From Closterium sp. NIES-65 (lineage: Eukaryota; Streptophyta; Zygnematophyceae; Desmidiales; Closteriaceae), in contig CANXME010000416.1 of the NCBI GenBank assembly GCA_948144175.1, positions 37,680 through 101,679 of the forward strand: DNA of 64,000 bases. Direction: 5' to 3'. A program made the translations under genes and the position numbers. The notes below the pieces were generated by a model. That model had not been told where the DNA came from and made no database searches. It worked only from the letters and a program-made list of their open reading frames with translations. Shown one piece after another: positions 1-64,000 of the stretch (positions within the stretch are counted from its first letter, which is position 1; each line of letters starts with the position of its first letter).

Positions 1-3000
1 CACCTCCATATTCAGGTTCATAGGTACCGGAAACTCCTCCCCATCCTCCCCTTGCTCCGTGACTGTTGGTAACAACTTGGCCACGAGCATGGGGCCATCC
101 GCCAGCATGTCTGCCACAAACGCCGTGCTCCCGCTCGGCCCCGGCCCCCGCGTGATCATCTTGCTCGCGCCAAACTCGTCCGTGGCAGCTAGTAACGCGG
201 ATGCCCGCACCGACCGCCCGTCAAACATGGTTACCAGTGACGAGCTGCCCTCCGCCCCTGCTCCCCCTGCTGCTCCTGCTCCTGCGATGGCAGCTATGGC
301 TATATCCTCGTTAGAGTCATCCTCGCCTGATCCTTCTGTTGATTTTGAGCGCGTGGCGGCTGCTGCTGCAGCGGCGGCGCCTATACCAACTGCCCCTGCA
401 GCTGCTGCTGCTCCTAGCAGTGCTGCTCCCTCTCCTCCTCCTCCTCCTCCTCCTCCTCCTCCTCCTCCTCCTCCTCCTCCTCCTCCTCCTCCTCCTCCTC
501 CTCCTCCTCCTCCTCCTCCTCCTCCTCCTCCTCCTGTTGTTCCTTCTCCTCCCGTTCCTCCTCCTCCCTCTGTACCCTCCATTCCATACTCGTTACTGTA
601 TGGCCCGCTATAAGCCCCTGCTCCTGCCCCGCCTGCCGCCCCCGCTGCTGCCGCCGCAGCTGCTGCATCAGCTTCTGCTTTCAGAGCCGCATCCTCGTTA
701 GTAGGCACCCCTTTATACCTATGCTTCGCCCGGGCTGCCATGCCGCACAGATAAGGACAGCCGAATGTGAAGAGCGCTGCAAAGAGCAGAGTTGCTAGTA
801 ACGAGGCAGCACATAGCGCCAGCAGCTGCCACCAGGCCAGGTTGTTGTTACCATAGGGGTTGGTGCTTGTAGTGGGCGGAGGAGGTGCGGGGGAAGAGGA
901 TACATCTAAGTTTCCAGACGAGTCGAGAGGTGGTGATGGTGGTGGTGGTGGGGAGTTGGAGGGAGGAGTGGGAGGAGGAGAAAGAGGAGTGGGGAGAGGA
1001 GAGGGTGCTTGGGAAGGAGTGGGAGTGGGGGAAGTGGGCGGTGGAGCAAGAGGAGGGAGAAGGGGAGCAGGAGCAGGGGCAGGGGAATGGGATGGGGAGG
1101 GGGTGGGAGCAGGGGAAGGGGACGAGGTGGGAGCAGGGGAGGGGGAGGAGGCGGGAGCAGGGGAGGGGGAGGAGGCGGGAGCAGGGGAGGGGGAGGAGGA
1201 AGGGGCGGGAGCTGGTGTAGACGAGGGGGAAGGGCTTGGGGAGGGGGAGATGGCGGGGGAAGGGCTTGGGGCAGGTGCAGGGGAAGGGGCGAGTGGCGGA
1301 AGGGCAAGTGGCGGTTTGGGGGGAGGTCGTGGAGGAGTGGGGGGCTTGCGGGGGGGAGGAGGAGGATGTTTGGGGGGCCGGGGCGGGGGGACGGGTTGGG
1401 GGGGAGGCCAAGGGGGGCGGGGGTGGCGGGGGGGCCTTGGGGGGTGAGTGCGCTTGGGCGGGGGGGGAATGGGGGGGCTTGGGGGGGTGATTTCGGGGAA
1501 GAAAGGGGAGGTTGGGGAGGAAGGGGGCGGATGGGGAGGAGGAAAGCGGGGATATGGGGGCGGGCGCTTCCGGGGGGGAGAGGGGGGCTTGGGGGGAGGG
1601 AAAGGGGGAGCTGGGAGAAGCACGGGCGGGGAGGGGAGAGGCGGACGAGGAGGGGGAAGAAGCGGGGGGGGAGATGGAAGGGGCGGGGGAGGTTGAACGG
1701 GGGGAGGGGGTGAGGGCGAGACAGGCGGAGGGGGGAGAATCTGAGGGGGAGCAAATGGGGAGACAAAGGGGGGCGGGGGAGCCCTCGGGGGAGACATGGG
1801 CGGACTGGGCAGCCACCAAGGGGGGGAGGGCGGACACTCCCCAATACACAACCCCGGATTGCCTTCAAACGAGGATGGAGGGAACTTCGCCAGAGGCCCT
1901 TCTGTGGGCGTCGACCCGAACAAATCATTATTCGAAACGTCAAACTGAACCAGACTCTCCAGCCCATTAAACCGGGGAAGTTCCCCTACCAAATCATTTC
2001 CGTTCAGCATCAGCACCTGCAGCTGGCCCAGCGTATTCAGCCTTGACGGAATCGTCCCCCCGATCCGATTCGAGTCCAACCGAAGAGACGTCAAACTCCA
2101 CATCTGCCCAAACGTCTCGGGAATGCTCCCTTGCAGCCTGTTCCCGCCCAAATCCAGCCGCGAAAGCCGCTGCGCATACCCAAATTCCTTCGGCACCTCC
2201 CCTTCGAACCCGTTTCCCCGGACCGAGATGGTCTGGACGATAGGGAGCGAGACTAGGAGCGCTGGCGCGAGGGGACCGGATAGCTGGTTGTAGTCAAGTA
2301 AAATGTCCTGCACCTGTCCCAGTGACTGCATTTCGGAAGGGAGGGAGCCGGAGAGGGCGTTTTCTCTCAAGTCTAGCTTGATTAGGGAGTTGAGAGCTGA
2401 GATTTCCGGGGGTATTGGCCCCGAGAGGGCGTTCTTGCGCAGGTCTAGAACGGCGACGCGGCGGAGGGCGGAGAGGGTATTCCCCGGGATTTCCCCTGAG
2501 AGCTCCGTTTCTGCTAACTCCAGGGTTTGAAGCGAGGAGAGGCGGGAGAGGGCGGAGGGGAAGGAGCCTGGAAAGGAGTTTCCGGGGAGGGAGAGTTGGA
2601 GGAGGTCTGAGAGGGAGGCAAGGGACGGGTCTGGGAGGTCGAGGGTGCCGGAGAGAGTGCGGTAGGGGAGGGAGAGGGAGGTGACGCGGCGAGAGAAGGG
2701 GTTGCAGTCGACGCCCGTCCAGCTGCATGGGTCGGGGTCGTTGGGGTTCCAGTTGTCAAGCGCACCTGTGTGATTGGGAGGGGTGGGGAAGGGGGAGGGA
2801 AAGGGTGGCGTGGGGGAGGTGTTGTGGGAAAGGACCAGGGAAAAAGGTTAGGGAGAAGAATGCGGTTAACGCCCGTCCAGCTGCATGGTTCGGGGTCGTC
2901 GGGGTTCCAGTTGGAAAGAGCACCTGGGGATGGGGAGGAGGGGTGTTGGGAGAGCGAGGAAAAAGGACATGGAGAAATGAGAAGGGGTTGCAGTCGACGC

Positions 3001-3663
3001 CCGTCCAGCTGCATGGTTCGGGGTCGTCGGGGTTCCAGTTGGAAAGAGCACCTGGGGATGGGGAGGAGGGGTGTTGGGAGAGCGAGGAAAAAGGACATGG
3101 AGAAATGAGAAGGGGTTGCAGTCGACGCCCGTCCAGCTGCATGGTTCGGGGTCGTCGGGGTTCCAGTTGGAAAGAGCACCTGGGGATGGGGAGGAGGGGT
3201 GTTGGGAGAGCGAGGAAAAAGGACATGGAGAAATGAGAAGGGGTTGCAGTCGACGCCCGTCCAGCTGCATGGTTCGGGGTCGTCGGGGTTCCAGTTGGAA
3301 AGAGCACCTGGGGATGGGGGAGGGGAGAAAAAGGGGAGGGAATGGGTAAAGTACATGGGCTAGCAACACAGGTAAGGAACACGGGGGAGCATGGGTGAGG
3401 ATGGCCGAAATGTGCAGTAAAGAAGTACATTCTAAGGGGTATGTTGGAGTATCGCCTTTCTCACCTGTAGGGTCGTCTGTCACGTGGGCTTTAAAGTTCA
3501 ACAGTGCAGCTTTATCAATATCCGCAGGGCTCTGAGCAGCCGTCCGCTTTATAAGAAACACTTGTATAAACACAAGAAGAAAAAGCTGTAGTCTATGTGA
3601 TCTATGTAGTCTCCGGAACCAGCTGTTTATTCTCCGCCGCGAACTTGCAGGTTCGGCAGCCAT
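1..3663 (-). CDS. LRR receptor-like kinase with extensin-like stalk (3' end outside window)
   Basis: Two exons are visible: 3465-3663 and 2765 down to the window edge, joined at ACAG|gtgag ... cag|GTGCG in consistent phase. The product begins with a hydrophobic signal segment (LQLFLLVFIQVFL, residues about 26-38), then an LRR N-terminal cap (DPDPCSWTGVDC). About nine LRRs follow (for example LDLRENALSGSLP), then the hallmark FEGNPGLC near residue 366. Next comes about 330 residues of Pro/Ser-rich stalk with repeated SPSPAP units, a TM segment (LLALCAASLLATLLFAALF, about residue 710), an Ala/Gly-rich region with a poly-Gly run, and the first part of a kinase domain with a GPGPSG loop and VAKLL lysine near residues 939-960. 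Seen: domain order. Known: LRR-RLKs sit in the plasma membrane and sense apoplastic ligands; extensin-like stalks contact the cell wall. Inferred: wall-associated sensor. The ligand is unknown and the rest of the kinase is off the window. Confidence 0.88.
433..534. repeat. (CCT)n trinucleotide run coding poly-Gly
   Basis: About 34 uninterrupted CCT units (GGA on the coding minus strand) encode a poly-glycine stretch in the juxtamembrane linker of the receptor kinase. Because the unit is a triplet, length change keeps the frame. Confidence 0.95.
2868..3320. repeat. 128-bp tandem repeats carrying copies of an exon start
   Basis: Four near-identical copies with a spacing of exactly 128 bp lie in intron 1 of the receptor kinase. 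Each holds, on the minus strand, a splice acceptor (cag|GTGC at 3307, 3179, 3051 and 2923) and the first 60-70 nt of exon 2 (SNWNPDDPEPCSWTGVDCN), followed by intron-like pyrimidine-rich sequence. The copy at 2765 is diverged and continues into the long open exon, so I take it as the used acceptor. The other four would act as decoys. Confidence 0.9.
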
Positions 3664-6597
3664 GCCTGCTGGGGAACCAGGTTCGGCAGGGACAGGCTCG
3701 GATTGGTCAGGTTTGGCAGTCCCTGGAACCTCAAGTGGGTGTGCTATCTAAGAATACATGTCGCGGACATTCTATGGCTTACGTTTGTGGCTGTGACTAT
3801 AACGAAGCTTCTGCGTTTTGACCTTGAACTAGCCTTAAAGGTCGTCGCCCTGTCGATGCCTCTTGCTACAGAGTCTTGTCTATGAGTTTCGATAGCGCAT
3901 TCGCTTCTAGAACCAAGCCTATCAGTATGTCTGTTACTAGTGCTACTGCTATTTCTGTTACTAAATATAACAGACTTGCTTCTCTCGTTTCCGCTGCAGC
4001 ACGTGATCGGGTGGCTATTCGTTACTATCACAGTCAGCGACGTCGTCATGATCTGCGACAATAAGCAGCGACTGCGACAGAGGTGCGAGCGGTCAAAAGG
4101 AGCGACACTTTATAGAAATGGAAACGCGTGATGTCACGGGAATGGTGAACGTAAAGGTGTCTTCTGAGTGGACTCATAAGGAACGCTTGACACTACGGGA
4201 ATGGAGTTTGGCTTGAAGGCGAAGAGATGCTTGCGGTATCGTATCGCATGAGCTAGTACAAAGCCAATCCCAACGGAAATTGAAACCACGGTTTGCTAGT
4301 CACCAAATGACGTGTTGGATGAATATAAGAAGCGCGGTATGGACAAAGCAGGTTCTAGGTGAGGTAATCAGACAATATTAGTGAGTAGGTATCTGGTTGG
4401 TTGTAGGCCATTTTGTTTGAGAAAATGCCTGCGGGATGCTATGCCACCAACACCAGAGACGAGGTGGTGTTCCTGCTCCTGGTATCTCACCGTCCCAAAA
4501 CAGTACTCTTCGTCATTTGTTGTTTCATCAACCAGAAGCCACAACCCAGAATCCACCCAGTACAATGCGGCTGAGTGGCAAGTTCCGTAACTCGGGCACT
4601 CTCACGACATTTTTCTTTTCGACGCTTTGTTTCGAATACGCCTTGCAGAAAATGGCCCTTGAAATTGCCGAGACGCAGTAGCGTCGTGTGTACAGCGAAC
4701 TCAACTCACCCCGCCGAAGCAGACCGCAACCGCGTCAAAGCTGAATGGCTGTGTGGCCAATGACCATTCAATCGGTGCGGTCCTATTTGGCGGGAAGAGC
4801 TGGTCACTACCCTTCTACAATAAAGCTCGAGACTGGATTTCAACACCTTCAATAATAATAAATGAAGTAGCATATACTACATTTTGCCAACGCAAATCCT
4901 AAAAAACAAAGCACAATTACTTTGTGAGTGGCTGAATCTAGGAAACATACCGTACCCGCACAGCAACACCAGACGACAGGGCACCTGAAAAGCATAATGA
5001 GAACAGGTGAAGCACTGCTAATACTAAGGTCTGCGGCTGTGCGGGGCCACAGGTTCATCTAGCGGAGACCTCTATATGAAGGATGAATGCGGTCAGCCCG
5101 CGGAAACTCGCAGCTGGGCAGATAGCTGCGCAGAGGGCAAGTCGGAGGGGAGCTGGTGCATGGGATAATTGGGTTGAAACAGAGCCATCCAATCGCTGTT
5201 GCTGCTGCTGGGGTTGAGAATGGGATTCATGTACGTCTTACTGTGTTGAAGAATGGTAAGTTTGGTCCATAGTAAGTAGGCTTATGCTCGGGCGGGATTG
5301 GCTGGATGGCAGAAGGGATGAACGGATGGATGGGCGGGCTCTTGACGGATGTGCAGTGTGCACGCATCTTTCATGGTGGTCAATGGTGGTACATCGTAGT
5401 GCAGAATGGTGCTCACTGCTGCAAGGTGCTGCAAGGTGCTGCATGGTGCTGCATGGTGCCGCAAGGTGCTGCATGGTCAGCTCGCAGCAGCACAGCACAC
5501 ATGGCTGCCTGGTGAAAGGATGGGCGGTGGTGCATGGCACAATATGGAACGGATGGAAGGGAGCTGTGGGTTTGATGCTGGCTGGCAGACTGCAGTTATG
5601 AAATCGATGGTTTGATTGCACACACCCACACACGTGAGACGCCTTCTGTCTGAGGCAGCTAAAGAAACATGGGGCGGATGGAAGGGTGTAGCTATGGGTC
5701 AGATGCTGGCTGGCAGGCTGGCAGGCTGGCAGTGATAAAATGGATAATCCAATTGCGCACACCAACACATGGTGTTCCCTGCTCCAGCACACAGGCGCAG
5801 TGCTATCGCTGCCATTGCTGCTGTTGCTTCTGTCACTGCTATGCATGGTGCTGTGGTGGCAGTGTTTAATTGTGCTAGTGGAGGTGGTGTGGTGTGGCTG
5901 CTGCTCTTCACAGATGCTGCTGCTCTTCACAGATGCTGCTGCTCTTCACAGATGCTGCTGAAGATGAATAACTTGAATGAATGATGCCCCGCAGTGAGTG
6001 ATGAATTTGGTCGCAGTGGTTGACTCAGACTCTATATTTTCAGTCGACTCCAACTCAAAAGTCAGAAGTCATTTTGAGTCGACTGAAAAGTCGTTCTGGA
6101 GTGAGTGAGTGATGGAGATGGTTGCAGTCGTTGACTGAAAAATCATCTGTGGTCATGATGGATGGTCACTGTGCCGATGGTTGCTGTGATGGTCGCTGTG
6201 CTGATGGTCAATCTCCAGGCGCCTCATCAACACATTGGGGCGGCTGATGCCGTTGGGTGGCGGTGGAATGGCCAGATGGCATCTGAGGCGCCTCAAAAGG
6301 AAAACTACGAGGGGCAGTGGCAACAGTGGTGATGATTTCTTGGCCGCTTCAAAGACAAAACGTGGCTGCAGTGGTGTTGGGTGTCGTGGGAGTGGTGATG
6401 ATGGTGGTTGGTGGCAGGGAGCAGTCGTGATGATTCCTTGAGCAGCTCAGAGATGGAATGTCGCTGGTGGTGTTGGGTACCGTAGAAATTAGAACTGATC
6501 ACGATGGTTGGCGGCAGGGAGCAGTTGATCAACGGTGGTCATGAAACCCACACAGGGTACGGTACCCCCCTCAGCCAAGTTCCATCCGCCAGCCCAA
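3664..6597. other. Intergenic region, no gene recognised
   Basis: Lies between the start of the receptor kinase and the stop of the coiled-coil gene, both on the minus strand. It should contain the receptor kinase promoter and the other gene's 3' UTR. Local repeats are present: 10-bp GCTGCAAGGT-type units at 5411-5476, duplicated blocks near 5540-5620 and 5675-5760, three 16-bp GCTGCTCTTCACAGAT units at 5900-5955, and three related blocks at 6310-6540. Degenerate TTTTGAG...CTCAAAA palindromes occur at 6041-6057, 6072-6089 and 6283-6298. No open frame here shows a recognisable domain. Confidence 0.6.
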
Positions 6598-9500
6598 CTA
6601 CTTGCTCCGAATCGCAACCCGTGCAACCTGCTTCGGAGCCGGCCCCGCCCCCGGCCTCTTAGGCTCGTACCGCCGACCCCAACCACCGAACCACCCCCGA
6701 ACCAAGGCCACAAGAGGTGGAATAGAGACGGCAATGACCACTGACAGGAGCACATGGGTGATCCGGTTCTGCCTCTGCACTCTATGCACCATTTGCCTCA
6801 ACTCCTCCACCCCATCCTCCCCTTCCTCCTCCCGTTCCTCCACCTCCAACTGCTCCTGCTCCTCCTCTGGTTTTGTCCTTGGATTTCTATCCACAACCAC
6901 ACCCAGAGCGCCTCTTCTGACCACTGCTTCATGCGTCAAGTCGCCTCCCTTTCTTGCTGCTGCCACCACTCCACCTTCCGCCGTGCCTCTTCCAGTAAAC
7001 TTCGAGCCCAGAGCTGCTCCATTTAATTCGCCTTCCACTCCTGCTACTCTGTCCCCTCTTCCGCTCAACTGTGGTGATTGCTCCCTTTCGTCTTGATTTT
7101 GCCTCCCTGCTTGCTGCTCCTGGAAGAGGGCTTGCTGCTGCTGCTGCTGGCTGTGTTGGGAGGTGGCGCTGCTGCTGCTGGAGCGAGTGAGGGAGGCGGG
7201 GTCAGGGGAGGAGGAGGAGGCCACGGGGGAGAGGCGGAAGGAGATGGGCGACGAGGACACGAGGGACGGCGAGCGCTTGTGCTCGTCCATAGGGCAGGAG
7301 TTCTGGAGAGGCAGGGGGGGGAGGGAAGAGGGAGAAAGGGTAGAGGGAGGGAGGGGTGAGTTCGAGGCGCCTTACCCATGGGCGAGGAGGAGACGAGGGA
7401 GCGCGAGCGCTTGTGCTCGTCCATAGGGCAGGAGCTCTGGAGAGGAAGAGGGAGGGAGGGAGGGAGGGAGGGGGGAGTGGTTGTGATGTGATCGTCCATG
7501 GGGCTGGCGCTCTGGTGGGGCAGAGAACATGGCGGGTAGAGCGAGGGAGGGAGGGAGGGAGGGGGCACAACATGGGAGGGTGTTTGGGCACAGTGAAGAC
7601 GGGCGAGGATGACACGAGGGAGGGCGAGGATGACACGAGGGAGGGCGAGGATGACACGAGGGAGGGCGAGGATGACACGAGGGAGGGCGAGGATGACACG
7701 AGGGAGGGCGAGGATGACACGAGGGAGGGCGAGGATGACACGAGGGAGGGCGAGGATGACACGAGGGAGGGCGAGGATGACACGAGGGAGGGCGAGGATG
7801 ACACGAGGGAGGGCGAGGATGACACGAGGGAGGGCGAGGATGACACGAGGGAGGGCGAGGATGACACGAGGGAGGGCGAGGATGACACGAGGGAGGGCGA
7901 GGATGACACGAGGGAGGGCGAGGATGACACGAGGGAGGGCGAGGATGACACGAGGGAGGGCGAGGATGACACGAGGGAGGGCGAGGATGACACGAGGGAG
8001 GGCGAGGATGACACGAGGGAGGGCGAGGATGACACGAGGGAGGGCAAGGATGACACGAGGGAGGGCGAGGATGACACGAGGGAGGGCGAGGATGACACGA
8101 GGGAGGGCGAGCGAGCGCTTGTGCTCGTTCTGGGGTTCACACATGAACGTTCTGGGGTTCACACATGAACGTTCTGGGGTTCACACATGAACGTTCTGGG
8201 GTTCACACATGAACGTTCTGGGGTTCACACATGAACGTTCTGGGGTTCACACATGAACGTTCTGGGGTTCACACATGAACGTTCTGGGGTTCACACATGA
8301 ACGTTCTGGGGTTCACACATGAACGTTCTGGCGTTCACACATGAACGTTCTGGGGTTCACACATGAACGGTTCTGGGATTCACACATGAACGTTCTGGCG
8401 TTCACACATGAACGTTCTGGGGTTCACACATGAACGTTCTGGGGTTCACACATGAACGTTCTGGGGTTCACACATGAACGTTCTGGGGTTCACACATGAA
8501 CGTTCTGGGGTTCACACATGAACGTTCTGGGGTTCACACATGAACGTTCTGGGGTTCACACATGAACGTTCTGGGGTTCACACATGAACGTTCTGGGGTT
8601 CACACATGAACGTTCTGGGGTTCACACATGAACGTTCTGGCGTTCACACATGAACGTTCTGGGGTTCACACATGAACGTTCTGGGGTTCACACATGAACG
8701 GTTCTGGGATTCACACATGAACGTTCTGGCGTTCACACATGAACGTTCTGGGGTTCACACATGAACGTTCTGGGGTTCACACATGAACGTTCTGGGGTTC
8801 ACACATGGCGTTCTGGTGGGGCAGAGAAAATGGGGGGTAGAGGGAGTGAGTACAGCAAATAAGATTGAGTGAGTGAGTGAGTGGGTGAAGGGTAAAGAGG
8901 TTGAGGGAAAGAGGAGGAAGAGGTTACTTCATTACTATCACCATATACCATCACCACCAGACCAGACAACATGATCACCGCATACCAGCATGGCGGCCAT
9001 CTTTGCCTCCAGAAGCTGCACCTGCACTGCTCGCCATGAGAACTAGTGCGTGCACCGATGCATATATCACAGCCACATCCCACCTTGCCTCACCACATTC
9101 CACCGCACAGCATCACATACCAGCATGGCGGCCATCTTCGCCTCCAGCAGCTGCACCTGCACTGCTCGTTGCTCTGCCTCCCTCTCTGCCTTCTCTGCCC
9201 GCCTCTCTGCTGCCTGTGGGGGAGGGAGGCACAAAGACAGACAAGCAGAGAGGTTGCAGGGGTGGGAAGAGGGAGGGAGGAAGAAGCTTCCTTCCTTCCG
9301 CACCTTATCTGCCCGCCTCTCTGATGCCTGGGGCAGGAAAGGAAAACGATGCCTCCTTTGCCTAAGAAACTGGGACAGAAAAAAAAGGAATGAGGCCTCA
9401 TTGCCTAAGACCCATAAACCTTCAACACCCCTGCACAGCATTACGGAATTGGGACTGTGGTGTGCAAGACCCTGCTGTTCCCACAACCCACGACAGTTGA

Positions 9501-12500
9501 ACTCCATGCCTCCACTCCTCCTATTAGCTGAGGTTGTTTTTGAGACGTCTCAAAAACAACCTCGCTTCACATTGGCTGGGGAGAGTTTTTGAGACGTCTC
9601 AAAGACAACCTCGCTTTACTCGATGCCTCCACTCCTCCTATCAGCCGAGTTACATCCTCCTGAGTGAGAGACGCCTGGTCAACACCTCTTGCAGCTCCTC
9701 ACAGCCCCAGCCACCTGCATACCTCTCCAGCTCTCACCCTCCAGCAACCTGCACAACTCTCACCCTCCCTCCCCCAACGAGGTGACTTTTGAGTCGACTC
9801 AAAAGTCGCCTGCTCCACCTCTTGCAGCTCCTCACAGCCCCAGCCACCTGCATACCTCTCCAATGCACAACTCTCCCACCCTTCCTCCCCCAACCCCCAA
9901 TCCACCCAAACAACGCACCCCCCATCCCAGCCGTGTTACGCCCTCCTGAGGGAGCGACACCCGGCCCAGCTTCAGCAGCTCCTCTCCTCTCCTCACCTCA
10001 CAGCCTCAGCCCTGCCTGCCCCTCCCTCACAGCCTGTATTGAAATCACTTTTGAGAATTCTCAAAAGCTTCAGCAGCTCCTCACCTCACCTCACCTCACA
10101 GCCTCAACCCTGCCGGCACCTCCCCCACAGCCTGTATAACTCTCACCCTCCACCCAACTGCCGCCCCGCTCAGAGCCCCCACAAGCGCACCTCCACGGTC
10201 TCCATGAGGCGAGTGACGTCCTCCTGGGTGAGCGACGCCTGCCCCAGCTCCAGTAGCTTCTAGCTAGCCTCATCCCCCATACCTCTCCTCTCCAGACCCC
10301 CCTACAGCCCCCCCCAGCGCACCTCCACGGTCTCCATGAGGTGAGTGACGTCCTCCTGAGTGAGCGACGCCTGCCCCAGCTCCAGTAGCTCTTAATATCG
10401 CCAACCCCATACCTCTCCCGCCCATCTCACAACCCCTCTCACAGCCTCCACCTCCCCACACACCCTCCAAGCGCACCTCCACGGTCTCCATGAGGCGAGT
10501 GACGTCCTCCTGAGTGAGCGACGCCTGGCCCAGCTCCAGAAGCTCCTGCACCACTGACTCGTCACACTCCATCTGATATGGCGAAGGGGGGAACAGGGAG
10601 AGGCAGACAAAGGGGAATGGAGCCCTGTTGACGCCTGCCCCAGCTCCAGTAACTCGTCTACCACTGACTCGTCACACTCCATCTGATGTGGCGGAGGGGG
10701 GAACAGGGAGAGGCAGACAAAGGGGAATGGAGCTCTGTTGACGCCTGCCCCAGCTCCAGTAGCTCTTGTACCAGTGACTCGTCACACTCCATCTGATGGG
10801 CGGAGAGGAAACAGAAAGTGTGCCGGGGAGGGGGAGGAGAAAGGGGAGCAGGGGAATGGCAGGGACGGGACAACAAGGGCGTTACGTTCAAATACCACGG
10901 CACAGGCATGGCATGGCATGACGGGCATGGCAGGGCAGGGCATGGCATGGCATGGCATGGCATGGCATGGCATGACGGGCATGGCATGGCATGGCATGGC
11001 ATGGCATGGCATGGCATGGCATGGAATGGCATGGCATGGCATGGCATGGCATGGCATGACATGACTCACCATGACAGGGGTGGTTGCTCGGCCTGGTGCA
11101 TCCTCATCACTGTCGTTGCTGTGCCTGCTCAAGCAGCAGCAGCAGCAACAGCAGTGAGGAAAGAAAGACAACAGATCACTTAAGTCGACTCAACATGCCC
11201 TCGAGTCAGCTGAAAGATGAGATCATCGTCATCACTCAACTGTTGAACAGTGCACTGCTGAGTTTTGAGGCGCCTCAAAACAATTCTTGAGGCGCCTCAA
11301 AAATCGACTCAAGATGCCCTTGAGTCAGCTGAAAGATGAGATCATCTTCATCACTCAACTGTTGAACCGTGCACTGCTGTTTTGAGACGTCTCAAAACAC
11401 TACTTCAAACACTGCAGTTTCAACTGCGTACCTCCTCGCTGCTCTCTGCGTCCCTGCTCTCTAAACCCGAGCCCCTAAACCCTCAACCCTCCCCAACTCT
11501 CTGCTTTTAAAGCTGCCTTTTCCCGCTAGAGACATGCCTGACGCCTCTGACTCCCACCGGCTCTCTTTCTGGGATTCCCTTAAGCTCACCGCTCGCTCAC
11601 CCCCTTCCCCTTCATGCGTTTCCTCAGTGCATCCCCTCCCCTCACTCCGTCTGGTGCGTCTCTTTCTTCTCTCACTCCTTGCACTGTCGCCTCACGTGCA
11701 GTGAGGTGTATTTTGAGGCGCCTCAAAATACACCTCACTGTCCTCTCCTCAGTGCATCCCCTCCCCTCACTCCGTCTGGTGCGTCTCTTTCTTCTCTCAC
11801 TCCTTCAACTGTCGCTTCACCCCTCAAGAGCCTTGAATCACCGCCTCCCACCCACCTCTCTGCGTCTCTGCTCTTGAAGCTGCCTTCTCTCGCTGGTGAC
11901 ATACCAGACGCCTCTGACTCCCACCGGCTCTCCACTTCCACTGGGGGACCGTGGACGGAGGTCGGGGTAAGAAGGTCAGGGGTAGGGGAGGAGAGGGCGG
12001 GTGTGGGGAGTTGACTTTTGCGTCGACTAAAAAATGTCTCTGACTCCCACCGGCTCTCCACTTCCACTGGGGGACCGTGGAGGGAGCTCAGGGTAAGAAG
12101 GTCCGGGAGGGGAGGAAGGAAGTGGGGAGAGAGCAGTGAGTGCAGGGATGAGGGCGTTTGTAGAGGGCAGAAGCACACATGCTGTGCACAGCACTATACA
12201 ATACACCCATTATTTTCTTTCAACAGCGACACAAGCATATCAAACCCAACTGCCCCCTCTGCAGTAGAATACGCACCTGGCCCCTGCAGTCACCTGTCCC
12301 CTCCCCTCACTTCCCCCCCCCCCCCACCTCACCTGCACTGCAAACCTCACCTGCCCTCTTTGCTCACCTGCCCCCTTTGCTCACCTGCCCCCTTTGCTCA
12401 CCTGCGCCCTGCTCCAGGCTGCGGTAGAGCTCAAAGCGCAGCACCTCTCTACACCCTCCCTGCGCAACATGCACCAGACACGTCTGCCCCCTGCGCAACA

Positions 12501-15377
12501 TGCACCAGACACGTCTGCCCCCTGCGCAACATGCACCAGACACGTCTGCCCCCTGCGCAACATGCACCAGACACGTCTGCCCCCTGCGCAACATGCACCA
12601 GACACGTCTGCCCCCTGCGCAACATGCACCAGACACGTCTGCCCCCTGCGCAACATGCACCAGACACGTCTGCCCCCTGCGCTAAACACCCCTCACCTGC
12701 GCCCTGTCAACCGCACCCCTCACCTGCGCGGCTGCTCCCACCCTCACCTGCGCCCTGCCCCCCCTGCCCTCACCTGCGCCCTGCCCCCCCTGCCCTCACC
12801 TGCGCCCTGCTCCAGGCTGCGGTAGAGCTCAAAGCGCAACACCTCGGATTTGGCCAGCTCGTCCCGCAGACGAGCACACTCCACCTGCCACGACACGCAC
12901 GCACATGGGAGAGAGGGAAAGAGGGGCATTTTGAGTCGTTTAGGAATACAGCTCGTCCCTGCATGGTGTGCACACACACACGCACGAACGCACGCGTGCA
13001 CACATGCAGGGAGGCAGAGACGGGGCGAGCAAAGGCTCACACAAGTCGTGTTCTGAGTCGACTCAAAACACAACAACCCCCTCACCTGCAGGGCGAGCAC
13101 GCCAGAGTCATCGAGCTCCTCCAGTCGCTCTTCCAGCAGCGCCTGCACCAACACGGGATTCATCTCCGCTGCCCTCTCGCCCGCCCTCCGCTTCCACTCG
13201 TCTGTGCACCCACGGTAGGGAGAGGGGGTGGTGAGGGTGGGAGGGGGGGGGGGGGGGGGGAGAGGGGGGGGTTGAGGGGGGAGGAGAATCTGAGTCATCG
13301 AGCTCTTCCAGCAGCGCCTGCACCAACACGGGATTCATCTCCGCTGCCCGCTCCCCTGCCCTCCGCTTCAACTCATCTACGCGCACAGGGGTGGGGGGGA
13401 GGAGGGGGGGGGTGGGGGTGGAGGGGTCGAGGGGGGGAAGGAGGAGTCATCGAGCTCCTCCAGTCCCTCCTCCAGCGCGCCGGGTTCATTTCCGCTGCCC
13501 GCTCCCCCGCCCTCCGCTTCCACTCCTCTGCGCACCCAGTGAAGGGGGGGGGGGGGGAGAGGATAAGGGGAGATGGGGGAGGAAGAGAGAAGGGCAAGAG
13601 AGAGAAGGATTTGAGACGTGTCAAAACTCGACTGCTCCAACGCTGTATTCATCTCCGCTGCCCGCTCGCCCGCGCTCCGCTTCCATTCCATGTCTCTGTT
13701 CTGTGCGCCCAAGGGTAGGGTGGGGGAGAGGGGGAGGGAGAGGGGAGGAGGGTAATAGGAGGAAGGATTTAAGACGTCTCAAAACAAGGCTGCGCCAAGG
13801 TCTAATGCTCGCTCGCCCGCCCTCCGTTTCCACTCCTCTGCACACACACCAGGGAGGAGAGTGGGGGGAAGGAGGGAAGGAGGGGAGTAGGAAAGGAGTC
13901 TAAAACTCGTCAGCACCACGGAGGCAATGGGATGCCCTCGAGTCGACTCAAACCACATCTTAGATGCGCAAGCAGGGCAGGGCATGGCACGGCACGGCAG
14001 CCCACTCACCGCAGCGAGAGGCCATGGCTTGCAGCTCCATCTCCAGCGCTGCTGCTTGTGCCCTCGCCTCCTCCACTTGCTTGTCCTGCCAGCCCAACCA
14101 CATCAATCACATCACAGCAATCACATCAACCACGATATGGACGCTTCAAAAACCATCTCCAGCGCTGCTGCTTGTGCCCTCGCCTCCTCCACCCATCTGC
14201 TTGTCCTGCCAGCCCAACCACATCAATCACATCACAGCAGACCGGCGAGGCGAGGCAACGAGACAGATTCGATGCTTGACAAAACTAACAAGGGAACGGA
14301 ACAGCGAAGAGACAAACGAGCCCTAAAATGTGCAACCGGAAAGGCAATGTAGCAACAGCGTGGTGAATGAAGGGCGCCATGTTTCCCTCGAGGCACCTCA
14401 CAAAACGAAAGGAGGTGTAAGTCGTTGGATGGCAAGAGGAAGGGCTCACAGCAGGGGTGCCATTCTTGAGCTGCTCCTGTAGTAGCAGGTCCTCTAAGGC
14501 GTCCCTCTCCTCGCACACCTGCACGCACGCATGGTCACAAGTATCATGTGGGACAAACAATGTTAGAGGCGAGTCGATTAAAGCAGCTCCTGCAGTAGCA
14601 GATCTTTCAAGGCGCCCCTCTCCTCGCACACCTGGACGCATGGTCACGGAGTCACGAAATTCACAAGGGGAGGCACATATGACTGCATGATGGGAATGCA
14701 CGACGGAAAGGCATGACCGGAATGCATGACGCGAATGCATGAGGGGTATGCATGATGGGAATGCATGATGGGAATGCATGAGGGGAATGCATGAGGGGGC
14801 ATGAGGGGAATGCATGATGGGAATGCATGAGGGGAATGCATGATGGGAATGCATGATGGGAATGCATGATGGGAATGCATGAGGGGAATGCATGATGGGA
14901 ATGCATGAGGGGAATGCATGATGGGAATGCATGATGGGAACGCATGAGGGGAATGCACGACGGGGATCAACGCTGGGAATGCACGACGGGAACGCATGCG
15001 CGTGAGACCATGCGAACACACAGATGCATCAGCGGGCGGTTACACATCGAATACTGCCTGTGAACCAACAGTCACATCAACGTGAGAAGGTACAGGACGG
15101 ATATGCGAGCATACGTTGATACAGATACGGATGAGTGCAAAACTACAGTCACCCTGAACCGCGTACAGACTGCATTATCATACATGAGGTTTCAAACATG
15201 GAGCTGAACCCTAGAAAAAAGCAACAGAAACGTTGAACGGTAAAGCGACATTAACGAGGACCAATACTTACGAGAATAGCGCGCGGACAGGGCGACGCGG
15301 AGACACACCTGTTGGTAGCTCGCTCGAAGCTCCTCTAGCTCTCTTCCCATGTCCGATAAGCTGTTGGCCGTTGGACC
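6598..15377 (-). CDS. Coiled-coil, tail-anchored membrane protein (ten exons; 5' end uncertain)
   Basis: Minus-strand exons with GT/AG borders: 15309-15377, 14450-14518, 14010-14085, 13086-13201, 12800-12884, 11856-11940, 11070-11124, 10464-10572, 9121-9209 and 6598-7302. Their phases join without a break, giving 486 codons including the stop. The chain is rich in heptad-like helices ([50 protein letters not shown]). It then has a Ser/Gln-rich stretch, an acidic helix ([18 protein letters not shown]), one membrane segment ([19 protein letters not shown]) and about 36 basic residues. This suggests a C-terminally anchored coiled-coil protein of an inner membrane or the nuclear envelope. I do not recognise the family. 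The first exon was not settled; ATGATGGCGGCAACC at about 15836-15822 is a weak candidate. Nearly every exon has truncated copies in the adjoining introns. Confidence 0.72.
7371..7520 (-). repeat. Truncated copies of the last exon's 5' end
   Basis: 7371-7446 repeats acceptor plus about 70 nt of the last exon ([10 protein letters not shown]...) and ends in a donor-like Ggtaagg. 7493-7520 is a shorter, diverged copy (ASPMDDHIT). Confidence 0.85.
7602..8112. repeat. 21-bp minisatellite derived from coding sequence
   Basis: About 24 copies of a 21-bp unit (gaggatgacacgagggaggg plus c). On the minus strand it reads as repeated SPSLVSS codons, matching the start of the last exon of the coiled-coil gene ([11 protein letters not shown]). 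The array lies in the intron just upstream of that exon. Confidence 0.95.
8127..8806. repeat. 22-bp minisatellite (gttctggggttcacacatga + ac)
   Basis: About 31 nearly identical 22-bp units abut the 21-bp array in the same intron. On the minus strand every unit contains ccccagAACG, which resembles the acceptor and first bases of the last exon (ctccag|AACTCC), so each unit is a potential pseudo-acceptor. Confidence 0.95.
8985..9335 (-). repeat. Partial copies of exon 9121-9209
   Basis: 8985-9045 repeats the 3' part of the exon with its gtatg donor context (LEAKMAAML). 9310-9335 repeats the 5' part with an acceptor (SERRADK). Confidence 0.8.
9530..9563. repeat. 34-bp perfect palindrome, core GAGACGTCTC
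   Basis: Perfect inverted repeat centred at 9546/9547. The core is TTTTTGAG-ACGT-CTCAAAAA, with arms extending to gaggttg/caacctc. It lies between two direct copies of a block (starting 9506 and 9623). A second, shorter palindrome (16 bp, 9588-9603) with the same core lies in the same gap. Confidence 0.95.
9780..9811. repeat. 32-bp palindrome (one mismatch), core GAGTCGACTC
   Basis: The inner 24 bp (9784-9807) is perfect. It sits exactly between two direct copies of a block of about 100 bp (starting 9683 and 9816). Confidence 0.95.
10048..10067. repeat. 20-bp perfect palindrome, core GAGAATTCTC
   Basis: CTTTTGAG-AATT-CTCAAAAG. The left copy of a direct repeat starts at 9970 and the right copy starts at 10068, immediately after the palindrome. 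Confidence 0.95.
10188..10794 (-). repeat. Tandem partial copies of exon 10464-10572
   Basis: Acceptor plus 5' exon part ([17 protein letters not shown]) is repeated at 10740-10794 and 10629-10683, at exactly 111-bp spacing from the full exon. The 3' exon part ([20 protein letters not shown]) is repeated at 10318-10394 and 10188-10262, with decayed versions near 9936-9990 and 9650-9690. Only the central copy has both an acceptor and a donor. Confidence 0.9.
10905..11061. repeat. (GGCAT)n pentanucleotide array
   Basis: About 30 GGCAT units with few interruptions, ending a few bases from the donor site of exon 11070-11124. Confidence 0.95.
11262..11300. repeat. Two adjacent palindromes, core GAGGCGCCTC
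   Basis: 11262-11281 is a perfect 20-bp palindrome (GTTTTGAG-GCGC-CTCAAAAC) and 11287-11300 a perfect 14-bp one. They separate two direct copies of a block of about 75 bp (11184 on and 11302 on, period 118). Confidence 0.95.
11378..11399. repeat. 22-bp perfect palindrome, core GAGACGTCTC
   Basis: TGTTTTGAG-ACGT-CTCAAAACA, at the end of the second copy of the 118-bp-period block. Confidence 0.95.
11450..12080 (-). repeat. Partial copies around exon 11856-11940
   Basis: 12038-12080 repeats the exon's 5' part with its acceptor ([10 protein letters not shown]). 11450-11580 repeats a diverged 3' part ([10 protein letters not shown], then KGSFKSR). A degenerate palindrome at 12012-12034 (core GCGTCGAC) lies at the upstream copy junction, period 126. 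Confidence 0.85.
11699..11740. repeat. 42-bp perfect palindrome, core GAGGCGCCTC
   Basis: Centred at 11719/11720. The core is TTTTGAG-GCGC-CTCAAAA and the arms run outward through GTGTA and GTGAG to a terminal CA/TG. The left flank block starts at 11622 and its direct copy at 11747 (period 125), so the palindrome occupies the junction of a tandem duplication. This is the longest palindrome of the family here. Confidence 0.97.
12404..12800. repeat. Copy of exon 12800-12884 and 31-bp tandem array
   Basis: 12404-12452 repeats the exon's 3' end and donor on the minus strand ([13 protein letters not shown]). 12461-12680 holds seven 31-bp units containing catgcaccagacacgtctgc. 12690-12800 and 12350-12410 repeat donor-like ctcacctgcgccctg. 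Confidence 0.9.
13048..13071. repeat. 24-bp palindrome (one mismatch), core GAGTCGACTC
   Basis: Lies 15 bp from the donor of exon 13086-13201. Related copies with the same core type are at 13610-13626 (ACGT), 13768-13783 (ACGT), 13937-13951 (TCGA) and 15497-15514 (ACGT). The first two separate truncated copies of this exon. Confidence 0.9.
13290..13850 (-). repeat. Four truncated copies of exon 13086-13201
   Basis: Copies at 13290-13385, 13446-13535, 13640-13712 and 13800-13850 repeat [13 protein letters not shown] and variable lengths of [12 protein letters not shown], mostly with acceptor-like contexts. Homopolymer G runs and TTTTGAG-type palindromes lie between them. Confidence 0.85.
14154..14632 (-). 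repeat. Partial copies of exons 14010-14085 and 14450-14518
   Basis: 14154-14217 repeats acceptor plus 5' part of the first exon, with a degenerate palindrome remnant (gacgcttcaaaaa) at the junction, period 116. 14585-14632 repeats the second exon ([17 protein letters not shown]) and is preceded by a decayed gagtcga motif. Confidence 0.85.
14690..14990. repeat. 13-bp tandem repeat (ATGCATGATGGGA)
   Basis: About 22 units of a 13-bp motif, sometimes ATGCATGAGGGGA, in an intron of the coiled-coil gene. Confidence 0.9.
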
Positions 15378-16769
15378 CTGGTGGCAGCGAAGAGGTACGC
15401 GAAAGTGGGTAACGAGACGTATATCGTCTACGTGTGCGTGATCGGGGGATCGGAAATAGTAAGACTCGCGAGAAAGGAGGATCGCTTTGGAATGCGTTTT
15501 GAGACGTCTCAGAAGCAGGTGTGCGGTATAGGACAACGGATGGGATAGCTCGACAAAGAGATGAAAGAGCTGTTCAAAGTGCCGACATACAAGAAACGAC
15601 CGCTCCGAGATTTCGTTACAAACCGGGGAGGCCTACGCTGCAGCGCAAGACATGCACTACAAACGCATCGCGGCTCTGACATCACAAAAAAACTGGAAAG
15701 AAAGGTGTCAACGGACACATCAAAGGAGGCGTATCAGCGGACGCATCGGAGATGCATATACACGGAGGGCTGTAAGAGAATAAGGACTAGCCTGTGGGAC
15801 GTAGTACGAAGCCATGGTTGCCGCCATCATCTGAGTGTTGCTCTCATGAAAGCAGGAAAGAAAGGTAACCTCTAGACCAGAAGAACCCAGGGGAGGACGT
15901 GGATGTGAGTATGCTTTGGGGTATGTGATAAATGTGAGCCAGACGAAGCAGGAAGAGCCGTTGAGTGCACTGAATGCATGTGTGGATTGGAGTGGATATG
16001 ACTTTCTGCGCTTTGCCGAACCAGGTGGGTTTGGTCCATGGCGGAAGGGCTTACGGCTGCCGAACCTGATTTGTGATGCGAACCTGCGGTTCATCAACAC
16101 CCCAGTTGGTCTGGTGAGGTACTGCCACATGGAGGATCCGCCAGCCGTGATGGGGGAACGAGGCGAAATCTGGCGAAGGAATTTGGCGATTCCACCGACC
16201 TGGACACAGTCACAAGGAACTGCGCCACATCTCCTGCCTTTTGGTTGTGGTCAGCCTGTGGCGTTGTGTCTTCGTTGGTTCGTTGGTTGGTTGGTTCGTC
16301 GAGTTTGCTCCCGTTCGGAAATGTCTTGTTTTGTCTGGTCACGTCGAAATTGACGCTCTTGCGCAAATAGCGGCTTCGTGTCTTCGGGTTCAGCCTTGTA
16401 CAGTACCCTTCTCGTCGTCACCACTCTGGTCCGGAACTTCGGAATTACGGCGTACGGTCAGGAGGGCCCGCCCGTTACACTCACGCGTCGTATCGTAGAA
16501 GCAACTCTGGGTGCTGAAAGCGCCTGTGTTAACGGCGGACATCCCTCGAACAAAACCCCATTTTCTCCGACCCCTCTAAAAGGTCATCGAAACGACGCAC
16601 CTTGAAGCTACACGCTGAGTAGTTGTGTCAATAAAGCATCACAGGTTAGCATAAAACAAATCAAGCCGCTCCATTTAGGTCGTCTGAGAGATACAGCAGG
16701 TAAGAATACTCCTGGTCCATTGTTGGACTTCACCAGTCTCGCCTCACCTCTGCAACATTTCCTTTGAGG
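15378..16769. other. Upstream region of the coiled-coil gene, unresolved
   Basis: Probably holds the 5' exon(s) and promoter of the minus-strand gene. A short frame at about 15795-15836 (MMAATMASYYVPQ) could be the start, but its donor would be a non-canonical GC. An open frame on the plus strand at 15916-16353 has no recognisable domain. No RNA gene was seen. Confidence 0.4.
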
Positions 16770-16774
16770 CAGCG

Positions 16775-17101
16775 TGTAAGGAATTTTCTCGGCATTCCTT
16801 ACGGGGCCGACTACATCGCGTACAGCAACAGCCGATTGTTCGCCCGTTACTGCTAACGGAACTTCGCCGACTTCGCGCGCACTGTTTTGCCAAACCTCGC
16901 ACTGCTGGCATGGCCGTATCGGCCTACGCTTCGGGACTAGCCCGAGCCTCGCTCCAGCGTAGCACTAGCAAGCTCGCACGCACCGCATAACCGTTTTGCA
17001 TGTTTCGCGTATAAATGTTCGCTCATGCCTTCGCTCACATTTGGTACTCGTTTGACACCTTAGTGCAATTCTCGCTACTTCGATTCATTGCACCCGTAAC
17101 A
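16775..17101 (+). repeat. 5' LTR of Ty3 copy 1
   Basis: 327 bp, starts TGTAAG and ends AACA. The first 28 bases contain a hairpin (GTAAGGAAT ... ATTCCTTAC). TATAAAT at 17010-17016 is a likely promoter TATA box. Confidence 0.95.
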
Positions 17102-17102
17102 C

Positions 17103-17118
17103 TTGGTTATCAGAGCCC
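17103..17118 (+). promoter_or_regulatory. Primer binding site, Ty3 copy 1
   Basis: TTGGTTATCAGAGCCC, one base after the LTR, resembles the initiator-Met tRNA complementary PBS (TGGTATCAGAGCC) with one extra T. Confidence 0.8.
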
Positions 17119-17284
17119 CTTTCTTTCGGACCGCGCATCTCCGCACACCAGGAAATCAACTTTTGATTTTTCACTCGAAAGGACTCACGCACCTTAGCCC
17201 CTAGGAGCCGCTGTCCTCGCGTTCTCTCGTAAACGCGTGCAGCCACGACTGCGCCTAGACTAAGACGAGCCGACGCCCTTCGTC

Positions 17285-18454
17285 ATGGCTGAAAATATCG
17301 ACGTCACCACCCTCACGCAGGAGCGTTTGAACGATCTGCTGCGACAGCTGCACGAAAGCTCCGAGGAAATCGCGGCATTAACGGCAGAACGCTCATCGCT
17401 GCAAAATGACCTCATGAGGGCACAACAAGCACAATCTCAAGCACCTGGCACTCCGATTCAACCTGCACCCTCAACATCACAACACGGGAGTGTGGGGCAA
17501 CCCGCGAGCGCGGCCAGCGATGGCGTCGTCCGCCCCGACGGAGACGACGACCACGGCACGACACACCCCATAGCGACGCATGCGGCCCCAAGTCAGCCTC
17601 GCGTCACGATTTCGGCACCAACCCACGACTCGGGACTGCCGTCACCGATGCCGCTGAAGCCGCAGCGCCCGCCATGCTTTGACCCGAGTCAACGGGGTGG
17701 TCCTACCGTTCAGGCGTGGTTGTTCACAATGAATGTCTTCTTCGACGCCAACTACGTCTCGGAGGACTCGGCGAAGATTCGATACGCCGTGTCGCTGCTA
17801 CGAGGACCCGCCATGGACTGGTGGCGCGTCATCGTCACGAAGCCGACAGACTACGCGACACTACCGACACGGGAAGGACAAACCGGACCCTGGGCGCCGT
17901 CGTATTTCGTGGAGGTGCCCCAGTATCGCACGTGGGACGCGTGGTGCGCAGGTTTGCGCGCTCGATTTGAGCCAATTGCGGCTTCGATCGCGGCGCGACA
18001 GAAGCTCCGCACTTGGCGCCAACTCGGTTCCGTCCAGGACTACACGAGCGGATTTCTGGCGCTATGCGAACAGGTGGGCTACATGCATGAGAGCGAGCGC
18101 ATCGACCGCTACATCGGCGGCCTGAAGCAGGACATCGCTCAGGAAATCCAGCTTCGCGGCGTCACCGAATTTCAGGAAATTCTCACTATGGCGGAGAAGC
18201 TCGACTTCTTTCGCCGACCGAGACCGGGGTCCTACGGAAACAACAACTGGGGACATCGGCCTCGTGGGACGAACGAAAGCGCCACGATACGCGCCGTCGC
18301 CGCAAATGCCGCTGCCGCACCGTTCAAAGGGCGCTGCTTTGCGTGCAATCGGCCGGGACATCGCAAGAGCGAATGCCCGGAAAACGCTAAGGGAAAGGGG
18401 GAAGCTGAGCAGCAGACACAGACCAAGCAGCAGGGAAACGCTGGAAGTCAGTAG
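17285..18454 (+). CDS. Gag of Ty3 copy 1
   Basis: A 389-residue intact frame. The N-terminal quarter is a short coiled coil (LNDLLRQLHESSEEIAALTA), followed by a Pro/Ser linker, the retrotransposon-gag core (WLFTMNVFFDANYVSEDSAK ... WWRVIVTKP ... LRARFEPI) and one CCHC zinc knuckle (CFACNRPGHRKSEC, about residue 352). It packages element RNA in virus-like particles. The pol frame is open across the end of gag in the -1 frame, so a -1 frameshift is the probable way pol is made. Compared with copy 2 it has three extra residues (a duplicated Gln/Ala triplet near residue 47). Confidence 0.95.
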   Translation: MAENIDVTTLTQERLNDLLRQLHESSEEIAALTAERSSLQNDLMRAQQAQSQAPGTPIQPAPSTSQHGSVGQPASAASDGVVRPDGDDDHGTTHPIATHAAPSQPRVTISAPTHDSGLPSPMPLKPQRPPCFDPSQRGGPTVQAWLFTMNVFFDANYVSEDSAKIRYAVSLLRGPAMDWWRVIVTKPTDYATLPTREGQTGPWAPSYFVEVPQYRTWDAWCAGLRARFEPIAASIAARQKLRTWRQLGSVQDYTSGFLALCEQVGYMHESERIDRYIGGLKQDIAQEIQLRGVTEFQEILTMAEKLDFFRRPRPGSYGNNNWGHRPRGTNESATIRAVAANAAAAPFKGRCFACNRPGHRKSECPENAKGKGEAEQQTQTKQQGNAGSQ

Positions 18455-18513
18455 CAGACGGGCCCCCTACTGACAGGTCACGCCGCTCGCCCGACCCAAC
18501 CGACCCTCACCGA

Positions 18514-21500
18514 GTGATTGTGCCGGTTCACGCAATCGACCACACCCGGCCGAATAAGGAGGGTACCACGGTAGACAGCCCTATACTGCTCAGTGGGAAA
18601 ATTGGGACGGACTTAGTTAAAATCTTCGTAGATGGGGGAGCCAGCCACAGCCTCATTAACACTGCTACGGCACGAAAACTGCGACTGCCACTGGACAGAT
18701 GCTTACCTGAGATCGACGCACGACTGGTAGACGGCACGCCACTGGCAATACGGGAACGCGTAGACTGAGTTCGGATTCGATGCGGGGGTAACTTCACGTT
18801 TAGCCAGGAAATGCTCGCAACGACCCTCGACGGAACCGACATTTTACTCGGGCGTGATTGGCTGCGACGACACAATCCGCGAATTGACTGGACGACGGGT
18901 GACTGCACCGTGCGAGTGAACGGTAACAACATCGCCTTACCTCGCTGGGGCTCGCCTGGGTCTTCGTCGGTGCGTGTCAATGCGATCACGATGAAACGCG
19001 CTGTAGCGGCCGGAGCTGACGTGTACGCGGTTGACATTCGGGAAGCCGAGGCAGCAGACAAGGGAGGGGATTTACAGAAACTGCTGACCGACGTACCGAG
19101 TGATCTGGCAGCACTGTTAACACGATACAGTGACATTTTCCCGGATGACTTACCGACGGGACTGCCACCTCAGCGACCGCACGATCACAGGATAGAACTG
19201 GAACCGGGGGCACACCCAACAGTACAGCGACAGTTCAGACTGACCCAACCCGAACTAGACGAACTAAGGAAGCAGCTCGATTACCTGCTCGAGAAAGAAT
19301 TCATTCGCCCTAGCTCGTCGCCCTTCGCCGCACCAATACTGTTCACACCGAAAAAGGACGGGGGTTTTCGCATGTGCATCGACTACAGAGCACTGAACAG
19401 GGTTACCATCAAATCCCGTTACCCCATCCCACGAGCCGACGAACTGATCGACCAACTGCGCACAGCCCGGGTTTTCTCGAAAATTGACCTCCGGGGAGGC
19501 TACCACCAAATCCGCGTCAACCCACCCGACTGCCCTAAAACCGCATTCCGAACACGCTACGGATCCTTCGAATACACCGTCATGCCATTCGGACTGACCA
19601 ACGCCCCCGCCACTTTCCAAATGACCATGAACGAAGCATTCCGCCCACTTTTAGATAAGTGCGTCATCGTTTATCTGGACGACATACTGATTTACAGCCC
19701 TGACAGAGCACAGCACTTACAAGACATCGAAGCAGTTTTAAAAATCCTGAGTGAGAACCGCCTACTGACCAAAGCATCTAAGTGTGAGTTTTTACAGGAC
19801 CGCCTGGAGTTTTTGGGACATGTTATTTCAGCTGCAGGAGTGGAAATAGACCCGAAGAAAATTGCGACGATTCAGGCTTGGCACGCGCCGACCAACTTGA
19901 CCGAGTTGCAGAGTTTCCTGGGGTTCGTCAACTACGTGCGCCGGTTCGTCCCCGACATGGCGAAGCTGACTGCCCCGTTGACCGACCTGCTGAGGAAGGG
20001 GGTTGAGTACACGTGGGGGGAGAAAGAACAAGCTGCCTTCTCGGCTCTCAAAAACATTTTGTGCTCACCGCCCGTGCTTCACATCGCAGATCCACACCGT
20101 CCGTTTGAGCTCGTCACTGACGCAAGTGACATCGCTGTGGGAGCAGTACTGTTGCAGGACTTCGGGAATGGCCTCCAGCCAATCGCGTACGAGTCCCGCA
20201 AGCTACACCCGCCCGAACGCAACTACCCGATACACGACCGTGAAATGCTGGCGATCGTGCACGCGTTCAAAGTTTGGCGGTGTTACCTGACTGGCGCCGA
20301 CGTGACAGTACGGACAGACCACCGTTCACTACAGTACCTTCGCGCCCAACCGAATCTCAACCCACGACAGATTCGCTGGTTGGACTATCTTGAGTCCAAT
20401 TTTCACTACACCGTCACGTACAAAAAAGGAGCATCCAACATCGCCGACGCTCTCACCCGCCCCACCGCCCAACTCCACGCCATCCTACTCGCCCAGACCA
20501 ACCCACTTTTAACTGGCCTATTCACCCACGGATACCGCACCGACCCATTTTTCACGACCGGAAATTCACAGCAACTGGCAGAAGCAAAAGGGGTCTATTA
20601 CGTAAAGACAGGCACCAACCGCATTTGGGTACCCGCGTACTCACTACTGAGGGAGCTGCTGCTGCAGGAGGCACACGACGGGATTACCTCGGGACATTTC
20701 GGGGTAGAAAAAACACGACAGCAACTGCAGCGGTACTATTACTGGCCGGAGCTGTTGATCGACGTACAGCAGCACGTGGGCTCGTGCCCGACGTGTCAGG
20801 TGATAAAGAGTTCAAGGAAGCGGAAGGCGGGTCAATTGCAGCCGATCCCACCGCCCGAACGCGCCTGGCAGCAAGTAACCATGGACTTCGTCACAGGGTT
20901 ACCTTCGAACCCTGGGGGTAACGACGCGGTGATGGTCGTCGTGGATAGGCTGACGAAGATGGCACACTTCGCTGCGTGCAAAAAGTCGATCTCAGCCGAG
21001 GAGACCGCTCGCCTGTTCATCGCAGCCGTTGTTCGCCTGCACGGGATACCAGCAGCAATTATCAGCGACAGGGACACGAAGTTTACCAGCAACTTCTGGA
21101 AGAACCTCTGGGAGCAGTTCGGGACCAGGCTACAGTTCAGTTCGTCGTACCACCCCGAGACCGACGGCCAAATGGAGCGGACGAATCAGACGATGGAGCA
21201 GTTGATTCGTGCCACGTGCGACGACCCCACGACCTGGGAGCAGCAACTGCCGCTGATCGAGTTCGCGTACAACAACGCCACATCAGCCACGACGCAGCAG
21301 TCCCCGTTCTACCTGAATTATGGGCAAAACCCCACAGTGCCCATGACGCCGAGTCCAGACAACCCAACGCCACGTGCACAACAATTCGCCGAAGTCCTGC
21401 AAGCTGCCCGCGCCAGAGCCGCCGAAGCAATAAAAAAGGCCAACGTCATCGCTAAGCGCAACGCTGATCGCCACCGCCGCCCTGTCACGTACCAATCTGG

Positions 21501-21942
21501 AGATTACGTGCTGCTCGACACGCAAAATCTGCGACTGCCCGACGTACCGAAATTACGACCGCGCTACTGTGGACCATTCCAAATCAGTCACATGATCACA
21601 CCCGTCACCGCACACCTCCTGTTGCCAACCGACTGGTACATCAGCCCTTCGTTCCACGTCAGCCTACTTCGCCCATACGTCCCGACCACAAGTCAACTGC
21701 CGCGTCACCGCCCACAATCAATGACTCGCCCTGCATCGGAGCCGATCATCGAGCCCGAAAAAATCCTAAGCCATCGGATCCGCCACCCCACGGGAATCAG
21801 GAGGATTGAATTCCTCGTTCGCTGGAAGGACCGCACGCCAACTGAAGACAGCTGGGTGCCCCTGCCCAACATCGAAAACCACTCTGCCCTGCAAGTGTAC
21901 CTGAGGAGCCGGGGATTCCGCGATATACACGCACTCGCGTAG
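18514..21942 (+). pseudogene. Pol of Ty3 copy 1, broken by a nonsense codon
   Basis: Protease (VDGGASHSLI, a DGGA variant of the usual D-S/T-G-A), then an in-frame TGA at 18766-18768 where copy 2 has CGA. After it the frame stays open to 21942. It carries RT (MPFGLTNAPATFQ; YLDDILIYS), RNase H (TDASDIAVGAVLL), the integrase zinc region (HFGVEKT ... CPTCQ), a DDE core (MDFVTGLP; SDRDTKFTS; TDGQMERTNQ) and a C-terminal chromodomain (EFLVRWKDRTPTEDSW). The chromodomain marks it as a chromovirus, a clade whose integrase reads histone marks. With the stop, protease would be separated from RT/IN unless read through. Confidence 0.93.
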
Positions 21943-21974
21943 CGGAGGGGGCTTCTTAAGGGGGGGGGGGGTAG

Positions 21975-22301
21975 TGTAAGGAATTTTCTCGGCATTCCTT
22001 ACGGGGCCGACTACATCGCGTACAGCAACAGCCGATTGTTCGCCCGTTACTGCTAACGGAACTTCGCCGACTTCGCGCGCACTGTTTTGCCAAACCTCGC
22101 ACTGCTGGCATGGCCGTATCGGCCTACGCTTCGGGACTAGCCCGAGCCTCGCTCCAGCGTAGCACTAGCAAGCTCGCACGCACCGCGTTACCGTTTTGCA
22201 TGTTTCGCGTATAAATGTTCGCTCATGCCTTCGCTCACATTTGGTACTCGTTTGACACCTTAGTGCAATTCTCGCTACTTCGATTCATTGCACCCGTAAC
22301 A
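21975..22301 (+). repeat. 3' LTR of Ty3 copy 1
   Basis: 327 bp. It differs from the 5' LTR at two adjacent-region bases (CGCATAACCG versus CGCGTTACCG). Preceded by a G-run polypurine tract at 21959-21971. Confidence 0.95.
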
Positions 22302-22377
22302 CAGCGCAAAAACTGATTTTGCATTACCATTTTGATTTTTTTTTTACCATTTCATATTTTTGTAACAAACTTGCGAA

Positions 22378-25300
22378 TCATTTCCATGATCTCCGTTCGT
22401 GCAGTTTGGAATGCAGGAGCTGATGTGACAGCACTGAGTCAAGAAGTGCACTCCCCCCACGCCTCCACATCTTCTCGCACCAATCAGAGACCTCCACCTG
22501 GGCATTTCAAGGACCAATGGAACAAGGCGTTTGTTCTAGTAAACTGAAAACATAGAACATTAACACCGTTCCAAAAATAAGGATTCAGGAGAAACGACCA
22601 TGAAACATGTGCACGTTCTTGGCGCAAAAGCACCGAGGAAAAAACACCACACAAAAGATGATAGGCAATTTACCTCAAGAAATGGCTTGTTGGAGAGGAA
22701 TTGGCCATCCACTGTGTACTCTCGATCGCCCAGGTCCACCACGAGAGCAAGAGGCAAAGAGTCCACACACGACGACAGCTCCACATCCAGTGCTGCTGCC
22801 CCTGCTACGTCTTCTTTGCCTGCCCCTGCTGGCCCTGTCAGGCCTCCTTTGGCTGCCCCTGCAGCATCCCCCTCTCCTCCTGCCCCTGCGCCTGCTGTGG
22901 GTGGTTTCTTGCTCATGCTGGAAATAGCTGCAGAGGAGGAAGAAGCAAGAGAGAGGGGCACGGGATGGATGCGTGGTGTGAAAAGATGGGATGAGTGGCA
23001 CCGTTTTTGAGGTGAGCAGGACAGGAGGGTAGTCATCCAGTTTTGTAATGCCACATTCTCACGCTTTTCCTCCAAAACTTAGAAGACGTGTGGGACAAAA
23101 ATTTGAAGACGTGTGGGACAATATGGGCACTTTGGTTTGGGAGACATCGGCCAGAGAAAACGAGCATTGGACACCACCCAGGCACGCACCTGTGATTCGT
23201 CCCATGCAGTACCCTGTGCCGCCCATGTGCTCGCCCTTCCTGCCCAGCCTCTCACCCACAGCTGTCGACACTCTCTTTCTTTCTCCACCCTGAGTCACCA
23301 ACCAGCTCTCCCTACACTCAACGCGCACCTGTGATTCGTCCCATGCAGTACCCTGTGCCGCCCATGTGCTCGCCCTTCCTGCCCAGCCGCAGCCGCAGGA
23401 AGCACCCCGTTGCTTGCGCTGACAGCTCGCCCTGCGCCTGCCACCTGCCACGGGGAAATGGTAGACAGCAGAGAGAAGGAATGGGAAGGGTGAATTAGGG
23501 TGGCAAGAAATGGGAGGGACCTGAGAAGGAGCATGAAGTGGGAGTAAGAAGCGCCCGGTTGCCTGTGCTGACAGCTCGCCCTGTGCTTGCCACCTGCCAC
23601 GGGGAAATGGTAGGCAGCAGAGAGTAATAGCACACAGTGAACAGGGTGACAGTGGGATGGGTTAAAAAAAAGGAACATGTGAAGGAAGCAGGGAGCACCC
23701 CGTTGCCTGCGCTGACAGCCCGCCTTGCACCTACCACCTGCCTCAGGGAAATGGTAGGCACCAGATAGTAATCGCACACTGTGAATCAGGGTGGAAAGGA
23801 ATGGGCAGGGTCTGAAAGGGAGCATGTGAGGGAAACAGGAAGCATGCAGGGCGGCAACAGCGCAGGCAGGGCCTGCGCTGACAGCTCGCCATGTGCCTGC
23901 CACCTGGCACATGGCGACACGGGATGACATGAAAAACAGGGGGCAATGGGCCGAGTCTAAGAAGGAGCATGTAGAGGTTACAGGAAGCACCCCACTGCCT
24001 GGATTCCCTTGCCACCCTGCCACATGCCCTCTGCCCCCTTGCCACCCTGCCCCCTGCCCCCTGGGAGCTTTGCTCATGCCTTGCCTGCCTCCAATAGCAC
24101 ACCAGGGAGCTTTGCTCCTTCTCTTTTCCCCACAACTGCAACCCACTCATCTTCCCCACCCACCACACACGCACCTCTGAAAGTCTCTCCTGGACAGGCG
24201 AGCCCCTTCCACTGCCTCCAATAGCACACCAGGCAGCCTCGCTTCTCCTCTTTCTCCCACACCTGCTCCTCCTTCCTTCCCCACTTCCTCTCCCTCCACT
24301 TGTCGCCCTTCTCCTCCATTCCCCTGCCGACCCTCCCCACCCCACATCTCCCAATCCCATGCCCCCCCACTTGGGCCCCTCTGCTGCCGAGCCTGCTGCT
24401 GCGCTTCGTGCGTCCGAGCCGGCTGCCTGGCTGTGAGCAGCCACGCCCAGTCATACACCGAATCTGGTGCCGGACCTGGCACTGGGGCTGCCGAACCTGA
24501 CGCCAAAGCAAGGGGTCCACAGGGATGGTAGCCTTGCTCTGGCTGTTGTGTGGCCCCCCCTGTGAGGCCCAGAGCATGAGGGGGAGGAGAATAAGGAGGG
24601 CGAGGGGTGAGAGGGGGAGGAGCATGAGGGGTAGGAGGGGTGAGAGGGGAGAAAGTGGGAGGTTTGGAGGAGTCAGGTCTTTCGGGTACCTGATGGTTCA
24701 CTGGTGCCTTCTCAACATGCATGCCTGCTGCTGCAACTGCTTCTGCTGCTCCGGCTGCTGCTGCTGCTGCTTCTGCTGTTGCTACTGCTGCTGCGTCTGC
24801 CCCTGCTGTGGCTGCTGCTGCCGCTTCAGCTGCTGCTGCTGCCATATGTGCATAGCCTGCAGTGGCGGCAGCACCACCTGCAGCACCATCTACAGCAGCA
24901 GTGCCAGCAACAGCAGTGTCATTTATAGCGTGACAGGAGGGCCGGGTAGGAAGCAGAGGCAGGACAGCAGCGTGAGAAAGAGCGAAGGGAGAGCATGCAT
25001 TCACAGCAAGCTCCTCTGGAGCAGCAGGGATAGGAGCAGCAGGAGTCAGGTCAGGCAGAGCAGCAAGGGGAGGGAGGGGCTCAGGAAGGACTGGAGGAGC
25101 AGGGAGAGCAGGAGCAGTGGGGCCGGCAGGGGCAGTGGGGCCGGCAGGGGCAGTGGGACCGGCAGGGGCAGTGGGGCCGGCAGGGGCAGTGGGGCAGGCA
25201 GGGGCAGTGGGACCGGCAGGGGCAGTGGGGCCGGCAGGAAGCTTGGGGTTGGTAAGGGGAGTGGGAGCGACAGCAGGGGAGGGGGCGACAGGGGTAGTGA

Positions 25301-28300
25301 GGGCGACAGCTATCTCAGGCCCGATGGAAAACAGGCTCCGCTCCTCCTTCAGCACTGCGCAGTCCGCCGCCCAGTGGCTGCCGCCCACCCCGCACCAAAG
25401 ACAAAAGTACAGCTCCTCTTTTGTCCATCCCATCCTCCTCACCCGCTTCACCTCCCTCACCATCCTCGCCACCCCCACCATCCCCTCGCTGCCCACACTC
25501 TTGCAGTCCTTGTCTCCCCCACCACCCCTCTCACTCCCTTTACCGTCCTCGTCTCCCCCACCACCCCTCTCACTCCCTTTACCCTTCTCTTTGCACTCTC
25601 TCCTCTTCCCCTCCTCCAGCCCTGCTCCCTCCTCCCCTCCTCGCATCTCCTCCTTCCCACTCCCCTCTTCGCCCCCTCCTTCTTCCATCCCTCTTCCCTC
25701 CCTCCCTCCTTCCCCTTCCCCTTCCCCATTACTCCGACATCCTCCCACCAAAACTCCTCCCAACACCTCTCCACCGCTCTCAACCCAGTCACACAGCCGT
25801 GCAACCAGCACAAGCACCTCTCCATCGCGGGTTTCAGAGCACCTCAGTACAGTGTGCCCCACCGCCCCACAGAACATGCACTGTGGAGAGTCAATCCCAG
25901 TCCCAATGCCAATCCCAACGCCATTCCCAACTTTGACCTCCAACTCCTCCTGGTGTTCAGTTCTCAAACTTCTCCTGGTAGGATTAACCAAGTCCCGCGA
26001 CTCTCCCTGCTCCTCCTTTCCTTCTCGCTTGAGAATTCCCCCTTCCTCCTGCTGTCTGCTTTCCTCCCTCCTCTCGCCTTCCATTTCCTCCATCTCCTCG
26101 CCCTCCTCCTCCATCTCCTCTACCTCCTCCTCCTTCTCCTCCTCCCCCGCATCCTCCTTCTCCTCCTCCACCTCCCCCTCTACCCATCCAGACAAACCCA
26201 GGTCGCGCTCTTGCTGTCCAATCAGCTCATGCCACGTAGCAGCATCCTGAAGCCACGATCTGATAGCTGCCACGTTGGCAGAGTGGTGCGACCAGCTGAG
26301 AGACTGGGGCCCAGGAGAGGGAGGGAGAGACGGTGGGTAGAGGGGGCTATTGAGGAGGAGGTGGGGAGGTGGGGAGAAGTCAGTGCGGAAATGAGGTGGC
26401 TGATTTGCCTCAGCTGAGGGAGGCGGAGGTGGGGAGGGAGAGGGAGGAAGCTGTAGGTTTGGACGTTGAGGGCTGAAGGGAGCAGCAGGAGCAGCAGCAG
26501 GAGCAGCAGGAGCAGCAGGAGCAGCAGCAGCAGCAGCAGCGGAATCAGAAGCCAGAGCAGGAGCATGAGCAGCAGCTGCACCACCAGGATCCCCATCACC
26601 GAGAGAAGCAGCAGCTGCTACATCATCATCATCATCAGCAGCAGTAGCAGCAACAGCAACAGCAGCTAAATCAGCAGCACAGCCAGAAGCATCACCAGAA
26701 GCATCATCAGCAGCAGCTGGCAGCATATCAACATCATCCACAGAACCCGCCTCAATGGAGTGTGAGGGCCTGGCGCCCTCCTGCTCCTCGTCCAGCACTG
26801 CCCTCCGCGCCACTGCTCTCGCTATCAGACACGCCCTCTCCACCAACCCTCCCTGCTCGCCCTCTCCCTCTCCACATTGCTCCCCACCGCAGCCGCCACC
26901 AGCAGCATCAGCACCAGTACCAGCACCGGTACCAGCTCCAGCACCATCGCCAGCGCCAGCAGCATCACCACCACCAGCGCCAACAGCAGCATCAGCAGCA
27001 CCACCACCAGCACCACCAGCAGCAGCACCAGCAGCAGCACCACCACCACCACCAGCACATCTCCTCTGCCGTTTGCCTCTGCGTTTCCTGCTCCACACCT
27101 CGCCAGGCACCGCCCTCTTCTGTGCAGAGGCACCAGCACACCTGCTGGCTGCAAACATCGAGTCTGACGCAGCCGCTCCCGCTCCCACTCCTGCTGCTGC
27201 TCCCGCTCCCGCACCCGCTCCCACTGGTGCTGCTGGTGGTGCACGAACGCACGATCCTGCTGCCTCCACTGCTCTCCGCCTCGACGGTTGGCGCCTGCCT
27301 GTGAGGAACGGAGAGAACCGAGGAATGCTTGCTACCAAGTGTTTTGCTGCTTCTGCTGCTTCTGCTGCACCCACTTGCTGCTGCTCATCCTGCTGCTGTC
27401 TCTCCTGCTGCTGTCTCTCCTCCTGCTGCTGCTGCTGCTCTAGCTGCTGATGACCCATTTCGTTTCGAAGTCCCGCAATATCCCCTCCTCCTGCCTCCCT
27501 CGCAACGCGAACCAGTTGCACTCGTCCCTCCATATCCTGCCCGCCCAATCCCAAGCCTGCCACCTGCTGTGGTGCTGCTAGTAGTAACCCCTGCTCCCCT
27601 CCCCTCCTCCCAACCCCACCTTCTCCCCTCTCGCCCCCACTTATGTCAAATGCCAAACGAGGCCCGATCAACCGCTCTATCCAGCTCGCCCCGTTTCCCC
27701 TCCCCACTGATCCCCTCCCCCCACTTCCCCTTCCCCCCATTCCACTCCCCCCGCTTCCCCTTCCCCCGCTTTCCCTCCTCCCACCTCCACCACTTCTCAC
27801 TCCCACTGCTTCCTCAGCAGCCCCTTCCCCTTCCCCTTGCCCCGATCCTGCTCCTGCCCTTGCTACTCCAGGGGGAGGCTCTACCCTCAATGCAGCAGGG
27901 GGAGGCTCTATCTGTTGATCGTCTGTGCCCTGTTCCGTCACCACGCCCAGGCCGCTGCCACCCAGGCCACTGCCGCCCAGGCCACTGCCGCCCAGACCAC
28001 TGCCGCCCAGGCCACTGCCGCCCAGACCATTACCGCCCAAGCCGCTGCCGTCACCCAAAACGCCTGAAACACCACCACGAATGCCACCTGACGACCCAGC
28101 TGCAACACCGCCTGCGATTCCACCTGAAGCACCACCTGCGATTCCACCTGAAGGCCCGCCCAGAATTCCAAGAAACCCTAAATCAGGGACAGGGCAGCTG
28201 TTGCTCCCCACCCCACCGCTGCCACTGTTGGCATGCCTCCGCCCATATCCTCCCACGCCCCCTACCCTCTCCGCACCCCCTTCCCTGCCCAAGACCCCTG

Positions 28301-29767
28301 GCCCTTCCACAACACCTTGGCCTCTCGCATTGCGTCCTCCCCCCTGCCCACTCACGTTGTTCCCCGCCCCTTGCTCCCTTACAAACCTTCTCCTACGGGA
28401 GAACTGCAGAGGACTTTGCCCCAGTCTCGTCCGTGCCTCGCCCCTCCCTCCCCTACCTCCCCTGCTTCCTACCACCACCCCCTGGGCCTGGTTCCCTCCT
28501 CTTCCCCCACCCGCCTCTCCCTGCGGACTACTCCCACTTGCCCTCCTCCTCCTCCTCCTCCTTGCCTCAAAGCTCCCTCTGCTGCCGCCTCCAGAGCTCC
28601 CCCCGTCCCTCCCCTGCAGCAACCGCAGCACCAGCCTATCCCTCTCCCTCCGCCCCCTAGGCCTATTACCACTAACGCCACTAACGCCCCTAACGTCCCT
28701 AACGTTCCTAACTCCCCTAACGTCCCTAGTGTTCCTTACGCCCCTTCCGCCTCTAACGCCTGTAACATCCCTCTGCCTCTCCTCCCTCTCCTCTCCCCCC
28801 TGTCTCTCCCTCTCCCCACTCTCCGCTCCCTCCCTCTCCCGCTCCGCCCTCTCCCCGTCCCCCTGCCTCTCTCGTCCCCTCCTCTCCACCCCTTCCGCCA
28901 ACGCACCGCCTCTGCTCCCCTCCTCCTCCCCTGTTGCGAACTCACTGCTCCCCCCCTCCCCTTCATCCGCTGTGAAACTCCCCTGCGAGGTCCACCCCTC
29001 GCCCTCCCCGAGGCTCTCCCTCAGATGCATCAACAGAGACCCTGTGGGCACCTCGCCTTCTCCTTCCCTACCCGCTCTCCCTCCCACTCTTCCTACTGCC
29101 CCCGCTCCTCCCACTCCTCCCATTCCCTCTACTCCCCTCACTGCTCCCCCTTGCGTTTGCTGCCAGAACCCTGGCATTCTAAACGCCTGCCCTTGCCGTC
29201 CCTCGCCTCCTTGAAGCCCCAACTGCGGCCGCCACAGCCCCTGCTGCCCCAGCTGCCGTTGCTGCCGCTGCTGCCCGTGCTGCTGTGCACCTGGGAGTGC
29301 GAGAGGCCCAGGAACGGAGAGCTGGTCTTCTGACTCTGCTGCCGCTGCCACTGCCAGTGCATGCTCGTCTGAACCCCCACTGTCGCCCGCTGGCACCTCT
29401 ATGGGCTCTGGTCTCGCCCTTGGGCGACGTGTCGTGGTGGGGGTGAGGGCAGTGGCAGGAGGGGGAGCAGTGACAGGAGGAGGAGCAGTGGCAGGGGGGA
29501 AAGCAAGAGGCGCAAGATCAGCAGCAAGGACCGCAAGAGAAGCAGCAGCAGCCGCGGGAGCAGCAGCAGCAAGAGGTGAGGTGGCAGAAGCAACGGGTGA
29601 GGTGGCAGCAGCAACGGGTGAGGTGGCAGCAGCACCAGGTGAGGTGGCAGCAGTGCCCACGGCTGCTGCAAGATCCGTATTGGGATGGTCAGCAGCAGTC
29701 ACAGCACGAGTGGTGACAGGAGGGGCAGCATAAGCGGCAGCAAGGACAACAGGAGCAGCAGCAGGAC

Positions 29768-29816
<49 letters not shown>

Positions 29817-29959
29817 TGGCACGGGCTCATACGGATCGTTGACCTTATTCAGCCCTGTAGTCTCATCATTGGGCTCATAGGCGCCAGCCAAAGCAGGCAG
29901 AAACGCGTGCTCTGTTGCAGAATGGGTACGTTTCGGTGCCATTACCGCCAATCCTACTT

Positions 29960-30000
<41 letters not shown>

Positions 30001-33000
30001 CCACCACCACCACCACCACCAGCTGCTGCAGCATCAACCACTGGCGTTGCCTTCCATGCTGTTGCGTGGTCTGCGTCAGCAGCAACCTCTCTGGCTATAC
30101 ATTCGCCAGTTACAAGAGCTTGCAGCACAACCTGCTCTGACACGCTACCACCGCACAACTGGGAAGGCGTGTCAGCCGTTTCAGGCCCAGCTACCCTGCC
30201 CTCTGAGACCTTGCCTTGAGCTTTTCTCCTAGCCTCCTCTTCTGTTTCTGCTACTGCGAGCTTGAGCCTTTTGGTGCTTCCCTCAGCGACTAATCCCGGG
30301 GGGGCACCAGCAGCACCAGAAGCAGCAGCAGCAGCAGCAGCAGCAGCGTGCATGGGCGCTCCACACTCCTCGCGTGTTCGTACCTGGTCTACTGCCCGTG
30401 GTTTGCTTTTGCTTACCACCCTTGGTTGGTCCCCTTCCCTTGCTTCACCAACTCTCTGTTGCTGACCCACCGATCTTCCACGGCTTACAGCCCTTACCCA
30501 CCCCCCAAACGATCCGCCAACTGCTTTCCTCTGCTGCCGCACCGAGCCCGCCTGTGAGCCGCCTGGTCGGCACAGAGAGCGGTTCAGATGGGTGCTGTGT
30601 AACAGTTGGACAGCAGGAGACGGGTCGGCAGTTGTAGTGGTCGCGGTAGTGGGCAGGGTGGCAGCAGGGGAGGAAGGGGTTGGAGGAGTAGTGAGAGCAA
30701 CTGTGGTTTGCAAAAGCGGACCGGATGCAACGAATTTCGGGAGCGAGGTGTCGCGTGTCATCTCGAGCACAAACGCGTCCCACTCGCCTCCTGCCTTCCC
30801 CCTCGCACACTCCCCCCACGCACTCTCCCCCCTCGCACTCTCCCCCCTCGCACTCTCCCCCTTCTCACCCTCACCCCTCTTCCCACAACCACCACCCTCC
30901 TTTTCCCCACTCCCATTCCCACTCCCCTCCCTTCCCTTCTCCCCACTCCCACTCCCCTCCCTCTCCACAGCACTGCACTTCTCCCTGTAGCCACCCGCCC
31001 GGCCTCTACTCCTAGACTCCGTGTCTCCACCTATTATCCCTGTCCCCGTCCCTGGTCGCATTCCTACCCCTTCCTCTCCCCCTGCCCCTGTCCCTGCCCC
31101 ACCTGCGCCTACCCCCCCACCTGTGCACCCCCGTTCCTCCCCGTCCGCGTCCTCGCCAAACGCCTCCCATCCGCACGACACAGGCACCTCAAACCGCCGC
31201 GCCAGTCCCCCAGGCGGAGTTCCCGGGAGAGGGGTTCCAGCAGCCGGAGTCCCCCCAGGCGGAGTCCGCGGGAGGGGGGCACCAACAGGCGGAGTCCCCG
31301 CGGGAGGAGTTCCCCCAGGCGGAGTCCCCGCAGGTCTCTTTCTCCGCTCCACACGTGACCCAGGCGATTTTCGACCCTGCAACTCCACCCCCTGCTCCCC
31401 CTGCCTCCTCTCCCCAACCTGCCTCCCCTCCGCCCCCTGCCTCCCCTCCCCAGCCTGCCTCCCCTGCTCCCCCTGCTCCCCCTGCTCCTCCAGCTGCCGC
31501 TTCCTGTTGCTTTGACTAAAGGCGCAGCCGCTGGATTGTTGTTTTCTTGACTCTAGAACGTAATCACTCGTCTTGCTTGGGTGAATGTTAACCTTTTCTG
31601 TGCTTGCGTCTCTACCAACCTCTCTCCTTCCCCCGGCCTCCGCAGTTCCGCCTGCTACTCTTCCACCAGCAGGCCCCGCTCCACTTTCTCCTCCCCAGAC
31701 GTTCCCCCAAACGCCCGCACGTCCATGCCCATCCCCTTCCGCCAGCGCCCTTCCGCCCATGCCACCACCGCCCCCCCCGCCTTCCATCATGTACGACCGA
31801 CCATACTCCCCCTCCCCTCGCCCGCCGCTGGCCCACCCGTCGCTCTTCCCCCTGCTGCTCGAGCTCCCGCTTCCCGCTCCCCTGGTTCCGCGCCCGTCCC
31901 CCTGCTCCCCTCTCTGGAGCCCCTGCTCACTTGCGGAACCAGGAGCGGTGGCGGAAGGAACGCCTCCGCGCGCAGAGGCGCACAACGACCGAGACCCTGA
32001 TCTTGACCCCGACTGCGGAATCTTGAACTCGCCCCCTCTCACCCGCAGATCCGCGGAAGTTCTCCCCTCGCTCCGCTGCCCGCGCGAGGTACCCGCACTG
32101 CCTAGCGCCCTGCTAACCGGCGTACCAAGGGCCTTGAGAATACTCTGAGGCGGGTAACTTAATTCCCCAACGGCTGCCCGGCTGCAGCTCCTGCTCCGTA
32201 CCACACTTGGCGGCGGGTTAGTTAAACTCCTGGGAACTGACAGGCTCCGCCTTATCAGGCCTTCCGCTTGCGTCATTTGAGGCGGTTGAGAGGGATGAGA
32301 AGGTTCAAAGGGTTGAGTCTCTTGGGTCGGCTTAGCCGGTTGAGTGGTATAAATCGGTCGAGAGGGATGAGAGGGTTGAGTCCGTTGTGTCGGTTCCCAG
32401 GCTGAGCGCCGCTTGAGCAACCGCGCCGTCTCCAATCCCTCGCGCTCATCCCCGCCACTACGGTCCCCGAATCTCCCGCCTTCCCCTCTCTCCCGCCCCA
32501 GCGACTTAAGGTTCGGTCCATGTGCCTGACTAGGAAACGCGGTGACGGCGGCGGAGGCGGAAGCGGAAGCGGCGGCAGAAGCGGAAGCGACGGCGGGAGC
32601 GGAGGCGGAAGCAGAAGCGGAACCTGTAAGAAACGCCGGGCCTTGCCACAAGTCGTAGCGCTCTCTGCCACCAGTCCGCCCACCCCGCCGACGCTGCACG
32701 TTCCGCTCGGACTCATCCGCCGCCGCTCCGGTTTTTCGCGCTGACGAAGCCGATATAAGCTGAGGTTGCGCGGGAAATGCGGGTGCTACGGGCACGCTGC
32801 CAATCCCCCCAGCCAATTCCGCCATCAGGGCTATCGCCGCCCAGTCTTCCCAGCCCGGGGGAACACCCCCTAGCGCCATCGGCGCTGTCAGCGCAACAGG
32901 CGCTGCTGCAGACGTCGCGCCAGCGGGGGCTGCGGGGAAAGCGGGAAGGGGGGGCGTAGAACCCGTGGCGGGAGATGAAAGGGGGAAGAGCGGAAGCAGT

Positions 33001-34004
33001 CGGGAGGTTGCTGGGCTTCCGCCACTATCCCGCCCGCGGCTTCCGCTGCCCTCACGCCCGCGACTTCCGCTCCCCTCACGCCCGCGACTTCCGCTCCCCT
33101 CACGCCCGCGACTTCCGCTCCGCTCAACCAGAGGCGCCCACGCGCTGAGATACGGGTGCGCGGCCTCCTGTCCCCGTTTGCCCGTCGGGAAAGCTGCGTC
33201 CCGCGAAGCCTCTGCGCGCGCGTCTGTAGCAGTTTGCTGAAGCGGTTGCGGTTCGATCCCCGTGATTGGTCCCAGCTGAGGTGGGTTACTCCAGAGCATT
33301 GTACGGGGCACGGCCATTGGCCCGGACGGCGTCGCCACGTCAGACGACGCCGCGTCAGCTACTGCAGTCGAAATCGTTCTAGCAGTTACAGACCCAACAG
33401 CTTCGGATGACCCCAGTCGGTGCCTCGTAGGAAATTCATGCGAGCCTGCAGATCGTCCTAACGACGGTCCCGTTGGAGACGGCGCGAAAACCGGTCCTTG
33501 AGAAAACAGCCTCGATCTCAGTCCGTTATTCTCGGCAGGTAATAAAGACTCTGAGCCTGACCGAGGCTCTGATTGCCAGCCTAGGCGATGCTCTGGTAGC
33601 GAGCCCGAGCCACGCGTTGAGAGAGGTCCTACACACGGTCCTTTTGAAGATGGTGTGGACATTAGCGGGTCGTGGCTAAACGGTGCTGAAACCGACGGTA
33701 GCGGTCCTGAAAATGGCGGCGGTTGAGCGTGTGAGGCCGGGGATACAAGAGACTGGACGAACGGCTGGCCTATCAGGTCAAACGTGAGGTTCTGTGCTAC
33801 AGGAAAAGCTTTGCTCTTTGGTGCGGCGTCGTGCATTGGAGTCGCCTGGACGGGTCGCTCGGAGGCAGCAGGACACGACGAGTCCATCGCGACCGTTGGT
33901 TCGGCGAACGGAGCGTTGAGATGCGGTGGGGTCAGAGGTCTAGGCGAATCGTGTCGGCTATTCCAGCCAGTGTCAGGATTCCAGGTCCAATGAGAATTCT
34001 CCAT
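22378..34004 (-). CDS. TZP: Giant TZP-type protein (tandem zinc knuckle + Plus3)
   Basis: Four exons: 24175-34004, 23329-23444, 22674-22927 and 22378-22497. All borders are GT/AG and the phases close exactly (10,320 nt, 3,439 residues plus stop). Most of exon 1 is low complexity (Ala, Gly, Gln, Glu, Ser runs). Near residues 2709 and 2870 lie two zinc knuckles (CMFCGAVGHTVLRC, and CLWCGVGGSHWAADC with one extra spacer residue). Near 3270 comes EGARLSRRDFQR, then the Plus3 domain built across exons: CFLRLRLGRKGEHMGG, GTGYCMGRIT, REYTVDGQFLSNKPFLE. Arabidopsis TZP, about 830 residues, is a nuclear integrator of phytochrome and blue-light growth signals. The same architecture argues for a TZP orthologue with a nuclear nucleic-acid-binding role. 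Whether it acts in light signalling here is inference. The first ATG is chosen because it opens the frame; an upstream exon cannot be excluded. Confidence 0.88.
23192..24120 (-). repeat. Partial copies of TZP exon borders in introns
   Basis: 23192-23230 repeats the 3' end and donor of exon 2 (MGGTGYCMGRIT). 23540-23610, 23695-23750 and 23850-23915 repeat acceptor plus 5' part of exon 2 (QAQGELSAQATGC), and 23980-24020 is a faint copy. 24064-24120 repeats the end of exon 1 (PGVLLEA). Confidence 0.85.
25105..25245. repeat. 18-bp coding repeat in TZP exon 1
   Basis: About eight units of GGGGCCGGCAGGGGCAGT, in frame, encode (APAGPT)n between the second zinc knuckle and the Plus3 domain. Confidence 0.9.
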
Positions 34005-35749
34005 TGTAACTATACGGCTTGTATAAATCCTCTCGACCGGCTTTCTCGGGAGAGTGCCTAATGTGCGCTTCGGGGGGTGTCAGTCTATGGAGCTTATTAC
34101 ACTACTGCTTGTAAAGGCCTCTGGAATGGGACACACTCTGTACTGGCTAGTAATGGTTTCTCAGAACTCATAAGAAAAAACTACTTGCCTCGCGTAGAAG
34201 CCTGTGGAATGGGACACACTCGTTTTGCACGACCTCGTACTGGGAGAAATGAGTGAGAGGGAAGCAAAGAGACGCGCGGCTGACGCAACAACTAAGTTAC
34301 TCCGCTGGTACGCACAGGTCTTTCTTCAATTCTGCCAGTCCAGCAGATCATAAAAGGACAAAATCCATCATTTTCCTTCCGCTCAGCATTTGTTTCTGCT
34401 TCTTTATGGCAAATGTAAGAGCAGGACGTGTTTTTTTTATGAATTTATGATGTCTCACCGCAAGTCACGCTCCATCACAGACACTAAGGAAACCGTCGAT
34501 TGCAATCGTCACGTGGCTCTCGTCTCATCCTGGTAACAACCCCAATGCCAGACGAACCGCGACCCAATGAGAAGGGTGTGGCCGTCGAGTCGCCTTCGCT
34601 GGCATAAGGGAACCTCGAGAACAAACCCTTTTTGCCATAGCGGTGGCTGTAGAGCGGATGCCTGGAGTGTGTGTTGTGGCTGGCTGCTGGCAAAAAAGGG
34701 AGTTTCCTTTTCACGCGGAGGCGGCACGGTAGAAGCTGAGCAAGAGTGTCCGTCGGTCCTAAAGTGAAAGAGATCTCTTCCAACAGGCCGCATCCATTCA
34801 CCCGCAAGAGATTTCGCTGGGGGCACTGCTGCCGAATCCTCCTCACGAGGAAACCCTCGTCACGCAATGAGAGCTTGCTGGGAAAACCCAATCCCAATGC
34901 TGCCTAATCTTGATTTTTCATGTCCCGCGCAACAGACGCATGTGATGATCCATGTGAATCTCACGTGATGCGCTTGTAAAAACGAATCAGCAGTCGACAG
35001 CTCGAACTGTCTGACTTGTGAAAAGCTCCTGGAAGCAAGCCCCTCGATATTTGACCTCGATGATTTTCTGTTGAACTCGTTTGCTTTTCCGAGATACCCA
35101 GTTGTAGACAAAAGAAATCCCAGTTGTCGGGAAACCAACTTATGGGTGGACATTTTTTTCTTTACGGAAATAGGGAAATCCTCTGATTGATCGCGAAATC
35201 CACAGATAGACAGGAACTTGGTTCTGGATGGGTTGTGTTCCTTTTCCTTTTTGGGCCAATGATCGCTTCAGAAAGTAGGCAATCGCCAGCCTTTTCAGCA
35301 TTTTGGTGAAGGGACAAGCTCCAACGCGTGGCAGTATCAGAAGCACCTGGCCAATAGATCGGTCTAGAAAATGTGAAACAGCGCTTTGAAAGTTCCGTAA
35401 CTGTTCATCAAAAGCAGCTGAGCACGGTATAGTGCAATCTAAAGCGGTTCTACCACCTCGTCACTTTCAAACTAAACTCATCAGTACGAACTGAATATTG
35501 CAATTTTCTAAAGGGGCTTAGATGCACTGTATATTTTTTAATTTAATTTCTTATTTCTTTTTATCTTTATATGGGTTTATAATTTCACAAACAACTGCCA
35601 CTGGTGCTAGAATTTTTTGCTATTGTGTTTTCTTGTATGAAACATACTAGACAACACGACAGGCTTCACTCATGGTGAAATCGGAGACAATGTTGGGGAG
35701 TACTGTGTATCTGGCTGTGCAGATCATTCGACCCTGAAACATGTGGTTG
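34005..35749. other. Upstream region of the TZP-type gene, no gene seen
   Basis: Should contain the TZP promoter on the minus strand. Two similar sentences of sequence (aatgggacacactc at 34126 and 34207) repeat. Base composition falls to AT-rich near 35530-35600. No recognisable coding frame or RNA gene. Confidence 0.6.
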
Positions 35750-36076
35750 TGTAAGGAATTTTCTCGGCATTCCTTACGGAGCCGACTACATCGCGTACAG
35801 CAACAGCCGATTGTTCGCCCGTTACTGCTAACGGAACTTCGCCGACTTCGCGCGAACTGTTTTACCAAACCTCGTACTGCTGGCATGGCCGTATCGGCCT
35901 ACGCTTCGGGACTAGCCCGAGCCTCGCTCAACCGTAGCACTAGCAAGCTCGCACGCACCGCGTTACCGTTTTGCATGTTTCGCGTATAAATGTTCGCTCA
36001 TGCCTTCGCTCACATTTTGTACTCGTTTGACACCTTAGTGCAATTCTCGCTACCTCGATTCATTGCACCCGTAACA
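35750..36076 (+). repeat. 5' LTR of Ty3 copy 2
   Basis: 327 bp, TG...CA, same TATA box and terminal hairpin as copy 1. The PBS-like sequence follows directly. Confidence 0.95.
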
Positions 36077-36259
36077 CTTGGTTATCAGAGCCCCTTTCTT
36101 TCGGACCGCGCATCTCCGCACACCAGGAAATCAACTTTTGATTTTTCACTCGAAGGGACTCACGCACCTTAGCCCCTAGGAGCCGCTGTCCTCGCGTTCT
36201 CTCATAAACGCGTGCAGCCACGACTGCGCCTAGACTAAGACGAGCCGACGCCCTTCGTC

Positions 36260-37420
36260 ATGGCCGAGAATATCGACGTCACCACTCTCACGCAGGAGCG
36301 TTTGAACGATTTGCTGCGACAACTGCACGAAAGCTCCGAGGAAATCGCGGCATTGACGGCAGAACGCTCATCACTGCAAAATGACCTCATGAGAGCACAA
36401 TCCCAAGCACCTGGCACTCCGATTCAACCTGCACCCTCAACATCACAACACGGGAGTGTGGGGCAACCCGCGAGCGCGGCCAGTGATGGCGTCGTCCGCC
36501 CCGACGGAGACGACGACCACGGCACGACACACCCCAGAGCGACGCCTGCGGCCCCAAGTCAGCCTCGCGTCACGATTTCGGCACCAACCCATGATTCGGG
36601 ACTGCCGTCACCGATGCTGCTGAAGCCGCAGCGCCCGCCATGCTTTGACCCGAGTCAACGGGGTGGTCCTACCGTTCAGGCGTGGTTATTCACAATGAAT
36701 GTTTTCTTCGACGCCAACTACGTCTCGGAGGACTCGGCGAAGATTCGATACGCCGTGTCGTTGCTGCGAGGACCCGCCATGGACTGGTGGCGCGTCATCG
36801 TCACGAAGCCGACCGACTACGCGACACTACCGACACGGGAAGGACAAACCGGACCCTGGGCGCCGCCGTATTTCGTGGAGGTGCCCCAGTATCGCACGTG
36901 GGACGCGTGGTGCGCAGGTCTGCGCGCTCGATTTGAGCCAATCGCGGCCTCGATCTCGGCGCGACAGAAGCTCCGCACTTGGCGCCAACTCGGTTCCGTC
37001 CAGGATTACACGAGCGGATTTCTGGCGCTATGCGAGCAGGTGGGCTACATGCATGAGAGCGAACGCATCGACCGCTACATCGGCGGCCTGAAGCAGGACA
37101 TCGCTCAGGAAATCCAGCTTCGCGGCGTCACTGAGTTTCAGGAAATTCTCGCTATGGCGGAGAAGCTCGACTTCTTTCGCCGACCGAGACCGGGGTCCTA
37201 CGGAAACAACACCTGGGGACATCGGCCTCGTGGGACGAACGAGAGCGCCACGATACGCGCCGTCGCCGCAAATGCCGCTGCCGCACCGTTCAAAGGGCGC
37301 TGCTTTGCGTGCAATCGGCCGGGACATCGCAAGAGCGAATGCCCGGAAAACGCTAAGGGAAAGGGGGAAGCTGAGCAGCAGACACAGACCAAGCAGCAGG
37401 GAAACGCTGGAAGTCAGTAG
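36260..37420 (+). CDS. Gag of Ty3 copy 2
   Basis: A 386-residue intact frame, nearly identical to gag of copy 1 apart from a three-residue deletion near residue 47 and scattered substitutions. CCHC knuckle CFACNRPGHRKSEC is intact. It could still supply Gag in trans. Confidence 0.95.
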   Translation: MAENIDVTTLTQERLNDLLRQLHESSEEIAALTAERSSLQNDLMRAQSQAPGTPIQPAPSTSQHGSVGQPASAASDGVVRPDGDDDHGTTHPRATPAAPSQPRVTISAPTHDSGLPSPMLLKPQRPPCFDPSQRGGPTVQAWLFTMNVFFDANYVSEDSAKIRYAVSLLRGPAMDWWRVIVTKPTDYATLPTREGQTGPWAPPYFVEVPQYRTWDAWCAGLRARFEPIAASISARQKLRTWRQLGSVQDYTSGFLALCEQVGYMHESERIDRYIGGLKQDIAQEIQLRGVTEFQEILAMAEKLDFFRRPRPGSYGNNTWGHRPRGTNESATIRAVAANAAAAPFKGRCFACNRPGHRKSECPENAKGKGEAEQQTQTKQQGNAGSQ

Positions 37421-37479
37421 CAGACGGGCCCTCTACTGACAGGTCACGCCGCTCGCCCGACCCAACCGACCCTCACCGA

Positions 37480-40400
37480 GTGATTGTGCCGGTTCACGCA
37501 ATCGACCACACCCGGCCGAATAAGGAGGGTACCACGGTAGATAGCCCTATACTGCTCAGTGGGAAAATTGGGACGGACTTAGTTAAAATCTTCGTAGACG
37601 GGGGAGCCAGCCACAGCCTCATTAACACTGCTACAGCACGCAAACTGCGACTGCCACTGGACCGATGCTTACCTGAGATCGACGCACGACTGGTAGACGG
37701 CACGCCGCTGGCAATACAGGAACGCGTAGACCGAGTTCGGATTCGATGCGGGGGTAACTTCACGTTTAGTCAGGAATGTCAGAATGTTATTCTTATATTC
37801 TAGCCTGTAGTGGGGTGCTCTATAGCGAGTACAACCCTTCTAGGGTTTGCTATTTGTATCCCCATTTCTGCTAGTTCAATCCTCTTTCTTCTTCTAACTT
37901 TTGACATGCTATCAGAGCAGGTCGATCCCCTTGGATCGATCCTCTGGGTGGGCTCACCACCTCGTTGCTTCCGCTGCAACTGCTACTGCTACTCTCTGTG
38001 CCGCACGCCCCGTGGCGTGCGGCATTTTTTCTTCCCGCCCTGCGCCCCGAGGTGCACGGCGGTTTTCTGCCCGCCGTGCGCCCCGAGGCGCGCGGCGGTT
38101 TTCTGCCCACCGCGCGCTCGGGGCGTGCGGCGGTTTTCTGCCCACCGTGCGCCTCGAGGCGCGCGACGGTTACCTGCTTTGCGCGGCGGTATTCTGCACG
38201 CCATGCGCTCGGGACGCGTGGCGGTTTTCTGCCCACCGCGCACCTTGGGCGCACGCGGCGGTTTCGCGTTCCGTCGACCCGCACGCCCGTCCCCGTCGAC
38301 CTGCGTGCGGCTCCTCGTCGCCCTTCGCGGCGGCCCCGTCAACCCGCGCGCGGCTTCCGGTCGCCCTTCGTGGCGGCCCCGTCGACCCGCGCGCCGCCCC
38401 TGGGGACCCGTGCACCCGTCCCCGTCGACCCGCGCGTCACCCTGCGGCCCCCCTCCCCGCACACCTGAGTTCGATTACCGCACATCCGAGTTCGCTTCCC
38501 GTAAGCTTGTGCACGCTTCACGCACACCTGAGCTCGCTTACCGCACACTCAGGGTATGGGGGTGACGGGTATGGGGGTGATGGTTGTGGGGGTGTCGGTT
38601 GTGCGTGCCGTCCCCTTCTCCTCCTCCTTCGTCTCCCACTGCTGCAGCTGTCGCTGAGGGGGGTGGTTGTGTGGGAGACTCGGGTTTAGGGTTTAAGGGG
38701 GGTGCGTGGGAGTGGAGCTAGGAGCGTATCAGCGGGTGTGTGTTGGGGGAGTTGGATAGTTAGGGAAGCTGCATGGAGGTTGCCGTCGTGTCGTCAGCAG
38801 CACCTGTATTCCGGGGGCTTCGCCCGGTAGCCCAGTCGTAGCCAGCTGTGCCAGCCGCCCGTGGGTCCGTTGCTCGTCTGCCGCTACTTTAGCCGCGGGG
38901 CCAGTTACTCCAGTATTCTGGGGGCTTCGCCCGGTAGCCGCTGTGCCAGTGTGCCTCCTGTTGCCCGAGTGTCTGCAGCTTCAGCCGTCGCCTCCCAACT
39001 CCTCTCGCTCTCACTCCTCCTCCTCACTTGCCCGTTGTGACCACCACTAGCTTTGCTCATAATTGTGCACTTGAACTTACTTCTTGAACTTGTGCTCAGA
39101 ATGTGTGGTGACATTGTGATCCACCCTGAGCTTGTACTGCTTTGCTTGCTCTGCTGATTACACCCCACTTTGGCTATGGGGGTGTGTCAGAATGTTATTC
39201 TTATGTTCTAGCCTGTAGTGGGGTGCTCTATAGCGAGTACAACCCTTCTAGGGTTTGCTATTTGTATCCCCATTTCTGCTAGTTCAATCCTCTTTCTTCT
39301 TCTAACTTTTGACAAGGAAATGCTCGCAACGACCCTCGACGGAACCAACATTTTACTCGGGCGTGATTGGCTGCGACGACACAATCCGCGAATTGACTGG
39401 ACGACGGGTGACTGCACCGTGCGAGTAAACGGTAACAACATCGCCTTACCTCGCTGGGGCTCGCCTGAGTCTTCGTCGGTGCGTGTCAACGCGATCACGA
39501 TGAAACGCGCTGTTGCGGCCGGAGCTGATGTGTACGCGGTTGACATTCGGGAAGCCGAGGCAGCAGACAAGGGGGGCGATTTACAGAAACTGCTGACCGA
39601 CGTACCGGGTGACCTGGCGGCACTGTTAAAACAGTACAGTGACATTTTCCCGGATGACTTACCGACGGGACTGCCACCTCAGCGACCGCACGACCACAGG
39701 ATAGAACTGGAACCGGGGGCACAGCCAACAGTACAGCGACAGTTCCGACTGACCCAACCCGAACTAGACGAACTAAGGAAGCAGCTCGATTACCTGCTAG
39801 AAAAGGAATTCATTCGCCCTAGTTCGTCGCCTTTCGCCGCACCAATACTGTTCACACCGAAAAAGGACGGGGGTTTTCGCATGTGCATCGACTACAGGGC
39901 ACTGAACAGGGTTACCATCAAATCCCGTTACCCCATCCCACGAGCCGACGAACTGATCGACCAACTGCGCACAGCCCGGGTTTTCTCGAAAATCGACCTC
40001 CGAGGAGGCTACCACCAAATCCGCGTCAACCCACCCGACTGCCCTAAAACCGCATTCGGAACACGCTACAGATCCTTCGAATACACCGTCATGCCATTCG
40101 GACTGACCAACGCCCCCGCCACTTTCCAAATGACCATGAACGAAGCATTCCGCTCGCTTTTAGATAAGTGCGTCATCGTTTATCTGGACGACATACTGAT
40201 TTACAGCCCTGACAGAGCACAGCACTTACAAGACATCGAAGCAGTTTTTAAAATCCTGAGTGAGAACCGCCTACTGAACAAAGCATCTAAGTGTGAGTTT
40301 TTACAGGACCGCCTGGAGTTTTTGGGACATGTTATTTCAGCTGCAGGAGTGGAAATAGACCCGAAGAAAATTGCGACGATTCAGGCTTGGCACGCGCCGA

Positions 40401-42451
40401 CCAACTTGACCGAGTTGCAGAGTTTCCTGGGGTTCGTCAACTACGTGCGCCGGTTCGTCCCCGACATGGCGAAGCTGACTGCCCCGTTGACTGACCTGCT
40501 GAGGAAGGGGGTTGAGTACACGTGGGGGGAGAAAGAGCAAGCTGCCTTCTCGGCCCTCAAAACTATTTTGTGCTCCCCGCCCGTCCTTCACATTGCAGAT
40601 CCCCACCGTCCGTTCGAGCTCGTCACCGACGCAAGTGACATCGCTGTGGGAGCAGTACTGTTGCAGGATTTCGAGAACGGCCTCCAGCCAATCGCGTACG
40701 AGTCCCGCAAGTTACACCCGCCCGAACGTAACTACCCGATACACGACCGCGAGATGCTAGCGATCGTGCACGCGTTCAAAGTTTGGGGATGTTACCTGAC
40801 TGGCGCCGACGTGACAGTACGGACAGACCATCGCTCGCTACAGTATCTTCGCGCCCAACCGAATCTCAACCCACGACAGATTCGCTGGTTGGACTATCTC
40901 GAGTCCAATTTTCACTACACCGTTACGTACAAAAAGGGTGCATCCAACATCGCCGACGCTCTCACCCGCCCCACCGCCCAACTCCATGCCATCCTACTCG
41001 CCCAGACCAACCCGCTTTTAACTGGCCTATTCACCCACGGATACCGCACCGACACATTTTTCACGACCGGAAATTCACAGCAACTGGCAGAAGCAAAAGG
41101 AGTCTATTACGTAAAAGCAGGCACCAACCGCATTTGGGTACCCGCGTACTCACTACTGAGGGAGCTGCTACTACAGGAGGCACACGACGGGATTACCTCG
41201 GGACATTTCGGGGTAGAAAAAACGCGACAGCAACTGCAGCGGTACTATTACTGGCCGGAGCTGTTGACCGACGTACAGCAGCACGTGGGCTCGTGCCCGA
41301 CGTGTCAGGTGATGAAGAGTTCAAGGAAGCGGAAGGCGGGTCAATTGCAGCCGATCCCACCGCCCGAACGCGCTTGGCAGCAAGTAACCATGGACTTCGT
41401 CACAGGGTTACCTTCGAACCCTGGGGGTAACGACGCGGTGATGGTCGTCGTGGATAGGCTGACGAAGATGGCACACTTCGCTGCGTGCAAAAAGTCGATC
41501 TCAGCCGAGGAGACCGCTCGCCTGTTCATCGCAGCCGTTGTTCGCCTGCACGGGATACCAGCAGCAATTATCAGCGACAGGGACACGAAATTTACCAGCA
41601 ACTTCTGGAAGAACCTCTGGGAGCAGTTCGGGACCAGGCTACAGTTCAGTTCGTCGTACCACCCCGAGACCGACGGCCAAACGGAGCGGACGAATCAGAC
41701 GATGGAGCAGTTGATTCGTGCCACGTGCGACGACCCCACGACCTGGGAGCAGCAGCTGCCGCTGATCGAGTTCGCGTACAACAACGCCACATCAGCCATG
41801 ACGCAGCAGTCCCCGTTCTACCTGAACTATGGGCAAAACCCCACAGTGCCCATGACGCCGAGTCCGGACAACCCAACGCCACGCGCACAACAATTCGCCG
41901 AAATCCTGCAAGCTGCCCGCGCCAGAGCCGCCGAAGCAATAAAAAAGGCCAACGTCATCGCTAAGCGCAACGCTGATCGCCACCGCCGCCCCGTCACGTA
42001 TCAATCTGGAGATTACGTGCTACTCGACACGCAAAATCTGCGACTGCCCGACGTACCAAAATTACGACCACGCTACTGTGGACCATTCCAAATCAGTCAC
42101 ATGATCACACCCGTCACCGCACACCTACTGTTGCCAACCGACTGGTACATCAGCCCTTCGTTCCACGTCAGCCTACTTCGCCCATACATCCCGACCACAA
42201 GTCAACTGCCGCGTCACCGGCCACAATCAATGACTCGCCCCGCATCAGAGCCGATCATCGAGCCCGAAAAAAATATAAGCCATCGGATCCGCCACCCCAC
42301 GGGAATCAGGAGGATTGAATTCCTCGTTCGCTGGAAAGACCGCACGCCAACTGAAGATAGCTGGGTGCCCCTGAGCAACATCGAAAATCACCCTTCCCTG
42401 CAAGTGTACCTGAGGAGCCGGGGATTCCGCGATATACACGCACTCGCGTAG
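37480..42451 (+). pseudogene. Pol of Ty3 copy 2, split by nested LTR element
   Basis: The protease part (37480-37776) keeps the CGA codon that is a stop in copy 1, but the frame is broken by the nested element at 37777. RT, RNase H, integrase and chromodomain continue in an open frame after 39314 to 42451. Motifs are as in copy 1 (YLDDILIYS, TDASDIAVGAVLL, SDRDTKFTS, TDGQTERTNQ). Confidence 0.95.
37777..39314 (+). mobile_element. Non-autonomous copia-like LTR element nested in Ty3 copy 2
   Basis: 130-bp LTRs at 37777-37906 and 39185-39314 (TGTCAGAATG...TTTTGACA) are almost identical. The target-site duplication is AGGAA. A PBS (TGCTATCAGAGC) follows the 5' LTR and TATGGGGGTG precedes the 3' LTR as polypurine tract. 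The interior has no pol genes: it holds GC-rich tandem units around GGCGGTTTTCTGCCC (38030-38250) and a 3' block that is also present next to the 3' LTR of the copia element at 57581. It is therefore a deletion derivative (LARD/TRIM-like). Confidence 0.93.
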
Positions 42452-42481
42452 CGGAGGGGGCTTCTTGAGGGGGGGGGGTAG

Positions 42482-42808
42482 TGTAAGGAATTTTCTCGGC
42501 ATTCCTTACGGAGCCGACTACATCGCGTACAGCAACAGCCGATTGTTCGCCCGTTACTGCTAACGGAACTTCGCCGACTTCGCGCGCACTGTTTTACCAA
42601 ACCTCGCACTGCTGGCATGGCCGTATCGGCCTACGCTTCGGGACTAGCCCGAGCCTCGCTCCAGCGTAGCACTAGCAAGCTCGCACGCAACGCGTTACCG
42701 TTTTGCATGTTTCGCGTATAAATGTTCGCTCATGCCTTCGCTCACATTTTGTACTCGTTTGACACCTTAGTGCAATTCTCGCTACCTCGATTCATTGCAC
42801 CCGTAACA
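42482..42808 (+). repeat. 3' LTR of Ty3 copy 2
   Basis: 327 bp, preceded by a G-rich polypurine tract (42469-42478) and followed by the duplicated target GGTTG. Confidence 0.95.
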
Positions 42809-42851
42809 GGTTGGGAGGGAAGAGAGCAAACCCACTGCTTGCTTTGTTTTT

Positions 42852-43271
42852 GGGTAATTACCTTCTGGGTAACCAACATCGAGGTCGCTGACGTCAAAAG
42901 TCACCTACGCGGCTCGATGGTACCCGTCAGATCATGCGCGCCCCTTCGTGGTACCCATCTTCCCTCCGTGGTACCCATCTTCCCTGCGTGGTACCAATCA
43001 ACTGTGCTCTATTGAGCTTATAAACGTTAAGACAATATACTGAAAAACGCATTGAAACCCTTGCTGTACGGTGTACAGCTTGGTTGTAATGTTGCGGTAC
43101 CAGTCAGGGAATTCGCGCACAGTTGATGGGTACCACGCAGGGAAGATGGGTACCACGGAGGGAAGATGGGTACCACGAAGGGGCGCGCATGATCTGACGG
43201 GTACCATCGAGCCACGTAGGTGACTTTGACGTCAGCGGGCTCGATGAGAGTTACCCAAAAAGTAATTACCC
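42852..43271. mobile_element. Foldback / MITE-like inverted-repeat element
   Basis: Two arms of about 155 bp (42852-43007 and 43117-43271) are inverted copies with a few mismatches, around a 109-bp loop. Ends read GGGTAATTAC...GTAATTACCC. Each arm contains three short GGTACCCATCTTCCCT-type subrepeats. Both flanks are runs of T, so a TTTTT duplication is possible but not provable. No coding capacity. Confidence 0.85.
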
Positions 43272-43299
43272 TTTTTTTGGGCATCCACTGTTGTCAGTG

Positions 43300-44205
43300 A
43301 GAACGTGTCTGTCTTATTCTGCATTCGTAGCCCTCTTATTCCGCTCCCTCTACAGCGCAGGTTCCAGAAGAATCGGTCGCTACCAACCACCAAGGTGTTT
43401 GTCTGCCCGACATTTTCTGGACGCTTGCCATCCCGCTCGTGTGTAGCGTGTGGTTCTTCAGAATTCTGCTGTACAGTACACAGGACTATATGTGCGCAAG
43501 CAACAGAACCCTTGTTTCCGCCTTGTTGCCCCGTCAAAATCCGAACATCCTACAGAATCCCTCTGCAACGTACGGAACCTTACCTCAACTCGATGAACCC
43601 CCGCCCCATGTTCTCCGTTGTTCCAGCTCGCAAACCGAACTCCTACCACACACACAACGCCGGTCTCAGCTCGTGTCTGTAGGGTTGACATGTCAGGTGA
43701 GAGCGTGTCAACCCAAAGCGCATTCAAATTAGAATGTCAAGCACTAGTGTCAGGTCAAAGCGCAGGTACGAACATCAGCGACGCAATTTCATTGGTTTGA
43801 GAATTTGTCATGGGTAGATCTGCTAGGCAACGAACAATTCAAAAGGACATATTATGTGCTTCGTGAGATCGGCACCTGCGACAATCTTGTCTCGTTTGTA
43901 GGTTTGTATGTGCCAATTTCAAAGTGTCCGACGATTTGTATTGGCTGGCAACCTGCAATTTCTGAACACTCTGCCAACAATGTTGGCAGAGTGTCAAAAT
44001 GCCAAATTGACACTGCCCACTTCGACATGTCATCCCTACGGACACGACCTCACCTCCCCATAATATCATACCTCATCTTTGCGCCTTTTCCAACAGGAAA
44101 CGCCTAGTCCTGGTTCTCCCATTTCCCTCTCACCCACACCTTTACCCGCCCGAACAGAGTCCCCTTCCGAACCAGTCAGCACTTACCCATCCAACCTTCG
44201 TCATC
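43300..44205 (+). promoter_or_regulatory. Upstream region of phytocyanin-like gene A
   Basis: Shares blocks with the region upstream of gene B, for example ACCAACCACCAAGG followed by GTCTGCCCGACATT (43380-43413 versus 48160-48193). The tandem gene duplication therefore included the putative promoter. A short inverted repeat CTCTGCCAACAATGTTGGCAGAG is present at 43969-43991. Confidence 0.6.
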
Positions 44206-47200
44206 ATGTCGCGCCTAGTTCCTCTGCGGCTCCACCTCCTCCTCCTTGCCGCCCTCGTCCTCCTCGTCGGTACGTACCTCCGCACTGCCCGCACTGTTCC
44301 ACTACCGAGGTTACGCAAATTAGTTCGCTGTTCTGTTATCGAGCCTGCGCAAATGAGTTCGCTGTTCTGTAATCGAGTTTGCGCAAATGAGGGGAGCGCG
44401 GAGCAATGAGGGGAGCGCGGAGCAATGAGCGGAGCACGGACACGTTACATGTGCCTCCTCTCCTTTGTGCAACTCGAGGCTGACCGCGTTTCTTCTATTA
44501 TCGGCGTGCTCTTCCTCGCGAGGCGCCAAAGTTTCATACTCCTCCTCACGCTTTCAAACTCCGCCCCCATTCGCCTGTCGTTCCTCAATTCGCCTCGCGC
44601 CCATATTTTTGCTCCTCCACGACCCACCTCCCCCTCCTTTTCCTCTACTCTTCCCCACCCCCTCCCTCCCTCCCCCCCCCCCCTTCCCTCCCCACACCCT
44701 CCTGTTCCTCCTCTCCCCTCCTTCCCTCTTTCCGCAATCCCCGACTTCCCCCGCCGCATACCCGCTGCTCACGCGTGCTCTTCGGCGACGACTTTCAACG
44801 TCATTCGCCGCTCGCTCCTCCTCAGGCGGCGCCGAGGCACAGGTATGCCTACGTGGACGGACTCGCATGCAACCTCGTGTGCATGCGAGGAGGCACATTC
44901 GCGACATGCGAGAACGTACGTTCGCGACATGCGAGAAGGCACATTCGCGACATGCGAGGAGGCACATTCGCGACATGCGAGAAGGCACATTCGCGACATG
45001 CGAGGAGGCACATTCGCGACATGCGAGAAGCCACATTCGCGACATGCGAGCAGGCAGATTCGCGACATGCGAGAAGGTACATTCGCGACATGCGAGAAGG
45101 CACATTCGCGACATGCGAGAAGGCACATTCGCGACATGCGAGGAAACACATTCAAGAAATTCGTGGAGCCGCCTCCTTTCCCTTCCCCTCTGCTTCTTCC
45201 CCCTCTCCCTCGCTATCCCCTCGTCGCCTTCATCGTAGATTCGCGACATGCGAGGTGACATGCTCGTACTGCTTCCCTTCTCTCCCTCACCCCTTCCCTT
45301 CCATCTCAATGCTCTCTTCCTCCTTATATCCCTTTGCTTCCGCCCCCCTCTCTACGTTCGCGAAGCTTTGAAGAAAAAACGAAACGTTCGCGAAGCTTTG
45401 AAGAAAAACGAAACGTTCGCGAAGCTTTGAAGAAAAACGAAGTTCTAGCGAACCTTGCTCGCCAATGACGCGAAAGAAAGGCCTCTTCGGTTCAGGATCG
45501 CGACGTTCAACTAATTATGTCTCCCTCCCGCCTCTCTCCCTCCCGCCTCTCTCCCTCCCGCCTCTCTCCCTCCCGCCTCTCTCCCTCCCGCCTCTCTCCC
45601 TCCCGCCTCTCTCCCGCTCGCCTCTCTCCCGCCCCTCTCACTCTCAACCCTCCGCCCCCTCTCCCCGCGGACTCATCAAATTTCCCCCCTTCTCCCCACC
45701 CCCTTTGCCCCCTCTCTCCACGTGCAGAAAATTGTGTACGTGGGAGGCAGCTCGAACCGGTTGTTTTCCCTGTGAGGCTGGTACCGAGTCGACTCAACAA
45801 GACTCCCTCCTCCCCCAATTCGCCCCTTTGCCCCCTCTCCCCGCGTGCAGAAAATCGTGTACGTGGGAGGCAGCTCGAACCGGTTGGTGTCCCATGGGGT
45901 TTCGCAATGAAGGACTGGAAGGCACCCAAGGTGCTGCCTGGCGACAGCCTAGGTACGCATGCTCCTGCGGGTGTGTGTGAGTGTGAGTGTGATGTGTGTT
46001 GTGTGGTGTACGAATGATGTGCGAGTGTGTCTGTGTGTATGTGGGTGGCTGTCCCCGTGCCGTTTCGTGATGAAGGACTGGAAGGCACCCAAGTTGCTGC
46101 CTGGCGACAGCCTGGGTACGCCCGTGTCCTGATGTGCGTGTGCTGATGTGATGTGCGTGTGCTGATGTGCGTGTGCTGATGTGATGTGCGTGTGGTGATG
46201 TGCGTGTCCTGATGTGCGTGTGCTGATGTGATGTGCTGCGCGAGTGTGTGGGTGGCTCCCTCACTGCCTTCCTCTCTGTCTTCCTGCCTGCAGTGTTCCA
46301 GTGGTCGGGAGAGGTCCATTTGGTGCACAAAGTATCACACTTCACTTGAGAAGGATGTGTAATACATGTAACTCCCTGCCCCCCGCGTCACGCAGTGTTC
46401 CTACCCCTCTGCCCTCCTTGCCCTCCTACCCCTCTGCCTGCAGTGTTCCAGTGGTAGGGCGAGGTGCACAAGGTCAACGCGGCTGAGTAAGCTGCATGCA
46501 CGTTTGTCAACTCCTTTCCCCCCCTCCCTCCCTCCCTCCCTCCCTCCCTCCCTCCCTCCCTCCCTCCCTGCCCCCCTGCCCCCCTGTCTGCAGTGCTCCA
46601 GTGGTCGGGCGAGGTGCACTCGGTGCACAAGGTCAGCGCGGCTGAGTGCGCTGCATGCACGTTTGTCAAGGCGAAGCAGCTCGTGCGCAACCGCAACTAC
46701 GGGAGCAGCTACTGGTACAAGGCGGTTGGAACGGAAAGGACTGCAGCAACACGACAGACCACTAGCCTGTTTTCGAGGTGCACATGTCATCATAATTTCT
46801 CCCCATTCACCTTCCCCCCAACCCCCCCTGTCCCCCCCTGCGCCCGTGCCGTGCCCGCAGTGTTCCAGTGGACGGGCGAGGTGCACTCGGTGCACAAGGT
46901 CAACGCGGGCTGAGTATGCTGCACGCACGTTTCTCCACCCCTTACCCTTCCCCCCCATCCTCCTGTCCCTTGACCCCTTACTGCTCCCACACCCTACCCG
47001 CAGTGTTCCAGTGGACGGGCGAGGTGCACTCGGTGCACAAGGTCAGCGCGGCTGAGTATGCCGCATGCACGTTTGTCAAGGCGAAGCAGCTCGCACGCAA
47101 CCGCAACTACGGGAGCTACTGGTACAAGGTGAACTGGAGGGAGTACGGCAAGACCATCTACTTCAGCAGCAAGGCCAACAAGGACTGCAGCCTCGGGATC

Positions 47201-47227
47201 AAGGTGGCGTTCAGTGTCGGGTCGTAA
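44206..47227 (+). CDS. Phytocyanin-like (early-nodulin-like) gene A, with 1-nt frameshift
   Basis: Exons: 44206-44269 (signal peptide LHLLLLAALVLLV), 44826-44842 (17-nt microexon), 45851-45952 (KIVYVGG..., WGFAMKDWKAPKVLPGD) and 47004-47227 (FQWTGEVHSVHKVSAAEY ... stop). The fold core VLPGD-x-FQW-HSVHKV is plastocyanin-like. The usual copper Cys and second His are absent (YFSSKANKDCSLGIKV instead of a CxxxGHC-type loop), as in copper-free early-nodulin-like proteins. These are secreted or wall-associated. Exon 3 is one base shorter than in gene B (102 versus 103 nt, near 45893), which breaks the frame: either a pseudogene or a base error. No GPI-type tail is seen. Confidence 0.75.
44885..45160. 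repeat. 23-bp tandem repeat (acattcgcgacatgcgagga + ggc)
   Basis: About 12 units in intron 2 of gene A. Units alternate GAGG and GAGA. A single related unit recurs at 45236. Confidence 0.93.
45352..45615. repeat. Two short tandem arrays in intron 2 of gene A
   Basis: 45352-45445: three units of about 28-30 bp with cgttcgcgaagctttgaaga. 45525-45615: seven 13-bp units CTCTCCCTCCCGC. Confidence 0.9.
45728..46112 (+). repeat. Truncated copies of exon 3 of gene A
   Basis: 45728-45785: acceptor plus 5' half (KIVYVGGSSNR), ending at a palindrome (GAGTCGACTC at 45786-45795), period 123 to the full exon. 46042-46112: 3' half (FVMKDWKAPKLLPGDSL) with a gtacg donor context. Confidence 0.88.
46295..46940 (+). 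repeat. Four truncated copies of exon 4 of gene A
   Basis: All begin at the same acceptor (gcag|TGTTCCAGTGG) at 46295, 46443, 46594 and 46861. They extend about 55, 75, 145 and 80 nt into the exon (EVHSVHKV ... ACTFVKAKQL) before losing similarity. The third copy reaches RNYGSSYWYK. In-frame stops occur in the second and fourth. Confidence 0.9.
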
Positions 47228-48630
47228 GAACTTTGAACTTCTGAAAGAGAATGTGTACACGTACTGTAGTGGTTGGCTCTGTGGCTGTCTCCGGTATGGT
47301 TGTTGGGGGGGCTGTACGATATGTATGAGCGCATGGTTTGAATTTCTTTTGGTTCGGTTGATTTATTTTGATTTGGGAAGGGACACGACGTCTTGACTCA
47401 GGTCATTACCCATGCATTTCTTGGATAACTCTGACCGGGCGGGCAGAACAATCTGCAAGCCGAATCAGGGGATTTCATTTGCGGTGTCTCTCTCCCCCTT
47501 TTCTTCCTGTTGATTTGAATCTTACTGTGCTTTGGAAATGCGTCTAACATGAAGGCTACGTTCCACTTTCTGCCTTTGCGTGCGTTCCTCTTTCTTCGTA
47601 GGAAATAAAAAATGCGATTCATTGCTCCATCAAATACCAGAGAATAGAACAATGCGTAACGCAAGACCAGGCACAATGAAGGGTAAGACAAGTCGAGATG
47701 AAAAGGTTGTTTGAACAACTATGTCAACAAGAATCAGAAAGACCATCATTCTCAACTCAGACCTAGCAGTACAGTACTTGAAAATTGAGGTAACTGTACA
47801 CACTGGAGCCAGGTGAAGGGCAAACTTGTTTTCCTTACGTTGCATACTACATCAGCAGATGTAGTGAACTTATTGAGAATGTAATGACAGTTCCCGCTGG
47901 TGTAGTTATAAGGTCAGGTCCAAGTTATGCTAGTACAGTACCGAGTCAATGTTAGGACGATCACCACAGCCGCGCTCACGGGTCTTTCTTGTCCCTTGTT
48001 GTGACATTTTCTGGCGGCGCAGAACTTTCCACCCCGAACACTTGGGGAGATGCGTGAACAGACTGGCAATGTAACTGTAATTTTTCGGGCAGCCACTGCC
48101 GCCTTGAAGGGCGAATTGGCGCCCTTTTTTTCTCCAGTGCGAGCGGAAGAATTGGTTATGACCAACCACCAAGGTCAGTGTCTGCCCGACATTCTCGTGG
48201 AGCTTGTTCATTTGCATTGGCATTCCGCTCCGCACAAACAAAGCTGCGACCATGTACGTAGCTCAGAGATCGCTCGTGTTCTGTGCGGTTCATTCAGGTT
48301 CACAAACTCCGTGATGGCCCAACAACTCAGTGAAATCCCAGAAACAGCAGCAACGCCTCGTTTACCTACCTCATCCCTCTGCACCGCAATTCACCGCAAG
48401 CTTCCAAATCCCGATTCCCGAACTCCATGTTCTCCCCGTCTTGTCCTCCCACCGACCAAGCTCCAACAATCCTACCTTCTCCCCTCAAGGAACATGTGTA
48501 CATATTTTGTGCCCCCTTTACTCAACATCATAGCCCGCAATAATCCCCTTTCTGTTTCCGCTCACGGACTAGCATCCGCCTGAACAATTCCCCTTCGAGC
48601 CCAGTACCGTCCATCCCAGCTGTCACAATC
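47228..48630. other. Region between genes A and B
   Basis: Contains the 3' flank of A and, from about 48000, sequence related to the upstream region of A (shared GTCTGCCCGACATT block at 48180-48193). No other gene recognised. Confidence 0.6.
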
Positions 48631-50936
48631 ATGGCGCGCGCAACCAATCATCTGCGGCTCCTCCTTGCCGCACTCGTCCTCCTCGTTGGTACGTGCTTCC
48701 ACTCATCTCGTGCGATCGGTACGTGATTCTGGGGACCGCCCGTGCTGTTCTACTTATCGATGTGCTCTCCCTCTCGAGGCGCCATCGCGTCCTACTCCTT
48801 CTCACGCTTTGAAACTCCGCCTTACCCTTTTACTATACTCAGTCCTACCAGCTTTCGAAGTCAGTCCTACCGCGCTCAAACGCGGCATGTACCACTGCTT
48901 CCGTCTGCTCCGCTTTCTCTCCACATTCCTCCACACACCGTACTACGGCGAATGTCTAACGCACGTCGCATCTACTCGCAAGGCTCCTTCTCCCTCCCCA
49001 AATCGTCCCATTCCCTCACGTTTCTCAATCCGACTCGCGCCCATACCATGTTACTCTCCGCTGGTTTCTGAGAATTTTCAAAATCCAGCTTCTCGCTCCC
49101 CAGATAGTCCCTTTCCTCACGTTCCTCAGTTCGCCTAGCGCTCATGTTTTCCTCTTTTCTCACCCGCGACCTTCTCCTCCTCCCCCCCTTCACTCCTCCG
49201 GCGACGCCCTACCCCTCCCCCTTCCGCAATCTCCGATGTGCGCCCCGTGCCCGCGGCCGCCGATGTCCGCCTCTCCGGCGACGATGATCAACGGTCACCG
49301 CCATTCGCCCGCTCGCTCCTTCTCAGGCAGCGCCGAGGCGCAGGTAGGGCTGCGAGAAACATTCGCCAAGTTCGAGAAACCACGTTCGCATATTCATAGA
49401 AGCACTTCCGTCTCTCCCCACCCCCATCTCCTCATCTCCCGCACCCTTCCCCTCCTCCCCTTCCTCTCGTAAGTGAGACATGCTCGTTCTGCTTCCCTTC
49501 TCTCCCTCACACCCCTCCTGTTCCCTCCGAGGGAGTCCCTCCTCCCTCCCTCCCGTTCTTGCTCCTTCCCCTCCGTCCTCGCTATCACGCTCATCTCCCT
49601 CCCCCCCTCCTCTCTCTCCCTTTCCTCTCCCCGCGTGCAGGAATTGGTGTTCGTGGGGAGCAACAACGGCACGTGGCTGTCCCCGTGCTGCTACCTTAGG
49701 AGTTGACTCAAGAACTCCCCCGAACTTATGTGCGGCTCTGCCCCCGCCCCTCTATTCCTCTCCCCTTGTGCAGAAAGTGGTGTATGTGGGGGGCAATAAC
49801 GGCCGGTGGCTGTCACCATGGGGCTTTGCGGTGAAGGACTGGAAGGCGCCCAAGGTGCTGCCTGGCGACCTGCTAGGTACGTCCGTGTCCGAGTTGGGTG
49901 CTGCTGCTGCTGCTGCCAGCTTGGTACTACCGCCCAAGTGCAGCAATTGACAATGGTGTGTTTTCGAGTGGGCGGGGAGCGGTAACGCTGTCAGGAAGGA
50001 ATTTTGATTGCAAGATTTACAACCCAGGTCTGATCTTGGACACCGGGCCTGATCTGGCACACCGGGCCTGATCTGGCACAGCCGGGCCTGATCTGGCACC
50101 ACCGGGCCTGATCTGGCACACCGGGCCTGATCTGGCACACCGGGCCTGATCTGGCACACCGGGCCTGATCTGGCACACCGGGCCTGATCTGGCACACCGG
50201 GCCCTGATCTGGCACACCGGGCCTGATCTGGCACACCGGGCCTGATCTGGCACACAGTGAAAACACCGGGCCTGATCTGGCAACACCGGGCCTGATCTGG
50301 CACACCGGGCCCTGATCTGGCACACCGGGCCTGATCTGGACACACCGGGGCCTGATCTGGCACACCGGCCTGACCTCTGCCCCACCTCCTCGGGCTGCTC
50401 TAGCACACCGGGCCTGATCTGGAAGCACAGCACACCACAACCACCAACTCTGGTCTTTGAGTTTTTAGGGTTAAGTAATGAATTGTGGCTCAAGGGCTGA
50501 GGCTCACCAGCTGGCGCAGGGCAGAGTGCAGAGCAGGTAGTGCAGAGTGAATCACATCTACAAGGTGGCGCCAGGGCACTACGGCATGTTCGGCAAGATG
50601 ACAGACAGAGCTCTCGAGTGTAGATATTGATCCCAGAATGACAGCTACCGTCTCCTGCCCTTGATATCTCCCTCCCTCCGCTCTCCGTTACCTGTAGTGT
50701 TTCCAATGGGTGGGCGAGGTACACTCGGTGCACAAGGTTGACGTGGCGGATTACACTGCATGCACGTTCCTCAACGCGAAGCAGCTCGCACGCAGCCGCA
50801 ACTACGGAAAGTACATCTACAAGGTGGTGCCAAAGATTACGGCAATACCATTTATTTCAGCAGCAAAGCCAACAGTGACTGTAGCGACGGGATCAGGCGT
50901 CATTTGTTGTTGGATCGTAACATTTTTGTTTGAATA
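48631..50936 (+). pseudogene. Phytocyanin-like gene B, decayed
   Basis: Same exon plan as gene A: 48631-48688 (signal peptide LRLLLAALVLLV), 49327-49343 (17-nt microexon), 49774-49876 (KVVYVGGNNGRWLSPWGF ... VLPGD) and a terminal exon from 50698. Exons 1-3 join in frame. The terminal exon carries one extra base right after the acceptor (FPM in place of FQW) and a second frameshift near 50835, before the YFSSKAN-like end. It would not give a full phytocyanin domain. A truncated copy of exon 3 at 49641-49700 ends in an imperfect palindrome (GGAGTT ... AACTCC). A fragment of exon 4 lies near 50550-50610. Confidence 0.75.
50034..50425. repeat. 19-bp tandem array (CACCGGGCCTGATCTGGCA)
   Basis: About 18 units with small indels, in the last intron of gene B. 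No similar block seen in gene A. Confidence 0.95.
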
Positions 50937-51879
50937 ATGTGTACAGTCACCGTAGAGGTTGTATCATTAAGTGTACTTGCCAGCAGTGAGCTGTATTATA
51001 AGGGAAGCTGTACCATATGAATGAGCACGTGAGTTTGTTGGGAGAATGTATGCCGTATATGAACCACCATCTCATAACCCTAGACCGCCATCCAGACCTA
51101 ATATGGATGTAGGACATAGCTGTCCTGATGTAGGATTTAATTCTGGAGTTGACAGACATGTTGGAAACAAGTAACTTAAGCGCCTCTGTCGTGTCGAAAC
51201 ACCAAGTCAGAAGCGAAGCGAAACATATCGAAACATTGGCGAGTCAACCCTCGGAGGTTGAACCAGTTGCTGGATGTTACGCGAAAGTCAAAGGTCAGCG
51301 ACCTTTGACCTGACAAGTACAGCGCGACAGCAAGGACAAACTGTCATAATAGTAGCCTTACGGTCATTGGGCTGAGAAAAAGCCCTTAGCATCTTTGTAG
51401 GGGTGAACTCTGAGTAGGACTGATGTAGTAGTAGCGGAAGCGTTTAATGAAGAGTTGTGAACCACCTTGCGCTAGTACAGGCCCTCAGATTGGTTTGAGG
51501 GTATGCTGATGGATCAGCGTGCCCCTGCCAACCAGGTGTCCAAATCAGCGGTGGTGGTTTTCTTTATACTGATACTGTCAGTGTAATTTTTTGTCCTAAA
51601 CTGAACCTGCAGTGTAAAAAAAACCAAAAAGCAGAGCTGATGCAACAGTGCATGGATGCGCCCAAAGTTACCATTGTGACAAACAGCAGCACCAATACCG
51701 CATGCTGGCTGAATCTACCACTAACAAACTAGCTCATGTCATGTCTTCATCAGAAGAAACGCTCGCATCATCACCACTGCTACTGGCATCGTCAACACTC
51801 TCACTACCATCGCCTGCAGAACCACACATGCCCTCGTTTAGGTCCTCCTCCTCCAACCACCCCGGCAGCCACTCCCCTT
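50937..51879. other. Flank between gene B and the hAT gene
   Basis: No gene recognised. Holds the left 63-bp inverted repeat (51276-51338). Confidence 0.6.
51276..51338. repeat. Left 63-bp terminal inverted repeat
   Basis: Starts GTTACGCGAAAGTC. Identical over 63 bp to the reverse complement of 57515-57577. It contains an internal inverted pair CAAAGGTC/GACCTTTG. Confidence 0.9.
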
Positions 51880-54840
51880 AACAAACTTGGCCTTGGCTCG
51901 CTCCTTCTCTGGCGCAGCTTGCTCCTTGCACTTGCTGGGGCGCCTTTTTCCTGGTGCTCCGCCAGATGTCCAGCACCTTATCCCACTCCATGTCGTAGTT
52001 GAGCAGACTCATTGCCAGCAAATCTCCCAGCTTGGCGTTGCAGAGACTCGTTCGGCGCCACGACTTGATCACATTCTGGCCGGAGAAAATCCACGCTCGC
52101 ACTCGACTGTGCTGAGAGGCAGAACAGCGACCGCAACCCATAGACGGACTAAGTTGGGGTAGCTGGTCTGCCAGTCGTTGGTCTGCAAGATGGCCTTCAA
52201 ACCTGTGTGAAAGGGCTGCTCTTCCTTGGGGGCAGTGGAGAGCACCGGCAGGAACGTGCGCAGCTCCGCTCGTGCCGCACGCTTCTGGACACCTGCGAAA
52301 CGGGTTTGAGCACAACCAGGGTAGAAAGTCAAGCGCACAAACATGGGAATAACGCAACCGCGGAAACGGCAATGCATACACGCAGGTCAGTGGGGATCTA
52401 TTTCTCGCTCACCAGGCAAGATCGTGTCCCGGTTCTAGGCCTGAAACAGATGGACGAGGCCATGCAGGTGCTCCTTGCACTCTGCGTCTCTTGCCTCGAC
52501 GCCCCTCGGCCACGAGCAGGGCATGAAGAGCTTCGCCCCGTTCAAGCGCGTCAGGTCTCCCAAGCGCAGCTCGAGGGTGTACACTAGCTCGCGGGCGAAT
52601 GAGGCGGCAGCAGGTGTAGCAGCCTTGCACGTCCCCGCTGCTGGTGGTGTATTCCCTTGACTGCCTCCTCGTGCAGCTGGAACTTGTGTACACGGGGCTG
52701 ACCCTCCTTGTCCACCCCTTCCACAGTCACTTCACACGGCAGTCGGGCGAGGTGTGCCGCGCGGGGAAGCAGACAGCAGCTCACTGGTCCCCACCGCCAA
52801 ACTGCTGGCCACAGTTCAGGTACCTCTGCTCCATGTAGATGATGGTCCGCCTCACCTGGGAGTGCAGTGCAGTGAGGTCGACCTGTTGGTGGGGGGAAAA
52901 TTTGGTACACCGAAACAAAAGATAAGTACCTGGGAGAAGAAGAGAACTGCAAAACAGAACTCAACAACTCACCTGTCGCTTCTGGAATAGCAGGTTGAGG
53001 CGCGTTGAGTGCCGTGTGCACATCTGCCAAGAAGAACAAGAAGTAATGAAACTTGAACGACGTTACTAAGTGGTACATCGTCTTGTCCGACTCCTCGAGC
53101 ATAACGATGACAGCAGGCAGAACGCGTACGAATCGTGCGATTGCATCGCCGCGACTCAACCAGCGGACGCTGTGGATCCCCTGGACCTCGAGGTTGGTAT
53201 GCGTGAACACTTCCTGCAGCTCCTTGAACTTGCGGTTGGAGTTGCTGGATCTGCCGAGATCTTCTGCCACTGCGCGGATAACTGCGTCGATTATGCCAAG
53301 CTCGGGTAGTGCCTTAGCCGCCTCCTTTGCAGCAAGCGATTCCCTGCCACGAGTAGAAATGCACGGGTGCGGGTGTTAGAATTCGCACTGCGACATACCA
53401 CGTTGCACATCTCATACCGCAACACCACCACCACAGCAACAGTTTACCTGTGTGCGATGCAGTGAGAAGCCACCACGTGCAGGACCTCCAGTCGAAGACG
53501 CCCAACGAGGCCCGTGTCGTTGCCTATCATCACAGGTGCCCCATCGGTGCTGATACTCGCCACCTTCTCCACCGGCAGGCTAATACTGTCAAGGAATCCC
53601 GTGATCTTAGCATAAAGAGATGCTACATCACACTTCTCGACGGAGAGGTTAGTAAGAAACTCTATGGTGACGGCATGCTCACGCAGAAAGGTTACAAACA
53701 CAATCATGTGCTTCCCTTTGACGCGGTCCGTACTCTCGTCGCAGCTCAGACCAATGAATGGACTCGAATAAATGAATTCTCTCTGGCGCGCACGAAGGTA
53801 TGTCGCTATTGCGGCGGTGATCTCTTCAAATCCGTACCTGCACGGGCATCAACGCGTGTGGTTAGTGATAGCTTCACGTATATCACATCCCCCGACGATA
53901 TGTACTAGAGCAGTGTCACTTACGTCGTATAGTAGGCACCATAACTGCTCTTTGGGAAGCCAGGTGTGCCACGCTGCGCTAGATGTTGGACGAGGTCGAC
54001 GTACATCTCGATCGGGGCGTCGGACTTAGCGATGAAGAGTGCCGTCTCAAATAGCGCGAGCAGGCGCTCCTTCTCGACGTCTTTCACCTTCTTGTTGTCG
54101 TCAATCCGGCGGTTAGCTTTGAGCGCCGCCTCGGCTGTCCTCTGTCTGCGCAGAGCGCGGCGGTGCTTCCTTGTGCGTTGATGCTTCCGCATTGCCTGGG
54201 TCTGCACATCGGTCGCCCCTTCTCCTTTGGCGCCGAAGTTCGTGCCACACCGCCATGCACAATGCAGACCGAGCACTTGATTGACGGGAATCCTGCACTC
54301 GTCTGACACAGAACAAGCCACGGAGAGTCGTCAGACCACTATTTGTTGAACATAAATAAGGCATCCTGGTATTTCTCCTCGGCTATGTCGGGCAGTTCTG
54401 TTTCGGAGGTAACCTCAACCGCTTTCCCCTTCTGTTTACGCTGTCGGGCCTCCGGGGAGGATTTCCCCACACCAGACGTTGGCGTAGCTTGACTGGCACC
54501 CCAGTTGATCTTTGTTTGTCGGTACGTCACTTTGATACCCCTTTTGAGACGAGGTCCGACGCGAGTAGTTCCGGCAGCGACAGGATGACGGTTCCTTGTG
54601 GGTTCGGGAGCGGCAGGAGTTGATGCGGCAGCGTCAGGAGTTGATGCGGCAGCGTCAGGAGTTGATGCGGCAGCGTCAGGAGTTGATGCGGCAGCGGCAG
54701 GAGTTGATGCGGCAGCGACACGAGGTAATGCGGCAGCGCCAGCATGCGTCGAACACTCGCCCTGCGTCCAGATGGTAGGTGCCTCGGGGCCCGAGGAAGG
54801 GAAAACAACGGTAGGAGCTGATGGCGAGACTAACACGTGA
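51880..54840 (-). CDS. hAT-superfamily transposase-like gene (partly decayed)
   Basis: Minus-strand, multi-exon. The N-terminal part has PDAAAST repeats, then a basic zinc-finger-like region (LHCAWRCGTNF ... MRKHQRTRKHRR). The catalytic region follows: GLSCDESTDRVKGKH and ASISTDGAPVMIGNDTG ... VASHCIAHR, then QGIHSVRWLSRGDAI. The C-terminal dimerisation domain is LRLWVAVAVLPLSTVECERGF. Splice sites are visible (donors near 53924 and 53448, acceptors near 53836 and 53346). Known role: cut-and-paste transposition of hAT elements. The frame shifts after ERGFSPARM (about 52070) and again near the N-terminal join at 54340, so it is probably no longer active, or exons remain to be found. It is centred inside the 63-bp inverted repeats. 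Confidence 0.75.
54605..54722. repeat. 21-bp coding repeat in the hAT gene
   Basis: Five units of GTTGATGCGGCAGCGTCAGG plus A, coding STPDAAA on the minus strand. Confidence 0.9.
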
Positions 54841-55367
54841 GCAGTTGAAGCTCATCGTAAGAAGTCTAGGCCAGTAAGGGCGGCTGGCTTCGTGGCTGGG
54901 ACGGATTCAGGGTTGTCACCTGCGGGCGTTGGATCCGCCATGGCTGCTCAGCTGTGCTGAGCGTGCCGAGCTTGAGAGGGAAGCTACTGCCAGGTTGAGC
55001 TTGAACGTCACTTCCTGCAGGGGTTCACGACGAGTGCAGGAACAGAATGAGGGAGCAGATGGGGGTAACCCCTCTCCCGAGCCGCCATGGCGAGGGATCG
55101 TGGTCCTGGGTTTCCGTCTTTCCAAGCAAGATGACAACACCCCCACCCACCCCACTGCCATATTTTATGGCGTGTTGGTGTGGACCGTGCCAGCAGCGGT
55201 GTGCTGTCTGTGTTCTCATTGGGCAGTTGTTCAACTAGGTTCATCGTACTCTGGTGTGATGGCTTCCAGCGAGGCAAAACGGTTCGGCGCGCACATGCTG
55301 TAAGTACAGCGCATGTGAAAAGATTCCAAGTGTGTGGGTGGGGTGGGGTTTTGTGGGAAGGTACAGT
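54841..55367. other. Upstream of the hAT gene
   Basis: No gene recognised. Putative 5' region of the minus-strand hAT gene. Confidence 0.5.
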
Positions 55368-56829
55368 TGTGAAAGTTTAAAGAGAGAAAGAGAGGGCTGC
55401 ACTAGCAAGAATGGGGATACAAATAGGAAACCCTAGAAGGGTTGTACTCGCTATAGAGCACCCCACTACAGGCTAGAGCATAAGATAACATTCTGACACA
55501 CCCCCATAGCCAAAGTGGGGTGTAATCAGCAGAGCAAGCAAAGCAGTACAAGCTCAGGGTGGATCACAATGTCACCACACATTCTGAGCACAAGTTCAAG
55601 AAGCAATAGTTTCAAGTTCACAATTATGAGCAAAGCTAGTGGTAGTCACAACGGGCAAGTGAGGAGGAGGAGAGAGAGTGAGAGGAGAGGAGATAGGAGG
55701 CGACGGATGAAGCTGCAGACACACGGGCAACAGGAGGCACACTGGCACAGCGGCTACCGGAACAACGCTCCGGAATACTGGAGTAACTGGCCCCACGGCT
55801 AAAGTAGCGGCAGACGAGCAACGGACCCACGGGCGGCTAGCACAGCTGGCTATGACTGGGCTACCGGACGAAGTCCCCAGAATACAGGTGCTGCTGGCGA
55901 CACGACGGCAACCTCCATTCAGCTTCCCCAAACTATCCCACACTCTCGGCACACGCCCACTGCTCAAACCATAGCTCCACTCCCACGCACCCCCCTTAAA
56001 CCCTAAACCCCAGTCTCCCACTCATCCACCCCCCTCAGCGACAGCTGCAGCAGTGGGAGACGAAGGAGGAGGAGGAGCAAAGGGAGGAATGCACAACTGC
56101 CACCCCCATACTCGCCACCCCCCAGGTGCGCCCCCCTCAGGTTGCCTCGACAGGCGACGGGAAAAGGAGGGGGGGGGGGGGGGGGGGGCGGTGCACATGC
56201 CGTAGGTAGGGCGACGGGGCCGGGGCCGGGGCGCTGGTAGGGCGACGGGGCTAGGGCCGGGGCTGCAGGTATGGCGACGGGACCGGGGTCGCAGGTGACG
56301 CGACGGGGCCGGGGTCGCAGGCAGGGCGATGGGGCCGGGGCCGTAGGTAGGGCGACGGGGTGCGACGCGCGGGTCCCCGTCGCCCGTCGCAGCGCCTCCC
56401 GGGGGGGGCGCGCCGAGTGACGAGGCAAAAAACCCGTCGCGCGCCTTGGGGGCGCATGGTGGGCAGAAAACCGCCGCGCGCCTCGGGGCGCACGGCGGGC
56501 AGAAAACCGCCGCGCGCCTCGGGGCGCACGGCGGGCAGAGAACCGCCGCGCGCCTCGGGGTGCACGGCGGGAAGAAAAACTGCCGCACGCCACGGGGCGT
56601 GCAGCACATAGAGTAGCAGTAGTAGTTGCAGCGGAAGCAACGAGGTGGTGAGCCCACCCACAGGATCGATCCAAGGGGATCGACCTGCTCTGATAGCATG
56701 TGAAAGTTTAAAAAGAGAAAGAGAGGGCTGCACTAGCAAGAATGGGGATACAAATAGGAAACCCTAGAAGGGTTGTACTCGCTATAGAGCACCCCACTAC
56801 AGGCTAGAGCATAAGATAACATTCTGACA
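55368..56829 (-). mobile_element. Non-autonomous copia-like LTR element, second copy
   Basis: 131-bp LTRs at 55368-55498 and 56699-56829, target-site duplication ACAGT on both sides, minus orientation. PBS TGCTATCAGAGC lies next to the right LTR and the CACACCCCCATAG polypurine tract next to the left. Same family as 37777-39314: LTRs are similar (CTCTATAGCGAGTACAACCC shared), interior GC-rich units around GGCGGTTTTCTGCCC, no pol. Confidence 0.93.
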
Positions 56830-57084
56830 ACAGTCTGTAAACGCGTCGCCCCCCCCCCCCCCCGCCCGGGCGGTCAAGTCCGTTTCAGTGTGACTCGCTG
56901 AAGTATACTGATTCGTCAGTGTTACTTGTTCTGAAACACGCAAATTGGTCAGTGTGGCAAAATTGCAAATACTGAAATTACAGTGCAAAAATGAGGCATA
57001 TACTGATTTTTCAGGGAAAACGGAAATCAGAGCTACAAATTCAGCGTAATCAACGTGTTTTACGCCGATATCTGAGGGCCTGCG

Positions 57085-57348
57085 TGTCAGAATCCCAACC
57101 ACTAGACCATTGGGATAAAAGGGCTTGTTAAGTAGCGGGTTAGTGCGCCCATAACCCCCCAGGCCAACGTGCCTGTAACCCTTCCCTAGGATCAATCGGG
57201 GATCTCCAGTGGACCTCTGACACCCCCCCGCACTGAGATGCCCGAGGTGCACACACTGGGATTCGAACCCGAGACCTTCGCTCTGATACCATGTCAGAAT
57301 CTTAACAAGCTCTTTTATCCCAATGTTCTAGTGGTTGGGATTCTGACA
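57085..57348. mobile_element. 264-bp inverted-repeat element with tRNA-like boxes
   Basis: Ends TGTCAGAATC and GATTCTGACA, about 47-bp inverted arms, 5-bp duplication CTGCG at 57080-57084 and 57349-57353. The interior minus strand holds TGGTATCAGAGC (PBS-like) and GGTTCGAATCCC (Pol III B-box-like). The arm contains TCTAGTGGTTGGGATTC, like a tRNA D-arm. It could be a rearranged TRIM or a SINE-like foldback element. Confidence 0.75.
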
Positions 57349-57514
57349 CTGCGCTAGTATGTGAGGGCAAAGTAAGTTGATTAAAGCAAAGAGATACAAG
57401 ATTATATAAGAGTACAAGGAATATGAGGAGATACACTTGTAACTACTTTACTGTTGCTGTTGCGGTTCGATACAGTGACGACTCGGGCAACTGCTCTGTA
57501 GCGAGTCAGTTGTG

Positions 57515-57577
57515 TGTCCTTGCTGTCGCGCTGTACTTGTCAGGTCAAAGGTCGCTGACCTTTGACTTTCGCGTAAC
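57515..57577. repeat. Right 63-bp terminal inverted repeat
   Basis: Exact reverse complement of 51276-51338. Its outer end is only 3 bp from the copia LTR at 57581. Confidence 0.9.
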
Positions 57578-57580
57578 CTC

Positions 57581-57712
57581 TGTGAGAATAAGCGAACAGG
57601 AATTGATGAACTAGAAGTGAAATGAGTACAAGTGGTAAACCCTAGAATTGTGTACCCCCTATAGGCTAACCCACTGTAGCCTACACAAGCATAACATATA
57701 TAATGTTTGACA
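57581..57712 (-). repeat. 3' LTR of the copia element
   Basis: 132 bp. Shares the terminal TGTCA and the GTAGGCTA...TAGGGTTT middle with the other small LTRs in this window. Confidence 0.88.
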
Positions 57713-57917
57713 CACCCCCATAGGCAAAGTGGGGGAGAACAAGGGGTCACAAGACCAGTCAAGCAAAGCAAAGCAAGCTCAGGGTGGATCACAAAGTCAC
57801 CACACAGTCCGAGCACAAGAGCAGGGCCACAGGCCAGTTCACATGCAGGAGTACAGACAATATATAAAACTAGACAAGCAAGAGCAGGTATATATATATG
57901 TCACAGTACAAGTAAAG

Positions 57918-60900
57918 TCAAGAGGAGAGCAAGTGAGGCAAGACAGACACAAGACCCAGCTGGGTGCAAAAGCGCTGATGATCACAAGGCGCGAGTGCCT
58001 TGGTGAACACATCAGCAGTGTTGGCCTCAGAGGCCACGTACGCAAGTCGCAACTGACCACGCTGCTGCAGCTCACGAGCAAGGAAGTAGCGGAGAGCAAT
58101 GTGCTTCGTTCTGTGCTCCAAGCGCTGCTCTCGACACAAGGCCAGCATGGCCTTGTTGTCTACGTACAGCACTGGAGGAGAACGAGGCGGCTCTCCAAGG
58201 TCAGTCAGCAGGTAGGTGAGCCAGCGAAGCTCCTGTGCAGCCATGGCCCCGGCGTAGATCTCAGCCTCACAACTGGAGCCGAGAACCGAAGACGAGCGAG
58301 TAGACCGCCACGAGACAGAGCCGGAACCAAGGCTGAAGGTGTAACCCTGTGACGACCGCTGCGTAGCCTGGTCGTCAGCCCAAGAAGCGTCCGCGTGGCC
58401 GGTAAGGACCACTGGACTCCGCCCTCCAAGCACAAGCCCCATGCCGACGTACTTCACAGGTAGCGCAATACCCTCTTCGCTGCAGCCATGTGCTCTGGTC
58501 TGTGTCTCCCAGGAGCAACATAGCGTGCAAGAATGCTCAGAGGGTATGCAAGGTCAGGTCGTGTGCAGGTCATCAGGTACATGAGGCAGCCAACAAGCTC
58601 TGCATACGGACCACTCGACTCTACGGACTCATCCGAAGGCAGAGCTGAGAGTGAGTGGCGAGTAGGCAGAGGAGTGGCCTGAGGCGAGGAGTACGTGAAG
58701 CCGAAGCGCTGAAGGACCTGCTGCACCATGTGTGACTGAGTCAAGGTAATGGTGCGGCGTGCTCTGTCCCGAGTGATCTGCAAGCCAAGGTAGCTGCGCA
58801 GTTCACCCAGGTCTGTGCACGTGTGTCTCTTCAGCAGTTCGGACTTCACGTAGGCGAGTCCAGCAGTGTCCGCTGTGGCAAAGACCAAGTCGTCGACGTA
58901 CACGAGGATGTAGAACGGCGGCAGTGAAGTGTCGGTGCGCAGAAACAGCGACGGGTCGGATGTAGAAGGAGCAAACCCAAGAGCCGCAAGCGTAGTCCTC
59001 AGTGTGTCGTGCCACTCACGCGGTGCCTGGCGGAGACCGTAGACTGGCCGTCGGAGGCTCCACTGGGTGCCAGGAGGGAAAGTCCCAGTGAAGCCAGGTG
59101 GACGGCGCAGCCAGATCTCCTCGTGCAGGCTACCCTGCAGGAACGCAGTGCTGAAGTCGAGAGAGTGAAGCTCGTAGTCGCGCTGAGCGGCTATGTGCAG
59201 CAGCACCCGAAGAGTGGTCATCTTCGGGGTTGGAGAGAAGGTCTGAAAGTAGTCAACTCCCTGCCGCTGAACTGAAAGCCACGAGCAACGTAGCGCCTTG
59301 AAGACAGGGGGAGAGCCGGCGGACCGCTTCACCCTGAAGATCCAATGCCATGACGATGTTCGCCCCAGGAGGGGGAACCGCGTCAACGTAGGTGCCTGTG
59401 GACTTCCAGGAAGCCATCTCTGCATCCATAGCTGCCTGCCACTGAGAGGAGTAGGGACCCTCTACGGCCTCCGCGTAAGAACGCGGAGTCGGGATGTCTA
59501 GTGCATCCGGGTCTCCCTCAGGGGCAAGCAGTACAGACGCGAGATGAGGTGAAGCAGCCGCTAGACACTGTAACTCCTCCTGTCTGTCCTCTAGGACGTC
59601 CGTGCCAAGAGCACACTCACCCCCGACGGACGGAGGACAGACAGACGCAGACTCAGCAACAAGACCAGCAGCGTAGTCGAGACGACAGCGAGCAGCAAAG
59701 TCAACGAGCTCAGCGACTAGAGCAGACGCAGCAGTGGACTCAAAAGAGGGGTCAGTGACGACAGTAGCAAGCAGACGCGTGACAGTAGGACTGGCAGCGC
59801 GAAGAGAGTCCGACTCAGGGTCGGCAAGCGCAGGAAGAGAGGACTCAGGAGGAGAAGGCAAAGGGGCACGCAGAGGAGCAGTGGACGGACGCAGAGACAT
59901 CCGGTGCGTGCCAGGGACAGGAGGAGGACGCTGACGCGAACCGCGACCACTAGCGCGAGCAGCACGAACAGGCGACGCGGGACGAGACGCAGGCTCACGA
60001 CGCTCAGCAAGACCTCCAGTAGGACCAGTGTAAGGAGAGGGAGCAGGCAGAGGAGAGGAAGGCTCCAACAGTGACTGCGACTGGACAGGCTGTGGACACT
60101 CTACCGAAGGAAAGACCAAGAACCTGCTGTAGGAGCGGAACGAAGTACGGCCGAGGCCGCGCGGCAGCTCCAGACTCAGCAGGGACAGCACCAGCACCCT
60201 CAGCGACAGCACCAGCGCCACCAACACCTCCAGCGGCAGGACCTCCAGCAGCACCAGCAGCAGAACCACTGCCAGGACAGACAGCAGTAGTCTCAGCACC
60301 AACACCCTCAGCAGCTCCAGCTCCAGTAGGACCCGCAGGCCCAGCAGCTCCGGGACCGGCAGCACCAGCACCCTCGACGGTCGACGAAGCTCCAGCTCCA
60401 GCAGCACTCCTCCAGCGGCGAGCAAACCACTCACGCAGCTCCTGTGGAGAGAGGGGCTCCCGGCGAGACGCAGCAGCAGGAGAAACCCCAGGCTCAGCAG
60501 CTCCAGACTCAGCACCCCCAGGCACAGCCGCTCCAGACTCAGCACCTCCAGGCTCAGCAGCTCCAGACTCAGCACCCCCAGACTCAGTAGCTCCAGCTCC
60601 AGTAGGACCCGCAGGCCCAGCAGCTCCGGGACCGGCAGCACCCTCAGCAGGCGAAGAAGCTCCAGCTCCAGCAGCACGCCTCCAACGGCGAGCAAACCAC
60701 TCGCGCAGCTCCTGTGGAGAGAGCGGCTCCCGCCGAGACGGAAGAACCGGAGAGCCCCCAGGTCCAGCAGGCGCAGGCTCCGCACCTCGACGCCCAGCAC
60801 CCCCAGGCTCAGCAGCTCCTGACGTAGCACCCTCCGGCTCAGCACCCCCCGGCTTAGCACCCCCAGACTCAGCACCCCCCGGCCTCGCACCCCCAGGCTC

Positions 60901-62806
60901 AGCACCCCAGGCTCAGCACCCCCAGCAGCAGCACCCCCAGGCTCAGCACCCGCAGTAGGACCAGACTCAGCAGCAACCTCGACTGGCTCGACCGTGTCTA
61001 CCTGGGACACACCTGAAGGGCAGGAACCTGAGGGGGGAGGGGTCTACCGGGGGGGGAACTGGTACCAGGAAGTCCGGTGGGGGGGGAAGGGAAGGAGTAC
61101 GGTAGGGGAAGAGGCGGTAGAAGGGGACTGACTCGTCGAACGTGACGTCCTGGGAGGACAGAACACGACGAGAGGAGGGGTGGTAGAACTGCCACCCTGG
61201 AGCGTCAGGGGGGAAGCCAAGGAAGACACAGGGAGCAGCACGGGGGGACAGCTTGTCCGCAGACAAGTCGCGGACAAACGCCCGAGATCCCCAGACACGG
61301 AACGCAGACGCATCGCCGACCTTCCCCGTCCACAGTAACACTGGGGACATCGCGGGCCGAGAGACCCTGGGGTGAAGGTTGAGCTGATGCGCCGCGTACC
61401 GAACCGCAAACGGCCACAGAAAATGGGGGGCAGCCGCATGCATCATGGACGTACGAGCGACATCCATGACCATGCCAATGCGGCGCTCAGCAATCCCATT
61501 TTGCTGTGGAGAGTCCGGAAGCGTAAAGGTCTGGCGGATCCCCTGTGCACGACAGTAGTCTCGCAGAAGGCGAGAGGAGAACTCCCCACCTCGGTCAGAG
61601 TGCAGACGCAGAACAGGAAAGTCCGAGCCGAAGCTCCTCCTGAGCTGGAGACGAGCCTCGCGGATCCAGTCGATCAGCACCTCAGTGACAGCACCCTTGC
61701 TGCGCAAGGGGAAGACTGAGGTGTAACGCGAGTAGTCGTCAACCACCAACAGGAAGTAGCGCTCGTGACCCTGCCCACGGACGGGGGCCGGGCCCCACAC
61801 GTCCATGTGAAGCGTCTGCAGAGGAGCCTCTGTCGGGGGAAACTTGGAGGAGTGAGGAGCAGCCCTGAGGCGGCCCCTCGACACAGGGGACACAGGAAGG
61901 TCCTGGTCCCGAAGGAAGGGGAGGGAGAGACTGGGGAAGACCAGAGACAAGGACACGGGAAGCCATGCCCCGAAGACGGGGCAAGGAGGGGTGGCCTAGA
62001 CGGTGGTGCCACAGAAGAGTCTCGTGAGACAGGAGGCGACACGAGCAGGGGGCAGACTCAGGACCAGACCTGGACGCAGCAGCAAACACCTGACCCGACG
62101 CTGCTACCTGACCGGACGCGGGGACAGGAGGAGACTCAGTGGTCAGGGTGTAGAGGCTCGACCCCGGCCGACGCGAGAACGTGGCCAGGTGCCGGCCTGT
62201 GCGTGCGTCCGTGCAGTGGGTCACCCGCTGACTCGCAGGAGTGAACTGGTGAACCCCCCATCCTGTAGGTCTGCACCACTCACCAAGTTCGTCGAGAACG
62301 AGGGGAGGTACAGGCAGAGAGGGTGCCCGAGGGGGGCAGCCGGACACGGGAGGACAGTGGAGAAGTGAGCGAGGACAGGACCCCCAGAGGGGTCAGCCAG
62401 GGAGACTGCAACCGGCCGACCAAGCGGCGTGAGTGTGGTGCGGTCCCGAAAGAAGGAGCGAGAAGCCCCAGAGTCAAGTGTAAAGGTGAGGGGGGCCGAA
62501 GCCAACGCGGTACCGAGCGCAGCCTCACCCGCACCTGAGGAAGCAGAACTCACTAGCACCTAGGGCAGCAGCCGCACCTGTACCTGGAGCAGGAGACTCA
62601 CTAGCACCCAGAGCAGCAGCCTCACCAGTAGCTAGAGCAGCAGGTCCTATACCTGGGTCAGGCGGGACGCACAGGTGACCGGCACGGTCAGCACTAGTAG
62701 GCAATGCATACATGGCAGTGAGAATAGCATCATAGTCAAGAGCATATATATCTACCCTCTGCCTAAGCAACTCCACCCAGTCGGGAAGCTCAGCCCTCGT
62801 CGCCAA
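57918..62806 (-). pseudogene. Copia Gag-Pol, frameshifted
   Basis: Reading 5' to 3' on the minus strand: a gag-like segment (WVELLRQRVDIYALDYDAIL, 62806 down), protease (TLDSGASRSFF, about 62480), GAG-pre-integrase zinc region (WHHRLGHPSLPRL) and integrase core (DVWGPAPV; LHSDRGGEFSS; SPQQNGIAERR). A long Ala/Gly/Pro/Ser linker holds two LSPQELREWFARRWR motifs. RT follows (LDFSTAFLQGSLHEE; YVDDLVFA) and then RNase H (GHADASWADDQATQ; LYVDNKAMLAL; HIALRYFLARE). Consecutive parts lie in different frames (for example breaks near 58457, 59340, 60990, 61850 and 62540), so the polyprotein cannot be made from this copy. Confidence 0.88.
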
Positions 62807-63289
62807 ACACGGTACGCCAGGCGTCGCTCAGACGGGCGAAGCAGCGGGACGGTGTATGACTACGTGTCCCACAAGGCTGACCAGTCCGAGTACCAGTGCG
62901 AATCACGTAAGAGCAGCGAACAGCACTGAGAGACCTCCACTCTGAGCGTACCACTCACGAAGCTGGCGAGGCGTGAGAGACACGCGAGAGGGTCGCGGGA
63001 GCTGCATCAGGCCGCCACCACGAGTAGAAGCAGCAGGAGTGGTAGAGGGAGTAGCGTCGCCACCCCTACAGCCCCAACCAGCGTACCACTCACGCAGCTG
63101 CTGGGGCGTGAGGGACTCACGCCGGCGTCGCTGGGGCTGCATTTGGCTCCGCAAGTAGAAGCAGGAGCAGGACTAGCAGCAGAGGGGCAGGCAGCCAGGC
63201 AAGCCAAAAGGCAGGCAGGCAGGCAAGCAGGCGACGCGCAGCGTGCTAGCAGGGCAAGAGCTCACCAGTGGTGGGAAGAGTAGGCTCGG

Positions 63290-63560
63290 CGACTCAGCGG
63301 CTCGGCAGCTCGGCGGCTCGGCGGCTCGGGCGACTCGGGCGGCTCGGCGGCAAGGCAGCTCGGCAGCAACTGCAGCTCAGCAGCTCGGTGACTCGGCGGC
63401 TCGGCGGCAGGGCGGCTCGGCAGCAACTGCAGCTCAGCAGCTCAGCGACCTGGCCGGCTCGGCTGCAGGGCGGCTCGGCTGCTGGGCGGCTCGGGTGCAG
63501 GGCGGCTCGGCGGTGGGGCGGCTCGGCTGCTGCAGGTGAGCGGCTCGGCTGCTGCAGCGG
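63290..63560. repeat. GGCTCGGC-rich degenerate repeats
   Basis: Short units of ggctcggc, cggcagcaactgcagctcag and similar, in the 5' leader region of the copia element. Confidence 0.85.
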
Positions 63561-63681
63561 GAGATGAAGGAGGAGGAGAAGCACGGGAGGCCACACACTT
63601 AAGCTTGAATGTTTCCAACACTCCCCTTCGCTTCTGGAGTGTCGCTGTTGGTGACGTGGCTCTGTCCAGTCATCAGCATGC

Positions 63682-64000
63682 TGTCAGAATATATAGCTTA
63701 CTTATTTGTGTAGGCTATAGTGGGTATCCCATAGGGGGTACAACCCAACTAGGGTTTCCTATTTGTACTCACTTCATTCGTAGTCATTTCCATTCACGTT
63801 CCTTTCTTCACATGGAATCAGAGCAAGGTCCCATCCTAGGGACTGTTCTTTAGGGCCCACCGAAGCGCGCCGAGGGCGCGCGCCTTTTTTTTAGCGAACC
63901 CTTCGAGTCGCCCTTTTCCTCGCGGCCCCGCCGCCCTACTTCGCGGCCCGACCGCCACCTACTCGCGGCCCAGCCGCCGCCCTACCTTAGCGGCCCACCC
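63682..64000 (+). mobile_element. 5' end of another small-LTR element
   Basis: LTR 63682-63812 (131 bp, TGTCAGAATATATAG...TTCACA) followed by PBS TGGAATCAGAGC (63813-63824) and a GC-rich leader resembling the non-autonomous elements at 37777 and 55368. It continues past the window. Confidence 0.8.

Follow-up and report, generated by a model that had tools for sequence, protein, structure and literature searches.

A short palindrome family at the junctions of direct repeats in the nuclear genome of Closterium

The nuclear genome of Closterium carries a family of short palindromes, TTTTGAGNNNNCTCAAAA, whose sampled copies mostly lie between two direct copies (blocks) of the adjoining DNA. The window, as we call the 64-kb stretch of Closterium sp. 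NIES-65 DNA analyzed here, holds many of them. The best reading, to which we give slightly better than even probability, is a mobile micro-element of palindromic sequence that inserts at staggered breaks, which are then filled in. A first-pass annotation of the window had proposed a tiny, target-duplicating palindromic insertion; that idea remains the best fit, given the junction position, the correlated ages of palindrome and blocks, and two sites with single-block paralogues, while its size range and its unrestricted palindromic centre have to be given up.

Sequence, copy number and symmetry

The annotated family is real and genome-wide: TTTTGAGNNNNCTCAAAA has 30,327 exact matches in the 874-Mb Closterium assembly against 4 for its reversed control, with the TCGA-centered type alone accounting for 13,080 matches versus 0. 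Within the 64-kb window there are 19 matches at no more than 3 mismatches, 6 of them exact, compared with a mean of 2.06 and a maximum of 6 in shuffled windows (n = 100). The longest perfect palindromes of the window, of 34 bp (9530-9563) and 42 bp (11699-11740), are themselves family members, and many other places hold matches of ~27 to 48 bp to the latter. In 264 kb there are 34 further near-palindromes, which is the chance level (five Markov copies gave 18 to 38), and no other palindrome family in the same 264 kb rises above chance. A chance origin was rejected on the shuffles, the long perfect palindromes, the genome count with its reversed control and the Markov copies. We know of no named mobile element that fits a palindrome with flanking duplication, and the genome paper on these Closterium strains does not contain the string "palindrom" in its main text. 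A described structured RNA was likewise rejected (0 Rfam matches in the window at gathering score), as was a viral origin (viral contigs contain no exact copy of GACTTTTGAGTCGACTCAAAAGTC), and none of 120 Closterium proteins contained peptides encoded by the palindrome.

The core reads TTTTGAG-N4-CTCAAAA, with arms extending up to ~19 bp beyond it, and the non-coding inserts measure 18 to about 56 bp; at L033:98-115 a bare 18-bp palindrome is flanked by identical 30-bp copies. The center was said to be any 4-bp palindrome. Among 42 sampled exact-arm sites (arrays merged) it is self-complementary in 38, of four types only: TCGA (19), ACGT (9), GCGC (7) and AATT (3). The remaining four centers (TTGA, TCAA, ACAT and AATC) depart from this rule, each by one transition from one of the four types. 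Outer boundaries differ by element and by side, leaving the center alone constant, and this pairing of a conserved center with frayed ends is the reverse of ordinary transposons. In some elements CACGTG lies beyond the core at a distance of exactly 12 bases (633 + 603 occurrences; reversed control, 0 + 0), and tandem arrays of the palindrome are present in the genome.

Half-sites are few. TTTTGAG, counted on either strand, occurs 159 times inside palindromes or near-palindromes. Outside them it has 49 occurrences, against a combined 29 for the reversed 7-mer and its complement. A larger transposon leaving the palindrome as an excision remnant or circle junction was rejected, half-sites being too rare and no longer relative being seen. 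The two arms of an element agree at 3.77 of 7 positions (60 sites), against 2.85 when right arms are exchanged within the same center type only, and 0 of 5000 such shuffles reached the observed value.

Direct repeats on either side

Nine palindrome-separated block pairs had been annotated in the window. All nine are real direct repeats, with measured starts as given by the blocks that follow (coordinates are unstranded), but one spacer lacks the palindrome and two hold degenerate forms. At 9501..9649, blocks 9501-9532 and 9618-9649 accompany the perfect 34-bp palindrome (9530-9563) and a second one at 9588-9603. Locus 9672..9894 has blocks 9672-9778 and 9807-9894 about a TCGA palindrome (9784-9807) whose imperfect arms carry on outwards, and locus 9969..10137 has blocks 9969-10039 and 10067-10137 about an AATT palindrome (10048-10067). 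Two palindromes, 11262-11281 and 11285-11302 (GCGC), lie between blocks 11182-11260 and 11301-11379 of locus 11182..11399, which ends in a further ACGT palindrome (11378-11399). The perfect 42-bp palindrome (11699-11740, GCGC) separates blocks 11621-11695 and 11746-11820 of 11621..11820, and a decayed one (12016-12033, 2 mismatches) separates blocks 11912-11992 and 12038-12116 of 11912..12116. The direct duplication 14037-14119/14153-14239 (locus 14037..14239) has no recognizable palindrome in its spacer, 14119-14153, where the best match has 6 mismatches. At 45700..45893, blocks 45700-45770 and 45823-45893 flank a spacer (45770-45823) with a degenerate palindrome at 45782-45799 (GAGTCGACTC core, 4 mismatches); at 49622..49814, blocks 49622-49681 and 49755-49814 flank one (49681-49755) with a degenerate palindrome at 49696-49713 (3 mismatches), and the second block runs on in the open frame KVVYVGGNNGRWLSPWGFAVKDWKAPKVLPGDLL. 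These last two loci are paralogous and probably represent one ancestral insertion. A decayed palindrome (49066-49083) also lies between blocks 48987-49044 and 49089-49145 of 48987..49145. No flanking repeat was found at the copies with 1 mismatch at 6072..6089, 13051..13068 and 15497..15514, nor at the decayed copies at 4162..4179 (2 mismatches), 6281..6298, 13609..13626 and 13767..13784.

In the ungapped test (score 14), direct repeats flank the exact sites in 27 of 37 cases and the decayed ones in 12 of 40, compared with 262 of 1,500 random positions; the expected flanking repeats are thus found at most exact sites and missing at 10 of the 37. A gapped test with arrays included gave 69 of 115 sites against 38 of 400 controls. 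The annotated block size of 60 to 100 bp was too narrow, as blocks span 16 to 93 bp at the 39 sites that pass score 14 without gaps and, in the window, reach 107 bp once gaps are allowed; larger values of 91 to 149 bp are array-derived. Conversely, 26 of 103 spacers of 15 to 120 bp hold the palindrome at 0 to 2 mismatches (2.3 expected from random stretches), and 19 contain an exact copy (1.1 expected). Palindromes decay in step with their blocks: Spearman's rho between decay and block identity is -0.45 (p = 0.005, n = 37), and -0.34 (p = 0.065, n = 31) for palindromes at 0 to 2 mismatches only. Four exact palindromes between blocks merely 75 to 83% alike are an exception that a shared clock does not predict. 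No target-site consensus emerged from 25 cases (50 half-sites), 7 of which look like array members by eye, and no position exceeded 50% for one base.

CACGTG is a known plant motif, and perfect palindromes are typical of sites bound by dimeric proteins, both of which would suit a regulatory or protein-binding site under selection whose flanking duplications are unrelated. Such a site is a very improbable account of copies that lie at repeat junctions in 27 of 37 exact cases, decay along with their blocks and form tandem arrays.

The first-pass annotation also raised a repair scar, and this remains a serious rival because most local duplications have other spacers. Here the sequence would not be mobile at all: template switching at staggered breaks would leave block, filler and block, and palindromes, being prone to hairpins and breakage, would be the commonest source of filler. 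The sample contains 165 local duplications, 129 without the palindrome and 36 with it, which indicates that duplication is independent of the palindrome and that the latter may be the favorite filler of a general repair process. Only 7 of the 165 have a spacer shorter than 20 bp, so that filler is the norm, and frayed outer ends would be expected if copying started at variable points. Mouse and human cells, moreover, are documented to form tandem duplications by staggered-break fill-in (PMC8355091). Genome-wide filler should rarely be one 18-bp sequence, yet that sequence is exact in 19 of 103 spacers; the best matches among the non-palindromic spacers are low-complexity only (all 15 best pair matches, with no other shared motif); and the fixed center and scarce half-palindromes would need a separate reason. 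We regard repair filler as possible but clearly the less probable side of even.

Single-block paralogues and splice signals

Insertion of the micro-element predicts sites with one block, and at two insertion sites diverged neighboring paralogues have one block and no palindrome. For the insertion at L011:9237-9379 the single-block neighbors are L011:9780-9960, L012:32-203 and L011:9540-9625, and for that at L022:4153-4233 the neighbor is L022:4350-4559. These are diverged tandem paralogues at two sites only, two of the neighbors being near-identical to each other; five further comparisons were unclean or poorly aligned, and those at L019, L021 and window position 9968 were not clean. Two candidates were dropped: window 45803-45957, considered as an empty site for 49622-49814, turned out to be the block on the right of a paralogous filled site, and L018:6368-6566 contains its own spaced duplication. 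Two other contigs of the window region, ~1% and 0.5% different from the window in aligned bases, show no indel of at least 8 bp that removes a palindrome; no allelic empty site turned up where contigs C291 and C2137 could be aligned. An assembly artefact, conceivable in a highly repetitive draft genome, is hardly credible given that these contigs lack such an indel at the palindrome and that point mutations separate the blocks from each other.

Within genes, the layout at L011 and in the paralogous window pair suggests that target duplication can supply an extra splice donor or acceptor. The L011 block includes a putative GTGAGT donor, following an exon that is related to plant CNGC channels, and GTGCAG, read here as a putative acceptor site, is present in each block of 45700..45893 and in both blocks of 49622..49814. 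The reading of an "acceptor" at L022:4153 was abandoned, since translation of the paralogue continues across it. The filled L011 exon copy is frame-shifted upstream of the block, the window copy at 45.8 kb has a one-base gap relative to that at 49.8 kb, and at L022:4153 the palindrome would, in a by-eye reading, place a stop in a coding-like stretch. The filled exon copies may therefore be dead, which counts against harmless splicing out.

A possible mechanism and related systems

As a mobile element, the short palindromic family would move within the Closterium nuclear genome, each copy inserting at a break or a pair of nicks ~16 to 100 bp apart on opposite strands. The single-stranded stretch would be filled in on both sides, a process we infer from the doubled target seen, so that the palindrome would end between two direct target copies. 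We propose that both 3' ends would bear an identical arm, one copy apiece, and would join each other through the self-complementary center. This would yield a fixed center with frayed, independent outer ends, and arms that match better within one element than between sister elements. More tentatively, and with the odds against it, this could be a new class of mobile DNA whose heritable unit is half a palindrome: the two ends of a staggered break would each receive a copy of a short arm and join at the center, regenerating a perfect palindrome each time, duplicating 16 to 100 bp of target and possibly adding spare splice sites and longer introns in genes. If the mobile reading holds, 18 bp would be among the smallest mobile sequences known, and its insertion signature of constant center, frayed ends and long variable target copy would be missed by repeat finders tuned to fixed target duplications. 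It would also suggest that an alga related to land plants duplicates the interiors of its genes piecemeal, and it would provide a natural record of offset-nick repair in such cells.

In plant paired-nick work, offset nicks followed by fill-in yield direct duplication. The same outcome is described for staggered-break fill-in in the available text of PMC8355091, there without a constant insert, whereas in Closterium one palindrome family recurs; as in tandem duplication with filler, inserted bases interrupt the direct duplication. If a LINE-type enzyme reverse-transcribed a tiny hairpin RNA at a nick, a distant second-strand cut could leave a similar long and variable target copy, and cuts 126 bp apart are reported for the rotifer R9 retrotransposon (PMC6895275). 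Subfamilies with truncated arms would fit such ultra-short target-primed retrotransposition, and variable-length target-site duplication is shared with LINEs and SINEs. It is nevertheless unlikely, since retrotransposition should preserve the 3' end of each copy while here neither end is fixed, either side stopping at the core or extending, and the conserved part is the middle of the insert. R9 (PMC6895275) is an rDNA retrotransposon, while the Closterium palindrome lies at scattered sites with variable duplication length.

Like MITEs and the introners of Amoebophrya (as given in the excerpted text of PMC7789003), the inserts are non-coding, have inverted repeats and direct-repeat flanks, and occur in introns. 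The direct repeats given there are 3 to 5 nt for the introners and 10 to 15 bp for MITEs (PMC7789003), as against 16 to about 100 bp in Closterium, where the center is constant and the ends frayed. The fixed short target-site duplication and conserved outer termini of TIR transposons and MITEs are both absent (16 to 93 bp, 39 sites), and splice sites, where seen, lie in the duplicated block rather than being borne by the insert as in introners. A duplicated segment that brings existing splicing signals is described in PMC4974935, a single case with no junction palindrome in the text available.

The closest resemblance in form may be to the short palindromic repeats of green-algal organelles, described in the mtDNA and ptDNA of Volvox carteri (PMC2670323). 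Those repeats, 14 to 79 nt long, form hairpins with a recurring loop motif and variable stems, abound in intronic and other non-coding DNA, and are called selfish, although that paper leaves their spread unexplained. The Closterium palindromes likewise fall in the 10 to 100 nt range, can fold as hairpins and are dispersed in their genome. The Volvox repeats, however, fill organelle genomes, their nuclear copies being regarded as inert transfers, and the word "duplication" does not appear in the paper (PMC2670323). In Closterium the sequence is a different one, and its roughly 30,000 exact copies are nuclear and, in the sample, mostly lie between direct repeats: the window copies share a contig with Ty3 elements, and one sampled copy adjoins the channel exon.

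Abundance, placement and symmetry of the palindrome

The palindrome TTTTGAG-N4-CTCAAAA picked out in the first-pass annotation is real: a genome search returned 30,327 exact copies of TTTTGAGNNNNCTCAAAA in the 874-Mb assembly (2400 contigs) versus 4 for the backwards-read pattern, and the window (G000:C416:37680-101679) contains 19 matches at up to three mismatches where 2.06 would be expected. Exact copies centred on TCGA number 13,080 genome-wide, with 0 for the reversed control. Our structural analyses draw on about 0.3 Mb of the 874 Mb, a copy-enriched base made up of a nonrandom 264-kb sample (200 kb picked where palindrome copies were listed, plus the window) and 47 kb from five arbitrary contigs, added later, in which one decayed copy was found. 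Near-palindromes of the TTTTGAG-N4-CTCAAAA family numbered 87 in the 264 kb, and the 34 others matched background (18 to 38 in five Markov copies). All 19 window copies lie outside positions 15600-45000, a stretch that holds two Ty3-type retrotransposons with a chromodomain (17285-21942 and 36260-42451). Among the best 120 of 7,978 matches, the Ty3-type reverse transcriptase of the window has its nearest protein counterparts in Closterium sp. NIES-53, 54, 67, 68 and Yama58-4; a Copia-type reverse transcriptase fragment (RVT_2) lies at 58454-59425 on the reverse strand.

That the central four bases are always self-complementary, as first proposed, proved right for most copies and too strict for a few. 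After merging sites less than 120 bp apart, which reduced 57 exact sites to 42, the centre was self-complementary in 38 (TCGA 19, ACGT 9, GCGC 7, AATT 3), and a single transition separates each of the remaining four (TTGA, TCAA, ACAT, AATC) from one of these, in three cases a CpG changed to TpG or CpA; CCGG did not occur as a centre in the sample. The arms extend past the core to a length that differs by side and by copy. CACGTG is separated from the core by 12 bases at 633 + 603 places, as opposed to 0 + 0 for the reversed control; these intervening bases are variable among copies, the letters being displayed for 13 of the places listed. At 60 sites with at most one mismatch (arrays merged), arms agreed at 3.77 of 7 positions within one element and at 2.85 between same-centre elements (0 of 5000 shuffles), and because agreement is better within than between elements, each palindrome appears to have been made from one arm sequence.

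Duplications at and away from the palindrome

Flanking direct repeats, the other part of the original description, were recovered at 27 of 37 exact sites, where they meet at the palindrome ungapped with a score of at least 14, but not at the remaining exact sites. The corresponding figure was 262 of 1500 random positions, a high rate that we attribute to the many tandem repeats, and 12 of 40 for sites with one or two mismatches; a gapped test at score 20 gave 69 of 115 sites (arrays included) versus 38 of 400. Near-identical blocks were collected in 25 cases, 7 of which resemble array members by eye, and the other 18 have blocks of 19-75 bp and inserts of 15-53 bp. In the sampled stretch L033, an 18-bp palindrome (positions 98-115) separates identical 30-bp copies, and since three bases are shared, a reading as 33-bp copies with 15 new bases between them fits equally well. 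Block and palindrome together also form the unit of tandem arrays in other sampled stretches (L011:7990-8155, L014:1439-1668, L014:6184-6464, and L021:8134-8319; periods of about 37, 53, 24, and 42 bp), so that palindromes also seed minisatellites.

We surveyed 165 nonrepetitive two-copy duplications within 400 bp in 311 kb, of which only 7 have a spacer below 20 bp; the palindrome is present at up to two mismatches in 36 and absent in 129. Where spacers measure 15-120 bp (n = 103), exact palindromes occurred 19 times versus 1.1 expected and those with one to three mismatches 9 times versus 1.6, more distant ones being near background. Inverted repeats at p <= 0.04 were found in 30 of 32 palindromic spacers versus 11 of 92 others. 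Either many older palindromes in these duplications have decayed past recognition, or there is a general duplication-with-filler process that favours the palindrome as filler. Most nonrepetitive local duplications have spacers of at least 20 bp, often without a recognisable element (e.g., L010:2369-2582, L018:6347-6566, and L023:1596-1842). Two spacers of unrelated duplications, L007:1879-1916 and L010:8219-8250, are alike by eye (AAGGTGATA...ATAAGC) and possibly represent a second filler family, which is non-palindromic.

Directly observed are the palindrome's sequence and abundance, its junction position in the sample, the arm symmetry, an age correlation, and single-block paralogues at two sites. 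In the inferred mechanism, insertion would take place at two offset nicks, with fill-in doubling the stretch between them and identical arms joining via the self-complementary centre; DNA, RNA, or an existing copy are candidate suppliers of the arm. In mouse and human cells, fill-in of staggered breaks has been documented to yield tandem duplications (PMC8355091), and very distant staggered cuts are reported for R9 (PMC6895275). Short palindromic repeats of similar size, whose means of spread is described as unknown, populate the organelles of Volvox carteri (PMC2670323), and Amoebophrya introners pair inverted repeats with short direct repeats (PMC7789003). The combination of features seen here is undescribed in the titles and abstract openings of the best-ranked papers, a search scope that leaves out most subscription journals.

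Age of the duplications and empty sites

Palindrome decay rises with block divergence (Spearman for decay against block identity -0.45, p = 0.005; 37 spaced duplications with the palindrome at up to four mismatches; at up to two mismatches, -0.34, p = 0.065, n = 31). Counter to shared ageing, four exact palindromes lie between blocks only 75-83% alike.

For empty sites, which hold one block and no palindrome, 45 palindromic duplications were compared with the fetched sequence and eight comparisons inspected; the neighbour scored better against the inferred empty than the filled site in all eight, cleanly for two insertions only. Opposite the insertion at L011:9237-9379, three paralogues (L011:9780-9960, L012:32-203, and L011:9540-9625) have one block joined straight to the flank without a palindrome, the first two being nearly identical tandem copies 252 bp apart on contig C6. 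Opposite that at L022:4153-4233, L022:4350-4559 has one block and no palindrome. We rejected window positions 45803-45957 as the empty counterpart of 49622-49814, as they are half of a paralogous filled site, and comparisons in L018, L019, L021, and at window position 9968 as not clean. Over window positions 6896-13786 and 9703-13787, two further contigs covering this region, which differ from the window at about 1% and 0.5% of aligned bases, contain no indel of at least 8 bp that removes a palindrome, and hence no allele-level empty site was found; both miss 29 bp inside block 9969-10039. Near-identical copies of sampled regions lie on contigs C291, C2137, C464, C1658, and C347, which means that alleles or recent duplicates are present in the assembly.

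Palindromes near exons and splice sites

The exon copy that carries the L011 insertion is related to plant cyclic-nucleotide-gated channels; the copy next to it has a Protein Data Bank match to CNGC15b (E 2e-6). The duplicated block of the insertion contains GTGAGT after ...GVWYILSVD, so the exon-adjoining copy would keep the donor while the palindrome and second copy would be intronic. The filled exon copy is frame-shifted upstream of the block relative to its neighbour and may for that reason be dead. Tandem copies of this CNGC-like exon with its donor site occupy L011:9540-10000 and L012:1-220, 252 bp apart. At window positions 45700-45893 and 49622-49814, both blocks carry GTGCAG and an apparent exon start, and the palindrome follows the first block; these paralogous sites probably share one ancestral insertion. 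The block at L022:4153-4233 lies inside a coding-like stretch into which the palindrome, judged by eye, would introduce a stop.

In the window segment 9640-10590, one exon end and its donor site recur consecutively in several decayed copies, about five by eye, as though the region had undergone repeated duplication. Long minisatellites with units of 21, 22, 31, and 36 bp occur at 7601-8816, 12458-12682, 38006-38171, and 56424-56599, and in contig C291 the one at 7601-8816 is extended by about 700 bp.
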